Of a stretch of DNA of 64,000 bases, positions 1 through 64,000 are shown piece after piece. The notes below the pieces were generated by a model. That model made no database searches, was not told the DNA's origin, and saw only the letters and a program-made list of their open reading frames with translations. The position numbers were made by a program, and so were the translations under genes. Location of the stretch: assembly GCA_030536995.1 (NCBI GenBank), contig JAUNOY010000005.1, positions 70,006-134,005 of the forward strand, written 5' to 3'. The stretch is from Eubacteriales bacterium (GTDB taxonomy: Bacteria > Bacillota > Clostridia > Lachnospirales > Lachnospiraceae). Each line of letters starts with the position of its first letter. Position 1 is the stretch's first letter.

Positions 1-1
1 T

Positions 2-1810
2 ATGAGACAGGCTCTTTCAGAAGCCGGAATTCCGGTTCCTTTTTTCAGGGCTGTCTCAGAGGGAGAACGCATCGTCCCTCCGTCCTGGCCTGTAGTTGTA
101 AAGCCTACAGACCGTTCCGGAAGCCGCGCCGTTACCAGGGCAGAGCGGATGGAGGAGCTTGAAGAGGCAATAAAAGCGGCTGTTGCACAGTCTTTTGAAA
201 AAAAGGCGATTGTGGAGGAATATATTTCAGGAGCTGAATACAGTGTTGAGACAATAAGCTTTCGGGGAAAGCACAGATGTCTGGCAATTACGAAGAAGTT
301 TACAACAGGGGATCCTCATTATATTGAAGTAGGGCATTTACAGCCTGCGCCTTTGCCGCAGGAAATAGAAGAGAAAGTAAAAGAGAACGTATTTCGTGCT
401 CTGGATGCGCTGAAGGTGGAATTTGGGGCAGGACACAGCGAACTGCGTATTGACAGCAAAGGGAACATCAGAATCATAGAAATCGGCTCTCGTATGGGAG
501 GAGACTGTATCGGCTCAGACCTTGTTCCTCTGTCCTGCGGGCAGGATTTTACTGCTATGGTTATTGATACAGCGGCAGGAAGGGAACCGCAGTTTGCAAA
601 GAACGCTCCTGATATGGTCAGTGCAATCCGTTTTATTATGAATGAGAAAGATTTTGTACACCTTGAGAAATTAAAAGCAGAGCATCCGGAGAATATCAGA
701 AAAATCGTGCTGGAGGGAGAGGTAAAGAAGGCAAAAATCTCAGACAGCGGAAGCCGTCCGGGCTTTTATATCCTTCAGGCGGCAACACAGGAGGAGATGA
801 ACATGCTTTTCCATGAAGGGCCGAAGGAAAATCCTGTCAACATTTATCCGACACCCATTCAGAAGCTGCGGTTTGGAAGAGGGGAAGGAAATGAGTTTTA
901 TATGAAAAGGGACGACCTCCTTCCGTTTTCCTTTGGGGGAAATAAGGTGCGCTTTGCAGAGAAATTCGTTGAGGATATGCGAAGAAAGCATTGTGACAGT
1001 ATGATTATTTACGGCAATTACCACTCGAATCTCTGCAGGATTCTGTCTGCGCTTTGCGCAGAGCTTCAGATGCCCTGCTATATGATACACAATACAGAGG
1101 ATGTGAAGGAGGACAAAGAAACCTTTAACAGCCGTATGATCAAAAAGGCGGGGGTAAAGGAAATTGCCTGCAGGAAACAGGGGATTGCAGACGCTGTGAA
1201 GCAGGCTGTAGCAGAACTTACAGAAATGGGATACCGTCCTTATTATATTTACGGAAATGAAAAAGGCGAGGGAAACGAGAGCGTTCCGATGTCAGCTTAT
1301 GTGCAGGCATATGAAGAAATCTGCGGTTGGGAGGCAGAGGAAGGAATGGAATTTGACTATATTTTCCTTGCATCCAGCACAAATGCCACTCAGGCAGGAC
1401 TCCTTATGGGAAGTCTTCTTCGGGGAGACAACCGCAAAATTGTCGGGATTTCAGTTTCCAGAAATGCACAACGGGGAAAAGAAGTGATTGCGCATAATAT
1501 TTCAGAATATGTGGAAAAGCTTTGCCCGCAAAGGACAGACCTTGTGGATAAATCAAAAAATCAGATATATTTCACAGACGCTTACATGGAAGGGGGCTAT
1601 GGAGCGTTCTCTTTGAATGTGGCAGGGCAGATAGAACAGCTTTATGAAACAGATGGCATATATCTTGATATGACATATACAGGAAAAGGGTTTTATGGTA
1701 TGATGAAATATCTGGAAGAACAGAAGATTCAGGGGAAAAAGATTCTTTTTCTTCATACGGGCGGAGCGCCGCTGTTCTTCGACTATCTGAACAGTGAAAC
1801 AGAGGATTGA
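2..1810 (+). CDS. ATP-grasp ligase fused to a PLP-dependent D-cysteine desulfhydrase/ACC deaminase-like enzyme (5' end outside window)
   Basis: Residues 1 to about 270 carry an ATP-grasp ligase core: the VVVKPTDRSGSRAV nucleotide-binding segment, the VEEYISGAEYSVE strand and the metal-binding IIEIGSRMGGD. From about residue 280 a fold-type II PLP enzyme begins. It has KRDDLLPFSFGGNKVR, whose Lys in GGNK should bind PLP, and ends with the FLHTGGAP loop typical of D-cysteine desulfhydrase and ACC deaminase relatives. The first Met is only two bases from the window edge and the usual pre-ATP-grasp domain of about 100 residues is missing, so the true start lies upstream. The ATP-grasp half probably makes an amide bond using an amino acid; the PLP half probably supplies or changes that amino acid. 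Substrates are unknown. The stop overlaps the leader of the next ATP-grasp gene, so the two are likely translated together. Confidence 0.85.
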   Translation: MRQALSEAGIPVPFFRAVSEGERIVPPSWPVVVKPTDRSGSRAVTRAERMEELEEAIKAAVAQSFEKKAIVEEYISGAEYSVETISFRGKHRCLAITKKFTTGDPHYIEVGHLQPAPLPQEIEEKVKENVFRALDALKVEFGAGHSELRIDSKGNIRIIEIGSRMGGDCIGSDLVPLSCGQDFTAMVIDTAAGREPQFAKNAPDMVSAIRFIMNEKDFVHLEKLKAEHPENIRKIVLEGEVKKAKISDSGSRPGFYILQAATQEEMNMLFHEGPKENPVNIYPTPIQKLRFGRGEGNEFYMKRDDLLPFSFGGNKVRFAEKFVEDMRRKHCDSMIIYGNYHSNLCRILSALCAELQMPCYMIHNTEDVKEDKETFNSRMIKKAGVKEIACRKQGIADAVKQAVAELTEMGYRPYYIYGNEKGEGNESVPMSAYVQAYEEICGWEAEEGMEFDYIFLASSTNATQAGLLMGSLLRGDNRKIVGISVSRNAQRGKEVIAHNISEYVEKLCPQRTDLVDKSKNQIYFTDAYMEGGYGAFSLNVAGQIEQLYETDGIYLDMTYTGKGFYGMMKYLEEQKIQGKKILFLHTGGAPLFFDYLNSETED

Positions 1811-1812
1811 AA

Positions 1813-3036
1813 ATGAAGAAATTAATGATTCTGGGAGCAGGGTATTCTCAGCTCCCTTTATTTGAGGCTGCGAAAAGGCTTGGGGTTTATACTGTCGCGG
1901 CGAGTACGCCGGGAGACTGGCCGGGATTTGCGGCTGCAGATGAAGCTTCTTATACAGATATTTCAGACCCTGAGGCAGTGTGCAGGGCTGCCCGTGAACT
2001 TGGAGTGGACGGCGTTGCCACCTGCTGCCTTGATACAGGAGTCCGCGCCATTGGGTATACCTGCGAGAAGCTGGGGCTTAAAGGACTTACTGCTGAGGCG
2101 GGAAAAATAAGCTCAGACAAATTTCTGATGAAAGAAGCTTTCCAAAAGGGCGGAGTAAGCTGCGCGAAGCATATATGTGTAAGAAGTGCAGAGGAACTGG
2201 AGACGGCTCTTGAGATACTTCGCTTTCCTGTTATTTTGAAGGCGGTTGATCTGATGGGAAGCAGGGGACTTTTCCGATGCAAAACAAAAGAAGAAGCCCT
2301 TCGGTATTACGGAGAAACAATGGCTGCGACAAGGAAGGATTACTGCCTTGTGGAGGAATTTATAGAAGGAGAAATCTTTGGCTGTGAGGCGATGATGTCG
2401 GACGGAAAGCTTGTCTTTTGTCTGCCAAACAATATTGAAGCGTGGCAAAGTCATGTCCCAACGCCGATCGGTCATTCTGTTCCTTATAAAAAACTAACGC
2501 TTCTGGGAGATGAAGTGAAACGTCAGCTTATGCTGGCAATAAATGCAGTGGGACTTGACAATTGTCCTGTAAACTGTGATTTGATTCGACGGGGGAATGA
2601 AGTGTTTGTCATTGAAATCACAGGCAGGGCAGGCGCAACCTGTCTTCCTGAAATGGTAAGTCTGTATTACGGAATTGATTATTATGAGGCAATCGTGCAG
2701 CTTGCGCTTGGCATGGATGTGGAGAAGCTCTGGAGTGCGGGCCGTCCGAAGCGTTCTGTGCTTGCAAGGAGTCTGACATCAGACAGGACGGGAATTGTGA
2801 AGGCGATTCATAACAGAAACGAGAAAGCGGAATTAAGTGAGGTGGATTTTGCTAATCCTCCGGAAAACGGACTGATTGATATTTCTTTTAATATTCAGGC
2901 GGGTGAAGAAGTGCGGCGTTATGAAAACGGCAGGGACAGAATCGGTCAGGTCATCCTTACCGGAAAAAGTCTTCAGGAGTGTGAGGAGCGTCTGGAAGAA
3001 GTTTTGGCAAATATACACATTGAATTTACAGAATGA
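1813..3036 (+). CDS. ATP-grasp family ligase
   Basis: A complete stand-alone ATP-grasp ligase of 407 residues. The N-terminus (KLMILGAGYSQLPLFEAAKRLG) is the Rossmann-like pre-ATP-grasp domain. FPVILKAVDLMGSRGL is the ATP-binding loop, LVEEFIEGEIFGCEAM the central strand, and CDLI plus VFVIEITGRAGATCLPE the metal- and phosphate-binding end. Architecture resembles carnosine-synthase-like and amino-acid ligases, which couple a carboxylate to an amine through an acyl phosphate. ATG 1813 is preferred because AGAGGA at 1801-1806 lies six bases upstream; the in-frame TTG at 1807 has no room for it. It follows the fusion gene with essentially no gap and precedes two membrane proteins, so it probably acts on the same product. 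Substrate unknown. Confidence 0.85.
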   Translation: MKKLMILGAGYSQLPLFEAAKRLGVYTVAASTPGDWPGFAAADEASYTDISDPEAVCRAARELGVDGVATCCLDTGVRAIGYTCEKLGLKGLTAEAGKISSDKFLMKEAFQKGGVSCAKHICVRSAEELETALEILRFPVILKAVDLMGSRGLFRCKTKEEALRYYGETMAATRKDYCLVEEFIEGEIFGCEAMMSDGKLVFCLPNNIEAWQSHVPTPIGHSVPYKKLTLLGDEVKRQLMLAINAVGLDNCPVNCDLIRRGNEVFVIEITGRAGATCLPEMVSLYYGIDYYEAIVQLALGMDVEKLWSAGRPKRSVLARSLTSDRTGIVKAIHNRNEKAELSEVDFANPPENGLIDISFNIQAGEEVRRYENGRDRIGQVILTGKSLQECEERLEEVLANIHIEFTE

Positions 3037-3051
3037 TTGTGAGAGAATATT

Positions 3052-3441
3052 ATGGATAAACATTTGCCTGTAAAAAAGGGCGTCTATCTGATGCTGCATA
3101 TCAGTCTGCTGTTCAGTTCCCTGAGCGGTGTCTGTTCTAAAAAAGCATCAGGATATATAGAGAATATTTTTTCCATCCCGTTTCTGTTCTGGTTCGGGTT
3201 GGTTTTTGTAATTATGTTTGGATATGCTGTAATCTGGCAGCAGATTCTGCGGTATCTGCCTCTGACTGTGGCATATGCCAACAAGCCGGTGACTCTGGTG
3301 TGGGGAATTGTCTGGGGAAGCCTGATTTTCGGGGAAAAGATTACGTGGAATATGCTGGTGGGAGCTGCGATTATTTTTGCCGGAATTTATCTGGTAAGCA
3401 GCGACGGAAGCGAGAACAAAAAAGGAGAAAAAGCGTTATGA
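3052..3441 (+). CDS. EmrE-like small membrane transporter subunit (first of a pair)
   Basis: A 129-residue protein with four predicted hydrophobic helices: about 14-27, 43-62, 70-93 and 100-116. It has the EamA/SMR half-transporter pattern, including a Pro-rich ANKPVTLVWG helix and a closing GAAIIFAGIYLVSS helix. Half-size proteins of this type work as dimers. In the arn pathway ArnE and ArnF pair to flip an undecaprenyl-linked aminosugar across the membrane. A second half-protein starts in the ATGA overlap at 3438 and an ArnC-type transferase follows, which favours the lipid-sugar flippase reading over drug efflux. This is inference from fold and neighbours. Confidence 0.75.
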   Translation: MDKHLPVKKGVYLMLHISLLFSSLSGVCSKKASGYIENIFSIPFLFWFGLVFVIMFGYAVIWQQILRYLPLTVAYANKPVTLVWGIVWGSLIFGEKITWNMLVGAAIIFAGIYLVSSDGSENKKGEKAL

Positions 3442-3788
3442 GTAAACTTGGAACAGCGGTCTGCGTACTTCTTGTCTCTGTTTTTATCTCGTCTGTATCG
3501 CAGGTTCTTCTGAAGAAAGCGGCTGACAGGACATATAAAAGTAAGCTTTTTGAATATCTGAATCCGCTTGTTATCGGAGCTTATGCCATGTTTTTCGGTT
3601 CGGTGATTCTGACTATGCTGGCGCTTCGCTATGTGCCTCTGTCCATGTCGCCGATTCTGGAATCCACAGGCTATATTTTTGTGGCTGTTTTGGGATATTT
3701 TTTCCTGAAGGAGCGGTTCAGCAGACGCAAGGTAACAGGAATCTGCCTGATTCTGGCAGGAATAGCCGTATTTTCGATGAAGATGTAA
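3438..3788 (+). CDS. EmrE-like small membrane transporter subunit (second of a pair)
   Basis: A 116-residue, four-helix EamA/SMR-type half protein (LGTAVCVLLVSVFISSVSQVLLKKAA, then the LRYVPLSMSPILEST helix, a KERFSRRK loop and a final helix). The start is ATG 3438 inside the ATGA overlap with the preceding gene, with AAAGGAG just upstream. A longer in-frame version beginning at 3300 would run back through the coding sequence of the first half-transporter and is rejected. The pairing of two divergent halves translated in tandem fits a heterodimeric ArnE/ArnF-like flippase. The cargo is unproven. Confidence 0.75.
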   Translation: MSKLGTAVCVLLVSVFISSVSQVLLKKAADRTYKSKLFEYLNPLVIGAYAMFFGSVILTMLALRYVPLSMSPILESTGYIFVAVLGYFFLKERFSRRKVTGICLILAGIAVFSMKM

Positions 3789-3812
3789 GCGGCTGGTTAG
3801 GAGAGAAAAAAG

Positions 3813-4769
3813 ATGTTGGTATCAATTGTTATACCGTGTTATAACTCTGAGCACACCATTGGGAAAGTGGTGGAGCTTGCTGTGGAGGAATTCGGTAAAT
3901 TAGAAGATTATGATTGTGAATTTGTTCTTGTCAACGATTATTCCAGAGACGGAACATGGAAAGCAATTCAGGGACTGGCTGAGAGATATCCAAATGTGAA
4001 AGGGATAAATCTGGCGAAGAATTTCGGTCAGCACAATGCAATTATGGCAGGGCTTTCCAGAACAGAGGGAGATCTGATTATCGGAATGGACGATGATATG
4101 CAGAATCATCCGTCTCAGATTCCGCAGTTTCTGAAAAAAATAGAAGAGGGCTATGATATTGTATTTGGTGTATTTAAACAGAGGAAATTTTCTGTTTTTA
4201 AGAATATTACCGGCGCAGTGAGCCGTTTCCTTCTGTGGCATCTTCTGGACAGACCGAAGGATATTCAGATGAGCAGCTTCTGGTGCTGCCGCCGTTATGT
4301 TCGCGATGAGGTGGTAAAATATGACGGCTATAATATTTTTCTTCAGGTGTTGTTTTTCAGAACGACACATAATATTGCCAATATAGAAATTGAGCATTTC
4401 GCAAGGGAAGTGGGAGAGTCAAATTATAATTTCAGGAGAGGGCTTAAGCTGTTTATGTCCTGTTTGAACTTTACGGTGATTCCCCTTCGTGTGGCTACTT
4501 TTTTGGGAACGGTTTTTTCGGCGGCAGGATTTATTGGAGCGCTGGCGGTGTTGATTCGCAAGCTTTTTGACCCGACGATTGCCATTGGCTGGTCTTCTAT
4601 GATGTGCGCCATGCTGGTACTTTTCGGATTCAGCTTTCTGATGCTGGGAATTATCGGCGAGTACATTGGCAAGTTGATTTTAAATATCAATAAGACGCCG
4701 CAATACGTTATACGTGAGACTGCGAATCTGGATACAAATGAAGAGGGAAACAAAGATACACGGGAGTGA
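3813..4769 (+). CDS. Family 2 glycosyltransferase, ArnC/GtrB-like polyprenyl-phosphate transferase
   Basis: A 318-residue GT2 enzyme. The catalytic domain opens with LVSIVIPCYNSEHTIGKVV, has the FVLVNDYSRDGTW nucleotide-sugar segment and the metal-binding GMDDDMQNHP (DXD), and ends in two C-terminal membrane helices at about residues 225-250 and 262-290. That layout is shared by ArnC, GtrB and dolichol-phosphate-mannose-type enzymes, which load a sugar onto undecaprenyl phosphate at the inner membrane face. TAGGAG at 3798-3803 sits nine bases before ATG 3813. Placement after the EmrE-like pair suggests the lipid-linked sugar it makes is then flipped outward. The sugar cannot be read from sequence. 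Confidence 0.85.
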   Translation: MLVSIVIPCYNSEHTIGKVVELAVEEFGKLEDYDCEFVLVNDYSRDGTWKAIQGLAERYPNVKGINLAKNFGQHNAIMAGLSRTEGDLIIGMDDDMQNHPSQIPQFLKKIEEGYDIVFGVFKQRKFSVFKNITGAVSRFLLWHLLDRPKDIQMSSFWCCRRYVRDEVVKYDGYNIFLQVLFFRTTHNIANIEIEHFAREVGESNYNFRRGLKLFMSCLNFTVIPLRVATFLGTVFSAAGFIGALAVLIRKLFDPTIAIGWSSMMCAMLVLFGFSFLMLGIIGEYIGKLILNINKTPQYVIRETANLDTNEEGNKDTRE

Positions 4770-4774
4770 ATACA

Positions 4775-6061
4775 ATGAAAAAATGGAAACAGCTGCTCTG
4801 CGGAGTTATTGTGGGAATACTGAGCGCTCAGGCAACAGTGGGAGCAGCGGCAGATCTGGATGCGAAATATACAATAGAAACAAACGAAATCCCCTCATGG
4901 CCTCAGGCTGCTGATATTATGGCAGACACAGGGGTTCTGATGGAGGCGTCCACAGGTGCTGTTCTCTTTGACAAAGGGGCAAATGAGATTCGTTATCCGG
5001 CAAGTATTACGAAGCTGATGACGCTTCTGGTGGCTGCGGAAAATGGAAATCTGGAGGACAAGGTTACTTTCACTGAAACGGGAATCCGTGATGTAAAGCC
5101 GGATTCCGGAAATATCGGGATGCAGCTTGGGGAAGTGCTGACTCTGGAGCAGTGCCTTTATGCCATGATTCTTTATTCTGCCAATGAGGTTTCTGCTCAG
5201 ATTGCAGAATTTGTCGGCGGGACAGAGGAAGCATTTATTGAGATGATGAATGAGAAGGCGGAAGAGCTTGGCTGTAAAAATACGCATTTTACAAATGCAA
5301 GCGGTCTGCCGGATCCCAATCAGTATACAACGGCAAGGGATATGGCGCAGATATTCCGGGCGGGGCTTCGAAATAAAGTTTTCCGCAAAGTAGTAAAAAC
5401 AAGGGCTTTTAAAATTCCCAAAACAAATAAAAACGATCAGGAACGCTTTCTTGCAACCCATCATCCGCTTTTGTCCGAACAATCCGGTATTTTTGACCCG
5501 GACTGTATTGGGGGCAAGTCCGGTATGACGAACGATGCAGGACATACGTTGGTGACAGGTATGAAGAAGAACGGTATGACGCTGATCGCGGTGGTTCTCA
5601 GGGATGTGGACATCAATCAGGCAGGGGTGGATTCTCAGAATCTTTTCCGTTATGGATATGAAAATTTCCAGAAAGTTGAGGTTGATGGAGGAAGCGTGGT
5701 AGTCCCAAAGGGAACAGATGTGAAAACTCTTTCTGTCAGGGAGAATCAGGTGGGAGAAAATAAAGTACGCCAGAGATATTTCCTGAATGACCGTTATGTG
5801 GGAAGAGGTACGATAGAAAGAGCTCAGCCTACGGCGGAGCCGGCAAAAACGCCGGACGCTGAAAAAGAAGAAGGCGACGGCAATGCAGCCGAGCCTGCCC
5901 GGAGTGAAGAGGTAAAAGAACAGGAAAAGGAACAGGAAAAGGGACTTTCCAAAACTGCAAAAATACTTCTTGTTATCATGGGCGTTATGGCGCTGATTCT
6001 GGTTATCCTCTGTAATATGCTGATTATTAAGAAACAAAAGAAGAACAGACGTCACAGGTGA
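4775..6061 (+). CDS. dacF: D-alanyl-D-alanine carboxypeptidase (PBP5/DacF type)
   Basis: A secreted then membrane-anchored serine D,D-carboxypeptidase (peptidase S11), which trims the terminal D-Ala from peptidoglycan stem peptides. An N-terminal signal peptide (about residues 1-28) precedes the active-site motifs: Ser77-X-X-Lys80 in PASITKLM, SAN at about 135 and K248-S-G in GGKSGMTNDAGHT. A Glu/Lys-rich linker (about 360-390) leads to a C-terminal membrane helix and a basic tail. ATG 4775 is favoured over the overlapping GTG 4766 because GGGAG at 4762-4766 is correctly spaced only for the ATG. It directly follows the ArnC-like gene, so envelope modification is a common theme of this operon. 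Confidence 0.9.
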   Translation: MKKWKQLLCGVIVGILSAQATVGAAADLDAKYTIETNEIPSWPQAADIMADTGVLMEASTGAVLFDKGANEIRYPASITKLMTLLVAAENGNLEDKVTFTETGIRDVKPDSGNIGMQLGEVLTLEQCLYAMILYSANEVSAQIAEFVGGTEEAFIEMMNEKAEELGCKNTHFTNASGLPDPNQYTTARDMAQIFRAGLRNKVFRKVVKTRAFKIPKTNKNDQERFLATHHPLLSEQSGIFDPDCIGGKSGMTNDAGHTLVTGMKKNGMTLIAVVLRDVDINQAGVDSQNLFRYGYENFQKVEVDGGSVVVPKGTDVKTLSVRENQVGENKVRQRYFLNDRYVGRGTIERAQPTAEPAKTPDAEKEEGDGNAAEPARSEEVKEQEKEQEKGLSKTAKILLVIMGVMALILVILCNMLIIKKQKKNRRHR

Positions 6062-6067
6062 AAAAAT

Positions 6068-6127
6068 AAAATCATCCTCCTGAGTTTCCGCTCTGCATTG
6101 GCTGCGGATTTTCGGGAGGATGATTTT
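6068..6127. terminator. Bidirectional intrinsic terminator between convergent genes
   Basis: Perfect 13-base arms AAAATCATCCTCC (6068-6080) and GGAGGATGATTTT (6115-6127) carry A-runs on the left and T-runs on the right. The hairpin can stop transcription from dacF and from the leftward binding-protein gene. Confidence 0.8.
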
Positions 6128-6155
6128 GTGTCAGGTGTTTTAGAAGTGTCGTCTG

Positions 6156-7169
6156 TTATTTTTTAGCAGCTTTTTTGGCGTATTCTGTTGTAACAAGATT
6201 CTCGTAATCGAGGCGTTTGTTCAGCTCGCCTGCGCCTTCCAGAATATCCTGAAGAAGGTTGAAACTGTCTTCCTCAAAAATCAGATTATCTTTCCATGTA
6301 TCCTGATCGTAATATCGTTTCACAATGGTGGTGATGGTTTCCAGATTAAATTCCGGAAACTGGGGAGCGATAACCTCTGCAATTTCTTCAGGTGTATGGT
6401 TTACCACGAAGTCCATGCCTTTTTGAAGTCCGTTTGTGAATGCCGTAATAAGCTCAGGATGTTTTTCCATATAGCTTGTTTTTGCGCTGTAGGAAGTGTA
6501 GGGCACATAGCCGGAGTCTACACCCAGAGAAGCGACGACATAACCTGCGCCTTCCTGTTCAAGGGCTGTGGCGGACGGCTCAAACTCTACGGAAAAATCT
6601 CCCTGCCCTCCGGAAAAGGCAGCGGCAGTAGAGCCGAAATCAATACTCTGGTCGATGGTAAGGTCAGTTTGCGGGTCAATGTTGTTGGCTTTGAGGATAT
6701 GCTCGAAGACCATTTCCGGCATACCGCCTTTTCGACCTCCCAGAACTTTTTTGCCCTTAAGGTCTTCCCACTGGAAATCAGGCATTTCCTCTCGGGCTAC
6801 AAGGAAGTTTCCGGCGCGTTGGGTGAGCTGGGCAAAGTTTACGATTACGTCGTTGGCGCCTTCCTGATAGGCGTAGATGGAAGCTTCTGCGCCCATGAAG
6901 CCGATGTCCGCTTCGCCGGAGATGACAGCCGTCATAACCTTATCTGCGCCGAAGCCTGTTACCAGCTCAAGGTCGATGCCCTCTTCTGCAAAGTAGCCTT
7001 TTTCAATGGCGACATACTGAGGCGCATAGAAGATGGAATGGGCGACTTCGTTTAAGGTGACTTTTGTAAGCGGCTCTTCCTTATTTTCTGCCATAACAAA
7101 AGAGGGCAGAGCTGTGATTGCCAGAAGTACGGCAAGAGCGGCAGCAGTTACTTTTCTTTTTAATTTCAT
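6156..7169 (-). CDS. ABC transporter substrate-binding protein, NMT1/SsuA-like
   Basis: A 337-residue periplasmic-binding-protein fold protein. The signal peptide has a basic start, a hydrophobic run AALAVLLAITALPSFVMA and an A-E cleavage region; no lipobox Cys is seen, which is unusual for a Gram-positive binding protein. The mature part has the NMT1/THI5-like pattern NEVAHSIFYAPQYVAIEKGYF, GADKVMTAVISGEADIGFMG and LKGKKVLGGRKGGMPE seen in importers of nitrate, sulfonates or pyrimidine-like compounds. ATG 7169 is chosen over TTG 7175 because AAGGAG at 7179-7184 is correctly spaced for it. No permease or ATPase gene is adjacent. It lies behind a terminator at the end of the microcompartment group. 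Confidence 0.8.
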   Translation of the reverse strand: MKLKRKVTAAALAVLLAITALPSFVMAENKEEPLTKVTLNEVAHSIFYAPQYVAIEKGYFAEEGIDLELVTGFGADKVMTAVISGEADIGFMGAEASIYAYQEGANDVIVNFAQLTQRAGNFLVAREEMPDFQWEDLKGKKVLGGRKGGMPEMVFEHILKANNIDPQTDLTIDQSIDFGSTAAAFSGGQGDFSVEFEPSATALEQEGAGYVVASLGVDSGYVPYTSYSAKTSYMEKHPELITAFTNGLQKGMDFVVNHTPEEIAEVIAPQFPEFNLETITTIVKRYYDQDTWKDNLIFEEDSFNLLQDILEGAGELNKRLDYENLVTTEYAKKAAKK

Positions 7170-7225
7170 ATACAATGACTCCTTTTCCTTTCTTTTTCAG
7201 CATATGAAAGAGGAGAAAAAAAGGT

Positions 7226-7272
7226 GAAAAAAACCTCTGCTGAATAAGATTTTCGTTTAATTCAACAGAGGT
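7226..7272 (-). terminator. Intrinsic terminator after the EutP-like gene
   Basis: Read leftward, ACCTCTGTTGAAT pairs with ATTCAGCAGAGGT (one G-T) and is followed by a T run (A run at 7226-7233 on the plus strand). Only about 55 bases separate it from the binding-protein start and I see no good promoter there. It may therefore be a partial, step-down terminator inside one operon. Confidence 0.75.
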
Positions 7273-7319
7273 AAAGAAGCCGGTTATTTTTGGGAATAAA
7301 ATCCTGCGGGAAACAATGT

Positions 7320-7850
7320 CTACCGGATATCCTCCGGATATTCCACGCCTTCCGGAAGGGGATCCCACTCATTTAAGCCAAGGCTTTGTTTGAATTTCGC
7401 CTGTTCCAGAGTTAATGGAGGAAGATCTTCATTCAGGTAGTCCAAAAGTTCGCTGATGCCTTCCCTTGTTTTATTGTTTACCATAAAGATCCGTTCGCAT
7501 CCAGTATTGATTAGCCACTGGCGAACCATGGGGATGTTTGCGTGAGGAGAATCCACCTTGGTGATGATTCCGATAAGCGGGCGGAGTATAAAAGCCCGTG
7601 AGCAGGGGGCAAAAAGATTGAATGGTTCGTCGGCAGCCTGAACAATGGCTACCACATCTGCCTCGAAAGAGAAGCAGGCAAGTCCGACACTGAAATGCTT
7701 GGACTCTGCATATTCGCCCGGAGAGTCTATGGTATCATCGTTTGTGTTGGTATACTGAGTCTTTATGTAGTGAAGCTCTTCACCTTTGAGAGCCTGAGTC
7801 AGAGAAGTCTTTCCGGCTTCGCTTCGTCCCATTAAAAACATTTTCTTCAT
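7320..7850 (-). CDS. EutP/PduV-like small GTPase of microcompartment loci
   Basis: A 176-residue P-loop protein of the EutP/PduV family, whose members accompany ethanolamine or propanediol microcompartments. The Walker A is MGRSEAGKTSL at the N-terminus, the G3-like segment is DSPGEY, and the G4-like base-specificity segment is ITKVDS. The C-terminal tail ends in a short acidic stretch. Its ATG overlaps the stop of the upstream shell-protein gene by four bases (ATGA), so they are translationally coupled. The precise role of EutP is unsettled; acetate kinase activity has been reported for EutP and cytoskeleton association for PduV. No ethanolamine- or diol-degrading enzyme is in the window. 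Confidence 0.8.
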   Translation of the reverse strand: MKKMFLMGRSEAGKTSLTQALKGEELHYIKTQYTNTNDDTIDSPGEYAESKHFSVGLACFSFEADVVAIVQAADEPFNLFAPCSRAFILRPLIGIITKVDSPHANIPMVRQWLINTGCERIFMVNNKTREGISELLDYLNEDLPPLTLEQAKFKQSLGLNEWDPLPEGVEYPEDIR

Positions 7851-8281
7851 CTTGTCACCTCGCAGGTTCTGAAACCGAGGGTATCACGGAAAAAGCGGAC
7901 AACTTCCTCAACTGCAGTCTCCACCTGTGCAAGTCCGCCTGTGAGAATGAGAGAGCCGCAGAAACGGTCCATAAAGCCGATGTCTACATTGGCGCTTTTG
8001 ACAGCGACATCTGCTGCGACTACAACTGCTTCCCACGGTGTGAAGCGGATCAGACCGATGGTCTCGCCTGTATGATCCTCGCCTTCGTGAACACCGATGT
8101 GAAGACCGAGATTTTGATAGATACAGGCTTCGGAAGGATTGATAATATGGGCAAGGCATACTTCTTTTCCGGGAACGCGTACGCGGGTAAGACGGAGTTT
8201 CTTCCCTTCCAGCTCTTCGTAATTCTTGTGAAACAGCTTTTCCAGAAGTTCCTCTCTGGTAATCTGGTTTGTTTGCTTCAT
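7847..8281 (-). CDS. Microcompartment shell protein, EutS/PduU type (circularly permuted BMC domain)
   Basis: A 144-residue single BMC-domain shell protein. The permuted BMC order is visible: an N-terminal segment that would form the small beta barrel (about residues 25-60, ending in HIINPSEACIYQNLGL), then TIGLIRFTPWEAVVVAADVAVKSANVDIGF and GSLILTGGLAQVETAVEEVVRFF. EutS and PduU hexamers form facets of the shell. Extra N-terminal residues (about 1-22) distinguish it from its paralogue just upstream. AGGAAG precedes the ATG. It overlaps the EutP-like gene, and a second shell protein lies 11 bases upstream. The enzymes it would enclose are not nearby. Confidence 0.85.
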   Translation of the reverse strand: MKQTNQITREELLEKLFHKNYEELEGKKLRLTRVRVPGKEVCLAHIINPSEACIYQNLGLHIGVHEGEDHTGETIGLIRFTPWEAVVVAADVAVKSANVDIGFMDRFCGSLILTGGLAQVETAVEEVVRFFRDTLGFRTCEVTR

Positions 8282-8292
8282 ATCAGCACTTC

Positions 8293-8658
8293 CTATCTTT
8301 TTGTAATGTTGCAGACTACATAACCAAGAGAATCACGGAAATAATCTACGACCTCTGTCATTGCGGACATGACGTCGGAAATCTCTCCTGTGATGATCAG
8401 GGTTCCTGTAAAGCGGTCTGCGAATCCAAGATAAACATTTCCGCTTTTTACTGCGATATCGGATGCGATAACTGCAGATTCCGGAGGAGTCATATTCATG
8501 ATTCCGATTGCGGAAGAGCGGTAATCAAGCTGGGGATTTAAACCAAGCTTCTGATAAATGATAGGCGCCGGACCTCCCATTACATGTGCAAAGGTAATTT
8601 CCTTTCCTGCTACGGTTTCCTGTACGATTCTAATCTGTTCTACATTCTCATTTGCCAT
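8293..8658 (-). CDS. Microcompartment shell protein, EutS/PduU type
   Basis: A 121-residue permuted BMC-domain protein. It has VMGGPAPIIYQKLGL near the N-terminal barrel, then SAIGIMNMTPPESAVIASDIAVKSG and GTLIITGEISDVMSAMTEVV. It is clearly paralogous to the next gene, with shared YQ(N/K)LGL, AVKS(A/G)NV and DRF blocks, so tandem duplication followed by divergence is likely. Two permuted hexamers may form different facets or mixed tiles. First gene of the leftward group, behind a near-consensus promoter at 8736-8764; AGAGGGA lies eight bases before its ATG. Confidence 0.85.
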   Translation of the reverse strand: MANENVEQIRIVQETVAGKEITFAHVMGGPAPIIYQKLGLNPQLDYRSSAIGIMNMTPPESAVIASDIAVKSGNVYLGFADRFTGTLIITGEISDVMSAMTEVVDYFRDSLGYVVCNITKR

Positions 8659-8735
8659 TGATATGTCCCTCTCTTTCAGAAATTCTATTCGATAAAGCTT
8701 TTAATCCTGCAAAAAAGCAAGCTATTCTACGCTAA

Positions 8736-8764
8736 ATTATACTATCCGGCGATAAGGGGGTCAA
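8736..8764 (-). promoter_or_regulatory. Sigma-A promoter for the microcompartment group
   Basis: Read leftward: TTGACC, a 17-base spacer, then TATAAT. It lies about 75 bases upstream of the first shell-protein start. Confidence 0.75.
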
Positions 8765-8836
8765 GTTGAAAAAAATCCTTTAAATAGTAAAATTCTTTGT
8801 TTTTTTAAATAAGGAGAAAACATTTTCAGAAATGGA

Positions 8837-8864
8837 TTGCTGTTTTTTGTCAGAGGCGTATAAT
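8837..8864 (+). promoter_or_regulatory. Possible sigma-A promoter ahead of the small DUF624-like gene
   Basis: TTGCTG, 16-base spacer, TATAAT, pointing to the small gene at 8901. The -35 is a partial match. Confidence 0.45.
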
Positions 8865-8900
8865 GGAGCCTATATCACAAAAAAGAGGAGAAAGAAACAC

Positions 8901-9068
8901 ATGAAAAAACAGGGGAATTTGCTTATGAAGCTGACAGACCTCGCAGGGCTTACTTTTTTATGGATTATCGGATGCATTCCGATTGTGACACTTTTATACG
9001 GTGCTGTAGGAGCGCTTCTTGGAGCCGGGAATTCCTATCTGGCAGAGCCGGCGTTAGAACGTATTTGA
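8901..9068 (+). CDS. Short membrane protein, probably a truncated DUF624 (YesL-like) remnant
   Basis: A 55-residue ORF from ATG 8901 with GAGGAG 12 bases upstream. It contains one strong helix in MKLTDLAGLTFLWIIGCIPIVTLLYGAVGA, which matches the first helix region of DUF624/YesL-family membrane proteins. Full-length members have about 200 residues and several helices, but here a TGA follows after PALERI and no continuation is evident before malQ. It is either a decayed gene or a genuine micro-membrane protein that kept its promoter and ribosome binding site. Confidence 0.5.
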   Translation: MKKQGNLLMKLTDLAGLTFLWIIGCIPIVTLLYGAVGALLGAGNSYLAEPALERI

Positions 9069-9153
9069 TACAGGAATCGTGAAAAATTGTGATTGACATT
9101 CATACGTTAATGTGACAAACTAGCTTTATTAAGTCAGAAGGAAGGGAAATTAT

Positions 9154-10761
9154 ATGACAGAGAAAAGACAGTGCGGTGTGCTGCTTCCGATTAGCAGCCT
9201 TCCGTCCAAATATGGAATCGGATGTTTTGATAAAAGCGCGTATGAATTTGTAGATGCTTTGAAGGCAGCGGGACAGAGCTGCTGGCAGATTCTTCCTCTG
9301 GGGCCTACAAGCTATGGGGATTCCCCGTATCAGTCATTTTCCACATTTGCGGGAAACCCTTATTTTATCAGTCTTGACGCCCTTATTGAAGAAGGAGTGC
9401 TCACGAAAAAAGAATGTGAAGCTGTAGATTTCGGAAAAGATGAGACAAGTATTGACTACGCGAAGCTTTACAAAGGTCGCAGCAAGCTTTTGAGAAAAGC
9501 CTATGAGCGCAGCGACATCAGTAAAAATGAGGAATTCTGTAAGTTCCAGCAGGAGCAGGGCTACTGGCTGAAGGATTATGCTCTTTTTATGGCTGTAAAA
9601 TCCCGTTTTGACGGTGCACCCTGGAGCGAATGGGCGGAAGATATCCGTTTGCGCTGGCAGTTTGCGCTGGATTATTACAGAGAACAGTGCTATTTCGATA
9701 TAGAATTTCAGGAATATGTACAGTTTAAATTTTATGAACAGTGGGGGAAATTAAAAGCCTACGCAAATGAGAACGGAATCCGAATCATTGGAGATATTCC
9801 GATTTATGTGGCAATGGACAGTGCAGACACCTGGGCGAGTCCGTGGCTCTTCAAAATCGACGAGGATAATCAGCCGACACAGGTTGCAGGATGCCCTCCT
9901 GACGGATTTTCCGCAACAGGACAGCTCTGGGGAAATCCTCTGTACAACTGGGAGGTGCACAAACAGTCCGGTTTTGAGTGGTGGATTCATCGGATCCGTC
10001 ACTGCTTTACCATGTACGATATTGTCAGAATCGACCATTTCCGAGGTTTTGACGAATATTATGCGATTCCTTTCGGCGATAAAACAGCAGAGAACGGCTG
10101 GTGGGAAAAAGGGCCTGGTATGGAGCTTTTTAATGCCATTAAAAACCGTCTTGGAGAACAGGATATTATCGCGGAGGATCTGGGCTTTATGACAGATACG
10201 GTAGTGAAGCTGGTGGAGGACAGCGGATATCCGAATATGAAAGTAATTGAATTTGCTTTTGACGAGCGTGATACGGGAAACAGCAGCGATTATCTTCCCC
10301 ATAACTACCCAAATAACTGTGTGGTATATACAGGAACTCACGACAATGAAACTCTGTCTGGCTGGTTTAAGGATATTACGCCAAAGGAACGGAGAATGGT
10401 TCGTCAGTATCTGAACAACTTCCATACCAGCGATGACGAGATTTATAAAGATCTTATCTGTCTGGTTATGCGCAGTGTGGCGTCACTTTGCGTGATTCCG
10501 ATGCAGGACTATCTGGGACTTGACAATTCAGCCCGTATCAACCAGCCGTCCACTTTGGGAAAAAACTGGAAATGGCGTCTGAAGAAAGGGCAGTTTGACA
10601 GGCAGATTCAGACAGAAATGAGAGAGCTTGCAGTAAGATACGGAAGATGCGAGCCTGTATATGAGCCGGAAGAGAAGGAAACAGAAGCCGAAGAAAAAGA
10701 AATGAAAGAAGAAGCAGTTCCAAATGCAGGAATTAAGGAAAAAGCCGGGGAGAAAAAATGA
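9154..10761 (+). CDS. malQ: 4-alpha-glucanotransferase (amylomaltase, GH77)
   Basis: MalQ transfers alpha-1,4-glucan segments between maltodextrins in glycogen and maltose metabolism. Family signatures are clear: GVLLPISSLPSKYGIG at the start, SCWQILPLGPTSYGDSPYQS, the nucleophile Asp (about 294) in VRIDHFRGFDEYY, the acid/base Glu (about 341) in IIAEDLGF and the third carboxylate (about 397) in GTHDNETLSGW. About 35 highly charged C-terminal residues rich in Glu and Lys extend past the usual GH77 end and may be disordered. GAAGGAAGGG precedes the ATG. The stop abuts the next transporter gene, so the two probably share a transcript. Confidence 0.95.
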   Translation: MTEKRQCGVLLPISSLPSKYGIGCFDKSAYEFVDALKAAGQSCWQILPLGPTSYGDSPYQSFSTFAGNPYFISLDALIEEGVLTKKECEAVDFGKDETSIDYAKLYKGRSKLLRKAYERSDISKNEEFCKFQQEQGYWLKDYALFMAVKSRFDGAPWSEWAEDIRLRWQFALDYYREQCYFDIEFQEYVQFKFYEQWGKLKAYANENGIRIIGDIPIYVAMDSADTWASPWLFKIDEDNQPTQVAGCPPDGFSATGQLWGNPLYNWEVHKQSGFEWWIHRIRHCFTMYDIVRIDHFRGFDEYYAIPFGDKTAENGWWEKGPGMELFNAIKNRLGEQDIIAEDLGFMTDTVVKLVEDSGYPNMKVIEFAFDERDTGNSSDYLPHNYPNNCVVYTGTHDNETLSGWFKDITPKERRMVRQYLNNFHTSDDEIYKDLICLVMRSVASLCVIPMQDYLGLDNSARINQPSTLGKNWKWRLKKGQFDRQIQTEMRELAVRYGRCEPVYEPEEKETEAEEKEMKEEAVPNAGIKEKAGEKK

Positions 10762-10762
10762 T

Positions 10763-12106
10763 ATGAAAATGAAAACAGACAGAAAGAGAGACTCTTTCCG
10801 GTCGCACTGGGGATTTGTCATAGCCTGCATCGGTTCTGCGGTGGGAATGGGAAATATCTGGATGTTTCCTGCAAGAGTGTCGAAATACGGCGGCGGTTCT
10901 TTCCTGATTCCGTACTTCATTTTTGTCATTTTGATTGGTTATTCCGGAGTGATTGGAGAAATGGCATTCGGAAGGTCAGTACATTCCGGACCTGTGGGAG
11001 CCTTTGGCGCAGCCTGCGCCTCCCGTGGGGAAAAGTGGCGCAAGACAGGAGAGCTTCTTGGATGTATTCCCATGTTTGGAGCACTTGCTCTTGCCATCGG
11101 CTATTCTGTGGTTGTAGGCTGGATTATTAAATATATGGTAGGAACCTTCACAGGGGCGACTCTTGCGCCGGAAAATGTAGAGGGCTTCGGAGAGGCGTTT
11201 GGTTCTATGGCGTCGGCTTACGGAAATAACGGATGGCAGATTGTGGCGCTTATTGTCTGCTTCGTCATTATGGCATTCGGTATTTCGTCAGGTGTGGAAA
11301 AGGCGGCGAAGATTATGATGCCGTTATTCTTCCTTATGTTTCTCGGACTGGCAGTGTATCTTGTTTTCCAGCCGGGAGCAATGGAAGGGTATAAATATAT
11401 TTTCCGCATTGAGAAATCAGCGATTCTGAACCCCATGACCTGGGTATACGCGCTTGGACAGGCCTTCTTTTCTCTGTCTCTTGCAGGAAACGGAACCATT
11501 ATTTATGGTTCTTATCTGAAAGAAGATGCAGATATTGTAGATTCTGCGAAAAAAGTTGCATTTTTTGATACGACGGCAGCAATTCTGGCAGCCCTTGTGA
11601 TTATTCCTGCGATGGCGACAGCGGGACAGGAGCTGACAAGCGGCGGTCCGGGACTGATGTTCGTCTTTATTCCTCATATTTTTAAGGGGATTCCGGGAGG
11701 CAGTATTCTGGCAGTTATTTTCTTTATCGCCGTATTTTTTGCAGGAATCACTTCCCTTGTGAATCTGTTTGAAGCGCCGATTTCTACTTTGCAGGATTAT
11801 TTCCATCTGAAACGTCCTTTGGCAGTGGGAATCATTGCGGTAATCGGCGGAGTAGTCAGTATTATGATTCAGGGAATTGTTTCAGGATGGATGGATTTCG
11901 TTTCTATTTATATCTGTCCGCTGGGCGCAGGTATGGCTGGAATTATGTTCTTCTGGATATTCAAAAACGGAGCAGCCCGGAAAGCGATTCAGACAGGGCG
12001 CAGTAAACCTGTCGGCAGATGGCTGGAGCCGGTAACGAAATATGTATTTTGCGGATTGACGGTTATTGTTTTTGTTCTTGGAATTGTTTTTCACGGAATA
12101 GGGTGA
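10763..12106 (+). CDS. Neurotransmitter:sodium symporter (NSS/SNF) family transporter
   Basis: A 447-residue LeuT-fold secondary transporter with about 11-12 helices, expected to import an amino acid or related amine with sodium. The first helix holds the unwound substrate and sodium site in HWGFVIACIGSAVGMGNIWMFP, a hallmark of the family. Later helices carry AFFSLSLAGNGTIIYGSYL, the TM6 region. ATG 10763 is preferred: GGGGAG at 10747-10752 is ten bases away, while a longer in-frame version would lie within malQ. Substrate is not predictable. Confidence 0.88.
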   Translation: MKMKTDRKRDSFRSHWGFVIACIGSAVGMGNIWMFPARVSKYGGGSFLIPYFIFVILIGYSGVIGEMAFGRSVHSGPVGAFGAACASRGEKWRKTGELLGCIPMFGALALAIGYSVVVGWIIKYMVGTFTGATLAPENVEGFGEAFGSMASAYGNNGWQIVALIVCFVIMAFGISSGVEKAAKIMMPLFFLMFLGLAVYLVFQPGAMEGYKYIFRIEKSAILNPMTWVYALGQAFFSLSLAGNGTIIYGSYLKEDADIVDSAKKVAFFDTTAAILAALVIIPAMATAGQELTSGGPGLMFVFIPHIFKGIPGGSILAVIFFIAVFFAGITSLVNLFEAPISTLQDYFHLKRPLAVGIIAVIGGVVSIMIQGIVSGWMDFVSIYICPLGAGMAGIMFFWIFKNGAARKAIQTGRSKPVGRWLEPVTKYVFCGLTVIVFVLGIVFHGIG

Positions 12107-12194
12107 GCAGACCTGTTAACTTGTGTTCTGAAATGATGCAGGGATGATAACGGTTGTTTCTGTGAAATTAAAAAACAGACGGGAGAATTATATT

Positions 12195-12992
12195 ATGTCT
12201 AAAATTGGATTTATCGGATGTGGAAATATGGCTTCTGCCATGATTGGGGGAATGCTGAAAAAAGGACTTTACAGTAAAGAAGAAATTATTGTTTCCAATC
12301 TCACGGAAGCAGGAAGCAGACGCAGCCGTGAGAAACTGGGGGTTGTGACCACTCTTGATAATAAAGAGGTGGTAAGAAGCGCAAAGATTGTTTTCCTTGC
12401 AGTGAAGCCGCAGTTTTATGAAGAGGTTCTGGAAGAAGTAAAAGCAGAGATTACTTCAGAACATATTCTGGTGGGAATCGCTCCGGGAAAAACCCTTGCG
12501 TGGCTGGAAGAAAAATGCGGACAGCCGATGAAAGTGGTGCGTATGATGCCGAATACCCCGGCTCAGGTAGGGGAAGGAATGACAGGCGTTTGTGCTAACG
12601 AAAAAGTAACAGAAGAAGAATTAAAGCGGATGTGTGAGATTACAGACAGCTTTGGCCGCACAGAGGTCGTGCCTGAGCGCATGATGGAAGCTTTAAGCGC
12701 AGTGAGCGGATGTTCACCGGCGTATGTATATATGTTTATCGAAGCAATGGCAGACGCTGCAGTTGCCCAGGGAATGCCGAGAAAACAGGCATATGCCCTT
12801 GCGTCTCAGGCAGTGCTGGGAAGTGCTAAGATGGTGCTTGAGACCGGGCTCCATCCGGGAGAATTAAAAGATATGGTATGCTCTCCGGCAGGAAGCACCA
12901 TTCAGGGTGTGCGTACTCTGGAGGCGAAAGGGTTCCGCAGCGCTGTGTTTGAAGCTCTCACAGCAGCTGCAGAAAAAGGTAAAACACTTTAA
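12195..12992 (+). CDS. proC: Pyrroline-5-carboxylate reductase
   Basis: ProC reduces pyrroline-5-carboxylate to L-proline with NAD(P)H. The Rossmann motif IGFIGCGNMASAMIGG is at the N-terminus, VVRMMPNTPAQVGEG follows, and the C-terminal dimer and substrate domain holds AVSGCSPAYVYMFIEAM and DMVCSPAGSTIQGVRTLE. Length of 265 residues is normal. ATG 12195 has GGGAG nine bases upstream; an earlier in-frame start at 12144 adds a non-homologous leader. The other proline pathway genes (proA, proB) are not in the window. Confidence 0.95.
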   Translation: MSKIGFIGCGNMASAMIGGMLKKGLYSKEEIIVSNLTEAGSRRSREKLGVVTTLDNKEVVRSAKIVFLAVKPQFYEEVLEEVKAEITSEHILVGIAPGKTLAWLEEKCGQPMKVVRMMPNTPAQVGEGMTGVCANEKVTEEELKRMCEITDSFGRTEVVPERMMEALSAVSGCSPAYVYMFIEAMADAAVAQGMPRKQAYALASQAVLGSAKMVLETGLHPGELKDMVCSPAGSTIQGVRTLEAKGFRSAVFEALTAAAEKGKTL

Positions 12993-13008
12993 TTCTGGGA
13001 CAGGAAAA

Positions 13009-13461
13009 TTACCATCCCTGGCTCATGGTGCTGTTGTGGTATTTCGTGGAGCAGGTCACATCCTCTCCAAACCATGCGGGGGGCTGATAGGCGTTTGCCT
13101 CTTCCACAGAAGCAAATTCCACTTCAGCAAGACAAACGCCGTCGTATACGCCGTGGAAGATATCCAACTCAATGGTGAGTCCGTTTTTTTCGGGAATGAG
13201 ATAACGTGTTTTGGAAATCAGAATGCCGTCGGCTTTGGGTTTTAAATGTTCATAGGCTTCCTGGTTCAGCGGAAGATTATATTCTTCTCTGGCAAGGAAG
13301 CCTTTTGATTTGTAGGTTAAATAATAAGAATTGTCCTGACGGCGGATACGCACCACCGGATCTGTGCAGAGATATCCCTGCTCGATTTCATGTTTGTCAA
13401 AAGAAGCAAGGTCTGCAGGCAGATTTTCTTTTGTGATGAGAAATTTACGTTCAATTTCCAT
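13009..13461 (-). CDS. CYTH-domain protein (triphosphate tunnel metalloenzyme family)
   Basis: A 150-residue CYTH protein beginning with the defining ExExK motif as MEIERKFLI. Later tunnel-lining strands contain VRIRRQDNSYYLTYKSKG, LTIELDIFHGVYDGVCLAEVEF and a conserved EFAS strand. Bacterial short CYTH proteins hydrolyse inorganic triphosphate or similar phosphoryl compounds with a divalent metal; adenylate cyclase activity is known only for some. GGAGGTG lies just upstream. It converges on proC with only 16 bases between stops. Confidence 0.85.
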   Translation of the reverse strand: MEIERKFLITKENLPADLASFDKHEIEQGYLCTDPVVRIRRQDNSYYLTYKSKGFLAREEYNLPLNQEAYEHLKPKADGILISKTRYLIPEKNGLTIELDIFHGVYDGVCLAEVEFASVEEANAYQPPAWFGEDVTCSTKYHNSTMSQGW

Positions 13462-13518
13462 AGATAAACACCTCCGTTTTTGTCTCAGTCTATGTTCAGG
13501 AACAGTATACCCTTCCCG

Positions 13519-13547
13519 TTGTAAAAAAGAAAGCGAAATGCTATAAT
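13519..13547 (+). promoter_or_regulatory. Sigma-A promoter of the DJ-1/PfpI gene
   Basis: TTGTAA, 17-base spacer, TATAAT; 37 bases before the ATG at 13585. Confidence 0.65.
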
Positions 13548-13584
13548 ATCCGTAATTATTCCGTATAAAAAAGGAGGAACTTAC

Positions 13585-14136
13585 ATGAGCAAGGTATATA
13601 TTTTTCTGGCAGACGGTTTTGAGGATATTGAAGGTCTGACAGTGGTAGATTTGATGAGAAGAGCACAGATTGACATAAAGACAGTTTCCATTAAAGAGAC
13701 AAAAGAGGTTACTACATCCAGAGGAATTACGCTTTTTGCGGATCTGACTTTTGCAGAATCAGATTATAAGGATGCAGATATGCTGGTGCTTCCGGGAGGA
13801 ATGCCGGGAACCCGTTATCTTGGAGATTACAGACCTCTGACAGAACTTCTGACAGCATACTATGAAAAAGGCGGGAAAATTGCAGCCATCTGTGCAGCGC
13901 CCAGCGTTTTTGCAAAGCTTGGTTTCCTGAAGAACAGAAAAGCCACCTCATATCCGACTTGTCTGGAGGGTCTGGAAGTGGGAGAACTTAGTGAAGAGCC
14001 TGTTGTAGTAGATGGAAATGTAACTACAAGCCGGGGACTCGGAACTGCCATTGATTTCTCACTTTCCCTTATTGCCCAGCTTCTGGGAGAGGAAACAGCG
14101 GAAAAAATCGCGGAATCCGTGATTTACAACAGATAA
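13585..14136 (+). CDS. DJ-1/PfpI family protein (YajL/ThiJ-like)
   Basis: A 183-residue DJ-1 superfamily protein. The conserved Glu lies in LADGFEDIEGLTVVDLMRR, and the nucleophile Cys103 in the elbow AAICAAPSVFAKLG. VVDGNVTTSRGLGTAIDF near the end is the typical C-terminal signature. Relatives act as chaperones, glyoxalases or deglycases in electrophile and oxidative stress; which activity applies is not visible. AAGGAGG lies immediately upstream, and the gene appears to be a single transcription unit. Confidence 0.88.
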   Translation: MSKVYIFLADGFEDIEGLTVVDLMRRAQIDIKTVSIKETKEVTTSRGITLFADLTFAESDYKDADMLVLPGGMPGTRYLGDYRPLTELLTAYYEKGGKIAAICAAPSVFAKLGFLKNRKATSYPTCLEGLEVGELSEEPVVVDGNVTTSRGLGTAIDFSLSLIAQLLGEETAEKIAESVIYNR

Positions 14137-14298
14137 ACCCGAAAAAACCGCGTATTTCTGACGAAAAAACACTGGCGTTTTTGCTTGTTTTGTGATATAC
14201 TTCTGCAATGACTGTAAAACATTTGGCTGCGGTCGCAAAGAAAAGTGTTAAAAATATAATATCACATATACCCTGAAAATTAAGGAGGAACATCTAAA

Positions 14299-15585
14299 AT
14301 GAGTTTACAGGTGGAAAAATTAGAAAAGAACATGGCGAAACTTACTATTGAAGTTTCCGCTGAAGATTTAGAAAAGGCTATGCAGAACGCATACCAGAGA
14401 GCAAAAGGAAAAATTTCCATTCCTGGATTCCGTAAAGGTAAAGCACCAAGAAAAATGATCGAGCAGATGTACGGCAAGGGAATCTTCCTTGAAGACGCTG
14501 CAAACGCTCTGATTCCGGAGCACTACAGCAAAGCATTAGCTGAGTGTGATCTTGAGATCGTTTCCCAGCCGGAAATCGACGTTACACAGGCTGAGCCAGG
14601 TAAAGCTTTCATCTTCACAGCAGAAGTTGCAGTGAAACCGGAAGTTACTTTAGGCGAGTACAAAGGTGTGGAAGTTGCTAAAACAGACGTAGCTGTAACA
14701 GACGAGGATGTTGATGCAGAAGTTAAGAAAGAACAGGAGAAAAACTCCAGAACAATCGCAGTAGAAGATCGTGCAGCTCAGATGGGCGACGTTGTGACAA
14801 TTGACTTCGAAGGTTCTGTAGACGGTGTTCCTTTTGACGGCGGTCAGGCAACAGAGTATCCTCTGACACTTGGTTCCCATACTTTCATTCCGGGATTCGA
14901 AGATCAGTTAGTAGGAGCAGAATTAGGTTCTGACGTAGACGTTAAGGTTACTTTCCCGGCTGAATACCAGGCAAAAGAGCTCGCAGGCAAAGAAGCTATC
15001 TTCAGATGTGCAGTTAAGAAAATCGAAGCAAAAGAGCTTCCGGAGCTTGACGACGATTTTGCAAAAGACGTTTCTGAGTTTGATACTCTTGCTGAGTACA
15101 AAGAGAATGTTAAAAAAGGTCTCGTAGAAAAGAAAGAGGCAGAGGCTCTCAGAGCTAAAGAAGACGCTGCAATCGAGAAAGTAATTGAAGGCGCACAGAT
15201 GGATATTCCGGAAGCAATGATCAAATCTCAGTGCTCTCAGATGCTTGATGATTTCGCAAGAAGAATGCAGGCACAGGGATTATCTATGGAGCAGTACTTC
15301 CAGTTCACAGGCATGACTGCTGAGAAGATGATGGAAGATATGAAACCTCAGGCACTTAAGAGAATTCAGACAAGACTGGTTCTTGAGAAGATTGCTGAAG
15401 TTGAAAATATCCAGCCAAGCGAAGACGAAGTAAATGCTGAAATCGCAAAAATGGCAGAAGCATACAAGATGGAAGCTGACAAATTAAAAGAGCTTCTCGG
15501 CGACCGCGAATTAGAGCAGATGAAGAAAGATATGGCTGTACAGAAAGCCGTAACTCTGGTTGCTGAGGCAGCAAAAGAGGCTTAA
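14299..15585 (+). CDS. tig: Trigger factor (ribosome-associated chaperone and prolyl isomerase)
   Basis: Trigger factor binds the ribosome exit tunnel and folds nascent chains. The ribosome-binding loop is IPGFRKGKAPRKMIEQMYG (variant of GFRxGxxP), the FKBP-type PPIase domain runs from about 155 to 245 (GDVVTIDFEGSVDGVPFDGG), and the helical chaperone domain fills the C-terminal 180 residues. Length of 428 is standard. AAGGAGG lies upstream. It leads the conserved tig-clpP-clpX-lon block. Confidence 0.96.
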   Translation: MSLQVEKLEKNMAKLTIEVSAEDLEKAMQNAYQRAKGKISIPGFRKGKAPRKMIEQMYGKGIFLEDAANALIPEHYSKALAECDLEIVSQPEIDVTQAEPGKAFIFTAEVAVKPEVTLGEYKGVEVAKTDVAVTDEDVDAEVKKEQEKNSRTIAVEDRAAQMGDVVTIDFEGSVDGVPFDGGQATEYPLTLGSHTFIPGFEDQLVGAELGSDVDVKVTFPAEYQAKELAGKEAIFRCAVKKIEAKELPELDDDFAKDVSEFDTLAEYKENVKKGLVEKKEAEALRAKEDAAIEKVIEGAQMDIPEAMIKSQCSQMLDDFARRMQAQGLSMEQYFQFTGMTAEKMMEDMKPQALKRIQTRLVLEKIAEVENIQPSEDEVNAEIAKMAEAYKMEADKLKELLGDRELEQMKKDMAVQKAVTLVAEAAKEA

Positions 15586-15621
15586 TCACTTCCTCTTGAC
15601 ATAGAAAATGGAGGCATGTAT

Positions 15622-16203
15622 ATGAGTTTAGTACCTTATGTCATTGAACAGACGAGCAGAGGGGAGAGAAGCTACGATATTTATTCAAGGCTTCTGAAAG
15701 ACAGGATTATTTTTCTGGGCGAGGAAGTAAATGATGTGAGCGCGGGTCTTATTGTTTCCCAGCTCCTTTTCCTTGAAGCAGAAGATCCCGGAAAGGATAT
15801 TCAGTTATATATTAACAGTCCCGGCGGTTCCGTAACTGCGGGAATGGCAATTTATGACACAATGCAGTATATCAAATGTGATGTTTCCACCATTTGTCTC
15901 GGAATGGCAGCCAGCATGGGTGCATTTCTTCTGGCAGGAGGTGCGAAGGGTAAGAGATTTGCCCTTCCTCATTCCACGATCATGATTCACCAGCCGTCAG
16001 GCGGTGCACAGGGTCAGGCAACTGAAATCCAGATCGTGGCAGATCATATCGCACAGACTAAGAGAACTTTAAATGAATTATTGGCTGCAAATACCGGTCA
16101 GCCGATAGAGGTTGTTGAACGTGATACAGACCGTGACAACTATATGACCGCGGAAGAAGCGAAAGCATATGGACTGATCGACGGCGTTGTCATGCACAAA
16201 TAA
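15622..16203 (+). CDS. clpP: ATP-dependent Clp protease proteolytic subunit
   Basis: ClpP forms the tetradecameric peptidase chamber that ClpX feeds. The catalytic Ser98 is in [11 protein letters not shown], His123 in IMIHQPSGG, and the Asp in [10 protein letters not shown]. Length of 193 fits. ATG 15622 is used because TGGAGG at 15609-15614 is seven bases away; ATG 15616 would be too close. The N-terminal [20 protein letters not shown] is the usual propeptide region. A hairpin separates it from clpX. Confidence 0.96.
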
Positions 16204-16212
16204 CGAATGATA

Positions 16213-16238
16213 AGACTCCTGCGATCACGCAGGAGTCT
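16213..16238 (+). terminator. Hairpin between clpP and clpX (terminator or attenuator)
   Basis: A perfect 11-bp stem (AGACTCCTGCG / CGCAGGAGTCT) with a four-base loop is followed by only a weak T-rich run (GTCTTGATTT). It could reduce clpX relative to clpP or stabilise the clpP mRNA end. Confidence 0.6.
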
Positions 16239-16273
16239 GTCTTGATTTATAGGAAAGGAATGGAAAATAATCC

Positions 16274-17590
16274 ATGGCAGAAAAGATAAGAGAGAGAGTC
16301 AGATGTTCCTTTTGTCATAAGACAGAGGACCAGGTGAGAAAGCTCATCGCAAATCCGGACGGGAATACTTTCATTTGTGATGAATGTATCGGTATCTGCT
16401 CGGAAATCATGGAAGAGGAACTCAATGCTTATGGCAGAGACGAATTATTTGACTCAGACATTAATCTTCTGAAACCGGAAGAAATCCATGCAATTCTGGA
16501 TGATTATGTAATCGGACAGGACGACGCAAAAAAGGCCCTGTCTGTAGCTGTTTACAATCATTATAAGAGAGTCCTTGCGTCCAGAAATCTGGATGTGGAG
16601 CTGCAGAAAAGTAATATTCTCATGCTTGGACCGACCGGTTCCGGCAAGACACTCCTTGCACAGACTCTTGCAAGACTTTTGAATGTACCTTTTGCCATTG
16701 CAGACGCGACAACTCTGACAGAGGCGGGATATGTGGGCGAAGATGTGGAAAATATTCTCCTGAAAATTATCCAGGCAGCAGATTATGATATTGAGCGCGC
16801 CCAGTATGGAATTATCTATATTGATGAGATTGACAAGATTACTCGTAAATCTGAAAATACATCCATCACTCGTGATGTTTCCGGTGAAGGTGTACAGCAG
16901 GCGCTTCTGAAGATTATTGAAGGAACCGTGGCAAGCGTACCTCCTCAGGGAGGACGTAAACACCCGCATCAGGAGTTCCTCCAGATTGATACCACAAATA
17001 TTCTTTTTATTTGTGGCGGAGCTTTTGACGGGATTGAAAAAATCATCGAAAACAGAAAAGACACGAAATCTATTGGATTTGGCGCAGAAGTTACAGCGAA
17101 AGAAGAACGTAAAATCGGAGAGCTTCTCAAAGATGTTATGCCGGAAGATTTCATTAAATTCGGTCTGATTCCGGAGTTCATCGGACGAGTTCCGGTTGTG
17201 GTAACGCTTGACGGACTGGATGAGAGTGCTCTTATTCGTATCCTCAAGGAGCCTAAGAACTCTCTGACGAAACAGTACCATAAATTATTTGAGCTTGATG
17301 GCGTAGAACTTGATTTCCAGGATGAGGCGTTGGAAGTAGTTGCCCGCAAATCTCTGGAGAGAAAGACAGGAGCCAGAGGACTGCGCGCTATCATGGAAAA
17401 TTCTCTGATGGATCTGATGTATAAGGCTCCGTCAGATGATACCATTCGTAAATGTGTAATTACCAAAGATGTTGTAGAAGGCACCGGTGAACCGGAAATT
17501 ATCCGCGGAGAGGCGCCTGCACCGGAAAAAAGTACCGGAAGCAGAAGGACATCCCGCTCCCGTAAAAAGGGAACACCGGAAACAGCCTGA
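16274..17590 (+). CDS. clpX: ATP-dependent Clp protease ATP-binding subunit ClpX
   Basis: ClpX is the AAA+ unfoldase partner of ClpP. A C4 zinc-binding domain is seen at Cys11, Cys14, Cys35 and Cys38. Walker A is GPTGSGKT, Walker B is [10 protein letters not shown], sensor-type [10 protein letters not shown] is near the C-terminus, and the IGF-type ClpP-docking loop is represented by [10 protein letters not shown]. The C-terminal tail (about 25 residues, rich in Ser, Arg and Lys) is longer than average. Conserved order with clpP and lon. Confidence 0.96.
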
Positions 17591-17608
17591 TGAAGGGATG
17601 AGAAATAG

Positions 17609-19921
17609 ATGACAAATTCAACAAATGTGCTGCCAGCGATTGCATTGAGAGGAACAACGATTCTTCCGGAGATGATTGTTCACTTTGATGTAAGCCGGGA
17701 ACGTTCTACTAAGGCAATCGAGGCTGCCATGCTCCATGACCAGAAGATTTTCCTGATCACTCAGATTGATCCAGAGGTGGAAGTTCCGGGAATGGCGGAT
17801 CTGTACCGCATCGGAACGATTGCCTATGTGAAACAGGTAGTGAAGCTCCCGAATCATCTCATTCGTGTTCTGGTTGAAGGAATTGAGCGGGCGGAGCTTC
17901 TTGGATTCCAGCAGGAATTTCCATATATAAAAAGTGAGGTTTCTGTTTTTGAAAAAGAAAGTGCAGTCCTGCCTGAGCATGTACAGGAAGCTATGCACAG
18001 AGGGCTGAAAGGATTGTTTCATCGCTATGCGGCTGAGAGCGGAAAAATCAGCAAAGATCTGGTGGCGCAGATTCTGAATGTTGAGGATGTGGAAGAACTG
18101 GTTAACCAGATTGCAGTAAATCTTCCCCTGTCTTATCAGAATAAACAGAAGATTCTGGAGGCAATCTCAATCGAGGACCGCTACGAGGTATTGGGCGCGA
18201 TTATCAGCAGTGAGATCGACATTATGCAGATTGGAAAGGATCTCCAGAAAAAAGTAAAAGCCCGTATTGATAAAAATCAGAGAGAATATATCTTAAGAGA
18301 ACAGCTTAAACTTATTCGTGAGGAGCTTGGAGAAGAAAACACAGCAGATGACGCGGAAGAATTCCGAAAACAGTTAAAGAGTCTTCAGGCATCTGACGAA
18401 GTAAAAGAGAAGATAAATAAAGAAATCGACCGTTTTAAGGTGATGAATAACAACGCTTCTGAGAGTACGGTACTCAGAGGGTATATTGAGACTTTGCTTT
18501 CTCTTCCGTGGGATAAGCGTTCTCAGGATTCTGACGATCTGAAAGAGGCGTGGAAGATTCTTCAGAAAGGTCACTATGGCTTAAAAGATGTAAAAGAACG
18601 TATTATGGAGTTTCTATCTGTGCGTAAGCTTACAAATAAAGGAAAAAGTCCGATCCTTTGCCTGGTAGGGCCTCCGGGAACAGGCAAGACTTCTATTGCC
18701 AAATCTGTGGCAGAGGCAATGCACAAGAAATATGTGCGTATCTGTCTGGGCGGTGTTCGCGATGAAGCGGAAATCCGCGGTCACAGGAAGACATATGTAG
18801 GCTCTATGCCCGGACGTATTACAGCTGCGCTGCAGCAGGCAGGAGTAAGCAATCCTCTTATGCTTCTTGATGAGATTGACAAGACAAGCAGCGACTATAA
18901 GGGAGATACTTCCTCTGCTCTTCTGGAAGTACTGGATCCTGAACAGAACAGTAAATTCACAGATCACTACGTAGAGCTTCCTCAGGATCTGTCAGAAGTC
19001 CTTTTCATAGCGACAGCCAATGATGTGCAGGGGATTCCGCGCCCTCTTCTCGACCGTATGGAACTGATTGAAATTTCTGGTTATACGGAGAATGAGAAAG
19101 AGCATATTGCGAAGGAGCACCTGATTCCAAAGCAGATGGATGCCAATGGAATCGAGGAAGGCAGACTTGTAATTCAGAGCTCTGCACTGAAAAAAATCAT
19201 CAACAACTATACGAAAGAGGCCGGAGTGAGAAGCCTTGAAAGAAGTATTGGTCAGATTTGCCGCAAGACAGCCCGCTCAATCATGGAAGAGGGAAAAGAG
19301 AAAGTTACAGTCACTGCGAGAAATCTTTCCTCGTTCCTGGGAAAAGAACATTTCAACTATCTTATGGCAAATAAGACAGACGAAATCGGAATTGCCAGAG
19401 GACTTGCGTGGACGCAGGTAGGTGGAGACACCCTTCAGATTGAAGTTAATGTTATGCCGGGGAAAGGGGAGCTTATGCTCACTGGACAGCTCGGAGATGT
19501 AATGAAAGAGTCCGCGCAGGCGGGAATCACATATATCCGTTCCATAGCGGCAGAATATGGAATCGATCCGGAGTTTTTCCGGGAGAACGATATCCATGTA
19601 CATATTCCGGAAGGGGCAGTTCCTAAAGATGGTCCGTCAGCCGGAATTACCATGGCGACAGCAATGCTTTCCGCCATTATCAAAAAGCCGGTTAGAGCAG
19701 ATGTGGCAATGACAGGAGAAATTACGCTGAGAGGTCGTGTGCTTCCGATCGGAGGGCTGAAAGAGAAGCTTCTGGCTGCCAAATATGCGAAGATTAAGCA
19801 GGTTCTTGTACCTGTGGAAAACAGACCGGATGTTGAAGAAATGGACAAAGAGATTACCGGAGGACTCAAGATCTCCTATATGGAAAACATGGGAGAGGTT
19901 CTGAAGGAAGCTCTGGTATAA
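17609..19921 (+). CDS. lon: ATP-dependent protease La
   Basis: Lon degrades misfolded and regulatory proteins. The N-terminal LON substrate domain (PAIALRGTTILPEMIVHFDV) leads into a coiled middle, the AAA+ module with GPPGTGKTS and LMLLDEIDK, and a C-terminal S16 protease domain with the Ser677 nucleophile in PKDGPSAGITMATA and Lys718 in GGLKEKLLAAKYA. Length of 770 is normal for LonA. It starts 18 bases after clpX. A small hairpin (GACTC/GAGTC, 19922-19937) follows the stop. Confidence 0.96.
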   Translation: MTNSTNVLPAIALRGTTILPEMIVHFDVSRERSTKAIEAAMLHDQKIFLITQIDPEVEVPGMADLYRIGTIAYVKQVVKLPNHLIRVLVEGIERAELLGFQQEFPYIKSEVSVFEKESAVLPEHVQEAMHRGLKGLFHRYAAESGKISKDLVAQILNVEDVEELVNQIAVNLPLSYQNKQKILEAISIEDRYEVLGAIISSEIDIMQIGKDLQKKVKARIDKNQREYILREQLKLIREELGEENTADDAEEFRKQLKSLQASDEVKEKINKEIDRFKVMNNNASESTVLRGYIETLLSLPWDKRSQDSDDLKEAWKILQKGHYGLKDVKERIMEFLSVRKLTNKGKSPILCLVGPPGTGKTSIAKSVAEAMHKKYVRICLGGVRDEAEIRGHRKTYVGSMPGRITAALQQAGVSNPLMLLDEIDKTSSDYKGDTSSALLEVLDPEQNSKFTDHYVELPQDLSEVLFIATANDVQGIPRPLLDRMELIEISGYTENEKEHIAKEHLIPKQMDANGIEEGRLVIQSSALKKIINNYTKEAGVRSLERSIGQICRKTARSIMEEGKEKVTVTARNLSSFLGKEHFNYLMANKTDEIGIARGLAWTQVGGDTLQIEVNVMPGKGELMLTGQLGDVMKESAQAGITYIRSIAAEYGIDPEFFRENDIHVHIPEGAVPKDGPSAGITMATAMLSAIIKKPVRADVAMTGEITLRGRVLPIGGLKEKLLAAKYAKIKQVLVPVENRPDVEEMDKEITGGLKISYMENMGEVLKEALV

Positions 19922-19961
19922 GACTCTTCTGCGAGTCCTGAATGATAAAGTGAGGAAACCG

Positions 19962-20576
19962 ATGGTTATAAAGAATGTATCACTGGATATCGTCTGCGGC
20001 ATCACAAGCAAACTCCCGGATACGGGACGTCCTGAGGTGGCATTTGCCGGAAAATCCAATGTGGGGAAATCCTCCCTCATCAATGCGCTGATGAACCGCA
20101 AGGCTCTTGCACGAACCAGCGCTCAGCCGGGAAAGACCCAGACGATTAATTTTTATAATATTAATGACGATATGTATCTGGTAGACCTTCCGGGTTACGG
20201 ATATGCAAAAGTGTCACAGCAGGAAAAAGAAAAATGGGGCAAAATGATCGAGCGTTATCTTCATACGTCAAAGACATTGAAAGCGGTATTTTTGCTGATT
20301 GACATCCGTCATGATCCTTCCGCGAATGATAAGATGATGTATGACTGGATCTTACACAACGGTTATGAGCCGATTATTATTGCAACGAAGCTGGACAAAC
20401 TGAAACGCAGTCAGGTCCAGAAGAATATTAAGGCGATCAAAGAGGGGCTGAAGCTTCGCAAAGATGGAATCATTATTCCGTTTTCGTCTGAAACGAAACA
20501 GGGACGCGAGGAAATTTGGGCGCTGATCGACGAACTGACCGGACTGGCAGTTACCGAAGAGGCTCCTGTACAATAA
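19962..20576 (+). CDS. engB: Ribosome biogenesis GTPase EngB/YsxC
   Basis: A 204-residue Era-like GTPase involved in 50S assembly. G1 is AGKSNVGKSSL, G2 is KTQTINF, G3 is DLPGYGYA, G4 is TKLDKL and G5 is PFSSETKQG. ATG 19962 with GAGGA five bases upstream is preferred to the GTG at 19950. Location directly after lon matches other Firmicutes, where ysxC follows lonA. Confidence 0.93.
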   Translation: MVIKNVSLDIVCGITSKLPDTGRPEVAFAGKSNVGKSSLINALMNRKALARTSAQPGKTQTINFYNINDDMYLVDLPGYGYAKVSQQEKEKWGKMIERYLHTSKTLKAVFLLIDIRHDPSANDKMMYDWILHNGYEPIIIATKLDKLKRSQVQKNIKAIKEGLKLRKDGIIIPFSSETKQGREEIWALIDELTGLAVTEEAPVQ

Positions 20577-20590
20577 CAGAGGACAAAAAA

Positions 20591-21436
20591 ATGGGAATTA
20601 TCAAAGCATTCAAGCTGGGATTTGACTATCTCAAATACGATGAAGACGGCAATGTGCAGGATACGCAGAGAGCTGTCAATAATGTAGACCTGGACATTGA
20701 AGCGGGACAATTCGTAGCAATTCTGGGACATAACGGAAGTGGAAAATCCACTCTGGCGAAGCATCTGAACGCACTTTTGCTCCCATCGGAGGGAACACTT
20801 TGGGTGGATGACATGGATACCTCCAAAGAACCGGAGTTGTGGAAAATCCGACAGAAAGCAGGTATGGTATTTCAGAATCCGGATAACCAGATCATAGGAA
20901 CTGTAGTGGAAGAAGATGTCGGGTTCGGACCGGAAAATATGGGGATTCCCACGGATAAAATATGGAAGCGTGTGGAGGAAAGTCTCCGGAAAACAGGAAT
21001 GACTGCTTATCGCCACCATTCTCCAAATAAACTTTCCGGCGGGCAGAAGCAGAGAGTTGCAATTGCCGGAGTGATGGCTATGCGACCGAAATGTATTGTC
21101 CTTGACGAACCGACAGCTATGCTGGATCCAAACGGAAGAAAAGAGGTTCTTGAGGCAGTACGGGAATTAAACCGTCAGGAAAATGTAACGGTTATTTTGA
21201 TTACCCACTATATGGAAGAGGTTGTCCATGCAGATAAAGTATATGTGATGGACAGCGGAGAAGTTGTGATGCAGGGAACTCCAAAGGAGATTTTTTCCCA
21301 GGTGGATACCCTCAAAAAATACCGTCTGGATGTGCCGCAGGTAACACTTCTTGCCCATGAACTGCGCAGGGCCGGAGTGGATATTCCGGAAGGAATCCTG
21401 ACTACAGAGGAATTGGTGAGTGTCTTATGTCAATAG
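20591..21436 (+). CDS. ecfA1: ECF transporter energy-coupling ATPase EcfA1
   Basis: One of two ABC ATPases powering shared ECF vitamin and metal uptake. Walker A is GHNGSGKST, the Q-loop region is VFQNPDNQIIG, the ABC signature is LSGGQKQRVAIAGVMA, Walker B is CIVLDEPTAMLD, and the switch His is in ILITHYMEE. ATG 20591 has AGAGGA seven bases upstream; the longer in-frame version would run into engB. It overlaps ecfA2 by ten bases. Confidence 0.94.
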   Translation: MGIIKAFKLGFDYLKYDEDGNVQDTQRAVNNVDLDIEAGQFVAILGHNGSGKSTLAKHLNALLLPSEGTLWVDDMDTSKEPELWKIRQKAGMVFQNPDNQIIGTVVEEDVGFGPENMGIPTDKIWKRVEESLRKTGMTAYRHHSPNKLSGGQKQRVAIAGVMAMRPKCIVLDEPTAMLDPNGRKEVLEAVRELNRQENVTVILITHYMEEVVHADKVYVMDSGEVVMQGTPKEIFSQVDTLKKYRLDVPQVTLLAHELRRAGVDIPEGILTTEELVSVLCQ

Positions 21437-22317
21437 AATTAAAAAATGTAACCTATACCTACAGTCCGGGAACTGCATATGAGATTCATGCTTTGAAAGA
21501 TGTAAGCCTGTCCATACCGGACGGACAGTTTATTGGAATTATCGGACATACAGGAAGCGGGAAATCAACGCTGATTCAGCATTTGAATGCTTTGATACAG
21601 CCGACTTCCGGTACCATTACCTATAATGGAGAAGATATCTGGGGAGAGAAGTACAACCGCCGTTCTCTGAGAAGTGAGGTCGGGCTTGTATTCCAGTATC
21701 CGGAACATCAGCTCTTTGAAAGTGATGTGCTCTCTGATGTGTGCTTCGGTCCCATGAATCAGGGATTAACAAGAGAAGAAGCGGAAGCAGAGGCAAAAAA
21801 AGCTTTGCAGCAGGTTGGATTCAAAGAAAAAAATTACGGAAAATCACCCTTTGAGCTTTCTGGGGGTCAGAAGAAAAGAGTTGCAATTGCAGGAGTCCTT
21901 GCCATGAATCCGAAGATTCTGATTCTGGACGAGCCTACAGCAGGACTTGACCCGAAGGGAAGAGATGACATTCTTGATCAGATTGCGGAACTTCACAAAG
22001 TGAGAGGTATTACGATTATTCTGGTGTCTCACAGCATGGAGGATATTGCGAAATATGTGGAGAGATTGATTGTTATGAATCATGGGGAAGCAGTCTTTGA
22101 CGATACACCAAAGGCAGTCTTTTCACATTATAAAGAGCTGGAGGCAATGGGACTTGCAGCCCCTCAGATAACTTATATTATGAGTGCGCTGAAAGAAAAA
22201 GGCCTTTCTGTAGACACAGACGCAACGACTGTGGATGAAGCATGTACAAGTATTCTTGAGGCTCTTGGAAAAAAGAATTCACCGCTTCTGAATTCAGGAG
22301 GAAGAGCAGATGATTAG
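21427..22317 (+). CDS. ecfA2: ECF transporter energy-coupling ATPase EcfA2
   Basis: The second ECF ATPase, 296 residues. Walker A is GHTGSGKST, the Q-loop region is VFQYPEHQLFES, the signature is LSGGQKKRVAIAGVLA, Walker B is ILILDEPTAGLD and the switch is ILVSHSMEDIA. EcfA1 and EcfA2 form a heterodimer that docks on EcfT. It overlaps both neighbours, showing tight coupling. No substrate-binding S component is encoded here, consistent with a shared (group II) ECF module. Confidence 0.94.
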   Translation: MSIELKNVTYTYSPGTAYEIHALKDVSLSIPDGQFIGIIGHTGSGKSTLIQHLNALIQPTSGTITYNGEDIWGEKYNRRSLRSEVGLVFQYPEHQLFESDVLSDVCFGPMNQGLTREEAEAEAKKALQQVGFKEKNYGKSPFELSGGQKKRVAIAGVLAMNPKILILDEPTAGLDPKGRDDILDQIAELHKVRGITIILVSHSMEDIAKYVERLIVMNHGEAVFDDTPKAVFSHYKELEAMGLAAPQITYIMSALKEKGLSVDTDATTVDEACTSILEALGKKNSPLLNSGGRADD

Positions 22318-23113
22318 AGATATTACTTTAGGACAATATTATCCGGCGAATTCTGTTCTTCACAGAATGGATCCGAGAACAAAGCTTGTGGGAACACTTA
22401 TATTTATTATATCCGTATTTGTATTCCACACGATTCCGGGATATGCGGTAGCAACTTTATTTCTTGGGACGATGATCGCAGTCTCCAGGGTGCCGCTGAA
22501 ATTCATGTTTAAGGGCTTGAAAGCGATAGCCATACTTCTGTTGATTACGATGGCTTTTAACGTGATACTTACGCCCGGAAAAATTTTATGGCAATGGGGA
22601 TTTCTCAAGGTAACAGAGGAGGGAATCCGTCTGGCAGGCAGAATGGCAATCAGGCTTATCTATCTGGTGATCGGTTCTTCTGTCATGACTCTGACAACAA
22701 CTCCGAATCAGCTGACAGATGGTCTGGAAAGGCTGCTGCGCCCTCTGAATAAAATTCATGTACCTGTTCATGAAATCGCTATGATGATGTCGATCGCCCT
22801 CCGTTTTATTCCGATTCTCCTGGAAGAAACGGATAAGATTATGAAGGCGCAGATTGCCAGAGGTGCAGATTTCGAGAACGGAAATCTGATTCAGAAGGAA
22901 AAAAATATGGTGCCGCTTCTTGTACCGCTGTTTATCTCTGCTTTTCGCCGGGCCAATGACCTGGCAATGGCGATGGAGGCGAGATGCTATCATGGCGGTG
23001 ATAACCGGACACAGATGAAACCTCTGCATTATGAGAAACGCGACTATATGGCATATGTGCTAATGGCAGCATATCTGGCAGTGGCGATTGCGTTCCGCAT
23101 AATCGGTATATAA
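22310..23113 (+). CDS. ecfT: ECF transporter transmembrane subunit EcfT
   Basis: A 267-residue membrane scaffold linking the two ATPases to interchangeable vitamin-binding S proteins. It has several hydrophobic helices. The ATPase-coupling helices end with Ala-Arg-Gly type motifs: IARGADFENGN, the first, and MEARCYHGGDNRT, the second (variant of ARGY). The start overlaps ecfA2 by eight bases. Confidence 0.93.
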   Translation: MIRDITLGQYYPANSVLHRMDPRTKLVGTLIFIISVFVFHTIPGYAVATLFLGTMIAVSRVPLKFMFKGLKAIAILLLITMAFNVILTPGKILWQWGFLKVTEEGIRLAGRMAIRLIYLVIGSSVMTLTTTPNQLTDGLERLLRPLNKIHVPVHEIAMMMSIALRFIPILLEETDKIMKAQIARGADFENGNLIQKEKNMVPLLVPLFISAFRRANDLAMAMEARCYHGGDNRTQMKPLHYEKRDYMAYVLMAAYLAVAIAFRIIGI

Positions 23114-23140
23114 GCGTTGGTGAAATCCAGGAGGAATCTT

Positions 23141-23881
23141 ATGAAACGAGTTGGCCTTGTCGTGGCTTACGACGGAACCAATTACTGCGGCTGGCAGACC
23201 CAGCCTAATGGAGTTACAGTTCAGGGAGTTCTCAATGAAACTCTGTCTGAGCTTCTAGGAGAGGAGATTGAAACGATAGGCGCAAGCCGTACAGACGCAG
23301 GAGTACATGCGATGGGAAATGTGGCAGTGTTTGATACGAATACACGTATTCCCGGAGAAAAGATTTCCTATGCGCTGAATCAGCGTCTTCCGGAGGATAT
23401 TCGTATCCAGCTTTCGGAGGAGGTGGAGCCGGATTTCCATCCCCGTTACTGTGACAGCGAAAAAACTTATGAATATCGTATTCTCAACCGGAAATTCCCG
23501 GTGCCCACAGAGCGCTTGTACAGTTACTTCTATCATTACAGACTTGATGTGGATAAGATGAGGGAGGCAACCTCCTATCTGATCGGATGCCATGATTTCG
23601 CATCTTTCTGCGGAGCAAAGGCGCAGGTAAAGACAACAATCCGTACAGTTACCGGTATTGATGTATGGAGAGATGGGGACATCATTACAATTCGCGTATC
23701 GGGAACAGGATTTCTTTACAATATGGTACGGATTATTGCCGGAACACTGATTGAAGTGGGAAACGGACAGTATCCCCCGGAAAGAGTAAAAGCGATTCTG
23801 GAAGCTTGTAACAGAGAAATGGCAGGACCTACGGCTCCTGCACAGGGACTGACCCTGATGGGCATTGAATTTTTTGATTAA
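23141..23881 (+). CDS. truA: tRNA pseudouridine(38-40) synthase
   Basis: TruA makes pseudouridine in the anticodon stem of many tRNAs. The catalytic Asp52 lies in GASRTDAGVHAMG; LVVAYDGTNYCGWQTQPNGVTVQG opens the protein and GTGFLYNMVRIIAGTLIEVG is the second subdomain signature. ATG 23141 has AGGAGG six bases upstream; the GTG at 23117 gives an unneeded leader. It closes the ecf operon and is followed by a strong bidirectional terminator. Confidence 0.94.
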   Translation: MKRVGLVVAYDGTNYCGWQTQPNGVTVQGVLNETLSELLGEEIETIGASRTDAGVHAMGNVAVFDTNTRIPGEKISYALNQRLPEDIRIQLSEEVEPDFHPRYCDSEKTYEYRILNRKFPVPTERLYSYFYHYRLDVDKMREATSYLIGCHDFASFCGAKAQVKTTIRTVTGIDVWRDGDIITIRVSGTGFLYNMVRIIAGTLIEVGNGQYPPERVKAILEACNREMAGPTAPAQGLTLMGIEFFD

Positions 23882-23891
23882 GCAGAAAAAT

Positions 23892-23940
23892 AAAAAGGCA
23901 TGACCGTTTTCTGTCTTCGGACAGGCGGCCATGCCTTTTG
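23892..23940. terminator. Bidirectional intrinsic terminator between truA and the CDF gene
   Basis: AAAAGGCATG (23893-23902) pairs with CATGCCTTTT (23930-23939). An inner hairpin CTGTC-TTCG-GACAG (23911-23924) has a stable UUCG-type tetraloop. Confidence 0.85.
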
Positions 23941-23979
23941 TTGTGGAAGATCTGTGCCTTTTAGAGAAACAAATCGTTT

Positions 23980-25149
23980 TCAGGCATAATCATGATCAAC
24001 CTGAATTACAGCAAAGTATTTACCGTTATCCCAGGAACGGATGCTGCTTTTGACACGTGATAAAATTTCCTGATCAGATATTTCACTTTTGTAAGGGATT
24101 ACGATATCAAAAATAATGTTTGCATGAGTGTTGCCTTCCACTACGCGGAAATCGTGAATGTCGAGTCCGGGTTCAATTTCCTGAACAAGGGCTGTAACTT
24201 TGTCTTTCAGACCATTAATTCTGGCATCGTTGGTAACAATAGGATCCATATGGATGGTTGCAGTACAGAAAAGTTTATCCTGCAGTTCTTTCTCAATGTT
24301 GTCGATTTCGTCGTGTATCTCCAGAAGATTTCCGTGGGCAGGAACCTCTGCGTGAAGGGATATGATAAGCCTTCCCGGACCGTAGTCATGGACAAGCAGG
24401 TCGTGAATACCACAGACAATGGGATGTGCTTTTACCAGATCTTCAATTTCTTTTACGAAATCAGAGCTTGGCGGCTGTCCGAGAAGAGGATCCATAGTGT
24501 CTTTCATTGTAGTGATGCCTGTATAAACAATGAAGAGTCCCACTGCGATTCCAAACCAGCCGTCCAGCAGCAGGCCTGTAAATTGGCTGATGAGCGTCGC
24601 GCCCAGAACAAGAATAGTGGAAATCGTGTCGCTTAAACTGTCATTAGCAGTTGCAATCATGGCAGTGCTTTCGATTTTTCTGCCAATTTTCCGGTTATAA
24701 TAATTCATGTAGAATTTTACCAGAATGGATGCAATCAGGATACCGAGAATCAGCGGACTGCTTTCAATAGATTCCGGATGAAGTACCTTACTGATAGAAG
24801 TCTTTACCAGTTCAAAGCCCATAATAAGAATTGCAACTGCGACAAAAAGACCGGAAATATATTCCATTCTGCCGTGACCGAAAGGATGCTCGGGATCAGG
24901 TTTCTGACCGGAAAGTTTAAATCCCAGGAGAGTAATGACAGAAGAGCCGGCATCGGATAGATTATTGAAGGCATCGGCTGTGATAGCAATGGAGCCGCTT
25001 AAAGTTCCTGCAAGCCATTTGCCCGCAAAAAGCAGGATATTAAGCAGAATCCCTACAGTTCCGCACAGCATACCATAAGCCTGACGGACCTCTCCGGAAT
25101 GATAGTCGGAGGGGTTTTTGATAAATATTTTTGCTAAAAAAGTTACCAT
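23980..25149 (-). CDS. Cation diffusion facilitator (CDF) metal efflux transporter
   Basis: A 389-residue CDF-family protein that exports divalent cations such as Zn, Mn, Fe or Co in exchange for protons. The metal site is visible in helix II as ADAFNNLSDAGSSV and before helix III as HPFGHGRMEYISGL; helix V holds ANDSLSDTISTI. About six membrane helices are followed by a long cytosolic domain (from about residue 215) with two ferredoxin-like repeats, longer than in the shortest homologues. GGGGAG precedes its ATG. It is transcribed against truA and away from the GH112 gene. Confidence 0.9.
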   Translation of the reverse strand: MVTFLAKIFIKNPSDYHSGEVRQAYGMLCGTVGILLNILLFAGKWLAGTLSGSIAITADAFNNLSDAGSSVITLLGFKLSGQKPDPEHPFGHGRMEYISGLFVAVAILIMGFELVKTSISKVLHPESIESSPLILGILIASILVKFYMNYYNRKIGRKIESTAMIATANDSLSDTISTILVLGATLISQFTGLLLDGWFGIAVGLFIVYTGITTMKDTMDPLLGQPPSSDFVKEIEDLVKAHPIVCGIHDLLVHDYGPGRLIISLHAEVPAHGNLLEIHDEIDNIEKELQDKLFCTATIHMDPIVTNDARINGLKDKVTALVQEIEPGLDIHDFRVVEGNTHANIIFDIVIPYKSEISDQEILSRVKSSIRSWDNGKYFAVIQVDHDYA

Positions 25150-25404
25150 GTTTAGTTCTCCCCGTTTTTTTATACGCGCTGAAACGTGTTTGGTCTATAA
25201 ATATGTAGGATAGCACAGATCAGAATAAAATTCTACAAAAAACAGAAAAGAACATGTAATTTAGAATTTTTGTCTTACTATTAAAAGTAGGAATAAAAAA
25301 GCAATATTTCTAAAAAATAAAGCAAAAAGACAATTGAAAATAGAGGCAGAAAACATTACCATAGGATTATGGGTAACTGAGCAAAAACACTAGGAGGATA
25401 AAAA

Positions 25405-27567
25405 ATGGATAAAAAATTTGGCCGTGTTACAATACCGACAGACATGGATGTAATTCCGGAGACTCTGGATATTCTGAAAAGATGGGGAGCAGATGCGATC
25501 CGTGACTGCGATGGAACAGAATTTCCGGCAGAACTGAAAGAATCAGGCGCAAAAATTTATGCTACGTATTATACAACCCGTAAAGATAACGTATGGGCGA
25601 AGGCTCATCCGGAAGAAATTCAGCAGATGTATATTATGACATCTTTCCATACTGCAGTTTCCGATAAGCTGTCTATCCATCTTATGGATCATCTTTATCC
25701 GGATATGCTTAAGGTAAACAGCCGTGACGATATTAAACGCTGGTGGGAAGTTATGGACAGAACTACAGGAGAGCCTGTAGATACCGATAAATGGAACTAT
25801 AGTGAGGAAACAGGAGACGTGACTATTGAGGCGATTCCTTTCCACGATTATACAGTGAGCTTTCTTGCTTATATTATGTGGGATCCGGTACATATGTACA
25901 ATGCAGTTGTCAATGACTGGAAAGACGTAGAGCCTCAGATGACTTTTGACGTGCGCCAGCCTGCGACAAGAGAATTTTCCCTTAACAGACTCCGCAGATT
26001 CCTTGAGACACATGAGTATGTAAATGTTGTTCGTTTTACGACATTTTTCCATCAGTTCACCCTCATTTTCGATGAGATGGCGAGAGAAAAATATGTAGAC
26101 TGGTATGGATATTCTGCGTCTGTCAGCCCGTATATTCTGGAACAGTTTGAGAAAGAGGTCGGCTATAAGTTCCGTCCGGAATTTATCATTGATCAGGGCT
26201 ATATGAATAACACATATCGAATTCCGTCTAAGGAATTTAAGGACTTTCAGGCTTTCCAGAGACGCGAGGTTGCGGCTCTTGCAAAAGAGATGGTGGATAT
26301 TGTACACGAATACGGCAAGGAAGCTATGATGTTTATGGGCGATCACTGGATCGGTATGGAACCGTTTATGGATGAGTTTGCAAACATCGGTCTTGACGCA
26401 GTAGTGGGAAGTGTCGGCAACGGCGCTACTTTAAGACTGTTCAGTGACATCAAGAATGTTAAATATACAGAGGGACGTTTCCTTCCATATTTCTTCCCGG
26501 ATACTTTCCATGAAGGCGGAGACCCGGTAAAAGAGGCAAAGGTGAACTGGGTAACAGCCCGACGTGCGATTCTGAGAAGCCCGATTCAGAGAATCGGCTA
26601 TGGCGGATACTTAAAGCTTGCACTTCAGTTCCCTGATTTTGTAGATTATATCACAGAGGTAACAGACGAATTCCGTACGCTTTATGACAATATTCAGGGA
26701 GTTACACCATACTGCGTGAAACGAGTAGCGGTTCTCAACTGCTGGGGAAGAATGCGTGCATGGGGTAATCATATGGTTCACCACGCTCTTTACTATAAAC
26801 AGAACTATTCCTATGCAGGCGTGATCGAAGCTCTCAGCGGCGCTCCGTTTGATGTGAAATTCATCAGTTTTGATGATATTAAGGAAAATCCGGAATTATT
26901 AAGCGAGTTTGACGTTGTTCTCAATGTCGGTGATGCAGACACTGCATATACCGGCGGTGAATTCTGGAAAGACGAGACAATTGTAACTGCTGTTAAGAAA
27001 TTTGTTTATAACGGCGGTGGTTTCATTGGTGTGGGTGAGCCTTGCGCGCATCAGTGGCAGGGACGTTTCATTCAGCTTTCCGAAATCCTTGGTGTAGAGG
27101 AAGAGCATGGATTTAACTTAAATACAGATAAGTACAACTGGGAAGAGCACAGAGACCACTTTATTCTTTCCGACTGTACAAAAGATGTGGATTTCGGCGA
27201 AGGAAAGAAGAATATCTTCGCGCTTCCTGAGACAGAAATCCTGATTCAGAGAGATAAGGAAGTACAGATGGCTGTCAAAGAATTTGGAAAAGGTCGTGGT
27301 GTTTATATCAGCGGACTTCCATACAGCTTTGAGAACAGCCGTATCCTTTACCGTGCGGTTCTGTGGTCTGCAAATGCAGAAGAGGAGTTGAATTGCTGGT
27401 TCTCCACAAACTTCAATGTGGAAGTTCACGCATATGTGAAGAATAATAAATATTGTGTTGTAAATAATACTTATGAGCCGCAGGATACTGTTGTATACAG
27501 AGGTGACGGCAGCAGCTTCCCGCTTCATATGGAGGCAAATGAGATTAAATGGTATCAGATTGACTGA
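25405..27567 (+). CDS. 1,3-beta-galactosyl-N-acetylhexosamine phosphorylase family enzyme (GH112)
   Basis: A 720-residue GH112 phosphorylase. The N-terminal TIM-barrel region has GRVTIPTDMDVIPET, RWGADAIRDCDGTEFP and DKLSIHLMDHLYPDM. A middle Rossmann-like domain (about 435-660) contains RVAVLNCWGRMRAW and VLNVGDADTAYTGGEFW, and a small C-terminal beta domain closes it. Known members cleave lacto-N-biose or galacto-N-biose with phosphate, and some cleave galactosyl-rhamnose, so the natural substrate should be a mucin- or milk-type galactoside or a rhamnogalacturonan fragment. No transporter or sugar kinase lies beside it. AGGAGG precedes the ATG and a strong terminator follows, so it appears monocistronic. 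Confidence 0.92.
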   Translation: MDKKFGRVTIPTDMDVIPETLDILKRWGADAIRDCDGTEFPAELKESGAKIYATYYTTRKDNVWAKAHPEEIQQMYIMTSFHTAVSDKLSIHLMDHLYPDMLKVNSRDDIKRWWEVMDRTTGEPVDTDKWNYSEETGDVTIEAIPFHDYTVSFLAYIMWDPVHMYNAVVNDWKDVEPQMTFDVRQPATREFSLNRLRRFLETHEYVNVVRFTTFFHQFTLIFDEMAREKYVDWYGYSASVSPYILEQFEKEVGYKFRPEFIIDQGYMNNTYRIPSKEFKDFQAFQRREVAALAKEMVDIVHEYGKEAMMFMGDHWIGMEPFMDEFANIGLDAVVGSVGNGATLRLFSDIKNVKYTEGRFLPYFFPDTFHEGGDPVKEAKVNWVTARRAILRSPIQRIGYGGYLKLALQFPDFVDYITEVTDEFRTLYDNIQGVTPYCVKRVAVLNCWGRMRAWGNHMVHHALYYKQNYSYAGVIEALSGAPFDVKFISFDDIKENPELLSEFDVVLNVGDADTAYTGGEFWKDETIVTAVKKFVYNGGGFIGVGEPCAHQWQGRFIQLSEILGVEEEHGFNLNTDKYNWEEHRDHFILSDCTKDVDFGEGKKNIFALPETEILIQRDKEVQMAVKEFGKGRGVYISGLPYSFENSRILYRAVLWSANAEEELNCWFSTNFNVEVHAYVKNNKYCVVNNTYEPQDTVVYRGDGSSFPLHMEANEIKWYQID

Positions 27568-27580
27568 TGTCAGTGAAGCT

Positions 27581-27613
27581 CAGGCAGGGGCGTAAGAACC
27601 CCTGCCTGTTTTT
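27581..27613 (+). terminator. Intrinsic terminator after the GH112 gene
   Basis: CAGGCAGGGG (27581-27590) pairs perfectly with CCCCTGCCTG (27599-27608), followed by TTTTT. Confidence 0.9.
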
Positions 27614-27657
27614 CTGCAAAAAACTCGAAAAAAAGTTGAAAAATAAGGAAAAAATGG

Positions 27658-27686
27658 TTGACAGAAGAGAGCGCTTATAATATAAT
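27658..27686 (+). promoter_or_regulatory. Consensus sigma-A promoter of rplM-rpsI
   Basis: TTGACA, exactly 17 bases, TATAAT: a full consensus. It leaves a leader of about 165 bases before rplM. Confidence 0.9.
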
Positions 27687-27691
27687 TACCC

Positions 27692-27857
27692 AATGTGACG
27701 TAGTGCGAAATACTTGAGCCAATAGCCCCGGCGAGAGTGTTTATCAGCGGTTTCGGACATTTCCGCGGTTTTATGCACAGGCGTCCCGGTAATAACTTTT
27801 TATGCGGGAATCCGCGGTTGATTAAACTATCGTTGATAAATAACAGGAGGTAAAACC
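27692..27857 (+). promoter_or_regulatory. Long structured 5' leader of rplM-rpsI, possible ribosomal-protein autoregulatory leader
   Basis: The transcript should begin near 27693. Several GC-rich self-complementary stretches occur in an otherwise AU-rich leader, including GCGGtttCGG..CCGC around 27748-27768 and GCGGGaatCCGC around 27803-27816. An L13 leader is known in Firmicutes, but I have not matched this to that family. AGGAGG lies before the rplM ATG. Confidence 0.4.
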
Positions 27858-28286
27858 ATGCAGACTTATATGGCTAATCCAGATAAAATCGAAAGAAAAT
27901 GGTATGTAGTTGACGCTGAAGGATGCACACTGGGCCGTCTGGCTTCCGGTATCGCAAGCGTTTTAAGAGGTAAAAATAAACCACAGTTTACACCACACGT
28001 AGACACAGGTGATTATGTAATCGTTGTCAATGCTGACAAGATTAAAGTTACAGGCAAGAAATTAGAGCAGAAAATCTACTACAATCACTCCGATTATGTA
28101 GGTGGTATGAAAGAAACTACATTAAAAGAAATGTTAGCAAAGAAACCAGAGAAGGTTGTTGAGCTTGCAGTGAAAGGTATGCTTCCAAAAGGACCTTTAG
28201 GAAGAACTATGTACAAAAAACTTTTTGTATACGCAGGACCGGAACACAAACATGAAGCTCAGAAACCGGAAGTTTTAACATTTTAA
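27858..28286 (+). CDS. rplM: 50S ribosomal protein L13
   Basis: L13, 142 residues, full length. Recognised by [17 protein letters not shown], the [18 protein letters not shown] core and [18 protein letters not shown] near the C-terminus. It is paired with rpsI as in almost all bacteria, separated by 14 bases. Confidence 0.97.
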
Positions 28287-28300
28287 GGAGGTAGATTACA

Positions 28301-28693
28301 TTGGCTAGCGCAAAATTCTACGGAACAGGAAGAAGAAAAAAATCAATCGCAAGAGTTTACCTTGTACCTGGAACAGGTAAAGTTACAATCAATAAAAGAG
28401 ATATCGATGAATACTTCGGATTAGATACACTGAAAGTTATCGTTCGTCAGCCATTAGTTGCAACAGAGACAGAAGGCAAATTTGACGTATTAGTAAACGT
28501 ACACGGCGGCGGATACACAGGACAGGCTGGTGCAATCAGACATGGTGTTGCAAGAGCACTCCTTCAGGCAGATGCTGAATACAGACCAGTTCTTAAAGCA
28601 GCAGGCTTCTTAACACGTGACCCACGTGCGAAAGAGCGTAAAAAATACGGTCTCAAAGCAGCTCGTAGAGCACCACAGTTCTCTAAACGATAA
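28301..28693 (+). CDS. rpsI: 30S ribosomal protein S9
   Basis: S9, 130 residues. [13 protein letters not shown] opens it, and the conserved C-terminal tail RRAPQFSKR, which reaches the P-site tRNA, is intact. The start codon is TTG at 28301 with AAGGAGG nine bases upstream; no ATG or GTG fits. It is the last chromosomal gene before the prophage, and its tail is unaffected by the integration. Confidence 0.97.
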
Positions 28694-28718
28694 TTTACAA
28701 ACGAATATTAAACAGCAC

Positions 28719-28752
28719 AGACCCAAGGAATTCAATGTCCTTGGGTCTTTTT
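28719..28752 (+). terminator. Intrinsic terminator after rpsI
   Basis: AGACCCAAGGA (28719-28729) pairs with TCCTTGGGTCT (28738-28748), followed by a T run. Confidence 0.9.
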
Positions 28753-28788
28753 CATTTGTCCAAACCTGTCCGATTTTATGCGATAGTA

Positions 28789-28815
28789 ACAAACTAGAAA
28801 CAAACTAGAAACAAA
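28789..28815 (+). repeat. 11-bp tandem repeat at the left prophage edge, possible integrase arm-binding sites
   Basis: ACAAACTAGAA occurs twice head to tail (28789-28799, 28800-28810), followed by a third partial ACAAA. It lies between the rpsI terminator and the integrase stop, where an attL should be. Short direct repeats of this kind are typical arm sites of tyrosine recombinases. The core crossover cannot be placed because the right end lies outside the window. Confidence 0.45.
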
Positions 28816-28819
28816 AATA

Positions 28820-28832
28820 GTGAATAAATTCA
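28820..28832. promoter_or_regulatory. Copy of the putative CI operator near the prophage left end
   Basis: GTGAATAAATTCA is identical over 13 bases to the site overlapping the cI promoter at 31596-31608, including the TGAAT-AA-ATTCA dyad. It may be an extra repressor site influencing the integrase end. Confidence 0.35.
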
Positions 28833-28867
28833 TTGAATATAGTAAATGACAAATGAATAAAAGAAAT

Positions 28868-28896
28868 AAAAGACCTGACGCAATGTCAGGTCTTTT
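28868..28896. terminator. Bidirectional terminator at the integrase 3' end
   Basis: AAAAGACCTGAC (28868-28879) pairs with GTCAGGTCTTTT (28885-28896) around a five-base loop, with A and T runs on each side. Confidence 0.85.
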
Positions 28897-28900
28897 ATTT

Positions 28901-29956
28901 TTAGAGTTTATTTACCGCTTCCAATTTCACAGGAAGTTCAAGATGTGTATAAACTGATTCAGTGACATTCTGACCTTTATGACCAACTATCAGCTTCAGG
29001 ATTCGTTCATCGACTCCGCAGGCGGTCATCAAGCTGACGAAGGTATGTCTGGTGTCATGTGGTCTGTGATTCTGCAATCCAAGAACGTCCATCAGTGGCT
29101 TCCAGTAGGAATCATAATAGTTGCGGTAGGTGAAGTGTTTCCCTTCAGGTGTACAGATAAGGTATTCCGAATCCCTGTCCATCCAAGTTCTGAAGAATGG
29201 GAGAATCTTGTCTGCAATTGGAACTTCTCTGATTCCCGATTCTGTCTTTGATTCCCTTACGTAAAACCATTGGTCATCTACGTGGACATCTTCTTTCTTC
29301 AGGTCTAACAGTTCACCGATTCTGACACCTGTGTGAATCAATATGAGAATAACAGACATGTATGGATTGCTGTCCTTACTATCCCATATCATATGAACTT
29401 CCTTCTTGGTGAACGCTGTCCTGTCAATCTTATTCGGGTTACCTGCTTTACTGATGTCCAAATATCGAACCATATCCCTTTTGTCTGCTGATACTATTTC
29501 ATGTATGACAGCATAATCATACATCAGACCAAGTAATATTTTCAATTTCTTTAGGGTTGGGGTGTTCTTCCCTGATTCGTCCACTACTTTCTGCATGTGG
29601 TCAAGTTTGATTTCCACAAACTTCATATCGTGCAATTTAAGGCACGTTTTGAACGAAGCCTTGTAAGCCTTCACGTTACTCTCAGAAACCTTTGGGAAAT
29701 GAGATTCTGACCACTTCTGATAAACTTCTGCGAATGTAATAGTATTGTTATGCAGGTCATAAGGGTCTTTGTTGTAATCGGACAGGGCAAGCATAGCGTC
29801 CTTCCTGCTTGCGTAATATCCTACAAATTGATAAACAGGATAAGACTTTTGTTTTTCTTCATTGAACGTCCATCCGACTGTTTTCCTTGCACACCAAGGA
29901 TTTCTTCTGTTTCCTGATAACTTATAGACGCTTCCGAATCCGTTTGGTAATCTCAT
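28901..29956 (-). CDS. int: Prophage tyrosine recombinase (integrase)
   Basis: A 351-residue phage integrase. The N-terminal about 70 residues resemble an arm-DNA-binding domain (FGSVYKLSGNRRNPW), followed by a SAM-like core-binding domain (TFAEVYQKWSESHF) and the catalytic domain. Catalytic residues are Arg212 (HTGVRIGELL), Lys236, His300 and Arg303 (HRPHDTRHTF), His326 (VGHKG) and nucleophile Tyr336 (ESVYTHLE). ATG 29956 is preferred since AAAGGAT lies eight to nine bases upstream; earlier ATGs at 29962 and 29965 are possible. It is transcribed leftward toward rpsI and should recombine at the site just beyond its stop. Confidence 0.93.
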   Translation of the reverse strand: MRLPNGFGSVYKLSGNRRNPWCARKTVGWTFNEEKQKSYPVYQFVGYYASRKDAMLALSDYNKDPYDLHNNTITFAEVYQKWSESHFPKVSESNVKAYKASFKTCLKLHDMKFVEIKLDHMQKVVDESGKNTPTLKKLKILLGLMYDYAVIHEIVSADKRDMVRYLDISKAGNPNKIDRTAFTKKEVHMIWDSKDSNPYMSVILILIHTGVRIGELLDLKKEDVHVDDQWFYVRESKTESGIREVPIADKILPFFRTWMDRDSEYLICTPEGKHFTYRNYYDSYWKPLMDVLGLQNHRPHDTRHTFVSLMTACGVDERILKLIVGHKGQNVTESVYTHLELPVKLEAVNKL

Positions 29957-29999
29957 AATCATCATCCTTTCTTCAAAAATGGGTGCATTGAACAAAGGT

Positions 30000-30040
30000 A
30001 TGTGATATAATAGATTTGACGTTGTTGGAATATATCACAT
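30000..30040. promoter_or_regulatory. 10-bp perfect inverted repeat upstream of the integrase
   Basis: ATGTGATATA (30000-30009) and TATATCACAT (30031-30040) are separated by 21 bases, two helical turns. A dimeric or tetrameric regulator could bridge them to control int. Confidence 0.4.
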
Positions 30041-30051
30041 TCCTTCATCCC

Positions 30052-30086
30052 AAGACCATGCTGAACTGCAATTCAGGGTGGTCTTT
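30052..30086. terminator. Hairpin upstream of int; weak terminator candidate
   Basis: AAGACCA pairs with TGGTCTT, with an inner CTGAA/TTCAG stem. Flanking T or A runs are short, so termination strength is uncertain. Confidence 0.4.
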
Positions 30087-30091
30087 GTGTG

Positions 30092-30280
30092 TGTCCTTAC
30101 TGTCCTTCGTGTCCCTCGTTATATACTACTATATAATATTTATTATTTATGCCTTCGCATCACTTCCTTAAAATATATCAGGTAATTATAACGAGGGACA
30201 CAAGTGACACAAAGGACACTTTGTCTGAAACCCTTATAAATCAAGGCTTTCAGTTGTCCTTCGTTGTGTCCCTGCTGTCC
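30092..30280 (-). repeat. Tripartite iteron-like array A (9-bp-phased GGACAC/TGTCC repeats)
   Basis: Cluster 1: TGTCC at 30092, 30101 and 30110 (9-bp phase). AT-rich DNA follows, containing the complement of TATATAGTAGTATATAACGA. Cluster 2, in the opposite sense: GGACA/TGACA at 30196, 30205 and 30214. After about 36 bases, cluster 3: TGTCC at 30255, 30267 and 30276. Array B at 46507-46718 has the same three clusters with matching spacings (including the 9 then 12 step) in reverse orientation. The stretch 29957-30284 holds no credible gene. An origin, partition or operator role is inference. Confidence 0.85.
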
Positions 30281-30284
30281 TTTG

Positions 30285-30866
30285 TTACTTTACTTCCAGT
30301 GAAAACACAGCCTTTTGTTCCTGACTATTTCCATCGTATGTGGAAAAATTAATTTTAAAATCGCCCGCATTATCTACACCTACACAGGACTGCGCTTCAC
30401 ATTTCCCACCTATTGGTGTTTCCTGTGGGTACATAGTAACGTCATTTGGATAGGAATATCCCATCTTACCTGTTGAATCCATAATTCCATCGATTAAGTC
30501 AATGAACAGACCATTCATTCCTTCTGCTTCATATCCGAGATTTTCATATTCGTATGTAATCAGGTATACAGCTTCAGGCGATGTTTCAGCAAATTCATTT
30601 CTTTCATCCATTTCTTCGACTGATTTGATAGTCAACGTCCACTGATTTGGAACTGTCCATGTGTCACCGATTTTGTATTCTTCCTGATTACTTCCTTCAG
30701 TGTACTTGGCGAGTTCCTTTTGTAGTTCATCAATGATTGCCTGCATACCTTGAATCTGAGTTTCCAGTTCAAAAATTTTATCATCCTTTTCATCTGCAAA
30801 TACAGATGTAGTTGGAACAAGCATCATTGATGAACATAATAATATTGATAACAGTTTCTTTTTCAT
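30285..30866 (-). CDS. Secreted prophage protein with coiled coil and DUF4352/DUF5067-like domain
   Basis: A 193-residue exported protein. The signal peptide MKKKLLSILLCSSMMLVPTT ends in a VFA-DE cleavage site. A short coiled coil follows (FELETQIQGMQAIIDELQKE), then a beta-rich domain starting near YKIGDTWTVPNQWTLTI that resembles DUF4352/DUF5067 immunoglobulin-like folds of Gram-positive cell-surface proteins. GAGGAAG precedes ATG 30866. It follows the cI repressor by about 20 bases on the same strand, so it is probably made in the lysogen as a conversion gene that alters the host surface. The 3' end abuts repeat array A. Precise function unknown. Confidence 0.7.
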   Translation of the reverse strand: MKKKLLSILLCSSMMLVPTTSVFADEKDDKIFELETQIQGMQAIIDELQKELAKYTEGSNQEEYKIGDTWTVPNQWTLTIKSVEEMDERNEFAETSPEAVYLITYEYENLGYEAEGMNGLFIDLIDGIMDSTGKMGYSYPNDVTMYPQETPIGGKCEAQSCVGVDNAGDFKINFSTYDGNSQEQKAVFSLEVK

Positions 30867-30885
30867 TTTATCTTCCTCTTTTCTT

Positions 30886-31566
30886 TTAGAATTTCTGTCT
30901 GTTTTCAATTACTTTCCCGATAATACGAACAGGTCTAGTGATAATGTCTTCGTTACTGAAGAACATCGGTTCATACATCGGATTGAAGGATTGAAGGACA
31001 ATACCTGCATCAGTCTTTACTAATTTCTTGCAAGTCGCATCATTCCCATTAACCTTTGCAATTACTACATCGCCTGATTCAGCATCATTTTGCTGACGTA
31101 CAATCAGTATGTCACCTTCCTGAATGCGAGGGGACATTGAATCACCCTTCACTTTTAGACCAAAGAACTTTCCAGACCTTGCGAGCTGTTCGGAGATTTC
31201 TTCCCAATCATCCACATCAACTAATTCAACAGCTTCGATTGGAATTCCACATGGTACTTCACCAAGAACAGGAATTCTGATTCCTGCTTCAATCTTTCCA
31301 AGTTCCGATAGGGCATCCTTTTCGTATCGTTCTGACCACTTGTCTATAACAGCGTCCCGTTCTGTTCTGAAATCCGATTCACCTGTTAAATATGCGATAC
31401 TCACACCGAAGTATTCAGATAACTTTTGAAGTGAATTCTGATTCGGTTGGAAGCCAGATTTCCATTTGGATGTTGAACCGACTGCTATTCCTGATTCCTG
31501 TTCCATTTTTCGTTTTGAAATCTTTCGTTCTTTGCATAATTCTTCAATTTTTTCTACTAATGTCAT
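30886..31566 (-). CDS. CI/LexA-like phage repressor (XRE HTH plus S24 peptidase)
   Basis: A 226-residue lysogeny repressor. Residues 1-65 form an XRE helix-turn-helix (KISKRKMEQESGIAVGSTSKW). Residues about 100-226 are an S24 LexA-type self-cleavage domain: scissile Cys106-Gly107 in LGEVPCGIP, nucleophile Ser143 in GDSMSP and general base Lys180 in DATCKKL. RecA-stimulated autocleavage would link induction to DNA damage. ATG 31566 has AAAGGA ten bases upstream; the GTG at 31572 is too close. It is transcribed leftward from a promoter overlapped by a candidate operator and probably autoregulates. Confidence 0.9.
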   Translation of the reverse strand: MTLVEKIEELCKERKISKRKMEQESGIAVGSTSKWKSGFQPNQNSLQKLSEYFGVSIAYLTGESDFRTERDAVIDKWSERYEKDALSELGKIEAGIRIPVLGEVPCGIPIEAVELVDVDDWEEISEQLARSGKFFGLKVKGDSMSPRIQEGDILIVRQQNDAESGDVVIAKVNGNDATCKKLVKTDAGIVLQSFNPMYEPMFFSNEDIITRPVRIIGKVIENRQKF

Positions 31567-31595
31567 AGGCACAAAATCCTTTCTGAAAAAAAAAA

Positions 31596-31647
31596 GTGAA
31601 TAAATTCAGCAAAAGGTATTGACAAAGATGAAGTAATTCACTATAAT
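31596..31647. promoter_or_regulatory. Back-to-back lysogeny/lytic promoters with overlapping -35 boxes and operators
   Basis: Rightward: TTGACA 31619-31624, 17 bases, TATAAT 31642-31647. Leftward: TTGTCA (complement of 31620-31625), 17 bases, TATTCA (complement of 31597-31602). The -35 hexamers share DNA. GTGAATAAATTCAGC (31596-31610) covers the leftward -10, and a related TAATTCACTA covers the rightward -10. Confidence 0.8.
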
Positions 31648-31693
31648 GACGATTGTAAGTGATGAAGAAAATCAGCACTTAATAAAACCAATA

Positions 31694-31801
31694 GCGAATA
31701 AATGACCTAAAGGCTGAATCAATTTTTCTATATGGTTATGGTGACTTTATTATAGAACTATTTCAGCAATTTGTCAAATGTTTTCGCTGAATTTATTATC
31801 G
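31694..31801. promoter_or_regulatory. Additional operator-like sites between the early promoter and cro
   Basis: GCGAATAAATGA (31694-31705), GCTGAATC (31713-31720) and GCTGAATTTATTATCG (31786-31801) are variants of the GAATAAATTCAGC operator; the last shares AATAAATTCAGC with it on the opposite strand. Confidence 0.5.
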
Positions 31802-31823
31802 AAAAATGAAAGGGGTGAAACGG

Positions 31824-32021
31824 ATGTCAGACTTCAAAAAGGAAGTGAAGATTCAGTTGATTCATAAAGGTATGACGATGACAAATCTTGCTGAAGAAAT
31901 GGGAATCAGTATTTCTTATCTTTCAGACCTACTGAATGGTAAAAGAACCAATCAGGCACAGCTTGACAGAATCAAAACCTTCCTGAATTTATCTGATACC
32001 GAGCAGTATGAAGCAGAATAG
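31824..32021 (+). CDS. Cro-like XRE helix-turn-helix repressor
   Basis: A 65-residue single-domain XRE regulator. The HTH is TMTNLAEEMGISISYLSDLLNGKR. It is the first rightward gene and faces the CI gene across shared operators, which is the expected place for Cro. ATG 31824 has AAGGGG eight bases upstream; an earlier in-frame start at 31806 would place the ribosome binding site inside the ORF. It overlaps the next small gene. Confidence 0.8.
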   Translation: MSDFKKEVKIQLIHKGMTMTNLAEEMGISISYLSDLLNGKRTNQAQLDRIKTFLNLSDTEQYEAE

Positions 32022-32193
32022 GTTATCGGTTTCACAATGTGCGTCACTGATGAATGTGTCAGAACAGTTTGTCAGGATTGGACTTCAAAGGGGTGTATTC
32101 CCTTGGGGGTATGCGGTGAAGATGTCATCACAATGGACATACTTCATTAGTCCTGTGAAGTTTACTGAACACACAGGTATCACTGTGTTATAG
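32008..32193 (+). CDS. Small HTH protein, excisionase/MerR-like
   Basis: A 61-residue DNA-binding protein with a winged-helix/MerR-type start (LSVSQCASLMNVSEQFVRIGLQRGVFPW) and a WTYFISPVKF strand, as in phage excisionases and AlpA-like regulators. It overlaps cro by 14 bases and is read in another frame. Xis is the likely role but is not proven, since integrase lies 2 kb away on the other strand. Confidence 0.65.
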   Translation: MKQNRLSVSQCASLMNVSEQFVRIGLQRGVFPWGYAVKMSSQWTYFISPVKFTEHTGITVL

Positions 32194-32206
32194 AAAGGAG
32201 AATATT

Positions 32207-32893
32207 ATGGAAGGTTATAAAGTTTTCGAACCTGATTGGACATGTAGAGGATTTCAATATGAAGTTGGAAAAACATTTGAAGAAGATGTAAAACCTTCTT
32301 GTTGTAATAGAGGATTTCATTTTTGCAAAGAATTAAAAGACTGTTTTAATTATTATCCGTTCAATCCTGATAACAAAGTTGCAAAGGTAGTTGCGCTTGG
32401 TGAACTTGATAAAGAATTAGATGGGAGTAAATATTGTACTAATAAAATTCAGATTGTTGAAGAAATCAGTTGGGAAGATGTATTAAGAATGGTAAACCTT
32501 GGAAAAGGAAACACAGGTCTATGCAACAGCGGTGATTGGAACAATACTAACTTTTCAAACGGATGTTTTAATACACAAGAACCTAAAATCTTATTGTTTG
32601 ATAAACCTTCAGATTGGACATATCGTGATTGGCTAAATTCTAAAGCAAGACATATATTGAATCAGATACCAAGACATGTGGTTGAATGGGTTCATTCAAG
32701 TGATATGACAGAAGAAGAAAAGAAATCTTATCCAACATATGAAACAACGGGCGGTTATTTAAAAATCCTTGATGAAAAAGATTGCAGTCAGATTTGGTGG
32801 GATGGACTTTCTAATGAACGTAGAGATATTATTACATCACTTCCGAATTTCAATACTGAAATTTTTGAGAAATGCACAGGTATAAAGATATGA
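32207..32893 (+). CDS. Phage protein with DUF7666-like domain
   Basis: A 228-residue early phage protein. The N-terminus (YKVFEPDWTCRGFQYEVGK and NRGFHFCKELKDCFNYYPF) matches the conserved block I associate with DUF7666. The stretch NTGLCNSGDWNNTNFSNG looks like the last degenerate units of the Asn/Gly-rich repeat array seen in longer relatives. The C-terminal third has Trp-rich helices. Function unknown. AAAGGAG precedes the ATG, and the stop overlaps the helicase start. Confidence 0.6.
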   Translation: MEGYKVFEPDWTCRGFQYEVGKTFEEDVKPSCCNRGFHFCKELKDCFNYYPFNPDNKVAKVVALGELDKELDGSKYCTNKIQIVEEISWEDVLRMVNLGKGNTGLCNSGDWNNTNFSNGCFNTQEPKILLFDKPSDWTYRDWLNSKARHILNQIPRHVVEWVHSSDMTEEEKKSYPTYETTGGYLKILDEKDCSQIWWDGLSNERRDIITSLPNFNTEIFEKCTGIKI

Positions 32894-34155
32894 TAAAACT
32901 TTTTCCGCATCAGGAAGAAGCGATAAATGAAACCAAGGGATTTCATAACATTGGAGTTTACCATGATATGGGACTGGGGAAAACCTTCACAGGGTCAGAA
33001 ATGATGAAGCGATTTGACTGTAAAGTAAACCTGATTGTATGTCAAAAGTCAAAAGTTCAGGATTGGGTGGAACATTTCACTGAATATTATCGAATGCAGG
33101 TATTTGACTTAACAGTTAAATCACAGCTTGCAGAATTTCATGGACTGTCGCAGGACGAAAGATTTTACATCGTGGGAATCATCAACTATGAACTAGCTTG
33201 GCGAAGAAAAGAACTTCTTGATTTGAAAGAATTTACCTTGATGTTGGATGAATCATCCTTGATTCAGAATCAGAAAGCAAAGCAGACTAAATTCATTCTG
33301 AAGATGCAACCTGCACATGTAATTCTTCTTTCAGGAACACCTGTCGGTGGAAAATATGAAAACTTGTGGTCACAGATGCACCTACTTGGATGGAATATCA
33401 CCGAAACGCTTTACAATAAACAGTATGTTAATTGGAAAAAGATTGATTCGGGTGGATTCACTCACAAGATTGTGGACAAAGATGACCCATACAAGAATGT
33501 TGAAAGACTGAAAAAGAAGATGCGTGAGCATGGTGCAATATTCAAGAAGACTGAAGAATGTTTTGATTTACCTGAACAGGTATTCACAGAAATCAAAGTG
33601 AAAGCGCCTAAAGAATATTGGAAATTCCTGAAAAATGAATACATAGTCATTGATGGAATGGAACTGATTGGTGACACAAGTCTGACTAAACTGCTATATA
33701 GTAGACAAATTTGTAGTCAGTATAATAAAGAAAAGATTGAAGCCTTCAATGATTTGGTAGCATCAACAACTGACAGATTGATTGTGTTTTACAATTTTAA
33801 TGAAGAACTTTATCAGTTGAAAAAGGTATGTGAAGAACTTGGAAGACCGATATCAGAAATAAATGGTCACATGAAAGACTTGACTGCATACGAACAAGAA
33901 AGTGATTCAATTACACTGTGTCAATATCAGTCAGCATCAAAAGGATTAAATCTTCAAAAGTGTAACAGGATTGTATATTTTAGCCTTACGTTATCTTCAG
34001 AAGATTTCGAACAGTCCAAGAAAAGGATTCACCGAATTGGACAGAAAAACACATGTTTCTACTACCTGATGATTTGCAGGGGAACAGTCGAAGAACAGAT
34101 TTTGAAAAACTTAAAAGAAAGGAAGGATTTTACCGATGATTTGTTTAAAGAATAA
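32890..34155 (+). CDS. SNF2-type superfamily 2 helicase
   Basis: A 421-residue SF2 ATPase of the compact phage SNF2 type. Motif I is YHDMGLGKTFT, motif II is LMLDESSLIQN (DESS instead of DEAH), motif III is LLSGTPVGG, and motifs V-VI are SASKGLNLQKC and KKRIHRIGQKN. It probably remodels DNA during phage replication or recombination. The ATG at 32890 lies in the ATGA overlap with the previous gene; an earlier ATG at 32872 is the alternative. The gene order with Gp157, VRR-NUC and an Sak4-like ATPase recalls replication cassettes of Firmicute siphoviruses. Confidence 0.85.
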   Translation: MIKLFPHQEEAINETKGFHNIGVYHDMGLGKTFTGSEMMKRFDCKVNLIVCQKSKVQDWVEHFTEYYRMQVFDLTVKSQLAEFHGLSQDERFYIVGIINYELAWRRKELLDLKEFTLMLDESSLIQNQKAKQTKFILKMQPAHVILLSGTPVGGKYENLWSQMHLLGWNITETLYNKQYVNWKKIDSGGFTHKIVDKDDPYKNVERLKKKMREHGAIFKKTEECFDLPEQVFTEIKVKAPKEYWKFLKNEYIVIDGMELIGDTSLTKLLYSRQICSQYNKEKIEAFNDLVASTTDRLIVFYNFNEELYQLKKVCEELGRPISEINGHMKDLTAYEQESDSITLCQYQSASKGLNLQKCNRIVYFSLTLSSEDFEQSKKRIHRIGQKNTCFYYLMICRGTVEEQILKNLKERKDFTDDLFKE

Positions 34156-34336
34156 GATTTTAAAAACGCTTGCGTTTTTAAATTTCCTGTCATTTCTGTG
34201 CATGATGGCATCAGAAGTAACTTTTCTTTCATTCACAATTGCGTTTTTGAATTTAGCGTTCCTGTTCCTGATGGCTTATGCAAACGGATGGGTGTACGGA
34301 ACAGATAGATATTATGAAAGAGAGGGTAAACGATGA
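34136..34336 (+). CDS. Small phage membrane protein
   Basis: A 66-residue protein with two closely spaced hydrophobic helices (about 10-27 and 28-48, FLSFLCMMASEVTFLSF and LNLAFLFLMAYANGW) and a charged C-terminal tail. An excellent AAAGGAAGG ribosome binding site lies nine bases before ATG 34136, inside the end of the helicase gene, so the overlap is real. Role unknown; superinfection exclusion or membrane tethering are possibilities only. Confidence 0.55.
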   Translation: MICLKNKILKTLAFLNFLSFLCMMASEVTFLSFTIAFLNLAFLFLMAYANGWVYGTDRYYEREGKR

Positions 34337-34764
34337 AAAAATGTAAACTTGCAATTGATGAGAACATGAATTGTCAAATGTGTTGCTATTACTGTGATGA
34401 CAAATATATTTGCAATGATGTTTGTAGTGAAATCATGGAAGACTGTCCTAAATTAATCGAAGAAACAGAACTTGATGTGATTCAGTCAGCAGTTCCCGAT
34501 GTATTAAAAGCAATCACAGATATTACAGTTGAAAAAAAGAAACTTGATGAACAGGAAAAACTGATGAAAGAAAAATTGCTTCATGCGATGGAAGAACATG
34601 GAATCAAGTCATTTGAAAATGCAAAAGTCAAATTCATGTATGTAGCACCATCAACAAGAACATCCATTGATTCAGCGAAGCTGAAGAAAGAACTTCCAGA
34701 GGTGGCGGAGCATTATTCCAAGACATCCAAAGTGTCTGCATCAGTCAGAATTACAGTAAAGTAG
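34333..34764 (+). CDS. Gp157-like phage protein with Cys-rich N-terminus
   Basis: A 143-residue protein. The first 45 residues hold seven or eight cysteines (CQMCCYYCDDKYICNDVC), a possible metal site. From about residue 50 a coiled helix (VEKKKLDEQEKLMKEKLLHAM) and the end SIDSAKLKKELPEVAEHYSK match the siphovirus Gp157 pattern, a family linked with phage-resistance phenotypes in streptococci but of unknown mechanism. The Cys-rich extension appears additional to the family core. Confidence 0.65.
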   Translation: MKKCKLAIDENMNCQMCCYYCDDKYICNDVCSEIMEDCPKLIEETELDVIQSAVPDVLKAITDITVEKKKLDEQEKLMKEKLLHAMEEHGIKSFENAKVKFMYVAPSTRTSIDSAKLKKELPEVAEHYSKTSKVSASVRITVK

Positions 34765-34772
34765 GTGATTGA

Positions 34773-35141
34773 ATGGCATCGGAAAAGAATTTTGAAAACA
34801 GGGTTAAAGCTTTCCTGAAAGAACAGGGATGTTACTTCATCAAATATTGGGGTGGAGGTGAATTCACCAAAGCAGGTGTTCCTGACATCTTGGTATGTTG
34901 TAATGGTAAATTCCTTGGGGTTGAAGTGAAAGCACAGACAGGAAGACCTAAGATGTTGCAGGTTCAGAATCTGAAAAAGATTAATGAAGCAGGGGGTTAT
35001 GGTGTTCTGTTATATCCGAATCACTTCGACTTGTTCAAAAACCTGATTCTTTGCATTAAAGCTGAAGATGAAAATGCTTCATACAACTATGACATCTTTA
35101 ATAATTTGCTTACATGGTGGGAAAGGAAACTGAATGGATAG
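34773..35141 (+). CDS. VRR-NUC domain nuclease
   Basis: A 122-residue VRR-NUC (PD-(D/E)XK superfamily) nuclease. FENRVKAFLKEQGCYFIKYWG begins the fold, GVPDILVCCNGKFLGVEVKAQTGRP contains the active-site Asp and Glu-X-Lys, and QVQNLKKINEAGGYGVLL ends it. Phage-type stand-alone VRR-NUCs act on structured DNA such as Holliday junctions. AGGTGAT lies before the ATG. It overlaps the following nuclease-ATPase gene by eight bases. Confidence 0.85.
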   Translation: MASEKNFENRVKAFLKEQGCYFIKYWGGGEFTKAGVPDILVCCNGKFLGVEVKAQTGRPKMLQVQNLKKINEAGGYGVLLYPNHFDLFKNLILCIKAEDENASYNYDIFNNLLTWWERKLNG

Positions 35142-36720
35142 ATTTCATTTTTCAACAGCACAGTGTTTTGAGAACTGTCCCGCAAGGTTTGATTTTAGAT
35201 ACAATCAGAATTTGGACACCCTTCCACCTGACAATGCTGATAATCCTTTGTTACTTGGGACAGCACTTCACAGGGGAATGGAAGTTGGAATGAAACAAGC
35301 TATTCAGGAATACAAGAATGCTTTCCCTATTATCACTGACTTACACGTCAATGAAATCATCAAGTTGGAATATTGGATTCCTAAAATGCGGGAACTTCTT
35401 CCTGAAGGATTGCATGAAGTGAATTTCAAAAACGACGTGTATGAAGGAACAGCAGACCTGTTAGTTCCTGTTGAAAATGGACAGTTTGATTTATATGACT
35501 TTAAGTATTCAAATAACATTGAGCATTATATGTTATCTAACCAGTTGCATGTGTATAAGTATTTTTTACACCGAACGAAAGGAATCAAGGTTAGAAATAT
35601 GTTCTTTGTATTTGTACCGAAGGTACAAATAAAGCAAAAGAAAACAGAAACCATTCAGGATTTTAGAAACAGAATATTTCAGGAACTTGAATCTAAAGAG
35701 ATTCAAGTGAAAGAAGTTAAATACAACCCTAATAGGGTGGAAAATTTCATGCACACTTGCATGAAGATTGGATTGACAAGAAATTACAAAAAATCAGTCA
35801 CATATCTTTGTGACTGGTGTGAATACAAAGACTATTGTCGGGAAGGATTAGATTATATGTTATTACCAAGTGCAGAAAGAAGACAGATTTCTAAAGTTAC
35901 AAAAAGAAAATTATGGATTTATGGCGGTTCTTTTAGTGGAAAGACAACGTTTATGGACAAAGCGCCATCACCACTTAACCTGAACACAGATGGCAATATT
36001 CAGTTCGTCACAATGCCTTATCTTGCTATCAAGGACAAGATGGAAGGAAGACAGAGAATCCTTGCATGGAAGGTATTCAAGGATGCAATCGATGAACTTG
36101 AAAAGACAGCAGGACAGAACGGATTTAAGACCATTATCGTTGACCTTCTGGAAGACACTTATGAATCTTGTAGATTATTCATGTATGATAAATTAGGTAT
36201 TACACATGAATCAGATGATTCATTCAGAGCATGGGACAAGGTCAGAACAGAATTCCTGTCCACTATGAGAAAGGTGTTTAACCTTGATTATGAGAATATC
36301 GTGGTAATTTCTCATGAAGATACTTCCAAAGATATTACCAAGAAAACAGGTGATAAAATTACATCCATCAAGCCTAATATCAATGATAAGGTTGCATCCA
36401 AGATTGCAGGTATGGTTGACATTGTTGCAAGGGTTGTAGTTGAAGACGATGAATCAAGAACGCTGAATTTTAAATCTAACGAAGTTATTTTCGGCGGTGG
36501 AAGACTGAAGAACATTCAGACTACATCCTGTCCTTTAGATTGGGACGAACTTCTGAAGGTTTACGATGAAGCAAATTTTTTTGAAGAAGGTGCTGAATTA
36601 ATTCGGGAAGATGAAACAAAACCTGATGAAGAAGTGGAAGAACCTGAAGAAACAGAGCAGGTTGAAGAAGAACCTGCAAAACCTGCTAGAACATCGAGAA
36701 GAACAAGAAAGGAAAGATAA
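35134..36720 (+). CDS. Fusion of Cas4/RecB-like nuclease (probable Fe-S) and Sak4-like P-loop ATPase
   Basis: A 528-residue two-domain protein. Residues 1-240 form a PD-(D/E)XK nuclease of the Cas4/AddB type: FSTAQCFENCPARF at the N-terminus, GTALHRGMEVG, a GTADLLVP Asp, YDFKYSN and QLHVYKYFL. The CDWCEYKDYC cluster at about 228-237, together with the N-terminal cysteines, could hold a 4Fe-4S centre. Residues about 255-490 are a RecA-like AAA_24/Sak4 ATPase with Walker A GGSFSGKTTF and a VISHEDTS segment. The acidic tail (about 490-520) is disordered. Phages usually encode these activities on separate genes, so this looks like a fused end-processing and annealing or strand-exchange factor. 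Confidence 0.8.
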   Translation: MDRFHFSTAQCFENCPARFDFRYNQNLDTLPPDNADNPLLLGTALHRGMEVGMKQAIQEYKNAFPIITDLHVNEIIKLEYWIPKMRELLPEGLHEVNFKNDVYEGTADLLVPVENGQFDLYDFKYSNNIEHYMLSNQLHVYKYFLHRTKGIKVRNMFFVFVPKVQIKQKKTETIQDFRNRIFQELESKEIQVKEVKYNPNRVENFMHTCMKIGLTRNYKKSVTYLCDWCEYKDYCREGLDYMLLPSAERRQISKVTKRKLWIYGGSFSGKTTFMDKAPSPLNLNTDGNIQFVTMPYLAIKDKMEGRQRILAWKVFKDAIDELEKTAGQNGFKTIIVDLLEDTYESCRLFMYDKLGITHESDDSFRAWDKVRTEFLSTMRKVFNLDYENIVVISHEDTSKDITKKTGDKITSIKPNINDKVASKIAGMVDIVARVVVEDDESRTLNFKSNEVIFGGGRLKNIQTTSCPLDWDELLKVYDEANFFEEGAELIREDETKPDEEVEEPEETEQVEEEPAKPARTSRRTRKER

Positions 36721-36723
36721 GCT

Positions 36724-37152
36724 ATGATGAACAACACAATTCAGAAAATGAAAGACAATGGGATGTATGACAGAATGGTGAAATTCTTTGCAGAGAAGAA
36801 AGTGGAAAACGAAGGTAAAGATTTCACAAGAAAGAATGTTGAAAGAATTATTGAATTTGAAATTCTTGCACGTTCAGAGCATGATTTTGTAGACACATTG
36901 ATTCAGGATTCTATTGATTTGGGAATCAGCAAATTAGTTGAACTGATTATGAACGCAGTGGAAGAACAGGTGAAGGTTTACGCACTAAATGATGTAGACC
37001 CTGATGTACTGTTTGAGAAAGCGACAGGATGCAAACATGCTGACCTTGAAATAGGTGACAGCGGATTTAAGAAATCCAATGAAGGCAAGATTAAAGATGC
37101 AGTTGTTGGTGGATTCTTAAAATTTGTTTTAAATAATATTTTAGGTAAATAA
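36724..37152 (+). CDS. Phage protein of unknown function
   Basis: A 142-residue, mainly helical acidic protein in the recombination cassette. It has a charged N-terminal half (KMKDNGMYDRMVKFFAEKK) and a final VVGGFLKFVLNNILGK amphipathic helix. No motif is recognised. AAAGGAAAG lies upstream and it sits four bases after the nuclease-ATPase gene, so it is probably co-translated and perhaps a partner. Confidence 0.6.
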   Translation: MMNNTIQKMKDNGMYDRMVKFFAEKKVENEGKDFTRKNVERIIEFEILARSEHDFVDTLIQDSIDLGISKLVELIMNAVEEQVKVYALNDVDPDVLFEKATGCKHADLEIGDSGFKKSNEGKIKDAVVGGFLKFVLNNILGK

Positions 37153-37175
37153 GAAAGGTTAAAAAGGTGAAAATT

Positions 37176-37631
37176 ATGAGTATTTTTGAAAATTGGGACA
37201 AAAGTATTGATACAGAAGGATTACAGAAAGACATCGCTGAAGCCGAAAAATCTGGTGGTTCAGGGGAATATGAGGAAGTTCCTGTCGGTACATACGAGGT
37301 GAAAATTGAAAAGATGGAACTGAAGGAATCCAAAAAAGGTGACCCAATGTTCTTCTGTCAGTTCAGAATCCTTCAGGGTGGCTTCAAAAACAGTTGTCTG
37401 TTCATGAATCAGGTCATCACACAGGGCTTCCAGATTGGACAGGTCAACCGATTCCTTCGTAGTCTTGACGCTGTGGACACTGTGGAATTTAAAACATACG
37501 CACAGTATAATGACCTGATTCTTGACATCATGGAAGCGATTGATGAAAAACTGGAATTTCTGCTTGAATTTAAAAAGTCTAAAAAAGACTTCCCTATTTA
37601 CACAATCAAAGAAGTATACGAAGTAGAGTAA
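37176..37631 (+). CDS. DUF669-like phage DNA-binding protein
   Basis: A 151-residue protein with the pattern of DUF669 phage proteins, thought to be ssDNA-binding or recombination accessory factors: EVPVGTYEVKIEKMELKESK, MFFCQFRILQGGFKNSCLF and GFQIGQVNRFLRSL. It lies next to the Sak4-like ATPase, as is common for this family. ATG 37176 follows a double purine-rich leader (AAAGG at 37154, AAGGTG at 37164) almost identical to that of the capsid gene. Confidence 0.7.
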   Translation: MSIFENWDKSIDTEGLQKDIAEAEKSGGSGEYEEVPVGTYEVKIEKMELKESKKGDPMFFCQFRILQGGFKNSCLFMNQVITQGFQIGQVNRFLRSLDAVDTVEFKTYAQYNDLILDIMEAIDEKLEFLLEFKKSKKDFPIYTIKEVYEVE

Positions 37632-37651
37632 GGAAAGGCGGGTGAATCTTG

Positions 37652-39466
37652 ATGTTGTTCTTTGACTTTGAAGTATTCGTCAAGGATTGGCTTGTAGTCA
37701 TCCTTGATATGAATGCTAGAAAAGAATATATCATTGTAAATTCACCTGATGAGCTTAAAGCATTCTACGAAAAGCATAAAAATGATATTTGGATAGGATT
37801 CAACAATCATCATTATGATGATTACATCCTGAAAGGCATTCTGTGCGACATGAATCCCAAGGAAATCAATGACCACATCATTGTAAAAGAACAAGCAGGT
37901 TGGACGTTTTCCAACCTGTTTCGTTCAATCCCGCTTCTGTCTTATGATGTTTTTCAGGCAAAGGTGGACAGGGGATTGAAGTTCTTCGAAGGGTCACTTG
38001 GGAATATGGTGAAAGAATCATCCATCCCATTCGATATTCCAAGGAAACTTACTGAAGCTGAAATTCAGGAAACAATTAAATATTGTAGACATGATGTTGA
38101 ACAGACAGTTGAAGTATTTATTCAAAGGAAAGCTGATTTTGATGCTATTGTTTCGCTGATAAAAATGTTTTCAGAATCATTATCAATTAAAGATATCGGT
38201 CTTACTAAGGCTCAAATGAGTGCTAAAATTTTAGAGTGTAAAAAGGTCAGCAGGAATGATGAATTTGACCTGTTTGTATTACCTTGTATTGATATCAAGA
38301 AGTACAGAAAAGCAATAGATTTTTACATGTCGATGAAAGGGAAAACAAATCAGAAAGAAGTGTATTCCCAAAAGTTGAACATGGTTATATCAGGAATCGT
38401 ACATAATATCAGTTGGGGTGGAATTCATGCGGGAAAAGAAAGATACATGAATCTTGGAAAAGGTAGGCAGATTTGGCACATTGACGTGGCTTCGTTTTAT
38501 CCAAGATTGATGATATTTCATAATCTGCTCACAAGGAATTCCAGTAAACCTGACAAGTTCAAAATGATTTACGATAAACGAATCGAGTTGAAACATGCGG
38601 GGAAGAAGAAAGAACAAGCACCTTTGAAAATCGTTATCAATGGTACTTATGGAATCAGTAAAGCAGTAACATCAACAGCGTATGACCCAAGGAATGCGAA
38701 TCTAATATGTATGAATGGTCAGTTGATGCTGATTGACCTGATTGAACATCTCGAAAAGATAGATGGATTTGAATTAATACAGTCCAACACAGATGGTCTG
38801 ATTATCAGTCTTCCTGATACAGATGAAGCGTTTGAACAGATGGATGACATTTGTTTTGAATGGGAAAAAAGATGCAACATGGAATTGGAATTTGATGAAA
38901 TCACTTCCATTTGGGAAAAAGATGTGAACAACTATGTATTCATCTTTTCAAATGGGAAGGTTGAAAGAAAAGGTGCATATGTGAAAGAATTGTCTGCACT
39001 TGATTATGACCTTCCAATCGTCAATAAAGCGATTGTAGATAGAATTACGAAAGGAATTCCGATTGAACGAACTATCAGAGAATGTGATGACCTGAAGGAA
39101 TTCCAGATGATTAAAAAGATTTCATCAAAATATAAATGTCTTCTGCATGGTGGACATTGGGACTCATACAAAGCAATTAATCCGTCCAGTGGTCGATTGA
39201 AAACATTTACAAGATTTATCGGGAATCCTACAAAACTTCCTGAACGATGTGTTAGGGTGTTTGCATCAGTCAATGAATCAGATGGCGGTCTGTGGAAAAT
39301 CAAAAAGGACGGAAGTCAGGCGAAGGTTGAAGGGACACCTGAGCACTGTTTCATTTTCAATGAAAACGTGAATGATGTAAAAGTTCCTGCAAAGTTAGAC
39401 AAGCAGTGGTACATGAATACCGCATACGATAGAATCGCAGGATTTGGAATAAATGAAGGAAGGTGA
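37652..39466 (+). CDS. Phage DNA polymerase, family B-like
   Basis: A 604-residue replicative polymerase. The exonuclease domain shows FFDFEVF, IGFNNHHYDDY and YCRHDVEQT. The polymerase motifs are A at about 278 (DVASFYPRLM), B at about 325 (KIVINGTYGIS) and C at about 377 (SNTDGLII, a variant of the DTDS type). It is compact compared with cellular family B enzymes. ATG 37652 is used rather than the adjacent TTG 37649. With the D5 helicase just downstream, the phage appears to replicate largely independently of host PolC. Confidence 0.82.
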   Translation: MLFFDFEVFVKDWLVVILDMNARKEYIIVNSPDELKAFYEKHKNDIWIGFNNHHYDDYILKGILCDMNPKEINDHIIVKEQAGWTFSNLFRSIPLLSYDVFQAKVDRGLKFFEGSLGNMVKESSIPFDIPRKLTEAEIQETIKYCRHDVEQTVEVFIQRKADFDAIVSLIKMFSESLSIKDIGLTKAQMSAKILECKKVSRNDEFDLFVLPCIDIKKYRKAIDFYMSMKGKTNQKEVYSQKLNMVISGIVHNISWGGIHAGKERYMNLGKGRQIWHIDVASFYPRLMIFHNLLTRNSSKPDKFKMIYDKRIELKHAGKKKEQAPLKIVINGTYGISKAVTSTAYDPRNANLICMNGQLMLIDLIEHLEKIDGFELIQSNTDGLIISLPDTDEAFEQMDDICFEWEKRCNMELEFDEITSIWEKDVNNYVFIFSNGKVERKGAYVKELSALDYDLPIVNKAIVDRITKGIPIERTIRECDDLKEFQMIKKISSKYKCLLHGGHWDSYKAINPSSGRLKTFTRFIGNPTKLPERCVRVFASVNESDGGLWKIKKDGSQAKVEGTPEHCFIFNENVNDVKVPAKLDKQWYMNTAYDRIAGFGINEGR

Positions 39467-39471
39467 ACAAC

Positions 39472-41376
39472 ATGGTTTGGAATGGTAACAATATTGTATT
39501 CAAAGGATATGCGACAGGGGAAGGTAAGAATCCAACAATGAAAGTCAAAGGGGTCAAACTTCTTTCATGGGAACAGGTAGAAGGGAATAAGTCCTTCGGT
39601 GCAATTCTGAATAAAGACTTCGTTGACATCAGCTTCGATAGTGATGAACTGTCACAGAAATTTTGGTACATGGCTGAAAAAAATGATTGGAATTGTCTGA
39701 TTCTCGAAAACCCTACAAACGGACATATTCATAGTTACTGGAAAGACACTCATCACAGAATAGAGAAGGGTGGAAAAGACAAGAAACTTGCGGTCGGATT
39801 AATTGCTGATATTCATTCAGGCGCTACATACATTCCTTTGAAGGTGGATGGTGTAGAACGATTCCCGCCTTCCTTCGAACCTGATTACATTGATGAAGTC
39901 CCTGATGAATTGCTTCCAGTCAATACACAGATTGACCTTCTTAACCTGTCAGAAGGTTCAGGACGAAACGATGACCTGTTCAAATACATACTAATACTTC
40001 AGTCACAGCTGTCTGTGGAAAAGGAAGGAATCAGACGTATATTGAATAACATCAATCATTTCATCTTTCAGGACGCACTGTCCGATGAAGAAGTAGATGT
40101 TATAGCAAGAGATGAATCATTTGCGAAGCCTATCTTTTACAAAGGAAAAACATTCCTTCATAATAACTTCGGTCAATATCTTAAAAACGAATATCACGTT
40201 ATTAGACTGAATGGTCAGTTACATGTGTACGATAACGGAATTTATAAGTCAGGTTATCGTTTCATCGAATCCAAGATGATTGAAGTCATTCCAACATTGA
40301 AAGCTACACAGAGAAGTGAAACTTTGAAGTTTCTGGAAATCATCACACCTGATGATGTAGCACAGTCAGATGCGAACCTAATCGCTTTCAGAAATGGTGT
40401 TTACGATTTGGAAACTGATGAATTGAAACCATTCAGTCCTGAATATATCATCACCAATATGATTCCATGGGACTATAATCCTGAAGCGTATAGTGAACTG
40501 TGTGACCACACTCTTGATAAGATGTCCTGTTTTGATAAGGAAATTAGAGCAGTATTGGAAGAATCAATCGGTTATTGTTTCTTCAGACAGAATGAATTAT
40601 CCAAGTCCTTCATCCTAACAGGAACAGGGAGTAATGGTAAATCGACATTTTTAGATATGGTCAAAAATGTTCTTGGTAGACCTAACTATGTATCACTTGA
40701 CATGGACGAATTGTCCGAAAGATTTTCAGTTTCATCCATGTTCGGGAAGTTAGCAAATATCGGTGATGATTCCAATGATGAATTCCTTCAGGGAAAAGCA
40801 CTGTCGCAGTTCAAAAGACTTGTTTCAGGTAATGACATGAAGGGTGAAAATAAAGGACAGGATGTGTTCTTCTTCAAGCCTATGACGAAACTGTTCTTTT
40901 CATTCAATGAAATTCCAAGGATGCGAAACAGGGGATTCGATGCAATCAAACGAAGACTTGTCATTATTCCTTTCAATGCAAAATTTAGCAAGGAAGACCC
41001 TGATTTCGATGCAGGAATCACTTGGAAATTGAAGAAGCAGGATGTAGCAGAATATCTAATAATGTTAGGAATTCAAGGATTGAAACGTGTTCTTGAAAAT
41101 CAGGGATTCACAGAATCTAAAAAGGTCAGGGACAAAGTTGACCAGTTCGAAAAAGACAACAATCCAATTCTTCTGTTTCTTGAAGAAATTGATGAATCTG
41201 AAATTCTGAATCACGAAACAAAAGAAGTATTCGCAAGATATGACGTGTTCTGTAATGACAACGGATTCACAAGAATTGCGATGCAGACTTTCACGAAAGA
41301 AATCAAAAAGAATCTGAAATGTGACCGAAAGGTTATCAGGATAAATGGTAAAAAATCAACTATATTTGTGAGGTAA
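39472..41376 (+). CDS. D5-type phage helicase/primase (SF3)
   Basis: A 634-residue protein. The C-terminal SF3 helicase has Walker A at about 382 (TGTGSNGKSTF), a Walker B-like ANIGDDSND and LFFSFNEIPRMR; the upstream D5_N region (ENPTNGHIHSYWKD) and the NLIAFRNGVYDLET signature are clear. A winged-helix-like end follows. The N-terminal 150 residues correspond to the primase/polymerase region of relatives. ATG 39472 with AAGG eight bases upstream is favoured over GTG 39463. Such helicases unwind the phage origin. Confidence 0.85.
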   Translation: MVWNGNNIVFKGYATGEGKNPTMKVKGVKLLSWEQVEGNKSFGAILNKDFVDISFDSDELSQKFWYMAEKNDWNCLILENPTNGHIHSYWKDTHHRIEKGGKDKKLAVGLIADIHSGATYIPLKVDGVERFPPSFEPDYIDEVPDELLPVNTQIDLLNLSEGSGRNDDLFKYILILQSQLSVEKEGIRRILNNINHFIFQDALSDEEVDVIARDESFAKPIFYKGKTFLHNNFGQYLKNEYHVIRLNGQLHVYDNGIYKSGYRFIESKMIEVIPTLKATQRSETLKFLEIITPDDVAQSDANLIAFRNGVYDLETDELKPFSPEYIITNMIPWDYNPEAYSELCDHTLDKMSCFDKEIRAVLEESIGYCFFRQNELSKSFILTGTGSNGKSTFLDMVKNVLGRPNYVSLDMDELSERFSVSSMFGKLANIGDDSNDEFLQGKALSQFKRLVSGNDMKGENKGQDVFFFKPMTKLFFSFNEIPRMRNRGFDAIKRRLVIIPFNAKFSKEDPDFDAGITWKLKKQDVAEYLIMLGIQGLKRVLENQGFTESKKVRDKVDQFEKDNNPILLFLEEIDESEILNHETKEVFARYDVFCNDNGFTRIAMQTFTKEIKKNLKCDRKVIRINGKKSTIFVR

Positions 41377-41382
41377 ATAAAT

Positions 41383-41844
41383 ATGGACTATTCAATGGTA
41401 CAGCTTAATTTGGTAAAAGAAGCGAATGCAAGAGATTGTAAATTTAAAAATTTCAATAGCAAGTATGGGAAATATAAAAACAAAGTTGGACTTATTATCG
41501 ATAACGCAAGCACGATGGTATTAATTCCTGAAACTGCGTTTTATCTTGATATTAGTAAAATATTCAAAAATGCCGAAGCTATGAATATCGAAAGTGTGAT
41601 TAATATGAAAAATTCAAAAGTATTGATTAATACTAAGCAGATGGTAGTTACGGATAAGTACAACCTTTGTGTTTTCCAGAATGACGAGCATGAAAAATTT
41701 TATGTGAATGAGCGTTTATTAAAAACTTTCAAAAGTATAAAAAAACCAATCTTTGTAGGCACAGATGCTAAATCACCTATATATGTATTTGAAGAAGATG
41801 ACCTTGTTGGTCTTGTTCTTCCAGTAAGACATCATGAAAATTGA
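41383..41844 (+). CDS. Phage protein of unknown function
   Basis: A 153-residue mixed alpha/beta protein, Lys- and Asn-rich, with no motif I recognise. Near-identical spacing to its neighbours and a GAGGT just upstream support it as a real gene. It lies between the helicase and small accessory genes; possibly a nucleic-acid-binding accessory. Confidence 0.55.
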   Translation: MDYSMVQLNLVKEANARDCKFKNFNSKYGKYKNKVGLIIDNASTMVLIPETAFYLDISKIFKNAEAMNIESVINMKNSKVLINTKQMVVTDKYNLCVFQNDEHEKFYVNERLLKTFKSIKKPIFVGTDAKSPIYVFEEDDLVGLVLPVRHHEN

Positions 41845-42031
41845 ATGGGTATCTGTGGAAGAAGATACCCCACAGATTCAGAAAGGTTTGGAATACTGTT
41901 CTGTAAATGTTATAGGATTAACTTCGAAGAAACAAGAAAAGGAAGTATTCTTCGATTATAGATATGAACTTTGGTATAACTCGAACGGAACAAGATGTAA
42001 AGAAAAAATAATAAAATGGAGAAGTTTATGA
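41834..42031 (+). CDS. Small DUF551-like phage protein
   Basis: A 65-residue protein. The start IEWVSVEEDTPQ and the later EVFFDYRYELWYNSNG resemble DUF551 proteins, short phage ORFs beginning with a W-x-S/V-x-x-x-x-P block. It overlaps the previous gene by 11 bases and the next by four (ATGA). The ribosome binding site is weak, so translation may rely on coupling. Confidence 0.55.
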   Translation: MKIEWVSVEEDTPQIQKGLEYCSVNVIGLTSKKQEKEVFFDYRYELWYNSNGTRCKEKIIKWRSL

Positions 42032-42387
42032 TGGAAAGATTACATGATGGATGTATAGGTTGTGAATATGATGATTTAGCTTGTACAGATTTCCCTTGCA
42101 TAGCTTGTAAGCAGAACCACATGGAAGGTGAAGGTGATTATCCTGACTTGTGGAAGGAATCTGACCAAAACGATGCAGTGAATCATCCGTCCCACTATTG
42201 TCAGGATGGGTCAATGGAATGTATTGATGAAATGATTGAGGTCTTTGGTGAAGAAAATGTAAAAGCTTTTTGTGTCCTGAATGTCTGGAAGTATCGCAAA
42301 CGTGCGATGTTTAAGAATGGCAAGGAAGACCTGAAGAAAGCTGACTGGTACATGAACAAATTCAAAGAATTAAATAGAAAGGATTGA
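42028..42387 (+). CDS. DUF3310-containing phage protein
   Basis: A 119-residue protein. The C-terminal 65 residues carry the DUF3310 signature VNHPSHYCQDGSMECIDEM and FCVLNVWKYRKRA, a family sometimes labelled nucleotide kinase in phages though its reaction is uncertain. The N-terminal half has six cysteines (CIGCEYDDLACTDFPCIAC), suggesting a small zinc site. ATG 42028 in the ATGA overlap has GGAG seven bases upstream. Confidence 0.75.
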   Translation: MMERLHDGCIGCEYDDLACTDFPCIACKQNHMEGEGDYPDLWKESDQNDAVNHPSHYCQDGSMECIDEMIEVFGEENVKAFCVLNVWKYRKRAMFKNGKEDLKKADWYMNKFKELNRKD

Positions 42388-42393
42388 TTGAAC

Positions 42394-42891
42394 ATGAATT
42401 ATCACAACATCACAAAGGATGATATGCTGAATGGCGAAGGTCTTCGTGTGGTGCTGTGGGTCGCAGGATGTGAACACCATTGTGACGGATGTCAGAATCC
42501 TGTCACATGGAATCCTGTTGATGGACTTCCATTCGACACCGATGCTAAATATGAATTATTTGAAGCGTTGTCGAAGGATTATATCAGCGGGATTACATTC
42601 AGCGGGGGTGACCCACTGCATCAGAATAATTTAGCTGATATAGGTAAATTAGCACATGAAGTTAAAAGAAAATTCCCGAAGAAAACTGTGTGGTTATACA
42701 CAGGGTATACTTGGGAACAGGTGGAACATTTGACAGAATTGTGGAAAAATGTGGATGTTCTTGTAGATGGAAGATTTAATAACGATTTGTGCGATGTCAG
42801 TTATCCTTGGGCGGGGTCTACTAATCAGAGGGTTATTGATGTCCAGAAAACACTGAAAGAAAGGAAGGTGATTCTTTATGAAAATCATTAA
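42394..42891 (+). CDS. nrdG: Anaerobic ribonucleotide reductase activating protein (radical SAM)
   Basis: NrdG uses SAM and a 4Fe-4S cluster to generate the glycyl radical on NrdD. Cys26, Cys30 and Cys33 form the radical-SAM CxxxCxxC in VAGCEHHCDGC. TFSGGDPLHQNN is the SAM-binding GGE-like motif. Length of 165 is standard. ATG 42394 has AAAGGA ten bases upstream; TTG 42388 is too near. The 14-base overlap with nrdD shows coupling. Confidence 0.93.
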   Translation: MNYHNITKDDMLNGEGLRVVLWVAGCEHHCDGCQNPVTWNPVDGLPFDTDAKYELFEALSKDYISGITFSGGDPLHQNNLADIGKLAHEVKRKFPKKTVWLYTGYTWEQVEHLTELWKNVDVLVDGRFNNDLCDVSYPWAGSTNQRVIDVQKTLKERKVILYENH

Positions 42892-45013
42892 AAAGGACGG
42901 AACACTTGAAGCGTACAATTTTGAGAAAATAAAAAATGCAATCAATAAATCAGCGGATAGGGTGATGATTCACCTAACTGCTGAAGACTATGAAGAAATT
43001 CAGAAGAACGTCACACAGGTTTTAAAACATATCACTACCGATATCGATGTGAGTATGATGCACAATATCGTTGAAGATGTTCTTGAAGATTTTAATAAGG
43101 AAATCGCTAAGTCATACAAGGATTATAGAAATTACAAAAAAGATTTCGTTCATTTGATGGATGAAGTTTATGTGAAATCACAGTCAATCAGATTCATCGG
43201 GGATAAAGAAAACAGCAACACTGATTCCGCTTTAGTTGCTACAAAGAGATGTCTGATTTTCAATGAATTGAATAAAAGATTATATCGCAAATTCTTCATG
43301 ACTAAGGACGAATTGCAAGCCTGTAAGGATGGTTATATTTATATCCATGACCAGTCCGCAAGACTGGACACGATGAACTGCTGTCTGTGCGATATTGCTT
43401 CCATCATGCAGGGTGGCTTTGAGATGGGAAATGTCTGGTATAACGAACCAAAGACATTGGACACAGCATTTGATGTCATGGGTGATATAATCCTTTCCAC
43501 TGCATCACAGCAGTATGGTGGATTCACTGTTCCTGAAGTGGACAAGATTCTTGAACCTTACGCACAGAAGTCTTACAAGAAATACTTCGATGAATTCTGT
43601 GAAATCGTTGATGATAAAGAAACAGTATATGACACAATCAATCGTGCAGGCGAATATGCAAAGAAGAAGGTCGAAAGAGATTTCGAACAGGGATGGCAGG
43701 GAATTGAAATGAAGCTGAACACAGTCGGTTCGTCCAGAGGTGACTATCCTTTTATTACAATGACATTCGGACTTTCTACTGAATTATTTGGGAAAATGGC
43801 ATCAATCACCTTCCTTCAGGTACATAGTAAAGGACAGGGAAAAGAAGGAAATAAGAAGCCAGTCCTATTTCCTAAATTGGTCTTTCTTTATGACGAAAAG
43901 ATTCATGGTGAAGGATGTATGAATGAAGATGTCTTTGAAGCAGGAATCGAGTGTTCTTCCAAGACTATGTATCCTGATTGGCTGTCCCTTTCAGGTGATG
44001 GATATGTTGCTGAAATGTATCAGAAATATGGAAGGGTAGTAAGCCCTATGGGATGCAGGGCATTCTTGTCACCTTGGTTTGAACGTGGTGGAATGACACC
44101 TGCTGATGCAGATGACAAACCTGTCTTTGTTGGAAGATTCAATATCGGTGCTGTCAGTCTTCACCTTCCAATGATTTTAGCAAAATCAAGACAGGAAAAC
44201 AAAGATTTCTACGATGTACTTGATTTCTACCTTGAAATGATTCGTGGAATTCATAAGCGCACTTATGACTATCTTGGTGAAATGAAAGCATCAGTGAATC
44301 CAATCGCATACTGCGAAGGTGGTTTCTATGGTGGATATCTTAAGCCAGATGAGAAAATCAAACCACTGCTGAAACCAATGACAGCATCTTTTGGTATCAC
44401 AGCACTGAATGAACTTCAGGAATTGTATAACGGAAAATCCCTTGTGGAAGACGGACAGTTCGCACTGGAAGTTATGAAACACATCAATGACAAGGTTAAT
44501 CAGTTCAAGGAAGAAGATGGATGGTTATATGCTATCTATGGGACACCTGCGGAAAGCCTGTGTGGTCTTCAGGTAGAGCAGTTCCGTAAAAAGTACGGAC
44601 TGATTGAGCATGTATCAGACAGACCTTATGTGTCCAATTCATTCCATTGTCATGTGACAGAAGACATCAGTCCGATTCAGAAGCAGGACTTGGAAGGAAG
44701 ATTTTGGGATTTGTGTAATGGTGGAAAGATTCAGTATGTGCGTTATCCAATTGGTTACAACAAGGATGCAATCAGAACATTAGTCAGAAGGGCGATGACT
44801 AAAGGATTCTATGAAGGTGTGAACCTGTCCCTTGCATATTGTGATGATTGCGGACATGAAGAACTGGAAATGGATGTATGTCCTGTGTGTGGTTCGAAGA
44901 ATCTGACAAAAATTGACAGGATGAATGGATATCTGTCATATAGTCTTACCCATGGTAGTACGAGACTTAATGAAGCGAAGATGGCAGAAATAAAAGAAAG
45001 GAAATCAATGTGA
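42878..45013 (+). CDS. nrdD: Anaerobic (class III) ribonucleoside-triphosphate reductase
   Basis: NrdD makes dNTPs under anoxia. A short N-terminal ATP-cone ([21 protein letters not shown]) is followed by the ten-stranded barrel with [10 protein letters not shown]. The C-terminal zinc site is [18 protein letters not shown], and the glycyl radical loop is [10 protein letters not shown], a variant of RVxGYL. Length of 711 is normal. A phage copy with its own activase would raise dNTP supply in a strictly anaerobic host. AAGGAAGGTGA precedes its ATG. Confidence 0.94.
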
Positions 45014-45690
45014 TGAAATATACGGTTGGAGATAAAGTGAAAATTAAATCTTGGGAACAGATGTTTCAGGAATTTGGGACTGATATAGATGGCGATATTA
45101 AATGTAGGACTGATATTTGTTTTGAAAATGGAATGCGAAAGTATTGCGGGGAAACTATGACTATACATGAAGTATATTATGATAATTATAAAATGAAAGA
45201 AGACAATGGTATTTGGGCTTGGAGCGATGAAATGATTGAATATTTAGTTTGTGATGATGTTACGATTGATGTTAAATATCATGCAGACATCGCACATCTT
45301 GAAAAAATTGAACAGGGTGATTGGATTGACCTTCGTAGTGCTGAAGATGTCATCCTTAACTTTGGCGATTACAAGATGATTAGTCTTGGGGTTGCTATGC
45401 AGTTGCCTGAAGGATATGAAGCACACGTTGCACCAAGAAGTTCAACTTTTAAGAATTTCGGAATCATCCTTGTGAATGGAATCGGAATCATTGATAACAG
45501 CTATTGTGGTGATGATGATATTTGGAGATTCCCTGCACTGTGTCTGAAGCAGGAAGGAACAGTTATCAAGAAAGGTGACAGAATTGCACAGTTCAGAATC
45601 GTCAAGAAACAGCCTGACATCAGATTCAAAGAAGTGGAACATCTGGAAGGAACTAATCGTGGTGGCATAGGAAGCACAGGGGTGAATTAA
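45013..45690 (+). CDS. dut: dUTPase with N-terminal SH3/KOW-like phage domain
   Basis: A 225-residue protein. The trimeric dUTPase motifs run [48 protein letters not shown] and [12 protein letters not shown], from about residue 90. Residues 1-75 ([14 protein letters not shown] to [12 protein letters not shown]) form a separate small beta domain common in phage proteins and absent from cellular Dut. dUTPase prevents uracil incorporation and makes dUMP for dTMP synthesis, consistent with the ThyX-like gene downstream. ATG 45013 overlaps the nrdD stop (TGATG). Confidence 0.85.
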
Positions 45691-45816
45691 ATGACATGGA
45701 TTATTAAACTTTCCCTGCTTTTTATAGCTTGGGGAATATACGGGAGTGTTGAAAAAAGTGACAATTCAGGTGATTTTTACATGGTTTTGTTATCAATTAT
45801 GATTGTTTGTGGATAA
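45691..45816 (+). CDS. 41-residue phage membrane microprotein
   Basis: The ORF starts immediately after the dUTPase stop, with AGGGGTG eight bases upstream. It has two hydrophobic segments (IIKLSLLFIAWGIYG and FYMVLLSIMIVCG) linked by a charged SVEKSDNSGD loop, so a helical hairpin is predicted. It fills the otherwise empty gap in the cassette. No function can be named. Confidence 0.55.
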   Translation: MTWIIKLSLLFIAWGIYGSVEKSDNSGDFYMVLLSIMIVCG

Positions 45817-45831
45817 GAAAGGAATAAAAAG

Positions 45832-46497
45832 ATGTTAAAATGTAAAATTTTGGGTGTAAATGGGGTTGACCATGCAATCAGAGGAATGAGGAATCCAATG
45901 AATTCATGGAATAAAAGTGATTCATGTTGGAAAGATTCAGAACTGAATCCTGTTTATCATGATGACTTCAATGATGGTGTTACCGCATATTCAATTGGTG
46001 AGAACGATAGAGACCTGATGAAAAAACTTTTCAAAGGTGGTACAGAACACAGGAAATATTTGAGAATGATTCAGGTATATGTGGATATTGAAGCACCTTT
46101 GTATTGGTGGAAGGAATTTGATACATACAAGATTGGAACTGTCTGCAATTCCTGTTCCACCATGCACAAGATTCATTCCAAGGAATTCACCCTTGATGAT
46201 TTCAGTCATGAGCATTTAAGTCATGGTGAATATGGAAACATTGAAATGATGAAGTGTGTGATTAATTGTTTGAATATAGCAAGGGAACAATTTCTTGAAA
46301 CCAAAGACAAAGGTTGTTGGTGGCAGATGATTCAGCTTCTTCCTTCCAGTTACAATCAGAAGCGTACTGTGATGCTGAATTATGAGGTGGTGGTGAACAT
46401 CATTAGACAGCGTGAACATCACAAACTCGATGAATGGCATCAGTTAATTGACGCATTCAGACAGCTTCCAATGATTAACACCCTTCTGGAATCATAA
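45832..46497 (+). CDS. ThyX-like phage protein lacking the RHR motif
   Basis: A 221-residue protein with a layout that recalls flavin-dependent thymidylate synthase. Its central strand IEAPLYWWKEFDTYKIG with CNSCSTMHKI occupies the place of the ThyX RHRxxS signature, and the C-terminal LLPSSYNQKRTVMLNYEVV and REHHKLDEWHQLID resemble the ThyX dUMP-binding end. The diagnostic Arg-His-Arg triad is not present, so it is either a diverged or inactive relative, or a separate family. Neighbouring dUTPase and NrdD/NrdG fit a pyrimidine role. AAAGGAAT lies upstream. Last gene before repeat array B. Confidence 0.5.
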   Translation: MLKCKILGVNGVDHAIRGMRNPMNSWNKSDSCWKDSELNPVYHDDFNDGVTAYSIGENDRDLMKKLFKGGTEHRKYLRMIQVYVDIEAPLYWWKEFDTYKIGTVCNSCSTMHKIHSKEFTLDDFSHEHLSHGEYGNIEMMKCVINCLNIAREQFLETKDKGCWWQMIQLLPSSYNQKRTVMLNYEVVVNIIRQREHHKLDEWHQLIDAFRQLPMINTLLES

Positions 46498-46506
46498 AAA
46501 TAGTGG

Positions 46507-46718
46507 TGACAAGGGACACGAAGGACAGCACAAGGGACAGCGGAAACCCGCATAAATAAAGGCTTTTAGGACTACTGTCCCTTGTGTCCTTCGTGTCCTT
46601 CGTATATTCTTATAAGAAATACAAAATAAGATAAAAATTTTCAAGAATAATAAAAAAAAAATATATATATAGTAGTATATAACGAAGGACACCGAGGACA
46701 GCGAGGACACAAGGGACA
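46507..46718 (+). repeat. Tripartite iteron-like array B (9-bp-phased GGACAC/TGTCC repeats)
   Basis: Cluster 1: TGACA/GGACA at 46507, 46514, 46523 and 46535. A spacer with AAACCCGCATAAATAAAGG follows, then inverted cluster 2: TGTCC at 46576, 46585 and 46594. About 85 bases of AT-rich DNA contain TATATAGTAGTATATAACGA, then cluster 3: GGACA at 46687, 46696, 46705 and 46714. The last unit overlaps the ribosome binding site of the next gene (AAGGG, six bases before ATG 46722). Same build as array A, opposite orientation. Confidence 0.85.
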
Positions 46719-46721
46719 GGT

Positions 46722-47087
46722 ATGTTAGAGCATATTAGAATATTAAAATTGAGAATTGATAATCTTCAGAAGAAGATTGATAATTTCACAACACTGAGTG
46801 CAATTCGATATGATAAGGAATGTGTACAGACCAGTGCAACAGGTGACAGTCTTGAAAAAGCTGTCATTCGAAATATCGAGAATCAGCAAAAATTGAATCA
46901 GTTGAAAGTCAGGTATGAAAACCTGAAGAACAAAATCAATCTAAATCATTACACGTCAAGACAACAGGAATTCATTGAACTGTATTATTTTCAAGGATTA
47001 TCGATAAATGAATGTTCACAGTTCATGAACGTGAAATGTCCTGCAATTAGTAGAATAAAATGCAGAATTAATTCAGCAAAACCTTGA
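46722..47087 (+). CDS. Sigma-70 region 4-like phage regulator (ArpU/DUF1492 type), probable late activator
   Basis: A 121-residue protein. An N-terminal coiled coil (EHIRILKLRIDNLQKKIDNF) is followed by a C-terminal HTH resembling sigma region 4 (SRQQEFIELYYFQGLSINECSQFM, then ISRIKCRI). ArpU, RinA and DUF1492 proteins of this shape switch on packaging and structural genes in Gram-positive phages. Position directly before terminase, with a consensus promoter overlapping its stop codon, supports that role. Its own ribosome binding site is inside repeat array B, so a factor binding there as DNA or RNA could control it. Confidence 0.7.
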   Translation: MLEHIRILKLRIDNLQKKIDNFTTLSAIRYDKECVQTSATGDSLEKAVIRNIENQQKLNQLKVRYENLKNKINLNHYTSRQQEFIELYYFQGLSINECSQFMNVKCPAISRIKCRINSAKP

Positions 47088-47112
47088 CATGTAAAGTGAA
47101 TTAATGTATAAT
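47084..47112 (+). promoter_or_regulatory. Full-consensus promoter ahead of the packaging genes
   Basis: TTGACA (47084-47089), exactly 17 bases, TATAAT (47107-47112). It overlaps the stop of the regulator gene. Confidence 0.85.
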
Positions 47113-47114
47113 TG

Positions 47115-47143
47115 TTATAATGGTTATAGAATAACTATTATAA
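47115..47143. promoter_or_regulatory. Long dyad at the expected late transcription start
   Basis: 13-base arms TTATAATGGTTAT (47115-47127) and ATAACTATTATAA (47131-47143), with one mismatch and a three-base centre. Candidate operator for a repressor or late regulator, or a 5' RNA hairpin. Confidence 0.65.
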
Positions 47144-47160
47144 GTGTGTATAGGACAAGA

Positions 47161-47195
47161 AAGACGCCATCCTGAAGGGGACGGGTGTCTTTTTG
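47161..47195 (+). terminator. Intrinsic terminator between late promoter and terminase
   Basis: AAGACGCC (47161-47168) pairs with GGTGTCTT (47184-47191, one G-T), followed by TTTTT. It would end transcripts about 75 bases after the late start unless bypassed. Confidence 0.75.
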
Positions 47196-47228
47196 CGTTG
47201 GCATAAATTTTTGAAAGGGGGTGTCAGG

Positions 47229-47660
47229 ATGACAGATAAACAGAAGATGTTCTGTGAAGCATTTGTTGGATGTGGGAACGCTACACAATCGGCAATCAAG
47301 GCAGGATATTCTGAAAAGACTGCGAAGCAGATTGGACAAAGACTGTTGACGAAAGTTGACCTTCAGTCATATATCAGAGAACTTCAATCCGAAATCAAAA
47401 ACGAAAGAATCTTGGATGCAAAGCAGATGCAGGAAATCCTGACATCTATCATTTTACAGGAATCAGAAGAACAGGTAATTGTTGTTGAAGGCTGTGGTGA
47501 TGGTGTCAGTGAAGCAGTGACCAAAACAAAGACTGCATCACAGAATGACAGAATCAAGGCTATACAGTTGCTTGCAAGAATGCAGGGTGTTCTTGATACG
47601 AATATGAATGTGAACCTTGTGCTTCCTGTCTTTGGGGGTGAAGAAGACCTTGAAGACTAA
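47229..47660 (+). CDS. terS: Terminase small subunit
   Basis: A 143-residue DNA-recognition subunit of the packaging motor (Terminase_2 family). The N-terminal HTH reads QKMFCEAFVGCGNATQSAIKAGYS with KTAKQIGQRLL following, and a C-terminal helical oligomerisation region ends in a short acidic tail. ATG 47229 lies seven bases after AAAGGGGG. It starts the morphogenesis operon. Confidence 0.88.
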   Translation: MTDKQKMFCEAFVGCGNATQSAIKAGYSEKTAKQIGQRLLTKVDLQSYIRELQSEIKNERILDAKQMQEILTSIILQESEEQVIVVEGCGDGVSEAVTKTKTASQNDRIKAIQLLARMQGVLDTNMNVNLVLPVFGGEEDLED

Positions 47661-47691
47661 TGGAAGAAATAGAGGGAACAGGAAAGCACAG

Positions 47692-47886
47692 ATGAAGCGT
47701 AAAAGACTTCGTAAGGAAGTTCCAAGAACCAAGAATGAATATTGGTGTATCGATGGAAACTTCACAGTTCATCCATTAGCATATTGCACATATTATCATG
47801 GTGTTCTGACACAAGGACTTATGGACACACATCACTGTAAAGAAAAAGGATGTCATAGGTTAAGGGAAGGTGATTCCTTTGAATAG
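47692..47886 (+). CDS. Small Cys/His-rich phage protein
   Basis: A 64-residue protein between the terminase subunits. The basic start MKRKRLRKEVPR is followed by WCIDGNFTVHPLAYCTYYHG and THHCKEKGCHRL, giving four cysteines and several histidines in zinc-finger-like spacing. An AGGAAAG lies before ATG 47692. Small Cys-rich ORFs at this place are common in Firmicute siphoviruses. HNH-type or accessory zinc roles are possible but no catalytic motif is evident. Confidence 0.55.
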   Translation: MKRKRLRKEVPRTKNEYWCIDGNFTVHPLAYCTYYHGVLTQGLMDTHHCKEKGCHRLREGDSFE

Positions 47887-49114
47887 GAACAGGAAATATT
47901 ATCATCTTCCTTCAATCATTGGAAAAGGATATAAACAGTTTTGGAATTTCAAAGGAAGATATAGGGTCTGCAAAGGTTCACGAGCATCAAAGAAATCAAA
48001 GACAACTGCATTGTGGTTTATTTACAATTTAATGAAATATCCTGATGCAAATTTATTGGTGATTCGTAAAACCTTCAGAACATTGAAGGATTCATGCTTT
48101 GCAGATTTGAAGTGGGCATGTCACAGACTTGGATGTGACCATCTGTGGAACTTTACATTGTCACCACTTGAAGCGACTTATCTTCCAACAGGTCAGAAGA
48201 TTTATTTCCGAGGTCTTGATGACCCATTGAAAGTTACATCTATAGCAGTTGATAAAGGATGTCTGTGTTGGATGTGGATTGAAGAAGCATATGAAATCAT
48301 ATCTGAAGCAGACTTTGACATGTTGGATGAATCTATTCGTGGTGAATGTCCAGAAGGATTGTTTAAACAGGTGACATTGACCTTCAACCCATGGAATGAA
48401 CATCATTGGTTGAAGAAAAGGTTCTTCGATAATCCCGATGAAGACACCCTTGCGATGACAACGAATTACCTTTGTAATGAGTGGTTAGACAAGGCAGACT
48501 TGAAAGTCTTTGAAAGGATGAAGAAGAACAACCCAAGACGATACGCTGTCGCAGGACTTGGTGGTTGGGGAATTGTAGATGGTCTTATCTATGAGAAATG
48601 GAAAGAAGAACAGTTCAGTCTATCAGATATCAGGAATTGCAAAACATTTTGTGGTCTTGACTTTGGTTACACCAATGACCCGACTGCATTTGTGATTGGT
48701 TTTGTGGATTTACAAAACTTTAAAATATACATTTGGGATGAATTTTATGAAACAGGTTTGTCCAATAAGAAAATAGCAGAAAAGATAACATCAATGGGAT
48801 ATAGGAAAGAGAAAATCACAGCAGATTCTGCTGAACCAAAATCCATTGACGAATTGAAATCCCTGCATCTGAAAATTAAAGGTGCGAAGAAGGGAAAGGA
48901 TAGCATCAACAATGGAATACAGTGGATTCAGGAATTTGAAATCATTATACATCCGAGATGTGTCAATTTCCTGACAGAAGTTTCCAACTACACGTGGGAC
49001 AAAGATAAATTCGGAAAGAAGCTGAATGTCCCAATTGATGACTTTAATCACTTGATGGATGCTTTGAGATATGGTCTTGAAGATTTCATCGTTGGAAACA
49101 AATGGATTTATTAA
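47879..49114 (+). CDS. terL: Terminase large subunit (XtmB/Terminase_3 type)
   Basis: A 411-residue packaging ATPase-nuclease. Walker A is KGSRASKKSKTTA, Walker B is CWMWIEEAYEI, and the motor coupling region is TLTFNPWNEHHWLKK. The RNase H-like nuclease domain has GLDFGYTNDPTAF, ITADSAEPKSIDEL and DDFNHLMDALRYGLED. The best start is TTG 47879, eight bases after GGGAAGG; the GTG at 47870 would overlap that site. It overlaps the previous small gene. Confidence 0.92.
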   Translation: MNRNRKYYHLPSIIGKGYKQFWNFKGRYRVCKGSRASKKSKTTALWFIYNLMKYPDANLLVIRKTFRTLKDSCFADLKWACHRLGCDHLWNFTLSPLEATYLPTGQKIYFRGLDDPLKVTSIAVDKGCLCWMWIEEAYEIISEADFDMLDESIRGECPEGLFKQVTLTFNPWNEHHWLKKRFFDNPDEDTLAMTTNYLCNEWLDKADLKVFERMKKNNPRRYAVAGLGGWGIVDGLIYEKWKEEQFSLSDIRNCKTFCGLDFGYTNDPTAFVIGFVDLQNFKIYIWDEFYETGLSNKKIAEKITSMGYRKEKITADSAEPKSIDELKSLHLKIKGAKKGKDSINNGIQWIQEFEIIIHPRCVNFLTEVSNYTWDKDKFGKKLNVPIDDFNHLMDALRYGLEDFIVGNKWIY

Positions 49115-49132
49115 AGAAAGGTGGTGAAACAA

Positions 49133-50569
49133 TTGTTAAAACTTGGCGAAATTGAAAAGTTTATAAGTGAAGATAAGACTTCAACATCTAAACGAATGGC
49201 GAGAATCGGTCAAAAGTATTACGATGGGGAACATGACATCCTTGATTATAGAATGTTCTATTTTAATTCTGATGGGAAACTTGTGGAAGATGATACAAGG
49301 TCGAATGTCAAGATTCCACATCCGTTCTTCACAGAGTTGGTTGACCAGACCGTTCAGTATATGCTGTCGGGCAAGGATGGACTTATAAAGTCTGACCTTC
49401 CTGAACTTCAGGATAGGCTGAACGAATACTTTGATGATGACTTCATCTGTGAACTGAATGATGTTCTGACAGGAACGCAGGCGAAGGGATTTGAATATAT
49501 GTACGTATACATGAACAAAGACGGAAAACTGTCTTTCGAATGTGCCGATTCACTGGGTGTTATCGAAGTAAGAGAGAAGGATTCCAGTGATGGTAAACCT
49601 TACGTTATTTACTATTATGATGACCGACTGATGAAAGAGAACAAGACCATTACAATGGTGCAGGTTTGGAATGACAAAGATACCACCTTTTACATCATTG
49701 AGGATGGAAAGATTGTATTGGATGACAAAGAGCCAATCAATCCAAGACCGCACATTCTTTATCATAAGGATGGGGATGATGCGACATACTATGATTATTT
49801 CGGATTCATTCCATTCTTCAGATTGGATAACAACAAGAAACAGTGGTCAGGACTGCATCCGATTAAAGACCTGATTGATGACTATGACATGATGTCATGC
49901 GGGCTGTCTAATAACCTTGCAGACTTTGACCATCCGATTCATGTAGTGAAGGGGTTTCAGGGTGATAATCTCGATGAACTTCAAAAGAATCTAAAAACAA
50001 AGAAGATGATTGGTGTTGATTCCGATGGTGGTGTAGAAGTGCACACAGTCGATGTTCCTTATCAGGCAAGACTGACAAAGATGCAGGAAGATGAAAAAAA
50101 TATCTATCGGTTCGGAATGGGGTTCAATTCTGCACAGCTTGGTGATGGAAATGTGACCAACGTGGTTATCAAGTCCAGATATGCCCTTCTCGATTTGAAG
50201 TGTAACAAACTGGAAATTAGGATGAAACAGTTCCTAAAGAAAATTATCAAGGTGGTAATCGATGACATCAATAAAAATGATGGAACTGATTATCAGGTAA
50301 CAGACGTATGGTTCAACTTTGAACGTGAGGTGATGACCAATGCACAGGATAATGCAACCATTGAAAAGATTGATGCAGAAAAGAAAAAGATTGTGATTGA
50401 AACAATGTTGGAACTTCAGAATGTACTTGATGATGAAACCATCATTCAAGCAATCTGTGAAACACTTGATGTTGATTATGAATCTATCAAGGATAAGTTG
50501 CCTGAAGATGACATGATGAACAATCAGCAGGCATTGGATATGGTTGAAGGTGGTGCTGTGATTGAATAA
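49133..50569 (+). CDS. Portal protein (SPP1 gp6 type)
   Basis: A 478-residue portal. RSNVKIPHPFFTELVDQTVQYMLSG, the YDYFGFIPFFRLDNN segment, DLIDDYDMMSCGLSNNLADF and the FGMGFNSAQLGDG clip region match the SPP1-type portal family, a dodecameric ring at the capsid vertex for DNA entry and exit. The acidic C-terminal 30 residues form the crown-side tail. TTG 49133, eight bases after AAAGGTGG, is favoured over the GTG codons at 49121 and 49124. Confidence 0.9.
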   Translation: MLKLGEIEKFISEDKTSTSKRMARIGQKYYDGEHDILDYRMFYFNSDGKLVEDDTRSNVKIPHPFFTELVDQTVQYMLSGKDGLIKSDLPELQDRLNEYFDDDFICELNDVLTGTQAKGFEYMYVYMNKDGKLSFECADSLGVIEVREKDSSDGKPYVIYYYDDRLMKENKTITMVQVWNDKDTTFYIIEDGKIVLDDKEPINPRPHILYHKDGDDATYYDYFGFIPFFRLDNNKKQWSGLHPIKDLIDDYDMMSCGLSNNLADFDHPIHVVKGFQGDNLDELQKNLKTKKMIGVDSDGGVEVHTVDVPYQARLTKMQEDEKNIYRFGMGFNSAQLGDGNVTNVVIKSRYALLDLKCNKLEIRMKQFLKKIIKVVIDDINKNDGTDYQVTDVWFNFEREVMTNAQDNATIEKIDAEKKKIVIETMLELQNVLDDETIIQAICETLDVDYESIKDKLPEDDMMNNQQALDMVEGGAVIE

Positions 50570-51665
50570 TGTTGAAAAGACCATCACAAAAGCACAACTG
50601 AAGTTGGAACAAAGGGCATTGAAGGAATTGAAAAAGTCCTATGAGAAAGCAAAGCATGATATTGAAATTCAAATATCTGCATTGAATTCAAGGAAGGACA
50701 TGCAGAACCTTCAATCAATCATCTATCAAAAGAAATATCAAGAAATTCTTCTGAAGCAAATTGAAGGTGTCATTGATGACCTGAATAAAGGTCAATATGA
50801 AACACTGCAAAACTTCTTTGAAGGGGCATATGCAACAGGTTATATTGGTTCAATGTATGACCTTCAATCACAGGGAATTCCGCTGACAGTCCCGATTGAC
50901 CCGAAGAAAATGGAAAGAGCAGTCAAAACAGATTCTAAATTGTCGAAGAACTATTATCAGAATAGGTTTCTTCCTGAAAATCTTTCTACTATGCGAAGGA
51001 ACATTCGCTTGGGACTGACAAGGGGAATAGCATCTGGAAAGACTTGGGTCGAAGTAGCATATCAAGTTGCATCTGGAATGAATAGTCCACTGGACAGGGC
51101 AATGCGTGACGCTATGAGAATCATAAGAACAGAAGGTCATCGAATCAATCAGCAGGGATTCTTGGATGCTTCATTGGAAGCGAAAAAGAAAGGTGCTGAT
51201 GTGGTGAAACAGTGGGATTCCACATTGGATGGAAACACAAGACCTGCACACAGAATTGCAGATGGTCAAATCAAGGAACTTGATGAACCATTCATTGTGG
51301 ATGGTGAAAAGATGGATGCACCTTCCATTGGTGGTTCTGCAAAGAATGTTTGCAATTGCAGATGTCAGCTTCTTCAAAGGGCAAGATGGGCATTGGATGA
51401 AGTTGAACTGAAAACACTTCAGGACAGGGCGAATTTCTTTGGTCTTGATAAATCACAAGACTTTAATGACTTCCGAAAGAAGTATTTACAACTTCCAAAG
51501 AATGCTGATAAAATTAAAATAGGGGATAGTTCAACTATCATGGACATGGAAGATTTTAATTCATATATGAAATACATGAAAGATAATTTCAATGTTACTG
51601 TCAGCAAAGATATGAAAAATCTTTATTTTGATGGTGTAAAAAAAATCAACAAAAGGATTTATTGA
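50562..51665 (+). CDS. MuF-type minor head protein (SPP1 gp7 family), cut short at an A8 run
   Basis: A 367-residue head morphogenesis protein. A long helical N-terminal half precedes the MuF domain: TEGHRINQQGFLDASLEAKKKG, DSTLDGNTRPAHRIADGQ, then PSIGGSAKNVCNCRCQLL. The start is TTG 50562 with GAAGGTGG eight bases upstream, overlapping the portal stop. The frame ends soon after VKKINKRIY, just past eight consecutive A bases at 51638-51645. The +1 frame stays open for 172 codons and encodes a zincin-like domain. MuF proteins ride in virions and in some phages carry C-terminal toxins. Confidence 0.85.
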   Translation: MNNVEKTITKAQLKLEQRALKELKKSYEKAKHDIEIQISALNSRKDMQNLQSIIYQKKYQEILLKQIEGVIDDLNKGQYETLQNFFEGAYATGYIGSMYDLQSQGIPLTVPIDPKKMERAVKTDSKLSKNYYQNRFLPENLSTMRRNIRLGLTRGIASGKTWVEVAYQVASGMNSPLDRAMRDAMRIIRTEGHRINQQGFLDASLEAKKKGADVVKQWDSTLDGNTRPAHRIADGQIKELDEPFIVDGEKMDAPSIGGSAKNVCNCRCQLLQRARWALDEVELKTLQDRANFFGLDKSQDFNDFRKKYLQLPKNADKIKIGDSSTIMDMEDFNSYMKYMKDNFNVTVSKDMKNLYFDGVKKINKRIY

Positions 51666-52155
51666 TGTCATCAATGAATTTCCACCTATTAAAAAATATT
51701 TTGAAGAAATTTCAACTTCAAATAGTGGTATGTCATCTATGTCATATTATGGAACATATAGTTTCAATCCTAATTATTATGAAGAACCTGAAGATTGGTT
51801 TTCACATTTATCTAAGTATGCGACAGAAGATACTGCATTCTATTCAACAGGCTGTCATGAAGCAGGTCACCTAATTGAATTATTTATCATAAAGGAAGAC
51901 CCACATACTGGTGTAATTTATGATTGGATGAATTGTAAAAATGCAAAAGAAATTTGTTCAGAAGCATTGAAGAATGCAAAGAAACAGACAGGAAAGAAAT
52001 ATAATGAATTGATTGGTGATGTTTCAAATTATGCTTTAAGTGATAGGTCAGAATGTTTAGCAGAATGTGTTGCTGATTACATGTGTAATGGCGAAAATGC
52101 AAACATTCTTTCAAAAGAAGTTTGGAAAGTGTTGAAGAAAAGGTTTGGTGAATGA
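51640..52155 (+). CDS. Zincin-like C-terminal domain in the +1 frame after the MuF gene
   Basis: An open frame without stops from 51640, reading sensibly through the end of the MuF ORF (TKGFIDVINEFPPIKKYF) to a metallopeptidase-like segment: TGCHEAGHLIELF supplies HExxH, and SECLAECVADYM supplies a downstream Glu as expected for a gluzincin. If translated alone, ATG 51730 or 51742 would start it, but no ribosome binding site is apparent. One A fewer in the A8 run would join it to MuF. It may be a real fusion produced by slippage, a mutation or a sequence error. A protease effector injected with the head protein is one reading. Confidence 0.65.
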   Translation, partial: KKSTKGFIDVINEFPPIKKYFEEISTSNSGMSSMSYYGTYSFNPNYYEEPEDWFSHLSKYATEDTAFYSTGCHEAGHLIELFIIKEDPHTGVIYDWMNCKNAKEICSEALKNAKKQTGKKYNELIGDVSNYALSDRSECLAECVADYMCNGENANILSKEVWKVLKKRFGE

Positions 52156-52340
52156 TAATGTATAATGACAATGAACTATTAAAATTTTGGAAATATTTGG
52201 AATTTTATCCTGAAGAAGATGAAGAAGGTTTTGATGGTGTTCATTATGGTGGCATTAAAGGAATCAAAGAAGATGCACCTGATGAAGCAAAGATTGCATA
52301 CTTGAATTATATCAATCACCATAAAGATGTAAAAATTTAA
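52152..52340 (+). CDS. Small acidic protein after the zincin domain; possible immunity protein
   Basis: A 62-residue acidic protein (NDNELLKFWKYLEFYPEEDEEGFDGVHYGGIKG). ATG 52152 lies in the ATGA overlap with the zincin frame, AAAAGG nine bases upstream. A single small acidic gene immediately behind a toxin-like domain and before a terminator is the classic immunity position. I do not recognise the family, so immunity is inference from placement only. Confidence 0.5.
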   Translation: MIMYNDNELLKFWKYLEFYPEEDEEGFDGVHYGGIKGIKEDAPDEAKIAYLNYINHHKDVKI

Positions 52341-52406
52341 GCATCCTTGAAAGGGTGCTTTTTTTATTGTCCTGAATAAGACATTAAACTGTTCTTTTTT
52401 AATGTC
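52339..52406 (+). terminator. Intrinsic terminator plus a second hairpin before the scaffold gene
   Basis: AAGCATCCTT (52339-52348) pairs with AAGGGTGCTT (52351-52360), followed by TTTTT. A second perfect inverted repeat, GACATTAAA (52380-52388) and TTTAATGTC (52398-52406), follows. The head/toxin-like group is therefore separated from the capsid group, which must have read-through or its own promoter. Confidence 0.75.
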
Positions 52407-52467
52407 TAAAACAGAAATCACACAAGACATAACTTGTAAAAATTGTATGTGAAAGGAAGGAAACAAA

Positions 52468-53097
52468 ATGACATTACAAGAAATTTTAAAAGCAAAAGGT
52501 TTGACAGATGAACAGATTGCAGAAGTTATCAAAGATATGAAAGCAAATAAAATCTTCACTGCATCTGAAGAAAATCTTGATGTTAGATACACAAAACTGA
52601 AAGGTGAACATGATGCTTTAAATGCAAAGCATACTGAAAGTGAAAATTTGATTGCAGAACTTCAAAAAGCTACCAAAGGACAGGAAGACATCCAGTCAAA
52701 AATCACAGAGTATGAAGCAACAATTGAAAAGCAGAATGAAGAACTTGAACAGGCAAAAGTTGAATCAGCATTGAAGATTGGTCTTCTGTCAGAAGGTGCA
52801 AAAGCATCTGACATTGATTATCTGATTTACAAAATGAATCATGATTCTGATTGGTCACCTGAACTTGGTGAAGATGGTCAGGTTAAAGGTCTTGATGACA
52901 AGGTCAAAGGACTTAAGACACAGTTCCCAAATCAGTTTGATTCTGCAAAGCAGAAAGTAATTGATGAAAAGAAACTTGAAAAACCTGACCACAAAGAAGC
53001 AAAGGTCAGCAAAGAAGAATTCTCAAAGATGGGTTACAATTCAAGGATTAAGCTGAAAGCTGAAAGCCCTGAGTTATATGCGGAATTAACAAAATAA
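52468..53097 (+). CDS. Phage scaffolding protein (GP20-like)
   Basis: A 209-residue scaffold. The long coiled coil spans about 45-95 (KLKGEHDALNAKHTESENLI onward). The N-terminus LQEILKAKGLTDEQIAEVIKDM and the acidic to basic C-terminal helix are typical of GP20-type scaffolds that direct capsid assembly and are then removed. AAGGAAGG lies upstream. It is located just before the major capsid gene, as expected. Confidence 0.85.
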   Translation: MTLQEILKAKGLTDEQIAEVIKDMKANKIFTASEENLDVRYTKLKGEHDALNAKHTESENLIAELQKATKGQEDIQSKITEYEATIEKQNEELEQAKVESALKIGLLSEGAKASDIDYLIYKMNHDSDWSPELGEDGQVKGLDDKVKGLKTQFPNQFDSAKQKVIDEKKLEKPDHKEAKVSKEEFSKMGYNSRIKLKAESPELYAELTK

Positions 53098-53120
53098 GAA
53101 AGGTTAAAAGGTGAAATAAT

Positions 53121-54098
53121 ATGGCAGAGTTAAATAACACAACAACACTTGTGAATGGTGACGTATTTGACCCACAGGTTGTGAGCGACATGATTAATGC
53201 AAAAGTGACAAAGAAAGCAGTAATGACAGGCTACGTTAAAGTAGACAATACACTTCAGGGACAGGCAGGTTCTACTGTGACAGTTCCAAAATGGGGTTAC
53301 ATTGGAGAAGCAAAAGATTACAAAGAAGGTGACCCTATTGATACTGAAAAGATGGCATTCACAACTGCATCTTACGGAATCAAAAAAATTGGTAAAGGCG
53401 TTCGCCTTACTGATGAAGCACAGCTTTCTGGTTATGGAAACCCAATGGGAACAGCAACAGCACAGATTGCTATGTCCATTTCTGAGAAATTGGACAATGA
53501 CAGAGTTGCTTGCTTATATGAATCCCATAACATTTGTGATGCTACAGCAGGTGTCATCAGCTACAATGCAATCGTTGATGGTGTTGACATGTTCGCAGAA
53601 GAAGAAGAAAGCAGAAAAGTAATTCTGATTCATTCTGCACAGAAAACACAGTTAAGAAAAGACCCTGACTTTGTTGCTAAAGATAAATTTGGCGGTGAAG
53701 TGATGGTAAGCGGTGCAATCGGTAGAATCGCAGGTTGTGACGTTGTTGTTTCCAATAAGGTAGCAAAACATGATGCTTACTATAAAGTAGGTGGTTCTAC
53801 TGCGGTAAACAGCGGTAATTTAGCTGAAGTACAGAAAACACTTCCATTCGCAAAAGAAGGTGACATGGTGACAAAAGTGTCTACACCTGCATACTTCAAC
53901 CCAATTATCAAGTTAAACAATGACAATGAAACAGAAGACGATATGTCTGCAATTACATATTTCCTTAAACGTGGAAATCTCGTAGAGCATGAGAGAGAAG
54001 TTGGTGTTGCTGACAAAATCGTATGCACTGCATATGGAATGCCTGCACTTACAAATGAAGCGAAAGTTGTCGTGTTAAGAACAAAAGCAACAAAATAA
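53121..54098 (+). CDS. Major capsid protein (N4 gp56-like, HK97 fold)
   Basis: A 325-residue capsid protein. The N-terminus TTLVNGDVFDPQVVSDMINAK and the E-loop region GQAGSTVTVPKWGYIGEAKDY match the N4 gp56/phage major capsid family, with later FTTASYGIKKIGKGVRLTDE and the A-domain IGRIAGCDVVVSNKV. HK97-fold coats usually have 280-400 residues. The leader carries two purine-rich blocks (AAAGG, AAAAGGTG) shared with the DUF669 gene and is likely strongly translated. Confidence 0.88.
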   Translation: MAELNNTTTLVNGDVFDPQVVSDMINAKVTKKAVMTGYVKVDNTLQGQAGSTVTVPKWGYIGEAKDYKEGDPIDTEKMAFTTASYGIKKIGKGVRLTDEAQLSGYGNPMGTATAQIAMSISEKLDNDRVACLYESHNICDATAGVISYNAIVDGVDMFAEEEESRKVILIHSAQKTQLRKDPDFVAKDKFGGEVMVSGAIGRIAGCDVVVSNKVAKHDAYYKVGGSTAVNSGNLAEVQKTLPFAKEGDMVTKVSTPAYFNPIIKLNNDNETEDDMSAITYFLKRGNLVEHEREVGVADKIVCTAYGMPALTNEAKVVVLRTKATK

Positions 54099-54119
54099 AT
54101 CTGAAGGGTGGTGAACCTG

Positions 54120-54650
54120 ATGATTATATCAGCATCAGAATTGATGAAAAAATATCCTGATTTCACAGGTCAGGATGAATCCATCCTTCAGGAAAAACTT
54201 GATGGAATAGAAAATCTCATTAGGAAATACACCAACAACAACTTCCAGAATCGAAACATCAGGTTCACAGGGGACTCCCTTGGAAACAGAATCTTTGGTG
54301 GTCACCCATTCATCAGAGTGGGTGATACACTTCAGATTTCTGAATCAGAAGTGAACGATGGTCTGTATGTAGTCAAAGAAGTCACAGAAAATTTTGTTAG
54401 ATTAGACAAAGACCTGTTCGAAGTTCCACATAATCTACTTACTAAGGTTGTATACCCTGTGGATATCAAGCAGGGTGTTATCAATCTGGTCAAATATGAA
54501 TGCGAAATGCGTGACAAGGTTGGAGTTAAATTCGAAAGATTAAGCAGACACGATGTGGAATACTATGATATGACTTCAGCAAATCAGGTTATGGGTTATC
54601 CTGTTTCCCTTCTTGGTTTCCTGAAGCCTTATATGAAGGCACGATTCTGA
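54120..54650 (+). CDS. Head-tail connector protein (gp15/gp6-like adaptor)
   Basis: A 176-residue adaptor. It starts with a helical ISASELMKKYPDFTGQDESILQEKL segment typical of DUF-type connector 1 proteins, then a beta insert GDTLQISESEVNDGLYVVKEV and a C-terminal PVSLLGFLKPYMKARF tail. ATG 54120 has AAGGGTG nine bases upstream. Position after the capsid supports head completion. Confidence 0.7.
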   Translation: MIISASELMKKYPDFTGQDESILQEKLDGIENLIRKYTNNNFQNRNIRFTGDSLGNRIFGGHPFIRVGDTLQISESEVNDGLYVVKEVTENFVRLDKDLFEVPHNLLTKVVYPVDIKQGVINLVKYECEMRDKVGVKFERLSRHDVEYYDMTSANQVMGYPVSLLGFLKPYMKARF

Positions 54651-55081
54651 TGAAGAAGGTCGGTGGAAACATCACTGCATTGATTCAGGTGAAGGACGAA
54701 GGACAGAAAAATATCATTGGTGAAAAAGAACATGTGTGGTCAGATGTGACTTGTGTGAAAGGATGGCTTGATTATGATAATGGTCATAATAGCAAAGAAA
54801 CCTATCATGCAAAGGTACAATCTTCCACACACGTTTTCATCTGTGACTTTAATTCTTTCCGAAATCTGAAAAAAGGATGGGTCTGGAATCCATTCAACCT
54901 AAAGACAGGTGTCATCCAATCAACAGAACAGGATGGAAAGGTTGTGGATGCCACATCAGAAAATGCAAGAATGGTCATAAATGGGAACATCTATCAGATT
55001 TTATTGATTGATAACCCAATGAATTTACATTACCATTTGGAATTTTACCTGAAGTATGTTGGGGGTGGTCTTGGTGTCTAA
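54650..55081 (+). CDS. Head closure/head-tail joining protein
   Basis: A 143-residue beta-rich protein (VWSDVTCVKGWLDYDNG, HVFICDFNSFRNL, ENARMVINGNIYQILLIDNP) resembling SPP1 gp16-type stopper proteins that seal the portal. The TGATG junction couples it to the connector gene. Confidence 0.65.
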   Translation: MKKVGGNITALIQVKDEGQKNIIGEKEHVWSDVTCVKGWLDYDNGHNSKETYHAKVQSSTHVFICDFNSFRNLKKGWVWNPFNLKTGVIQSTEQDGKVVDATSENARMVINGNIYQILLIDNPMNLHYHLEFYLKYVGGGLGV

Positions 55082-55562
55082 TATAAAATTCGAAGACTAT
55101 TCGGTGCAGGTGAAGAATGTACTGAAGGATAAAGCGATTGCTTTCCTGAATGAAGTGGGCGGTGAAATTCGTTCACACGCTCAAAGAAATTCGAGAAGGA
55201 AGACATCGCAGACAGCAGGGTCATATCAATACAAGGTTGATGAAGGTGGTCTTGCTGTCCACATTGGTTCAGATTATTGGAATGCGATATATGAAGAATT
55301 CGGAACAGGCGAACATTCCATCAACGGTGGAAGACAAGGTTATTGGGTCTTCGTTGACACTGGTGGTGCACCACAAGCACCGAAAGGTGGCAAGAGTTAC
55401 ACCATTGACGAAGCAAAAAAGGTGGTGGCTATGTTACGAAGCAAAGGTCTGAATGCTTATTACACGAATGGTAAATCAGCGAACAGACCGCTATTCAGGG
55501 CATTTGAGAGTAATCGAAATAAGATTGAAAGTGTTGCAAGGAATTATTTTGGGGGTACTTGA
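55074..55562 (+). CDS. Tail completion protein (HK97 gp10-like)
   Basis: A 162-residue protein of the HK97 gp10 family: DYSVQVKNVLKDKAIAFLNE, RKTSQTAGSYQYKV, AIYEEFGTGEHS and RPLFRAFESN. Start GTG 55074 (TTG 55071 is an alternative) lies after GGGGGTGG; it overlaps the previous gene by eight bases. Confidence 0.8.
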   Translation: MSNIKFEDYSVQVKNVLKDKAIAFLNEVGGEIRSHAQRNSRRKTSQTAGSYQYKVDEGGLAVHIGSDYWNAIYEEFGTGEHSINGGRQGYWVFVDTGGAPQAPKGGKSYTIDEAKKVVAMLRSKGLNAYYTNGKSANRPLFRAFESNRNKIESVARNYFGGT

Positions 55563-55937
55563 ATGACAACAGAAGCACTTGGTTATATCAATACCTGTCT
55601 GGAAGGATTAAATATCCCTTATGAATTTGGCGAATGGACATCTGATGTCCCTGATACGTTTTGGACAGGTGACTATACAGAAATAGAACAGGAATCCGAA
55701 GATGGATATGAAGAATCAACCTTCATCCTGACAGGTAACACGAAAAAATCAAAATTGGAACTGGAATCTGTGAAGACTAAGCTGAAGGAATATTTTGGAA
55801 ATGAAGGAAGAACAGCAATCTTGGCAAGTGGGGCAGGTATTGCTGTTTTTTATGCCGTTTCCAATCCTATTCCATCTGTGGAAGAAAGTGTTCACAGGTT
55901 GGAAATAACATTGAGAGTTAAAGAATGGAGAATCTAA
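55563..55937 (+). CDS. Tail terminator-like protein
   Basis: A 124-residue protein directly after the gp10-like gene. The alternating YTEIEQESEDGYEESTFILTG strand, the SVKTKLKEYFGNEGRTAI helix and the final RLEITLRVKEWRI strand fit the tail-terminator (gpU-like) position and topology. Sequence identity to a named family is not certain. Confidence 0.6.
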   Translation: MTTEALGYINTCLEGLNIPYEFGEWTSDVPDTFWTGDYTEIEQESEDGYEESTFILTGNTKKSKLELESVKTKLKEYFGNEGRTAILASGAGIAVFYAVSNPIPSVEESVHRLEITLRVKEWRI

Positions 55938-55938
55938 A

Positions 55939-56517
55939 ATGGCGAAATATGGAAAAACAGGTGTAACCAAAGATACACCAAAAAATATTATGTTCGGCGC
56001 AGGGACAATTCACAAGAATTTAAAATACTCAGAAAGTTGGAATTTTGAAGAATCAATCATAGGCGCAACATCTGGTGGTTCTAAAATTAAAATCGTTCCT
56101 GAGTTTGTTGACATTGAAGCAGATGGTGTACTTGTAGCTACGAAAGGATTAAAAGTTAAAGTCGGTGAAACAGCCAAAATGGAAATTAATTTCCTTGAAA
56201 CTTCAAAGGAACTTGTGAAATCTGCGTTAATTGGAAAAGAAGGCGCATCATCTGACACAAAAATGGATTTAATTGAATCTAAACCAGACCTTGAAGATGG
56301 TGATTATCTGGAAAACATTGCGTTCGTAGGGCGCACTCTTGCAGGTAAAGACATTATCGTAATTATGGACAACGCACTGTGCACATCTGGCTTTGAATCA
56401 GAAGGGGAAAATAAAAAAGAAGGTGTTGGTACATATACATTCACTTGTCATGCTGACCTTCAGGGTGATTGTGATACGCTCCCTTATCACATTTACTTCC
56501 CTAAACCTAATTTATAA
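55939..56517 (+). CDS. Major tail tube protein
   Basis: A 192-residue tube subunit. VTKDTPKNIMFGAGTIHKNL with GGSKIKIVPEFVDIEADG and a VKVGETAKMEINFLE strand match siphovirus tail tube folds. It lies just before the tail chaperones, and AATGG spacing to the previous stop is minimal. Confidence 0.8.
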   Translation: MAKYGKTGVTKDTPKNIMFGAGTIHKNLKYSESWNFEESIIGATSGGSKIKIVPEFVDIEADGVLVATKGLKVKVGETAKMEINFLETSKELVKSALIGKEGASSDTKMDLIESKPDLEDGDYLENIAFVGRTLAGKDIIVIMDNALCTSGFESEGENKKEGVGTYTFTCHADLQGDCDTLPYHIYFPKPNL

Positions 56518-56532
56518 AAATGAGGTGATTGA

Positions 56533-56706
56533 ATGAAAGTAAAAGTAATCGAATCATTCATTGACATTCACACAGGGGATGTTTACCCTGTGGGAAAACT
56601 CATCGATGTGACAAAAGAAAGATATTCAGAAATCTTGTACAATTCTGGTAATAAAAAATACATTGAAATTATCCATGAAGAAAGGAAATTAGATAAAAAT
56701 GTTTGA
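56533..56706 (+). CDS. Small phage protein between tail tube and tail chaperone
   Basis: A 57-residue ORF. It starts at ATG 56533 after GAGGTGATTGA, reads KVKVIESFIDIHTGDVYPVG and ITKERYSEI-like (LIDVTKERYSEILYNSGNK), and stops eight bases into the next gene. This compact beta hairpin pattern (V-K-V-I-x-x-F-x-D...G...Y-x-V-G-x-x-I-D-V-T-x-E-R) is common in siphovirus genomes near tail genes. Function unknown. Confidence 0.65.
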   Translation: MKVKVIESFIDIHTGDVYPVGKLIDVTKERYSEILYNSGNKKYIEIIHEERKLDKNV

Positions 56707-57088
56707 GTTACGAAAACTTAAAAGTGAAGATTTATTTACAATGTTCTCAATTCTTTCAAAAATCGGTTTCAAAGATTTAAAAGAATTAATCACACAGGAT
56801 AAAATCAAAGAGGTCACAGCATTAATAAGCACAAATGGAAATGGTGAGAATGCAGATGCGACCACCATGTTCGGAATGAGTGTAGTCATGGACGTGGTAT
56901 CTTTGGTTATGAAAAACCTTCCTTCCTGCAAAAATGAGATTTACACTTTACTTTCTGATTTATCAGGTATGAAGGTGAAGCAGATTGCAGACCTTGACAT
57001 GGTAGAATTTACAGAAATGGTCGTGGCTGTTATTCAGAAAGAAGAATTCAAAGATTTTTTCAAGGTTGTTTCAAGATTATTCAAATAG
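56699..57088 (+). CDS. Tail assembly chaperone (gpG-like)
   Basis: A 129-residue helical chaperone: FELRKLKSEDLFTMFSILSKIG, then a C-terminal VEFTEMVVAVIQKEEFKDFF. It keeps the tape measure soluble and is absent from the virion. The 0 frame ends at 57088. A T-TTT-TTC slippery heptamer at 57055-57061 permits -1 frameshifting into the gpGT extension. AAAGGAAA is the ribosome binding site. Confidence 0.8.
   Translation: MFELRKLKSEDLFTMFSILSKIGFKDLKELITQDKIKEVTALISTNGNGENADATTMFGMSVVMDVVSLVMKNLPSCKNEIYTLLSDLSGMKVKQIADLDMVEFTEMVVAVIQKEEFKDFFKVVSRLFK
57055..57061 (+). promoter_or_regulatory. Programmed -1 frameshift site, T-TTT-TTC
   Basis: In the gpG frame the codons read GAT TTT TTC. A one-base slip back enters the frame of 57061-57405 with no intervening stop. 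It is the classic gpG/gpGT recoding place. Confidence 0.8.
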
Positions 57089-57405
57089 GTGATGTTAAAT
57101 TTATGGACTTGCTATTCCGAGAATACGCAAGTCCATTTATTTTACTTGACCAGATGGTCTCACACGGAAGACTGTGTGAATTTATCACCACATTCGAAGA
57201 ATCCAAGGCAGAAAAAGAAACATGGGAATTTTACATTCACAAACTTCCTGCTTGGGATTCGAGAACCTATGACGAATTCAAAAGTCAGGTTCTTCGTGGT
57301 GCACATCAACAACAGGAAAAACCATCCGATGAAGAACTTGAAACAATAATCGGAATTTCTTTCGATGTATTGAAAGATTTTAAAATTGAAAAGGAAGGGG
57401 GTTGA
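57061..57405 (+). CDS. gpGT-type C-terminal extension of the tail chaperone
   Basis: The -1 frame after the slippery site: the fusion continues FKIIQIGDVKFMDLLFREY and then LDQMVSHGRLCEFITTFEES, ending in a hydrophilic tail. It can be read as an independent 100-residue ORF from ATG 57103, but the AGGTG upstream is 12 or more bases away. The T extension recruits the tail tube protein in lambda-like systems. Confidence 0.75.
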   Translation, partial: QGCFKIIQIGDVKFMDLLFREYASPFILLDQMVSHGRLCEFITTFEESKAEKETWEFYIHKLPAWDSRTYDEFKSQVLRGAHQQQEKPSDEELETIIGISFDVLKDFKIEKEGG

Positions 57406-57410
57406 TGAGC

Positions 57411-60020
57411 ATGGACTTGTTTAAATTGGTCGGTTCGATTTTCATTAAAAATGGTGATGCGAATAGTCAGATTGAAAGCACTACACGAAAAGCTGAAACG
57501 ATGTCGCAGAAAATCGGGTCAGCTTTTAAAATAGCAGGTCAGAAAGTGACAAATGTCGGAAAAGCACTTGCGCCTGTGTCAGCAGGAATGGCAACAGCAC
57601 TCGGTGCATCAATCAAATCTGCATCAGACTTTACTGACGGAATGGCTAAAATGTCCACACTGTTCGATACACAAAAAGTGTCCGTTAGTGACTTATCGAA
57701 AGAATTCATCGCCCTTTCGAATAAAACAGGACTTGCGTCAACTGAATTAGCTGAAGCAGGTTATCAAGCATTGTCAGCCGGTGTCAGTGTGGATAAGGCT
57801 GTTGGATTCGTAGAAACAGCGGGAAATCTTGCGAAAGCAGGTTTTACATCCACATCGACAGCGGTGGATGTCCTTACAACTGCAATGAATGCTTATGGTA
57901 AAGAAGCAGGAACAGCAGACGAAATTGCAAATAAGCTTGTAAGAACACAGAATCTTGGTAAGACCACAGTTGATGAACTTGCATCTGCGATGGGTAAAGT
58001 TATCCCAACAGCATCTGCGATGGGGGTTAACATTGATAACTTAACATCAGGATATGTGGCACTTACCAAACAGGGTATTGCGACAGCAGAAGCTACAACA
58101 TACCTAAATAGTATGATGAATGAGTTGGGTGATTCAGGTACAGACCTTGGTGGAATCATCAAGGAAAAAACTGGTATGTCATTCCAAGAATGTATGAAGT
58201 CTGGTATGTCCCTTGCAGATGTGCTGAAAATTACAAAAGAATATGCGGATGAAAATGGCATTGCATACAACGAACTGTGGTCATCCGCTGAAGCAGGAAA
58301 AGCAGGATTGTCAATTCTGAACGAAGGTGTTGAGGAATTCAACGGAACAGTTGAAACGATGGCATCTAAAACTGATGATGTCAGCGAAGCGTTAGCTAAA
58401 TTGGAAACACCTTCCAGAAAAATGCAGAAGGCTTTTGAAAGAATTAAGAATGCGGGTATTTTACTTGGTCAGACAATTATGACTGCGATGATACCTGTTT
58501 TCGAAAAGATTTGCAATGCAGTTGAAAAAGCAACCACATGGTTTGGAAATCTTGATGATAAAACTAAACAGAATATTGCGTCCTTTATGGCGTTGATTGC
58601 GGGAATATCACCAGTGCTGATGATATTTGGAAAACTGATATCATTCATCGGGTCTGTGGTAGTAGGAGCAGGAAAACTCATATCAATAATTAAAACCATA
58701 GCGATTGGATTCAAGGCATTGTGGGCGGTGTTGATGGCTAATCCTGTTGCATTGGTTATTGGTGCGGTGGTTGCCTTGATTGGTGTCTTTATCGCATTAT
58801 GGAACAACTGCGAAGGATTCAGACAGTTTTGGATTGATTTATGGGAAATCATAAAGCAGAAAACTTCAGAAGTTGTGGAAGCTATCAGTCAGTTTTTCCA
58901 GAAATTGTGGGAGAACATCAAAGTTGCATTTGAATCAATCAAAGCATCTATTTCAGAAGCGTGGGAAAATATTAAAGCAAATATCAGCAGTACACTGAAT
59001 AACATCAAGATAACTGTGACAAATGGATGGAACAGAGTTAAATCAATCACTGCGAATGTATTGAACGCTGTAAAATCTGGTGTATCGACAGCATGGAATA
59101 GCATCAAGTCAATAGTATTCAAATTACTGAATAGCATCAAAACAATTGTTTCTAATGGTTGGAATGCTGTGAAATCAAAAACTGTTTCCGTGATGAATAC
59201 TGTTAAAACATCTGTTCAGACAGCATGGAATAACATCAAATCATCGATGACATCCATTCTGAATAGCATCAAGTCCACAGTGTCCACTGTTTGGAATAGT
59301 ATTAAGACAAATATCACATCTGTGATGAATTCTGTGAAATCTGTCCTTACATCTATACTGAATAGTATTAAATCGAAATTTAGTAGTATATGGAATAGCA
59401 TTAAATCCACTGTATCAGGCGCAATGGGGAACATTAAGTCTAAAATAAATAGTGGAATGAATAGTGCCAAGGGAACTATCAGTGGTGTACTGAGTAGTAT
59501 TAAATCGAAATTCAGTAGTATATGGGATAGTGCGACATCCATAGTACAAAATGCTATTAATAAAATTAAAGGATTCTTTAATTTCAGTTGGAGTCTACCA
59601 CACATCAAACTTCCACACTTTTCCATTAGTGGTTCATTTAGCTTGAATCCACCATCCATTCCCCACTTCGGTGTATCGTGGTACAAGAAAGCGATGGAAC
59701 AGCCTTACATGTTCACAAAACCAACCTTGTTCAATGTCAATCCGTTGACAGGACAGGCGAAAGGTGCGGGCGAAGCAGGCGATGAAATGATGTATGGTAA
59801 AAAGAATCTGATGAATGACATTGGTTTCGTAGTGGCACAGCAGAACACAGGAGTGATTGATACTATGAACGCTTGCTTTGATAAGCTGTTTGACATTCTT
59901 GAAAAATATTTCCCAGAGTTCACAAGGGAGATGATTTTGGACACAGGTGTACTTGTGGCTGAACTTGCACCTGCGATTGATGATGAACTTGGAATTATTC
60001 AAAGAAGGAAAGGAAGATAA
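57411..60020 (+). CDS. Tape measure protein
   Basis: An 869-residue tail-length ruler. The N-terminal 350 residues form the TP901-type tape measure domain (FKIAGQKVTNVGKALAPVSAGM, TALGASIKSASDFTDGMAKM). Membrane-like helices occupy about 385-465 (LIAGISPVLMIFGKLISFIG). A long 11-residue-periodic stretch of NxIKS units follows from about 500, and a globular end. ATG 57411 follows AAGGAAGGGGG with proper spacing. At the usual 0.15 nm per residue the tail would be about 130 nm, an estimate only. Confidence 0.92.
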   Translation: MDLFKLVGSIFIKNGDANSQIESTTRKAETMSQKIGSAFKIAGQKVTNVGKALAPVSAGMATALGASIKSASDFTDGMAKMSTLFDTQKVSVSDLSKEFIALSNKTGLASTELAEAGYQALSAGVSVDKAVGFVETAGNLAKAGFTSTSTAVDVLTTAMNAYGKEAGTADEIANKLVRTQNLGKTTVDELASAMGKVIPTASAMGVNIDNLTSGYVALTKQGIATAEATTYLNSMMNELGDSGTDLGGIIKEKTGMSFQECMKSGMSLADVLKITKEYADENGIAYNELWSSAEAGKAGLSILNEGVEEFNGTVETMASKTDDVSEALAKLETPSRKMQKAFERIKNAGILLGQTIMTAMIPVFEKICNAVEKATTWFGNLDDKTKQNIASFMALIAGISPVLMIFGKLISFIGSVVVGAGKLISIIKTIAIGFKALWAVLMANPVALVIGAVVALIGVFIALWNNCEGFRQFWIDLWEIIKQKTSEVVEAISQFFQKLWENIKVAFESIKASISEAWENIKANISSTLNNIKITVTNGWNRVKSITANVLNAVKSGVSTAWNSIKSIVFKLLNSIKTIVSNGWNAVKSKTVSVMNTVKTSVQTAWNNIKSSMTSILNSIKSTVSTVWNSIKTNITSVMNSVKSVLTSILNSIKSKFSSIWNSIKSTVSGAMGNIKSKINSGMNSAKGTISGVLSSIKSKFSSIWDSATSIVQNAINKIKGFFNFSWSLPHIKLPHFSISGSFSLNPPSIPHFGVSWYKKAMEQPYMFTKPTLFNVNPLTGQAKGAGEAGDEMMYGKKNLMNDIGFVVAQQNTGVIDTMNACFDKLFDILEKYFPEFTREMILDTGVLVAELAPAIDDELGIIQRRKGR
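58906..59580 (+). repeat. 11-residue (33-nt) periodic repeats inside the tape measure gene
   Basis: About 20 consecutive units of the form (W/L)N-x-(I/V)K-(S/T)-x5. Alternating Trp and Leu units give a 22-residue superperiod. DNA copies share AATAGCATCAA or AATAGTATTAA, making this an in-frame recombination hot spot that could alter tail length. Confidence 0.8.
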
Positions 60021-60022
60021 CA

Positions 60023-60715
60023 ATGAAAGGAATTACATTTGGGACAAGACATTCCTATAAAGATTTTGGAATGATTCTGACAAGTAAGAGTATTGGACTT
60101 CCTGAACCTAAACTAGAAACAGTTGATGTACCGGGAAGAGATGGTGTTCTTGATTTAACTGATACAATCACTGACTCAGTGAAATATAAAAACAGGAAAC
60201 TGTCATTCGTGTTCACAATCAAGGGAAGTCATACTCTGTTCCTGAAGATTTTGGAAGATGTTTCTAATTATCTTCATGGTTGTAAAATGAGGGTCATTCT
60301 TGATGATGACCCTTCATTTTATTACTTTGGACGATGTACTGTCAACGATTTTAAGACAGACAAAAGAACAGGAACGATTCAGATTGACGTGGACGCTGAA
60401 CCATATAAAAATGAAATCAATTCAGCAGGTCAGAAATGTCTTTGGGATTCATTTTCATTCAGATATGGTATTATACATGTTTCTGAAATCACTGTAAATG
60501 GTACTAAAACCTTCAATCTGGTGAATCTTAAAAAGATTGTGTCACCGACATTCATTTGTTCCGCACCCATGAGCGTAACATTCAATAACAAGGTTATTCA
60601 GCTTCATGTGGGTGAACAAATTGTATATGACATACGATTGCAGGAGGGAAATAACTATTTGACATTTAGCGGTAATGGTACTGTCACCATTAGATACGAA
60701 GGGGGGTCATTGTAA
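60023..60715 (+). CDS. Distal tail protein (Dit)
   Basis: A 230-residue Dit. GITFGTRHSYKDFGMILTSKSIG, the PEPKLETVDVPGRDGVLDLTD signature and FGRCTVNDF in the N-terminal ring domain are diagnostic; the C-terminal galectin-like domain is about residues 140-230. It joins the tail tube to the Tal baseplate hub. AAGGAAGG precedes the ATG. Confidence 0.9.
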   Translation: MKGITFGTRHSYKDFGMILTSKSIGLPEPKLETVDVPGRDGVLDLTDTITDSVKYKNRKLSFVFTIKGSHTLFLKILEDVSNYLHGCKMRVILDDDPSFYYFGRCTVNDFKTDKRTGTIQIDVDAEPYKNEINSAGQKCLWDSFSFRYGIIHVSEITVNGTKTFNLVNLKKIVSPTFICSAPMSVTFNNKVIQLHVGEQIVYDIRLQEGNNYLTFSGNGTVTIRYEGGSL

Positions 60716-63486
60716 TGTACAGAGTATTTTGCGATGGTCTTCCTATTTACGATACAAGGGATGATGAGCAGTTGACCCTGATAGCACCTGTTCTTGATTT
60801 GCAGGAAAATACTTCAGGGTCATTTGATTTTACAATTCACTCGAAGCATCCGCAATATAACAACATCAAAAGAATGGTGTCTACCATCATTGTGTATCAG
60901 GATGATGAAGAAATTTTTTGCGGAAGACCTGTGGAAGAATCAAGTGATTTCTTTAAGAGAAAGAAATTCCACTGCGAAGGTGAACTTGCATATCTGAATG
61001 ATACTATTCAAGAACCTGCTGAACATCATAACATGACTATCAGAGGGTATCTTGAATTATTATTAAATAATCATAACGCAAGAATCGGGGATGAAAGTAA
61101 AAAGTTTTATGTCGGTGCGGTGACTGTTACTGATTCCAATAATTCCATTTATAAATGCACGAACTATGAATCAACTATGAATGTTATCAAGACAGATTTA
61201 ATTGGAACATTCGGGGGAAGGTTAGTTGTTCGTAAAATGAATGGGAAAAGGTACTTGGATTACTTAAAGGATTATCCAAGAACCTGCAATCAGGTAATTA
61301 AGTTTGGTGAAAATCTTCTCGATTTTACCAAGAATTTTGACATGTCTGATATTTGCACAGTGGTCATCCCTTTAGGGGCTACTGAAGAAGGTGCTGACGC
61401 AGGTACAGATACACTTGGAAAACCTATCACCATTGAATCTGTAAATGGTGGAAAAAAATACCTTGTGAATAATGCAGGGAAAGCAATCTACGGATGGATT
61501 GAAAAGGTTGTAAAATTTGAGAATGTTCATACACCTTCAATTCTGAAGGAAAAGGGTCTTGCCTATCTGAATACAGCACAGTATGAAAATATGGTTCTGG
61601 AAATCAAGGCTGTTGACCTTCACAATCTTGATGTCAATATTGATAAAATCAAATTGCTTGATGAAGTCAGAGCGTATTCGACAGTGCATGGATTTGACAA
61701 ATTCTTCCCTGTCACTAAAATGCGAATTCCATTGGATAAGCCTTCACAGATGGTCTTCACCTTGGGATTATCTACCAAGAGAAGTATGACCGAAATGAAC
61801 CATAGTACACAGCAGGGAATTCAGCAGGAAATTGAAGCACTTCCGTCACCGAATTCTATTCTTCAGCAGGCTATTGATAACGCTACAAATCTAATTCATT
61901 CAGCGTTGAATGGTCATGTGGTGATGCGTCCTAATGAACTACTTATTATGGAAACTGATAATATTGATACTGCGAGAAAAGTGTGGAGATGGAATCTGAA
62001 TGGTTTGGGGTATTCATCCACAGGTTATAACGGAACATTCGCTACTGCTATTACTATGGATGGTCAGATAGTGGGAAGTAGACTTGTAGCGGGGTCTGTC
62101 AGTGCTGAAAAAATTGATATCAACTATAAACACTCTGTTGAAAAGCTGATTGAAACATCTGAGCAGAATTCTAATGAATATACTGATGGTAAACTTCAGG
62201 GATATTACACTAAAGTTGAAACCGAAACATCTATTAAAAATACAGCAGATTCTATCTTGCTGTCAGCGAAGCAGACCGCAGAAAATACTGTGAATAGTCA
62301 GTTGAAAAATTATTCTACAACTGCACAGGTTAAGGTTATGGTGGATGGTGTGACCACTATTGCACAACAGAATGCAGAAAAGTATGTCAACGGTCAATTG
62401 ACAAGTTATGTTCAGAAATCTACATTCAATGTCACAGTAAATGGAATTAATTCCATGGTTTCCAAAAAAATTGGTTCAGATGAAATTATATCAGCAATCA
62501 ATCAGAGTGCAGAGCAAATTTCAATCAATGCAAGTAAAATCAATCTAAATGGTGCGGTGACCATGAATAATAATGTTCAAATTGATTCGTATGGTAGACT
62601 TCACGCAGTAAATGGAAGTTTTGAAGGTAGTGTTACAGCTACATCAGGTAAATTCACAGGAACAATCAACGCTGTTACGATGGTAGCGGAAGGCAAATAT
62701 TATATTGTAGACTCTGATTTTAACAAAAAAATGCCAGTTATTGAATCTGTTCAGGATGGTAGCAGTGATACTAAATTTAATATTGGAAAATTGGCAAGTG
62801 CTTACAGTGGAAGCAGAGCAAGTTATATTTCATTTTGGGACATTGGGTCTGAACCCTATATGGATTTTTATGCAGACGGTTTCACATTTAAAGGAAATGC
62901 TGGAGAGTTTAATATTGAGAACTGTAATGTATATATAGACCAAGGTCGTGGATTATATGATTCTGACGGTCAAGATATTGTATATGTCGAGACCAATAAC
63001 AAGATATATTTTGGACCGAGTTCGAGACAGTCTTCAGCAGGTAACGAAACGGCTCTTCGTGGCGATACCGTAAGATTATATTCACATACGAAAGGTGCTG
63101 TGTACTTAGGTGGTTCAGGGTCAACTGCAATCACATCTGACGAAACGCAAAAAAATATTTTTGATATTAATGAAAGATACGAACGGTTCTTCGAAAAATT
63201 GAAACCAATTGACTATGTTTACAAAAATCACGGTCACAGGCATCATCTTGGATTCGGCGCAAGAGCAGTGGAAAAGGCACTTCTTGATGCAGGTCTTACC
63301 ACAGAAGATTTCGCAGGTGTTCTGATTGACAAAAATGTAACATTGTCTGCAGATGAAATGGGTACGGAACAGGATATCTTTTTCCCTGAACTGTATTCTT
63401 TAAGGCTTGCTGAATTTATCGCATTAAATACACATATGATTCAAAAGTTGATGAAACGTGTAGATTTATTAGAAAGGAATAAATAA
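60715..63486 (+). CDS. Tail-associated (Tal) protein with C-terminal S74 intramolecular chaperone
   Basis: A 923-residue baseplate hub and fibre. Residues 1-370 form the prophage tail endopeptidase/Tal fold (YRVFCDGLPIYDTRDDEQLTL). The middle carries fibre repeats with NTADSILLSAKQTAEN and GAVTMNNNVQIDSYGRLH. The C-terminus from about 800 is a peptidase S74 chaperone (SDETQKNIFDINERY, HHLGFGARAVEKALLDAG), which trimerises and cuts itself off using Ser and Lys. No catalytic cell-wall hydrolase motif was seen. AAGGGGGG precedes the ATG. Confidence 0.87.
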   Translation: MYRVFCDGLPIYDTRDDEQLTLIAPVLDLQENTSGSFDFTIHSKHPQYNNIKRMVSTIIVYQDDEEIFCGRPVEESSDFFKRKKFHCEGELAYLNDTIQEPAEHHNMTIRGYLELLLNNHNARIGDESKKFYVGAVTVTDSNNSIYKCTNYESTMNVIKTDLIGTFGGRLVVRKMNGKRYLDYLKDYPRTCNQVIKFGENLLDFTKNFDMSDICTVVIPLGATEEGADAGTDTLGKPITIESVNGGKKYLVNNAGKAIYGWIEKVVKFENVHTPSILKEKGLAYLNTAQYENMVLEIKAVDLHNLDVNIDKIKLLDEVRAYSTVHGFDKFFPVTKMRIPLDKPSQMVFTLGLSTKRSMTEMNHSTQQGIQQEIEALPSPNSILQQAIDNATNLIHSALNGHVVMRPNELLIMETDNIDTARKVWRWNLNGLGYSSTGYNGTFATAITMDGQIVGSRLVAGSVSAEKIDINYKHSVEKLIETSEQNSNEYTDGKLQGYYTKVETETSIKNTADSILLSAKQTAENTVNSQLKNYSTTAQVKVMVDGVTTIAQQNAEKYVNGQLTSYVQKSTFNVTVNGINSMVSKKIGSDEIISAINQSAEQISINASKINLNGAVTMNNNVQIDSYGRLHAVNGSFEGSVTATSGKFTGTINAVTMVAEGKYYIVDSDFNKKMPVIESVQDGSSDTKFNIGKLASAYSGSRASYISFWDIGSEPYMDFYADGFTFKGNAGEFNIENCNVYIDQGRGLYDSDGQDIVYVETNNKIYFGPSSRQSSAGNETALRGDTVRLYSHTKGAVYLGGSGSTAITSDETQKNIFDINERYERFFEKLKPIDYVYKNHGHRHHLGFGARAVEKALLDAGLTTEDFAGVLIDKNVTLSADEMGTEQDIFFPELYSLRLAEFIALNTHMIQKLMKRVDLLERNK

Positions 63487-63707
63487 TGAACAAACCACTG
63501 TCTTTAATAATTGAAGAAACGAAAATGAAAACAATGCAGGTATTAAATCAGGTCAGGCATGAATCTGGTTTACCTGCATATCTATTTGAATCTATTATAG
63601 CAAATGTACTCTTACGGTTGAGAGAGGAAAAAAGCGTAGAATTGCAGATGGATTTATACACGATGCAACAAAAACAGGAAGAAAATAAAGAAGAAGGTGA
63701 AAAATAA
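63486..63707 (+). CDS. Small phage protein after Tal
   Basis: A 73-residue, largely helical protein (LSLIIEETKMKTMQVLNQV) with a Glu/Lys-rich end. Siphoviruses often have such a small gene between Tal and the receptor-binding protein; some act in baseplate assembly. GAAAGGAAT lies before the ATG. The stop overlaps the next ATG by one base (TAATG). Confidence 0.6.
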   Translation: MNKPLSLIIEETKMKTMQVLNQVRHESGLPAYLFESIIANVLLRLREEKSVELQMDLYTMQQKQEENKEEGEK

Positions 63708-64000
63708 TGGCAGACATCACACAGTTTTTAGATGAAATCAGAAAAGCACTCTATGGTGAAGAAGTCAGAAGTTCCATCATCAATGCGCTGAAGAAAGTAA
63801 ATGATGATAACAACAGTTATCAAGCATTAAAATCAGAAGTGATTACAGCAAGGGATAATGTTCAGGAATTCGTCAGAACATTTGATTCTAAGGTTGCTAA
63901 TGCGAACAAAGTAGCGGAAACATTGGTTGCTGAAATCGGAAATGCGAATACTGTGAAAACGCAGTTAGACACTTCCACACAGAATGCGAATACTGTGAAA
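63707..64000 (+). CDS. Upper baseplate/receptor-binding fibre protein, N-terminal part (cut by window end)
   Basis: The open frame runs from ATG 63707 to the last base. The start ITQFLDEIRKALYGEEVRSS matches the N-terminal module of BppU-like baseplate proteins, which plug into Dit. A helical coiled region with repeated NANTVK units follows (about residues 70-98), as in fibre stalks. GAAGGTG is the ribosome binding site. The receptor-binding part lies outside the window. Confidence 0.7.
   Translation, partial: MADITQFLDEIRKALYGEEVRSSIINALKKVNDDNNSYQALKSEVITARDNVQEFVRTFDSKVANANKVAETLVAEIGNANTVKTQLDTSTQNANTVK

Follow-up and report, generated by a model that had tools for sequence, protein, structure and literature searches.

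The two-site origin of satellite phage P4 requires both of its sites in cis. The two sites, the origin and crr (the latter so named in a passage of PMC9942202), are separate regions that carry the same annotated type 1 repeats (NC_001609). In phage Sfi21, the annotated origin is a 302-bp non-coding region (NC_000872, 34487-34784), which its record labels a phage inhibitory sequence; a passage of PMC6356513, citing Foley 1998, describes the element as an independent origin activated by infection and attributes copy-number dependent protection to it. For the SaPI Rep origins and SCCmec Cch2, sections of PMC7581432 describe an initiator helicase acting with iterons, for which two hexamers are proposed, and a Primase_Cterm domain that SaPI5 Rep and Cch2 have in common. 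A literature search of full texts, judged on titles and abstract openings and with most subscription journals outside its cover, returned no description of the array or of twin inverted origins.

Here, two repeat arrays, A and B, are compared with these systems; they lie in a prophage within the window, that is, the whole 64,000-nt stretch analysed. The arrays are best read as a variant of the known iteron-origin plan, with a two-site arrangement as in P4 ori/crr. Judging from sequence, we put at roughly 85% the probability that both arrays are iteron-type replication origins, alone or combined with an accessory site, and serve the P4-family primase-helicase that the phage itself encodes. This reading draws support from the plan shared with the annotated Sfi21 origin and from the helicase genes of the D5/VapE type that lie close to such arrays in other phages. 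On the same grounds, the replication origin suggested in the earlier note on this DNA gains support. The inversion and the centromere-like role that it also put forward gain none, and an initiator gene, which it did not recognise, is present.

Architecture of the two arrays

Both arrays consist of GGACA units phased at 9 bp, in both orientations, around an AT-rich gap, and A faces opposite to B. Array A (30092-30280, minus strand), located between int and the repressor side, begins with minus-strand units at 30092, 30101, and 30110, followed by an 81-bp gap of 26% GC (30115-30195), plus-strand units at 30196, 30205, and 30214, a hairpin spacer, and minus-strand units at 30255, 30267, and 30276. 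Its spacer holds AAACCC and ATAAA and includes the hairpin CTGAAACCCTTATAAATCAAGGCTTTCAG (30225-30253; 10 pairs, one mismatch). Array B (46507-46718, plus strand), with the phrog_6721 gene on one side and the sigma-like gene preceding terS on the other, has plus-strand units at 46514, 46523, and 46535 (steps of 9 and 12), followed by a spacer with the motif AAACCCGCATAAATAAAGGCTTT (46544-46566), which scored weakly in the hairpin test, minus-strand units at 46576, 46585, and 46594, an 88-bp gap of 14% GC (46599-46686), and plus-strand units at 46687, 46696, 46705, and 46714, the last of which ends 3 bp ahead of the start codon of the gene at 46722. The 9/12 step of B is mirrored in A as 12, 9, and TATATAGTAGTATATAACGA is common to both arrays in inverted orientation. 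The phased clusters, AT gap, opposite facing and 9/12 step described in the earlier note are therefore all present, with one correction: the unit at 30205 reads GTGACA, not GGACA. With this unit and its gap of 26% GC, A is the less regular copy.

Compared with 300 dinucleotide shuffles, the window contains 9 nine-bp GGACA steps (shuffled mean 0.11, maximum 2) and 4 GGACA triplets (none in the shuffles). When all 5-mers were considered, the highest count per 250 bp was 6 steps at phase 9, compared with a single step at every other phase from 6 to 13; the best in 60 shuffles was 1 or 2 at phase 9. Across the whole genome, the triplet pattern with at most one mismatch gave 5 matches, every one in A or B, and its backwards control gave 1.

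The primase-helicase and comparison with known origins

The absence of a recognised ori-binding initiator gene, as stated earlier, proved wrong: the plus-strand gene at 39463-41376 encodes a 637-aa primase-helicase of the P4 family (TIGR01613, 202.9 bits against a cutoff of 108.7; D5_N, DUF5906, and Pox_D5), here called Rep and proposed as the initiator. In a PDB sequence search up to E 0.01, the sole match to Rep was 'DNA primase' 7ola/7om0 (1.2e-32), which we take to be SaPI5 PriRep1. Directly upstream of rep lies the gene for the phage DNA polymerase (37649-39466, plus strand, phrog_1252), and the phage single-strand DNA-binding protein (SSB) is encoded at 37167-37631 (plus strand, phrog_7778). 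The left neighbour of array A is a tyrosine integrase gene (28901-29995, minus strand), and the right neighbour of array B encodes a sigma-like regulator (46722-47087, plus strand, phrog_36). The GC skew switches sign near array A, an observation confounded by the switch of gene strand at the same place.

As in the iteron origins used by self-loading D5-type initiators (the SaPI5, Sfi21, and Cch2 kind), short phased repeats adjoin an AT-rich segment in both arrays, and the putative cognate D5-type primase-helicase is encoded in the same element. However, the single origin of the SaPI and Cch2 systems lies directly downstream of the helicase gene, whereas the arrays of the window are twofold and distant, with A 9.2 kb upstream and B 5.1 kb downstream of rep; neither adjoins rep, unlike the IMG/VR arrays described below. 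Adjacency to the helicase gene is the usual placement but not a universal one, the annotated P4 origin being remote.

The likeness to Sfi21 extends to detail, in that its inverted short iterons also flank an AT-rich gap with GTAAC units facing outward from it, its spacers AAACCCATTGAAAATAAAGGGTTT and AAACCTTGATATATAAGGGGTTT resemble the AAACCC...GGCTTT of the window, and its origin adjoins a putative primase related to Rep (26% identity over 324 aa). The Sfi21 iteron nevertheless recurs at 8-bp steps (as seen by eye; the 9-bp detector misses Sfi21), and there is one annotated copy, directly after the primase gene. Within its C-terminal region, the P4 primase-helicase is related to Rep (21% over 386 aa, E 3e-12), and the crr repeats are spaced at 9 and 18 bp. 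Like P4, the window and six relatives have a pair of distant sites whose iterons agree. However, crr is composed of two 120-bp direct repeats, whereas A and B are single arrays, mutually inverted; the ori repeats of P4 recur at 10–11 bp, and the detector did not find the window's plan in P4.

Conservation of the plan and linkage to helicase genes

The plan recurs widely: the bracket pattern occurs in at least 120 IMG/VR stretches, and relatives of Rep conserve the plan with other iterons. The reversed-letter control gave 37 stretches in all, at least 9 of which hold a true bracket as well. Among the matches listed, 122 array loci were assembled (108 from the bracket-pattern search, 12 from the looser triplet search, and 2 from the reversed-letter control). 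One protein family, consisting mainly of DUF5906/VapE-like/D5_N helicases, is present in 81 of these 122 loci, and in 39 of the 48 where 2.5 kb or more flank the array on each side; it is absent from 41, including 9 with such flanks. The helicase gene lies no more than 350 bp from the array in 69 of the 81 loci, and in all 67 cases without overlap at this distance the array is downstream of it. Pfam searches on 79 of the 81 proteins identified DUF5906 in 48, VapE-like domains in 43, and D5_N in 14. A profile from the helicase part of the window's Rep recovered relatives in 50 of the 122 array loci, compared with 9 of 108 bracket-less loci of the looser triplet search and 7 of 28 reversed-letter control loci. 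The first triplet pattern was set aside as too loose, since the bracket was present in 12 of 120 of its loci and some matches resemble coding repeats, apparent at multiples of 27 bp in L012 and L069.

Relatives of Rep retain the plan with iterons including AGAACA, TTGAACA, TTGAACC, and GTAACA. An iteron-like region was detected in 108 of 172 Rep loci, as against 2 regions in 58 triplet-shuffled loci; the remaining 64, some of which are short contigs, show no array at that detector's threshold. An iteron-blind 9-bp detector applied to 170 loci returned 31 inverted, 10 direct, and 2 reversed arrangements, and 10, 0, and 0, respectively, at five or more units. The absence of GGACA arrays in the closest relatives was initially taken as evidence against a link to Rep, an argument that was dropped because their intergenic regions show the plan with GAACA or GAACC. 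In its strict form, the iteron-blind detector found nothing in Wanderer, PI-Sepi-HH2, P4, or Sfi21; a looser form flagged AAGACA units immediately downstream of the PI-Sepi-HH2 primase gene, whereas the only region that it flagged in Wanderer precedes the primase gene.

When A and B were compared with named phages by BLASTN, no match emerged, perhaps because iterons diverge too fast. The corresponding tblastn of Rep yielded 1421 records, all below 60% identity, of which Wanderer and PI-Sepi-HH2 were inspected. Of 397 genomes of the same family, 7, the window's own among them, carry Rep at 1e-60 or better. Among 64 genomes of the same genus, again including the window's own, the strict bracket pattern matched that genome alone, and only at B; same-genus elements in G040 and G061 have only approximately the first 220 Rep residues and the integrase in common with the window, and the array was not found in them.

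For the spacers, 44 regions were hand-picked (43 found in the preceding searches plus Sfi21) with the unit typed per region, and 36 of them gave 60 spacers under a length filter of 20–52 bp, 39 of which are 36–39 bp long. AAACC or GGTTT occurs in 36 of the 60 (shuffled mean 4.4, maximum 13, 200 shuffles), and the stems average 4.97 compared with 3.98 after shuffling (highest of 100 shuffle means, 4.28); the spacer motif is better conserved than the spacer pairing. Cutting the spacers between clusters replaced a hairpin test outside the arrays, which had recovered mostly pairs of outer iterons. The constant plan thus consists of 9-bp iterons, a spacer of approximately 37 bp with the AAACC motif, an AT gap of about 80–110 bp, and mirrored iterons, whereas the iteron letters vary; sequence could therefore be used to predict origins in many phages and prophages of the D5/VapE type. 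The initiator–iteron code could also be tested across natural pairs.

Two inverted copies and their possible roles

In seven phages (that of the window and six relatives), the early region lies between two inverted copies of the array, whose iteron type is shared within each phage. The AT gaps match as inverted copies in six of the seven, above all 300 mononucleotide shuffles, whereas the match in L365 did not surpass all shuffles. Such concerted change points either to a role for both gaps or to recombination between the copies. A single array seems to be present in most relatives, with two copies the minority: by the looser detector, of the 20 loci in which an integrase match accompanies one or more regions, 3 show two repeat-sharing regions (array A is below its threshold, and the window's two copies were counted by eye). 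No second array was found in L132 and L351, where the integrase is in view and the downstream array is present.

If the arrays are origins, Rep would bind the GGACA units in the inner clusters, which face opposite ways, with one hexamer on each side of the AT gap, and would melt the gap; upon firing, two helicases would travel apart, with the phage polymerase and SSB behind them. An accessory Rep site may be provided by the outer cluster together with the hairpin spacer, and A and B may both be read by one Rep with some division of labour, like ori and crr in P4. More tentatively, and with the odds against it, this clade of prophages could represent a true two-origin replicon in which a mirror-image origin lies on each side of the early region; gene conversion would keep the two alike as iterons drift between phages. 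In that event, firing from both origins would over-replicate early genes or send two fork pairs into late genes. The twin inverted layout and concerted change pose a testable question on two-origin phage replication.

Alternatively, one copy may be the origin and the other, probably A, may act as a decoy or in copy control, titrating Rep and blocking superinfection by other phages, like an extra-copy Sfi21 origin. The 'phage inhibitory sequence' label, the protection described in the passage of PMC6356513, and the lesser regularity of A (one GTGACA unit, gap of 26% GC) are consistent with such a role, but it is the AT gap, and not the binding units alone, that changes in concert in six of seven phages, and we consider the decoy unlikely. 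Operators for a phage transcription regulator, such as the sigma-like 46722 product or the repressor, would suit the boundaries at which the arrays lie (early/late and int–repressor), B ending 3 bp before the 46722 start codon and A lying between int and the repressor side. They are nonetheless decidedly improbable, given that IMG/VR arrays follow helicase genes in all 67 near, non-overlapping cases, that the helicases are the largest protein family near arrays (81 of 122 loci), and that the iterons and AT gap match an annotated origin.

Inverted and partly alike, the two copies might also act as sites of crossing over, so that the 16-kb early region inverts or loops, as proposed earlier. However, the gaps of the window match over about 30 bp at most, and wherever the integrase is visible among two-copy loci (the window, L129, L399, and L338), the minus strand carries int and the plus strand Rep; L355, where the repressor is visible, agrees in early-region orientation. 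Inversion is accordingly very improbable. The centromere-like partition role, also raised at the outset, gained no positive support and is barely credible: an integrase is present, and Pfam named no partition protein, nor ParA/ParB genes with a site as in parS-type systems, in a search of 27 phage proteins encoded between int and 51665, several of which matched nothing. Repeats iterated in inverted clusters would fit such a role, and another family, found in 17 of the 122 array loci, resembles by eye a ParB-domain methylase and lies, among the distances listed, at least 1.6 kb from the array.

A candidate origin and its proposed initiator

The two oppositely facing GGACA repeat arrays of the prophage, A and B, are best explained as a candidate iteron origin at which the phage-encoded primase-helicase would act, with a two-site layout as in P4. 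The prophage adjoins the ribosomal L13 gene and carries an integrase at that end (window 28901-29995 and 27858-28693; the ORF at 28301-28693 lay outside the search). Its early region encodes the integrase, an S24 repressor, a Cro-like protein, an SNF2 helicase, a nuclease/Sak4 protein, an SSB, a polymerase and then Rep (39463-41376, plus strand, 637 aa). Rep scores above the cutoff of NCBIfam TIGR01613 (phage/plasmid primase, P4 family) and matches D5_N, DUF5906 and Pox_D5 in Pfam, while its only match among PDB sequences, up to E 0.01, is the DNA primase 7ola/7om0. Taken together, these matches make it a plausible initiator, and the statement of the earlier note that no initiator gene is evident is thus superseded. 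The early region also encodes an anaerobic ribonucleotide reductase (a radical-SAM protein and NrdD) and a dUTPase (42388-45690), and a host lacto-N-biose phosphorylase gene lies near the prophage (25405-27567).

Array A (30092-30280) consists of a minus-oriented cluster, an AT gap of 81 bp, a plus-oriented cluster, a spacer and a minus-oriented cluster; array B (46507-46718) runs as plus cluster, spacer, minus cluster, AT gap of 88 bp and plus cluster. Because the order of clusters, AT gap and spacer is mirrored, B is A reversed, and in both copies the side turned towards the early region is the one with the spacer and the outer cluster. Both contain GGACA units in either orientation, mostly at 9-bp steps. 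The window holds 9 such nine-bp steps against a mean of 0.11 and a maximum of 2 in 300 dinucleotide shuffles, and 4 GGACA triplets against none in 300 such shuffles; with one mismatch allowed, the triplet pattern matched the host genome at A and B only. The phased, opposed arrays described from the sequence therefore hold up, although the unit at 30205 in array A reads GTGACA. A terminator-like inverted repeat (AAGACCATGC...GGTGGTCTT, 30052-30085) lies immediately left of array A, and a similar one with a T run after it precedes array A of the related locus L129 (about 1830-1880). A 15-bp inverted repeat upstream of int (93%, 21 bp apart, 29995-30045) is possibly an operator.

Layout and repeat letters in related loci

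A search for the GGACA array in relatives had been proposed: three phased GGACA units occurred in none of the 16 Rep relatives fetched first (39-80% identity), but the layout was kept in L130, L132, L135 and L129, with units AGAACA, GAACA, TTGAACA and GAACC. A letter-blind detector, applied to 170 loci (154 added to those 16), picked up inverted pairs with 9-bp phasing on either side of an AT-rich gap in 31 of them, against 10 for the direct and 2 for the reversed-letter control; at five or more units, the numbers were 10, 0 and 0. A looser count over 172 loci, a set that includes PI-Sepi-HH2, Wanderer and the window, put a region resembling iterons in 108 of them, compared with 2 such regions when 58 shuffled loci were scanned; the 108 is best read as an upper count because the regions were only partly checked by eye. 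Judged from these sequences, the letters change while the plan, inverted iterons around an AT gap plus a spacer, stays; this combination of fixed plan and drifting letters looks new. No array was found in two same-genus elements (L477, 13007-14731; L479, 15754-17553), which share with the window the integrase and only Rep residues to about 220, the remaining Rep being unmatched.

The plan is widespread among phage loci. In IMG/VR, the bracket pattern (two TGTCC units and two GGACA units separated by 70-100 bp) matched at least 120 stretches, against 37 in all for the reversed-letter control, of which at least 9 also contain a true bracket. The 122 bracket loci comprise 12 from a looser triplet-pattern search, 108 from the bracket search and 2 from the reversed-letter control. 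Among the matches listed, the gap was poorer in GC than its locus in 107 of the 122. ORF clustering placed one protein family in 81 of them; in 69 of these 81, its longest member lay no more than 350 bp from the array. Also among the matches listed, the array was 3' of the family gene in all 67 near, non-overlapping cases and, at any distance, downstream in 75, upstream in 4 and overlapping in 2. In 32 of the 41 listed loci lacking the family, the sequence to one side was shorter than 2.5 kb; where 2.5 kb was available on both sides, 39 of 48 listed loci carried it and 9 did not. Pfam assigned DUF5906 to 48, VapE-like to 43 and D5_N to 14 of the 79 listed members scanned (two of the 81 were left out for size). 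A profile seeded with the helicase part of Rep, run for four rounds over the loci fetched by then, found relatives in 32 of the 122 listed loci at the first round and 50 at the last (46 of these 50 within 320 bp of the array), compared with 9 of 108 bracket-less triplet-pattern loci and 7 of 28 reversed-letter control loci; the control set thus also includes genes of this kind. Five GC-richer array loci (L008, L017, L025, L051, L217) carry alternating purine-pyrimidine tracts (CGCGCGTACG-like) in the gap, where AT-rich DNA is absent. A further family, in 17 of the 122 listed loci (L236, 3690-5024, and 16 others), resembles a ParB-domain methylase by eye.

Two-copy phages

Two arrays bracket the early region in seven phages (window, L129, L399, L338, L355, L435, L365; window A, below threshold in the looser count, was counted by eye), and in each the repeat type is common to A and B. 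The leading 6-mer of A recurs in its own B 5 times in the window, 11 in L399, 7 in L129, 7 in L355 and 12 in L338. Among these five phages, it occurs 0-2 times in other phages' B in 16 of 20 comparisons; the remaining four (5 to 11) all fall among L129, L355 and L338, which have a TTGAA core in common. In six of the seven, the AT gap of A matched that of B as an inverted copy with a score above all 300 mononucleotide shuffles (L365 scored 19.0, its highest shuffle 20.0); gap scores between the five phages were 11 to 18, and full arrays matched better inverted than directly in all seven. This mirrored twin layout, with concerted change of its copies, looks new. It is a minority layout: in the looser count, 20 loci combined an integrase match with one region or more, and 3 of these had two repeat-sharing regions, the window being additional, and many other integrase-bearing loci have a single array immediately after rep. 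Seven further loci, whose two regions had no listed repeats in common, were excluded. One array each and no second was found in L132 and L351, and none in L319.

Comparison with known origins

The P4 record marks the same repeats at two places, crr and the origin, a two-site layout like that of the window. By analogy with SaPI and SCCmec helicases, in which the C-terminal part binds iterons, probably as two hexamers (according to the part of PMC7581432 consulted), the C-terminal part of Rep would act on the iterons, probably likewise as two hexamers. In the Sfi21 record, 34487-34784 is annotated as the origin of replication, immediately after a putative primase; a passage of PMC6356513, citing Foley 1998, describes this element as an independent, infection-activated origin. 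As in the window, its repeat units (GTAAC) point away from an AT gap, and its spacers are AAACCCATTGAAAATAAAGGGTTT and AAACCTTGATATATAAGGGGTTT. Unlike those of the window, its steps are 8 bp, which is why the 9-bp detector did not find it. From 36 arrays, 60 spacers were cut out: 39 measured 36-39 bp, and 36 of the 60 contained AAACC or GGTTT, compared with a mean of 4.4 after shuffling, while hairpin excess was weak.
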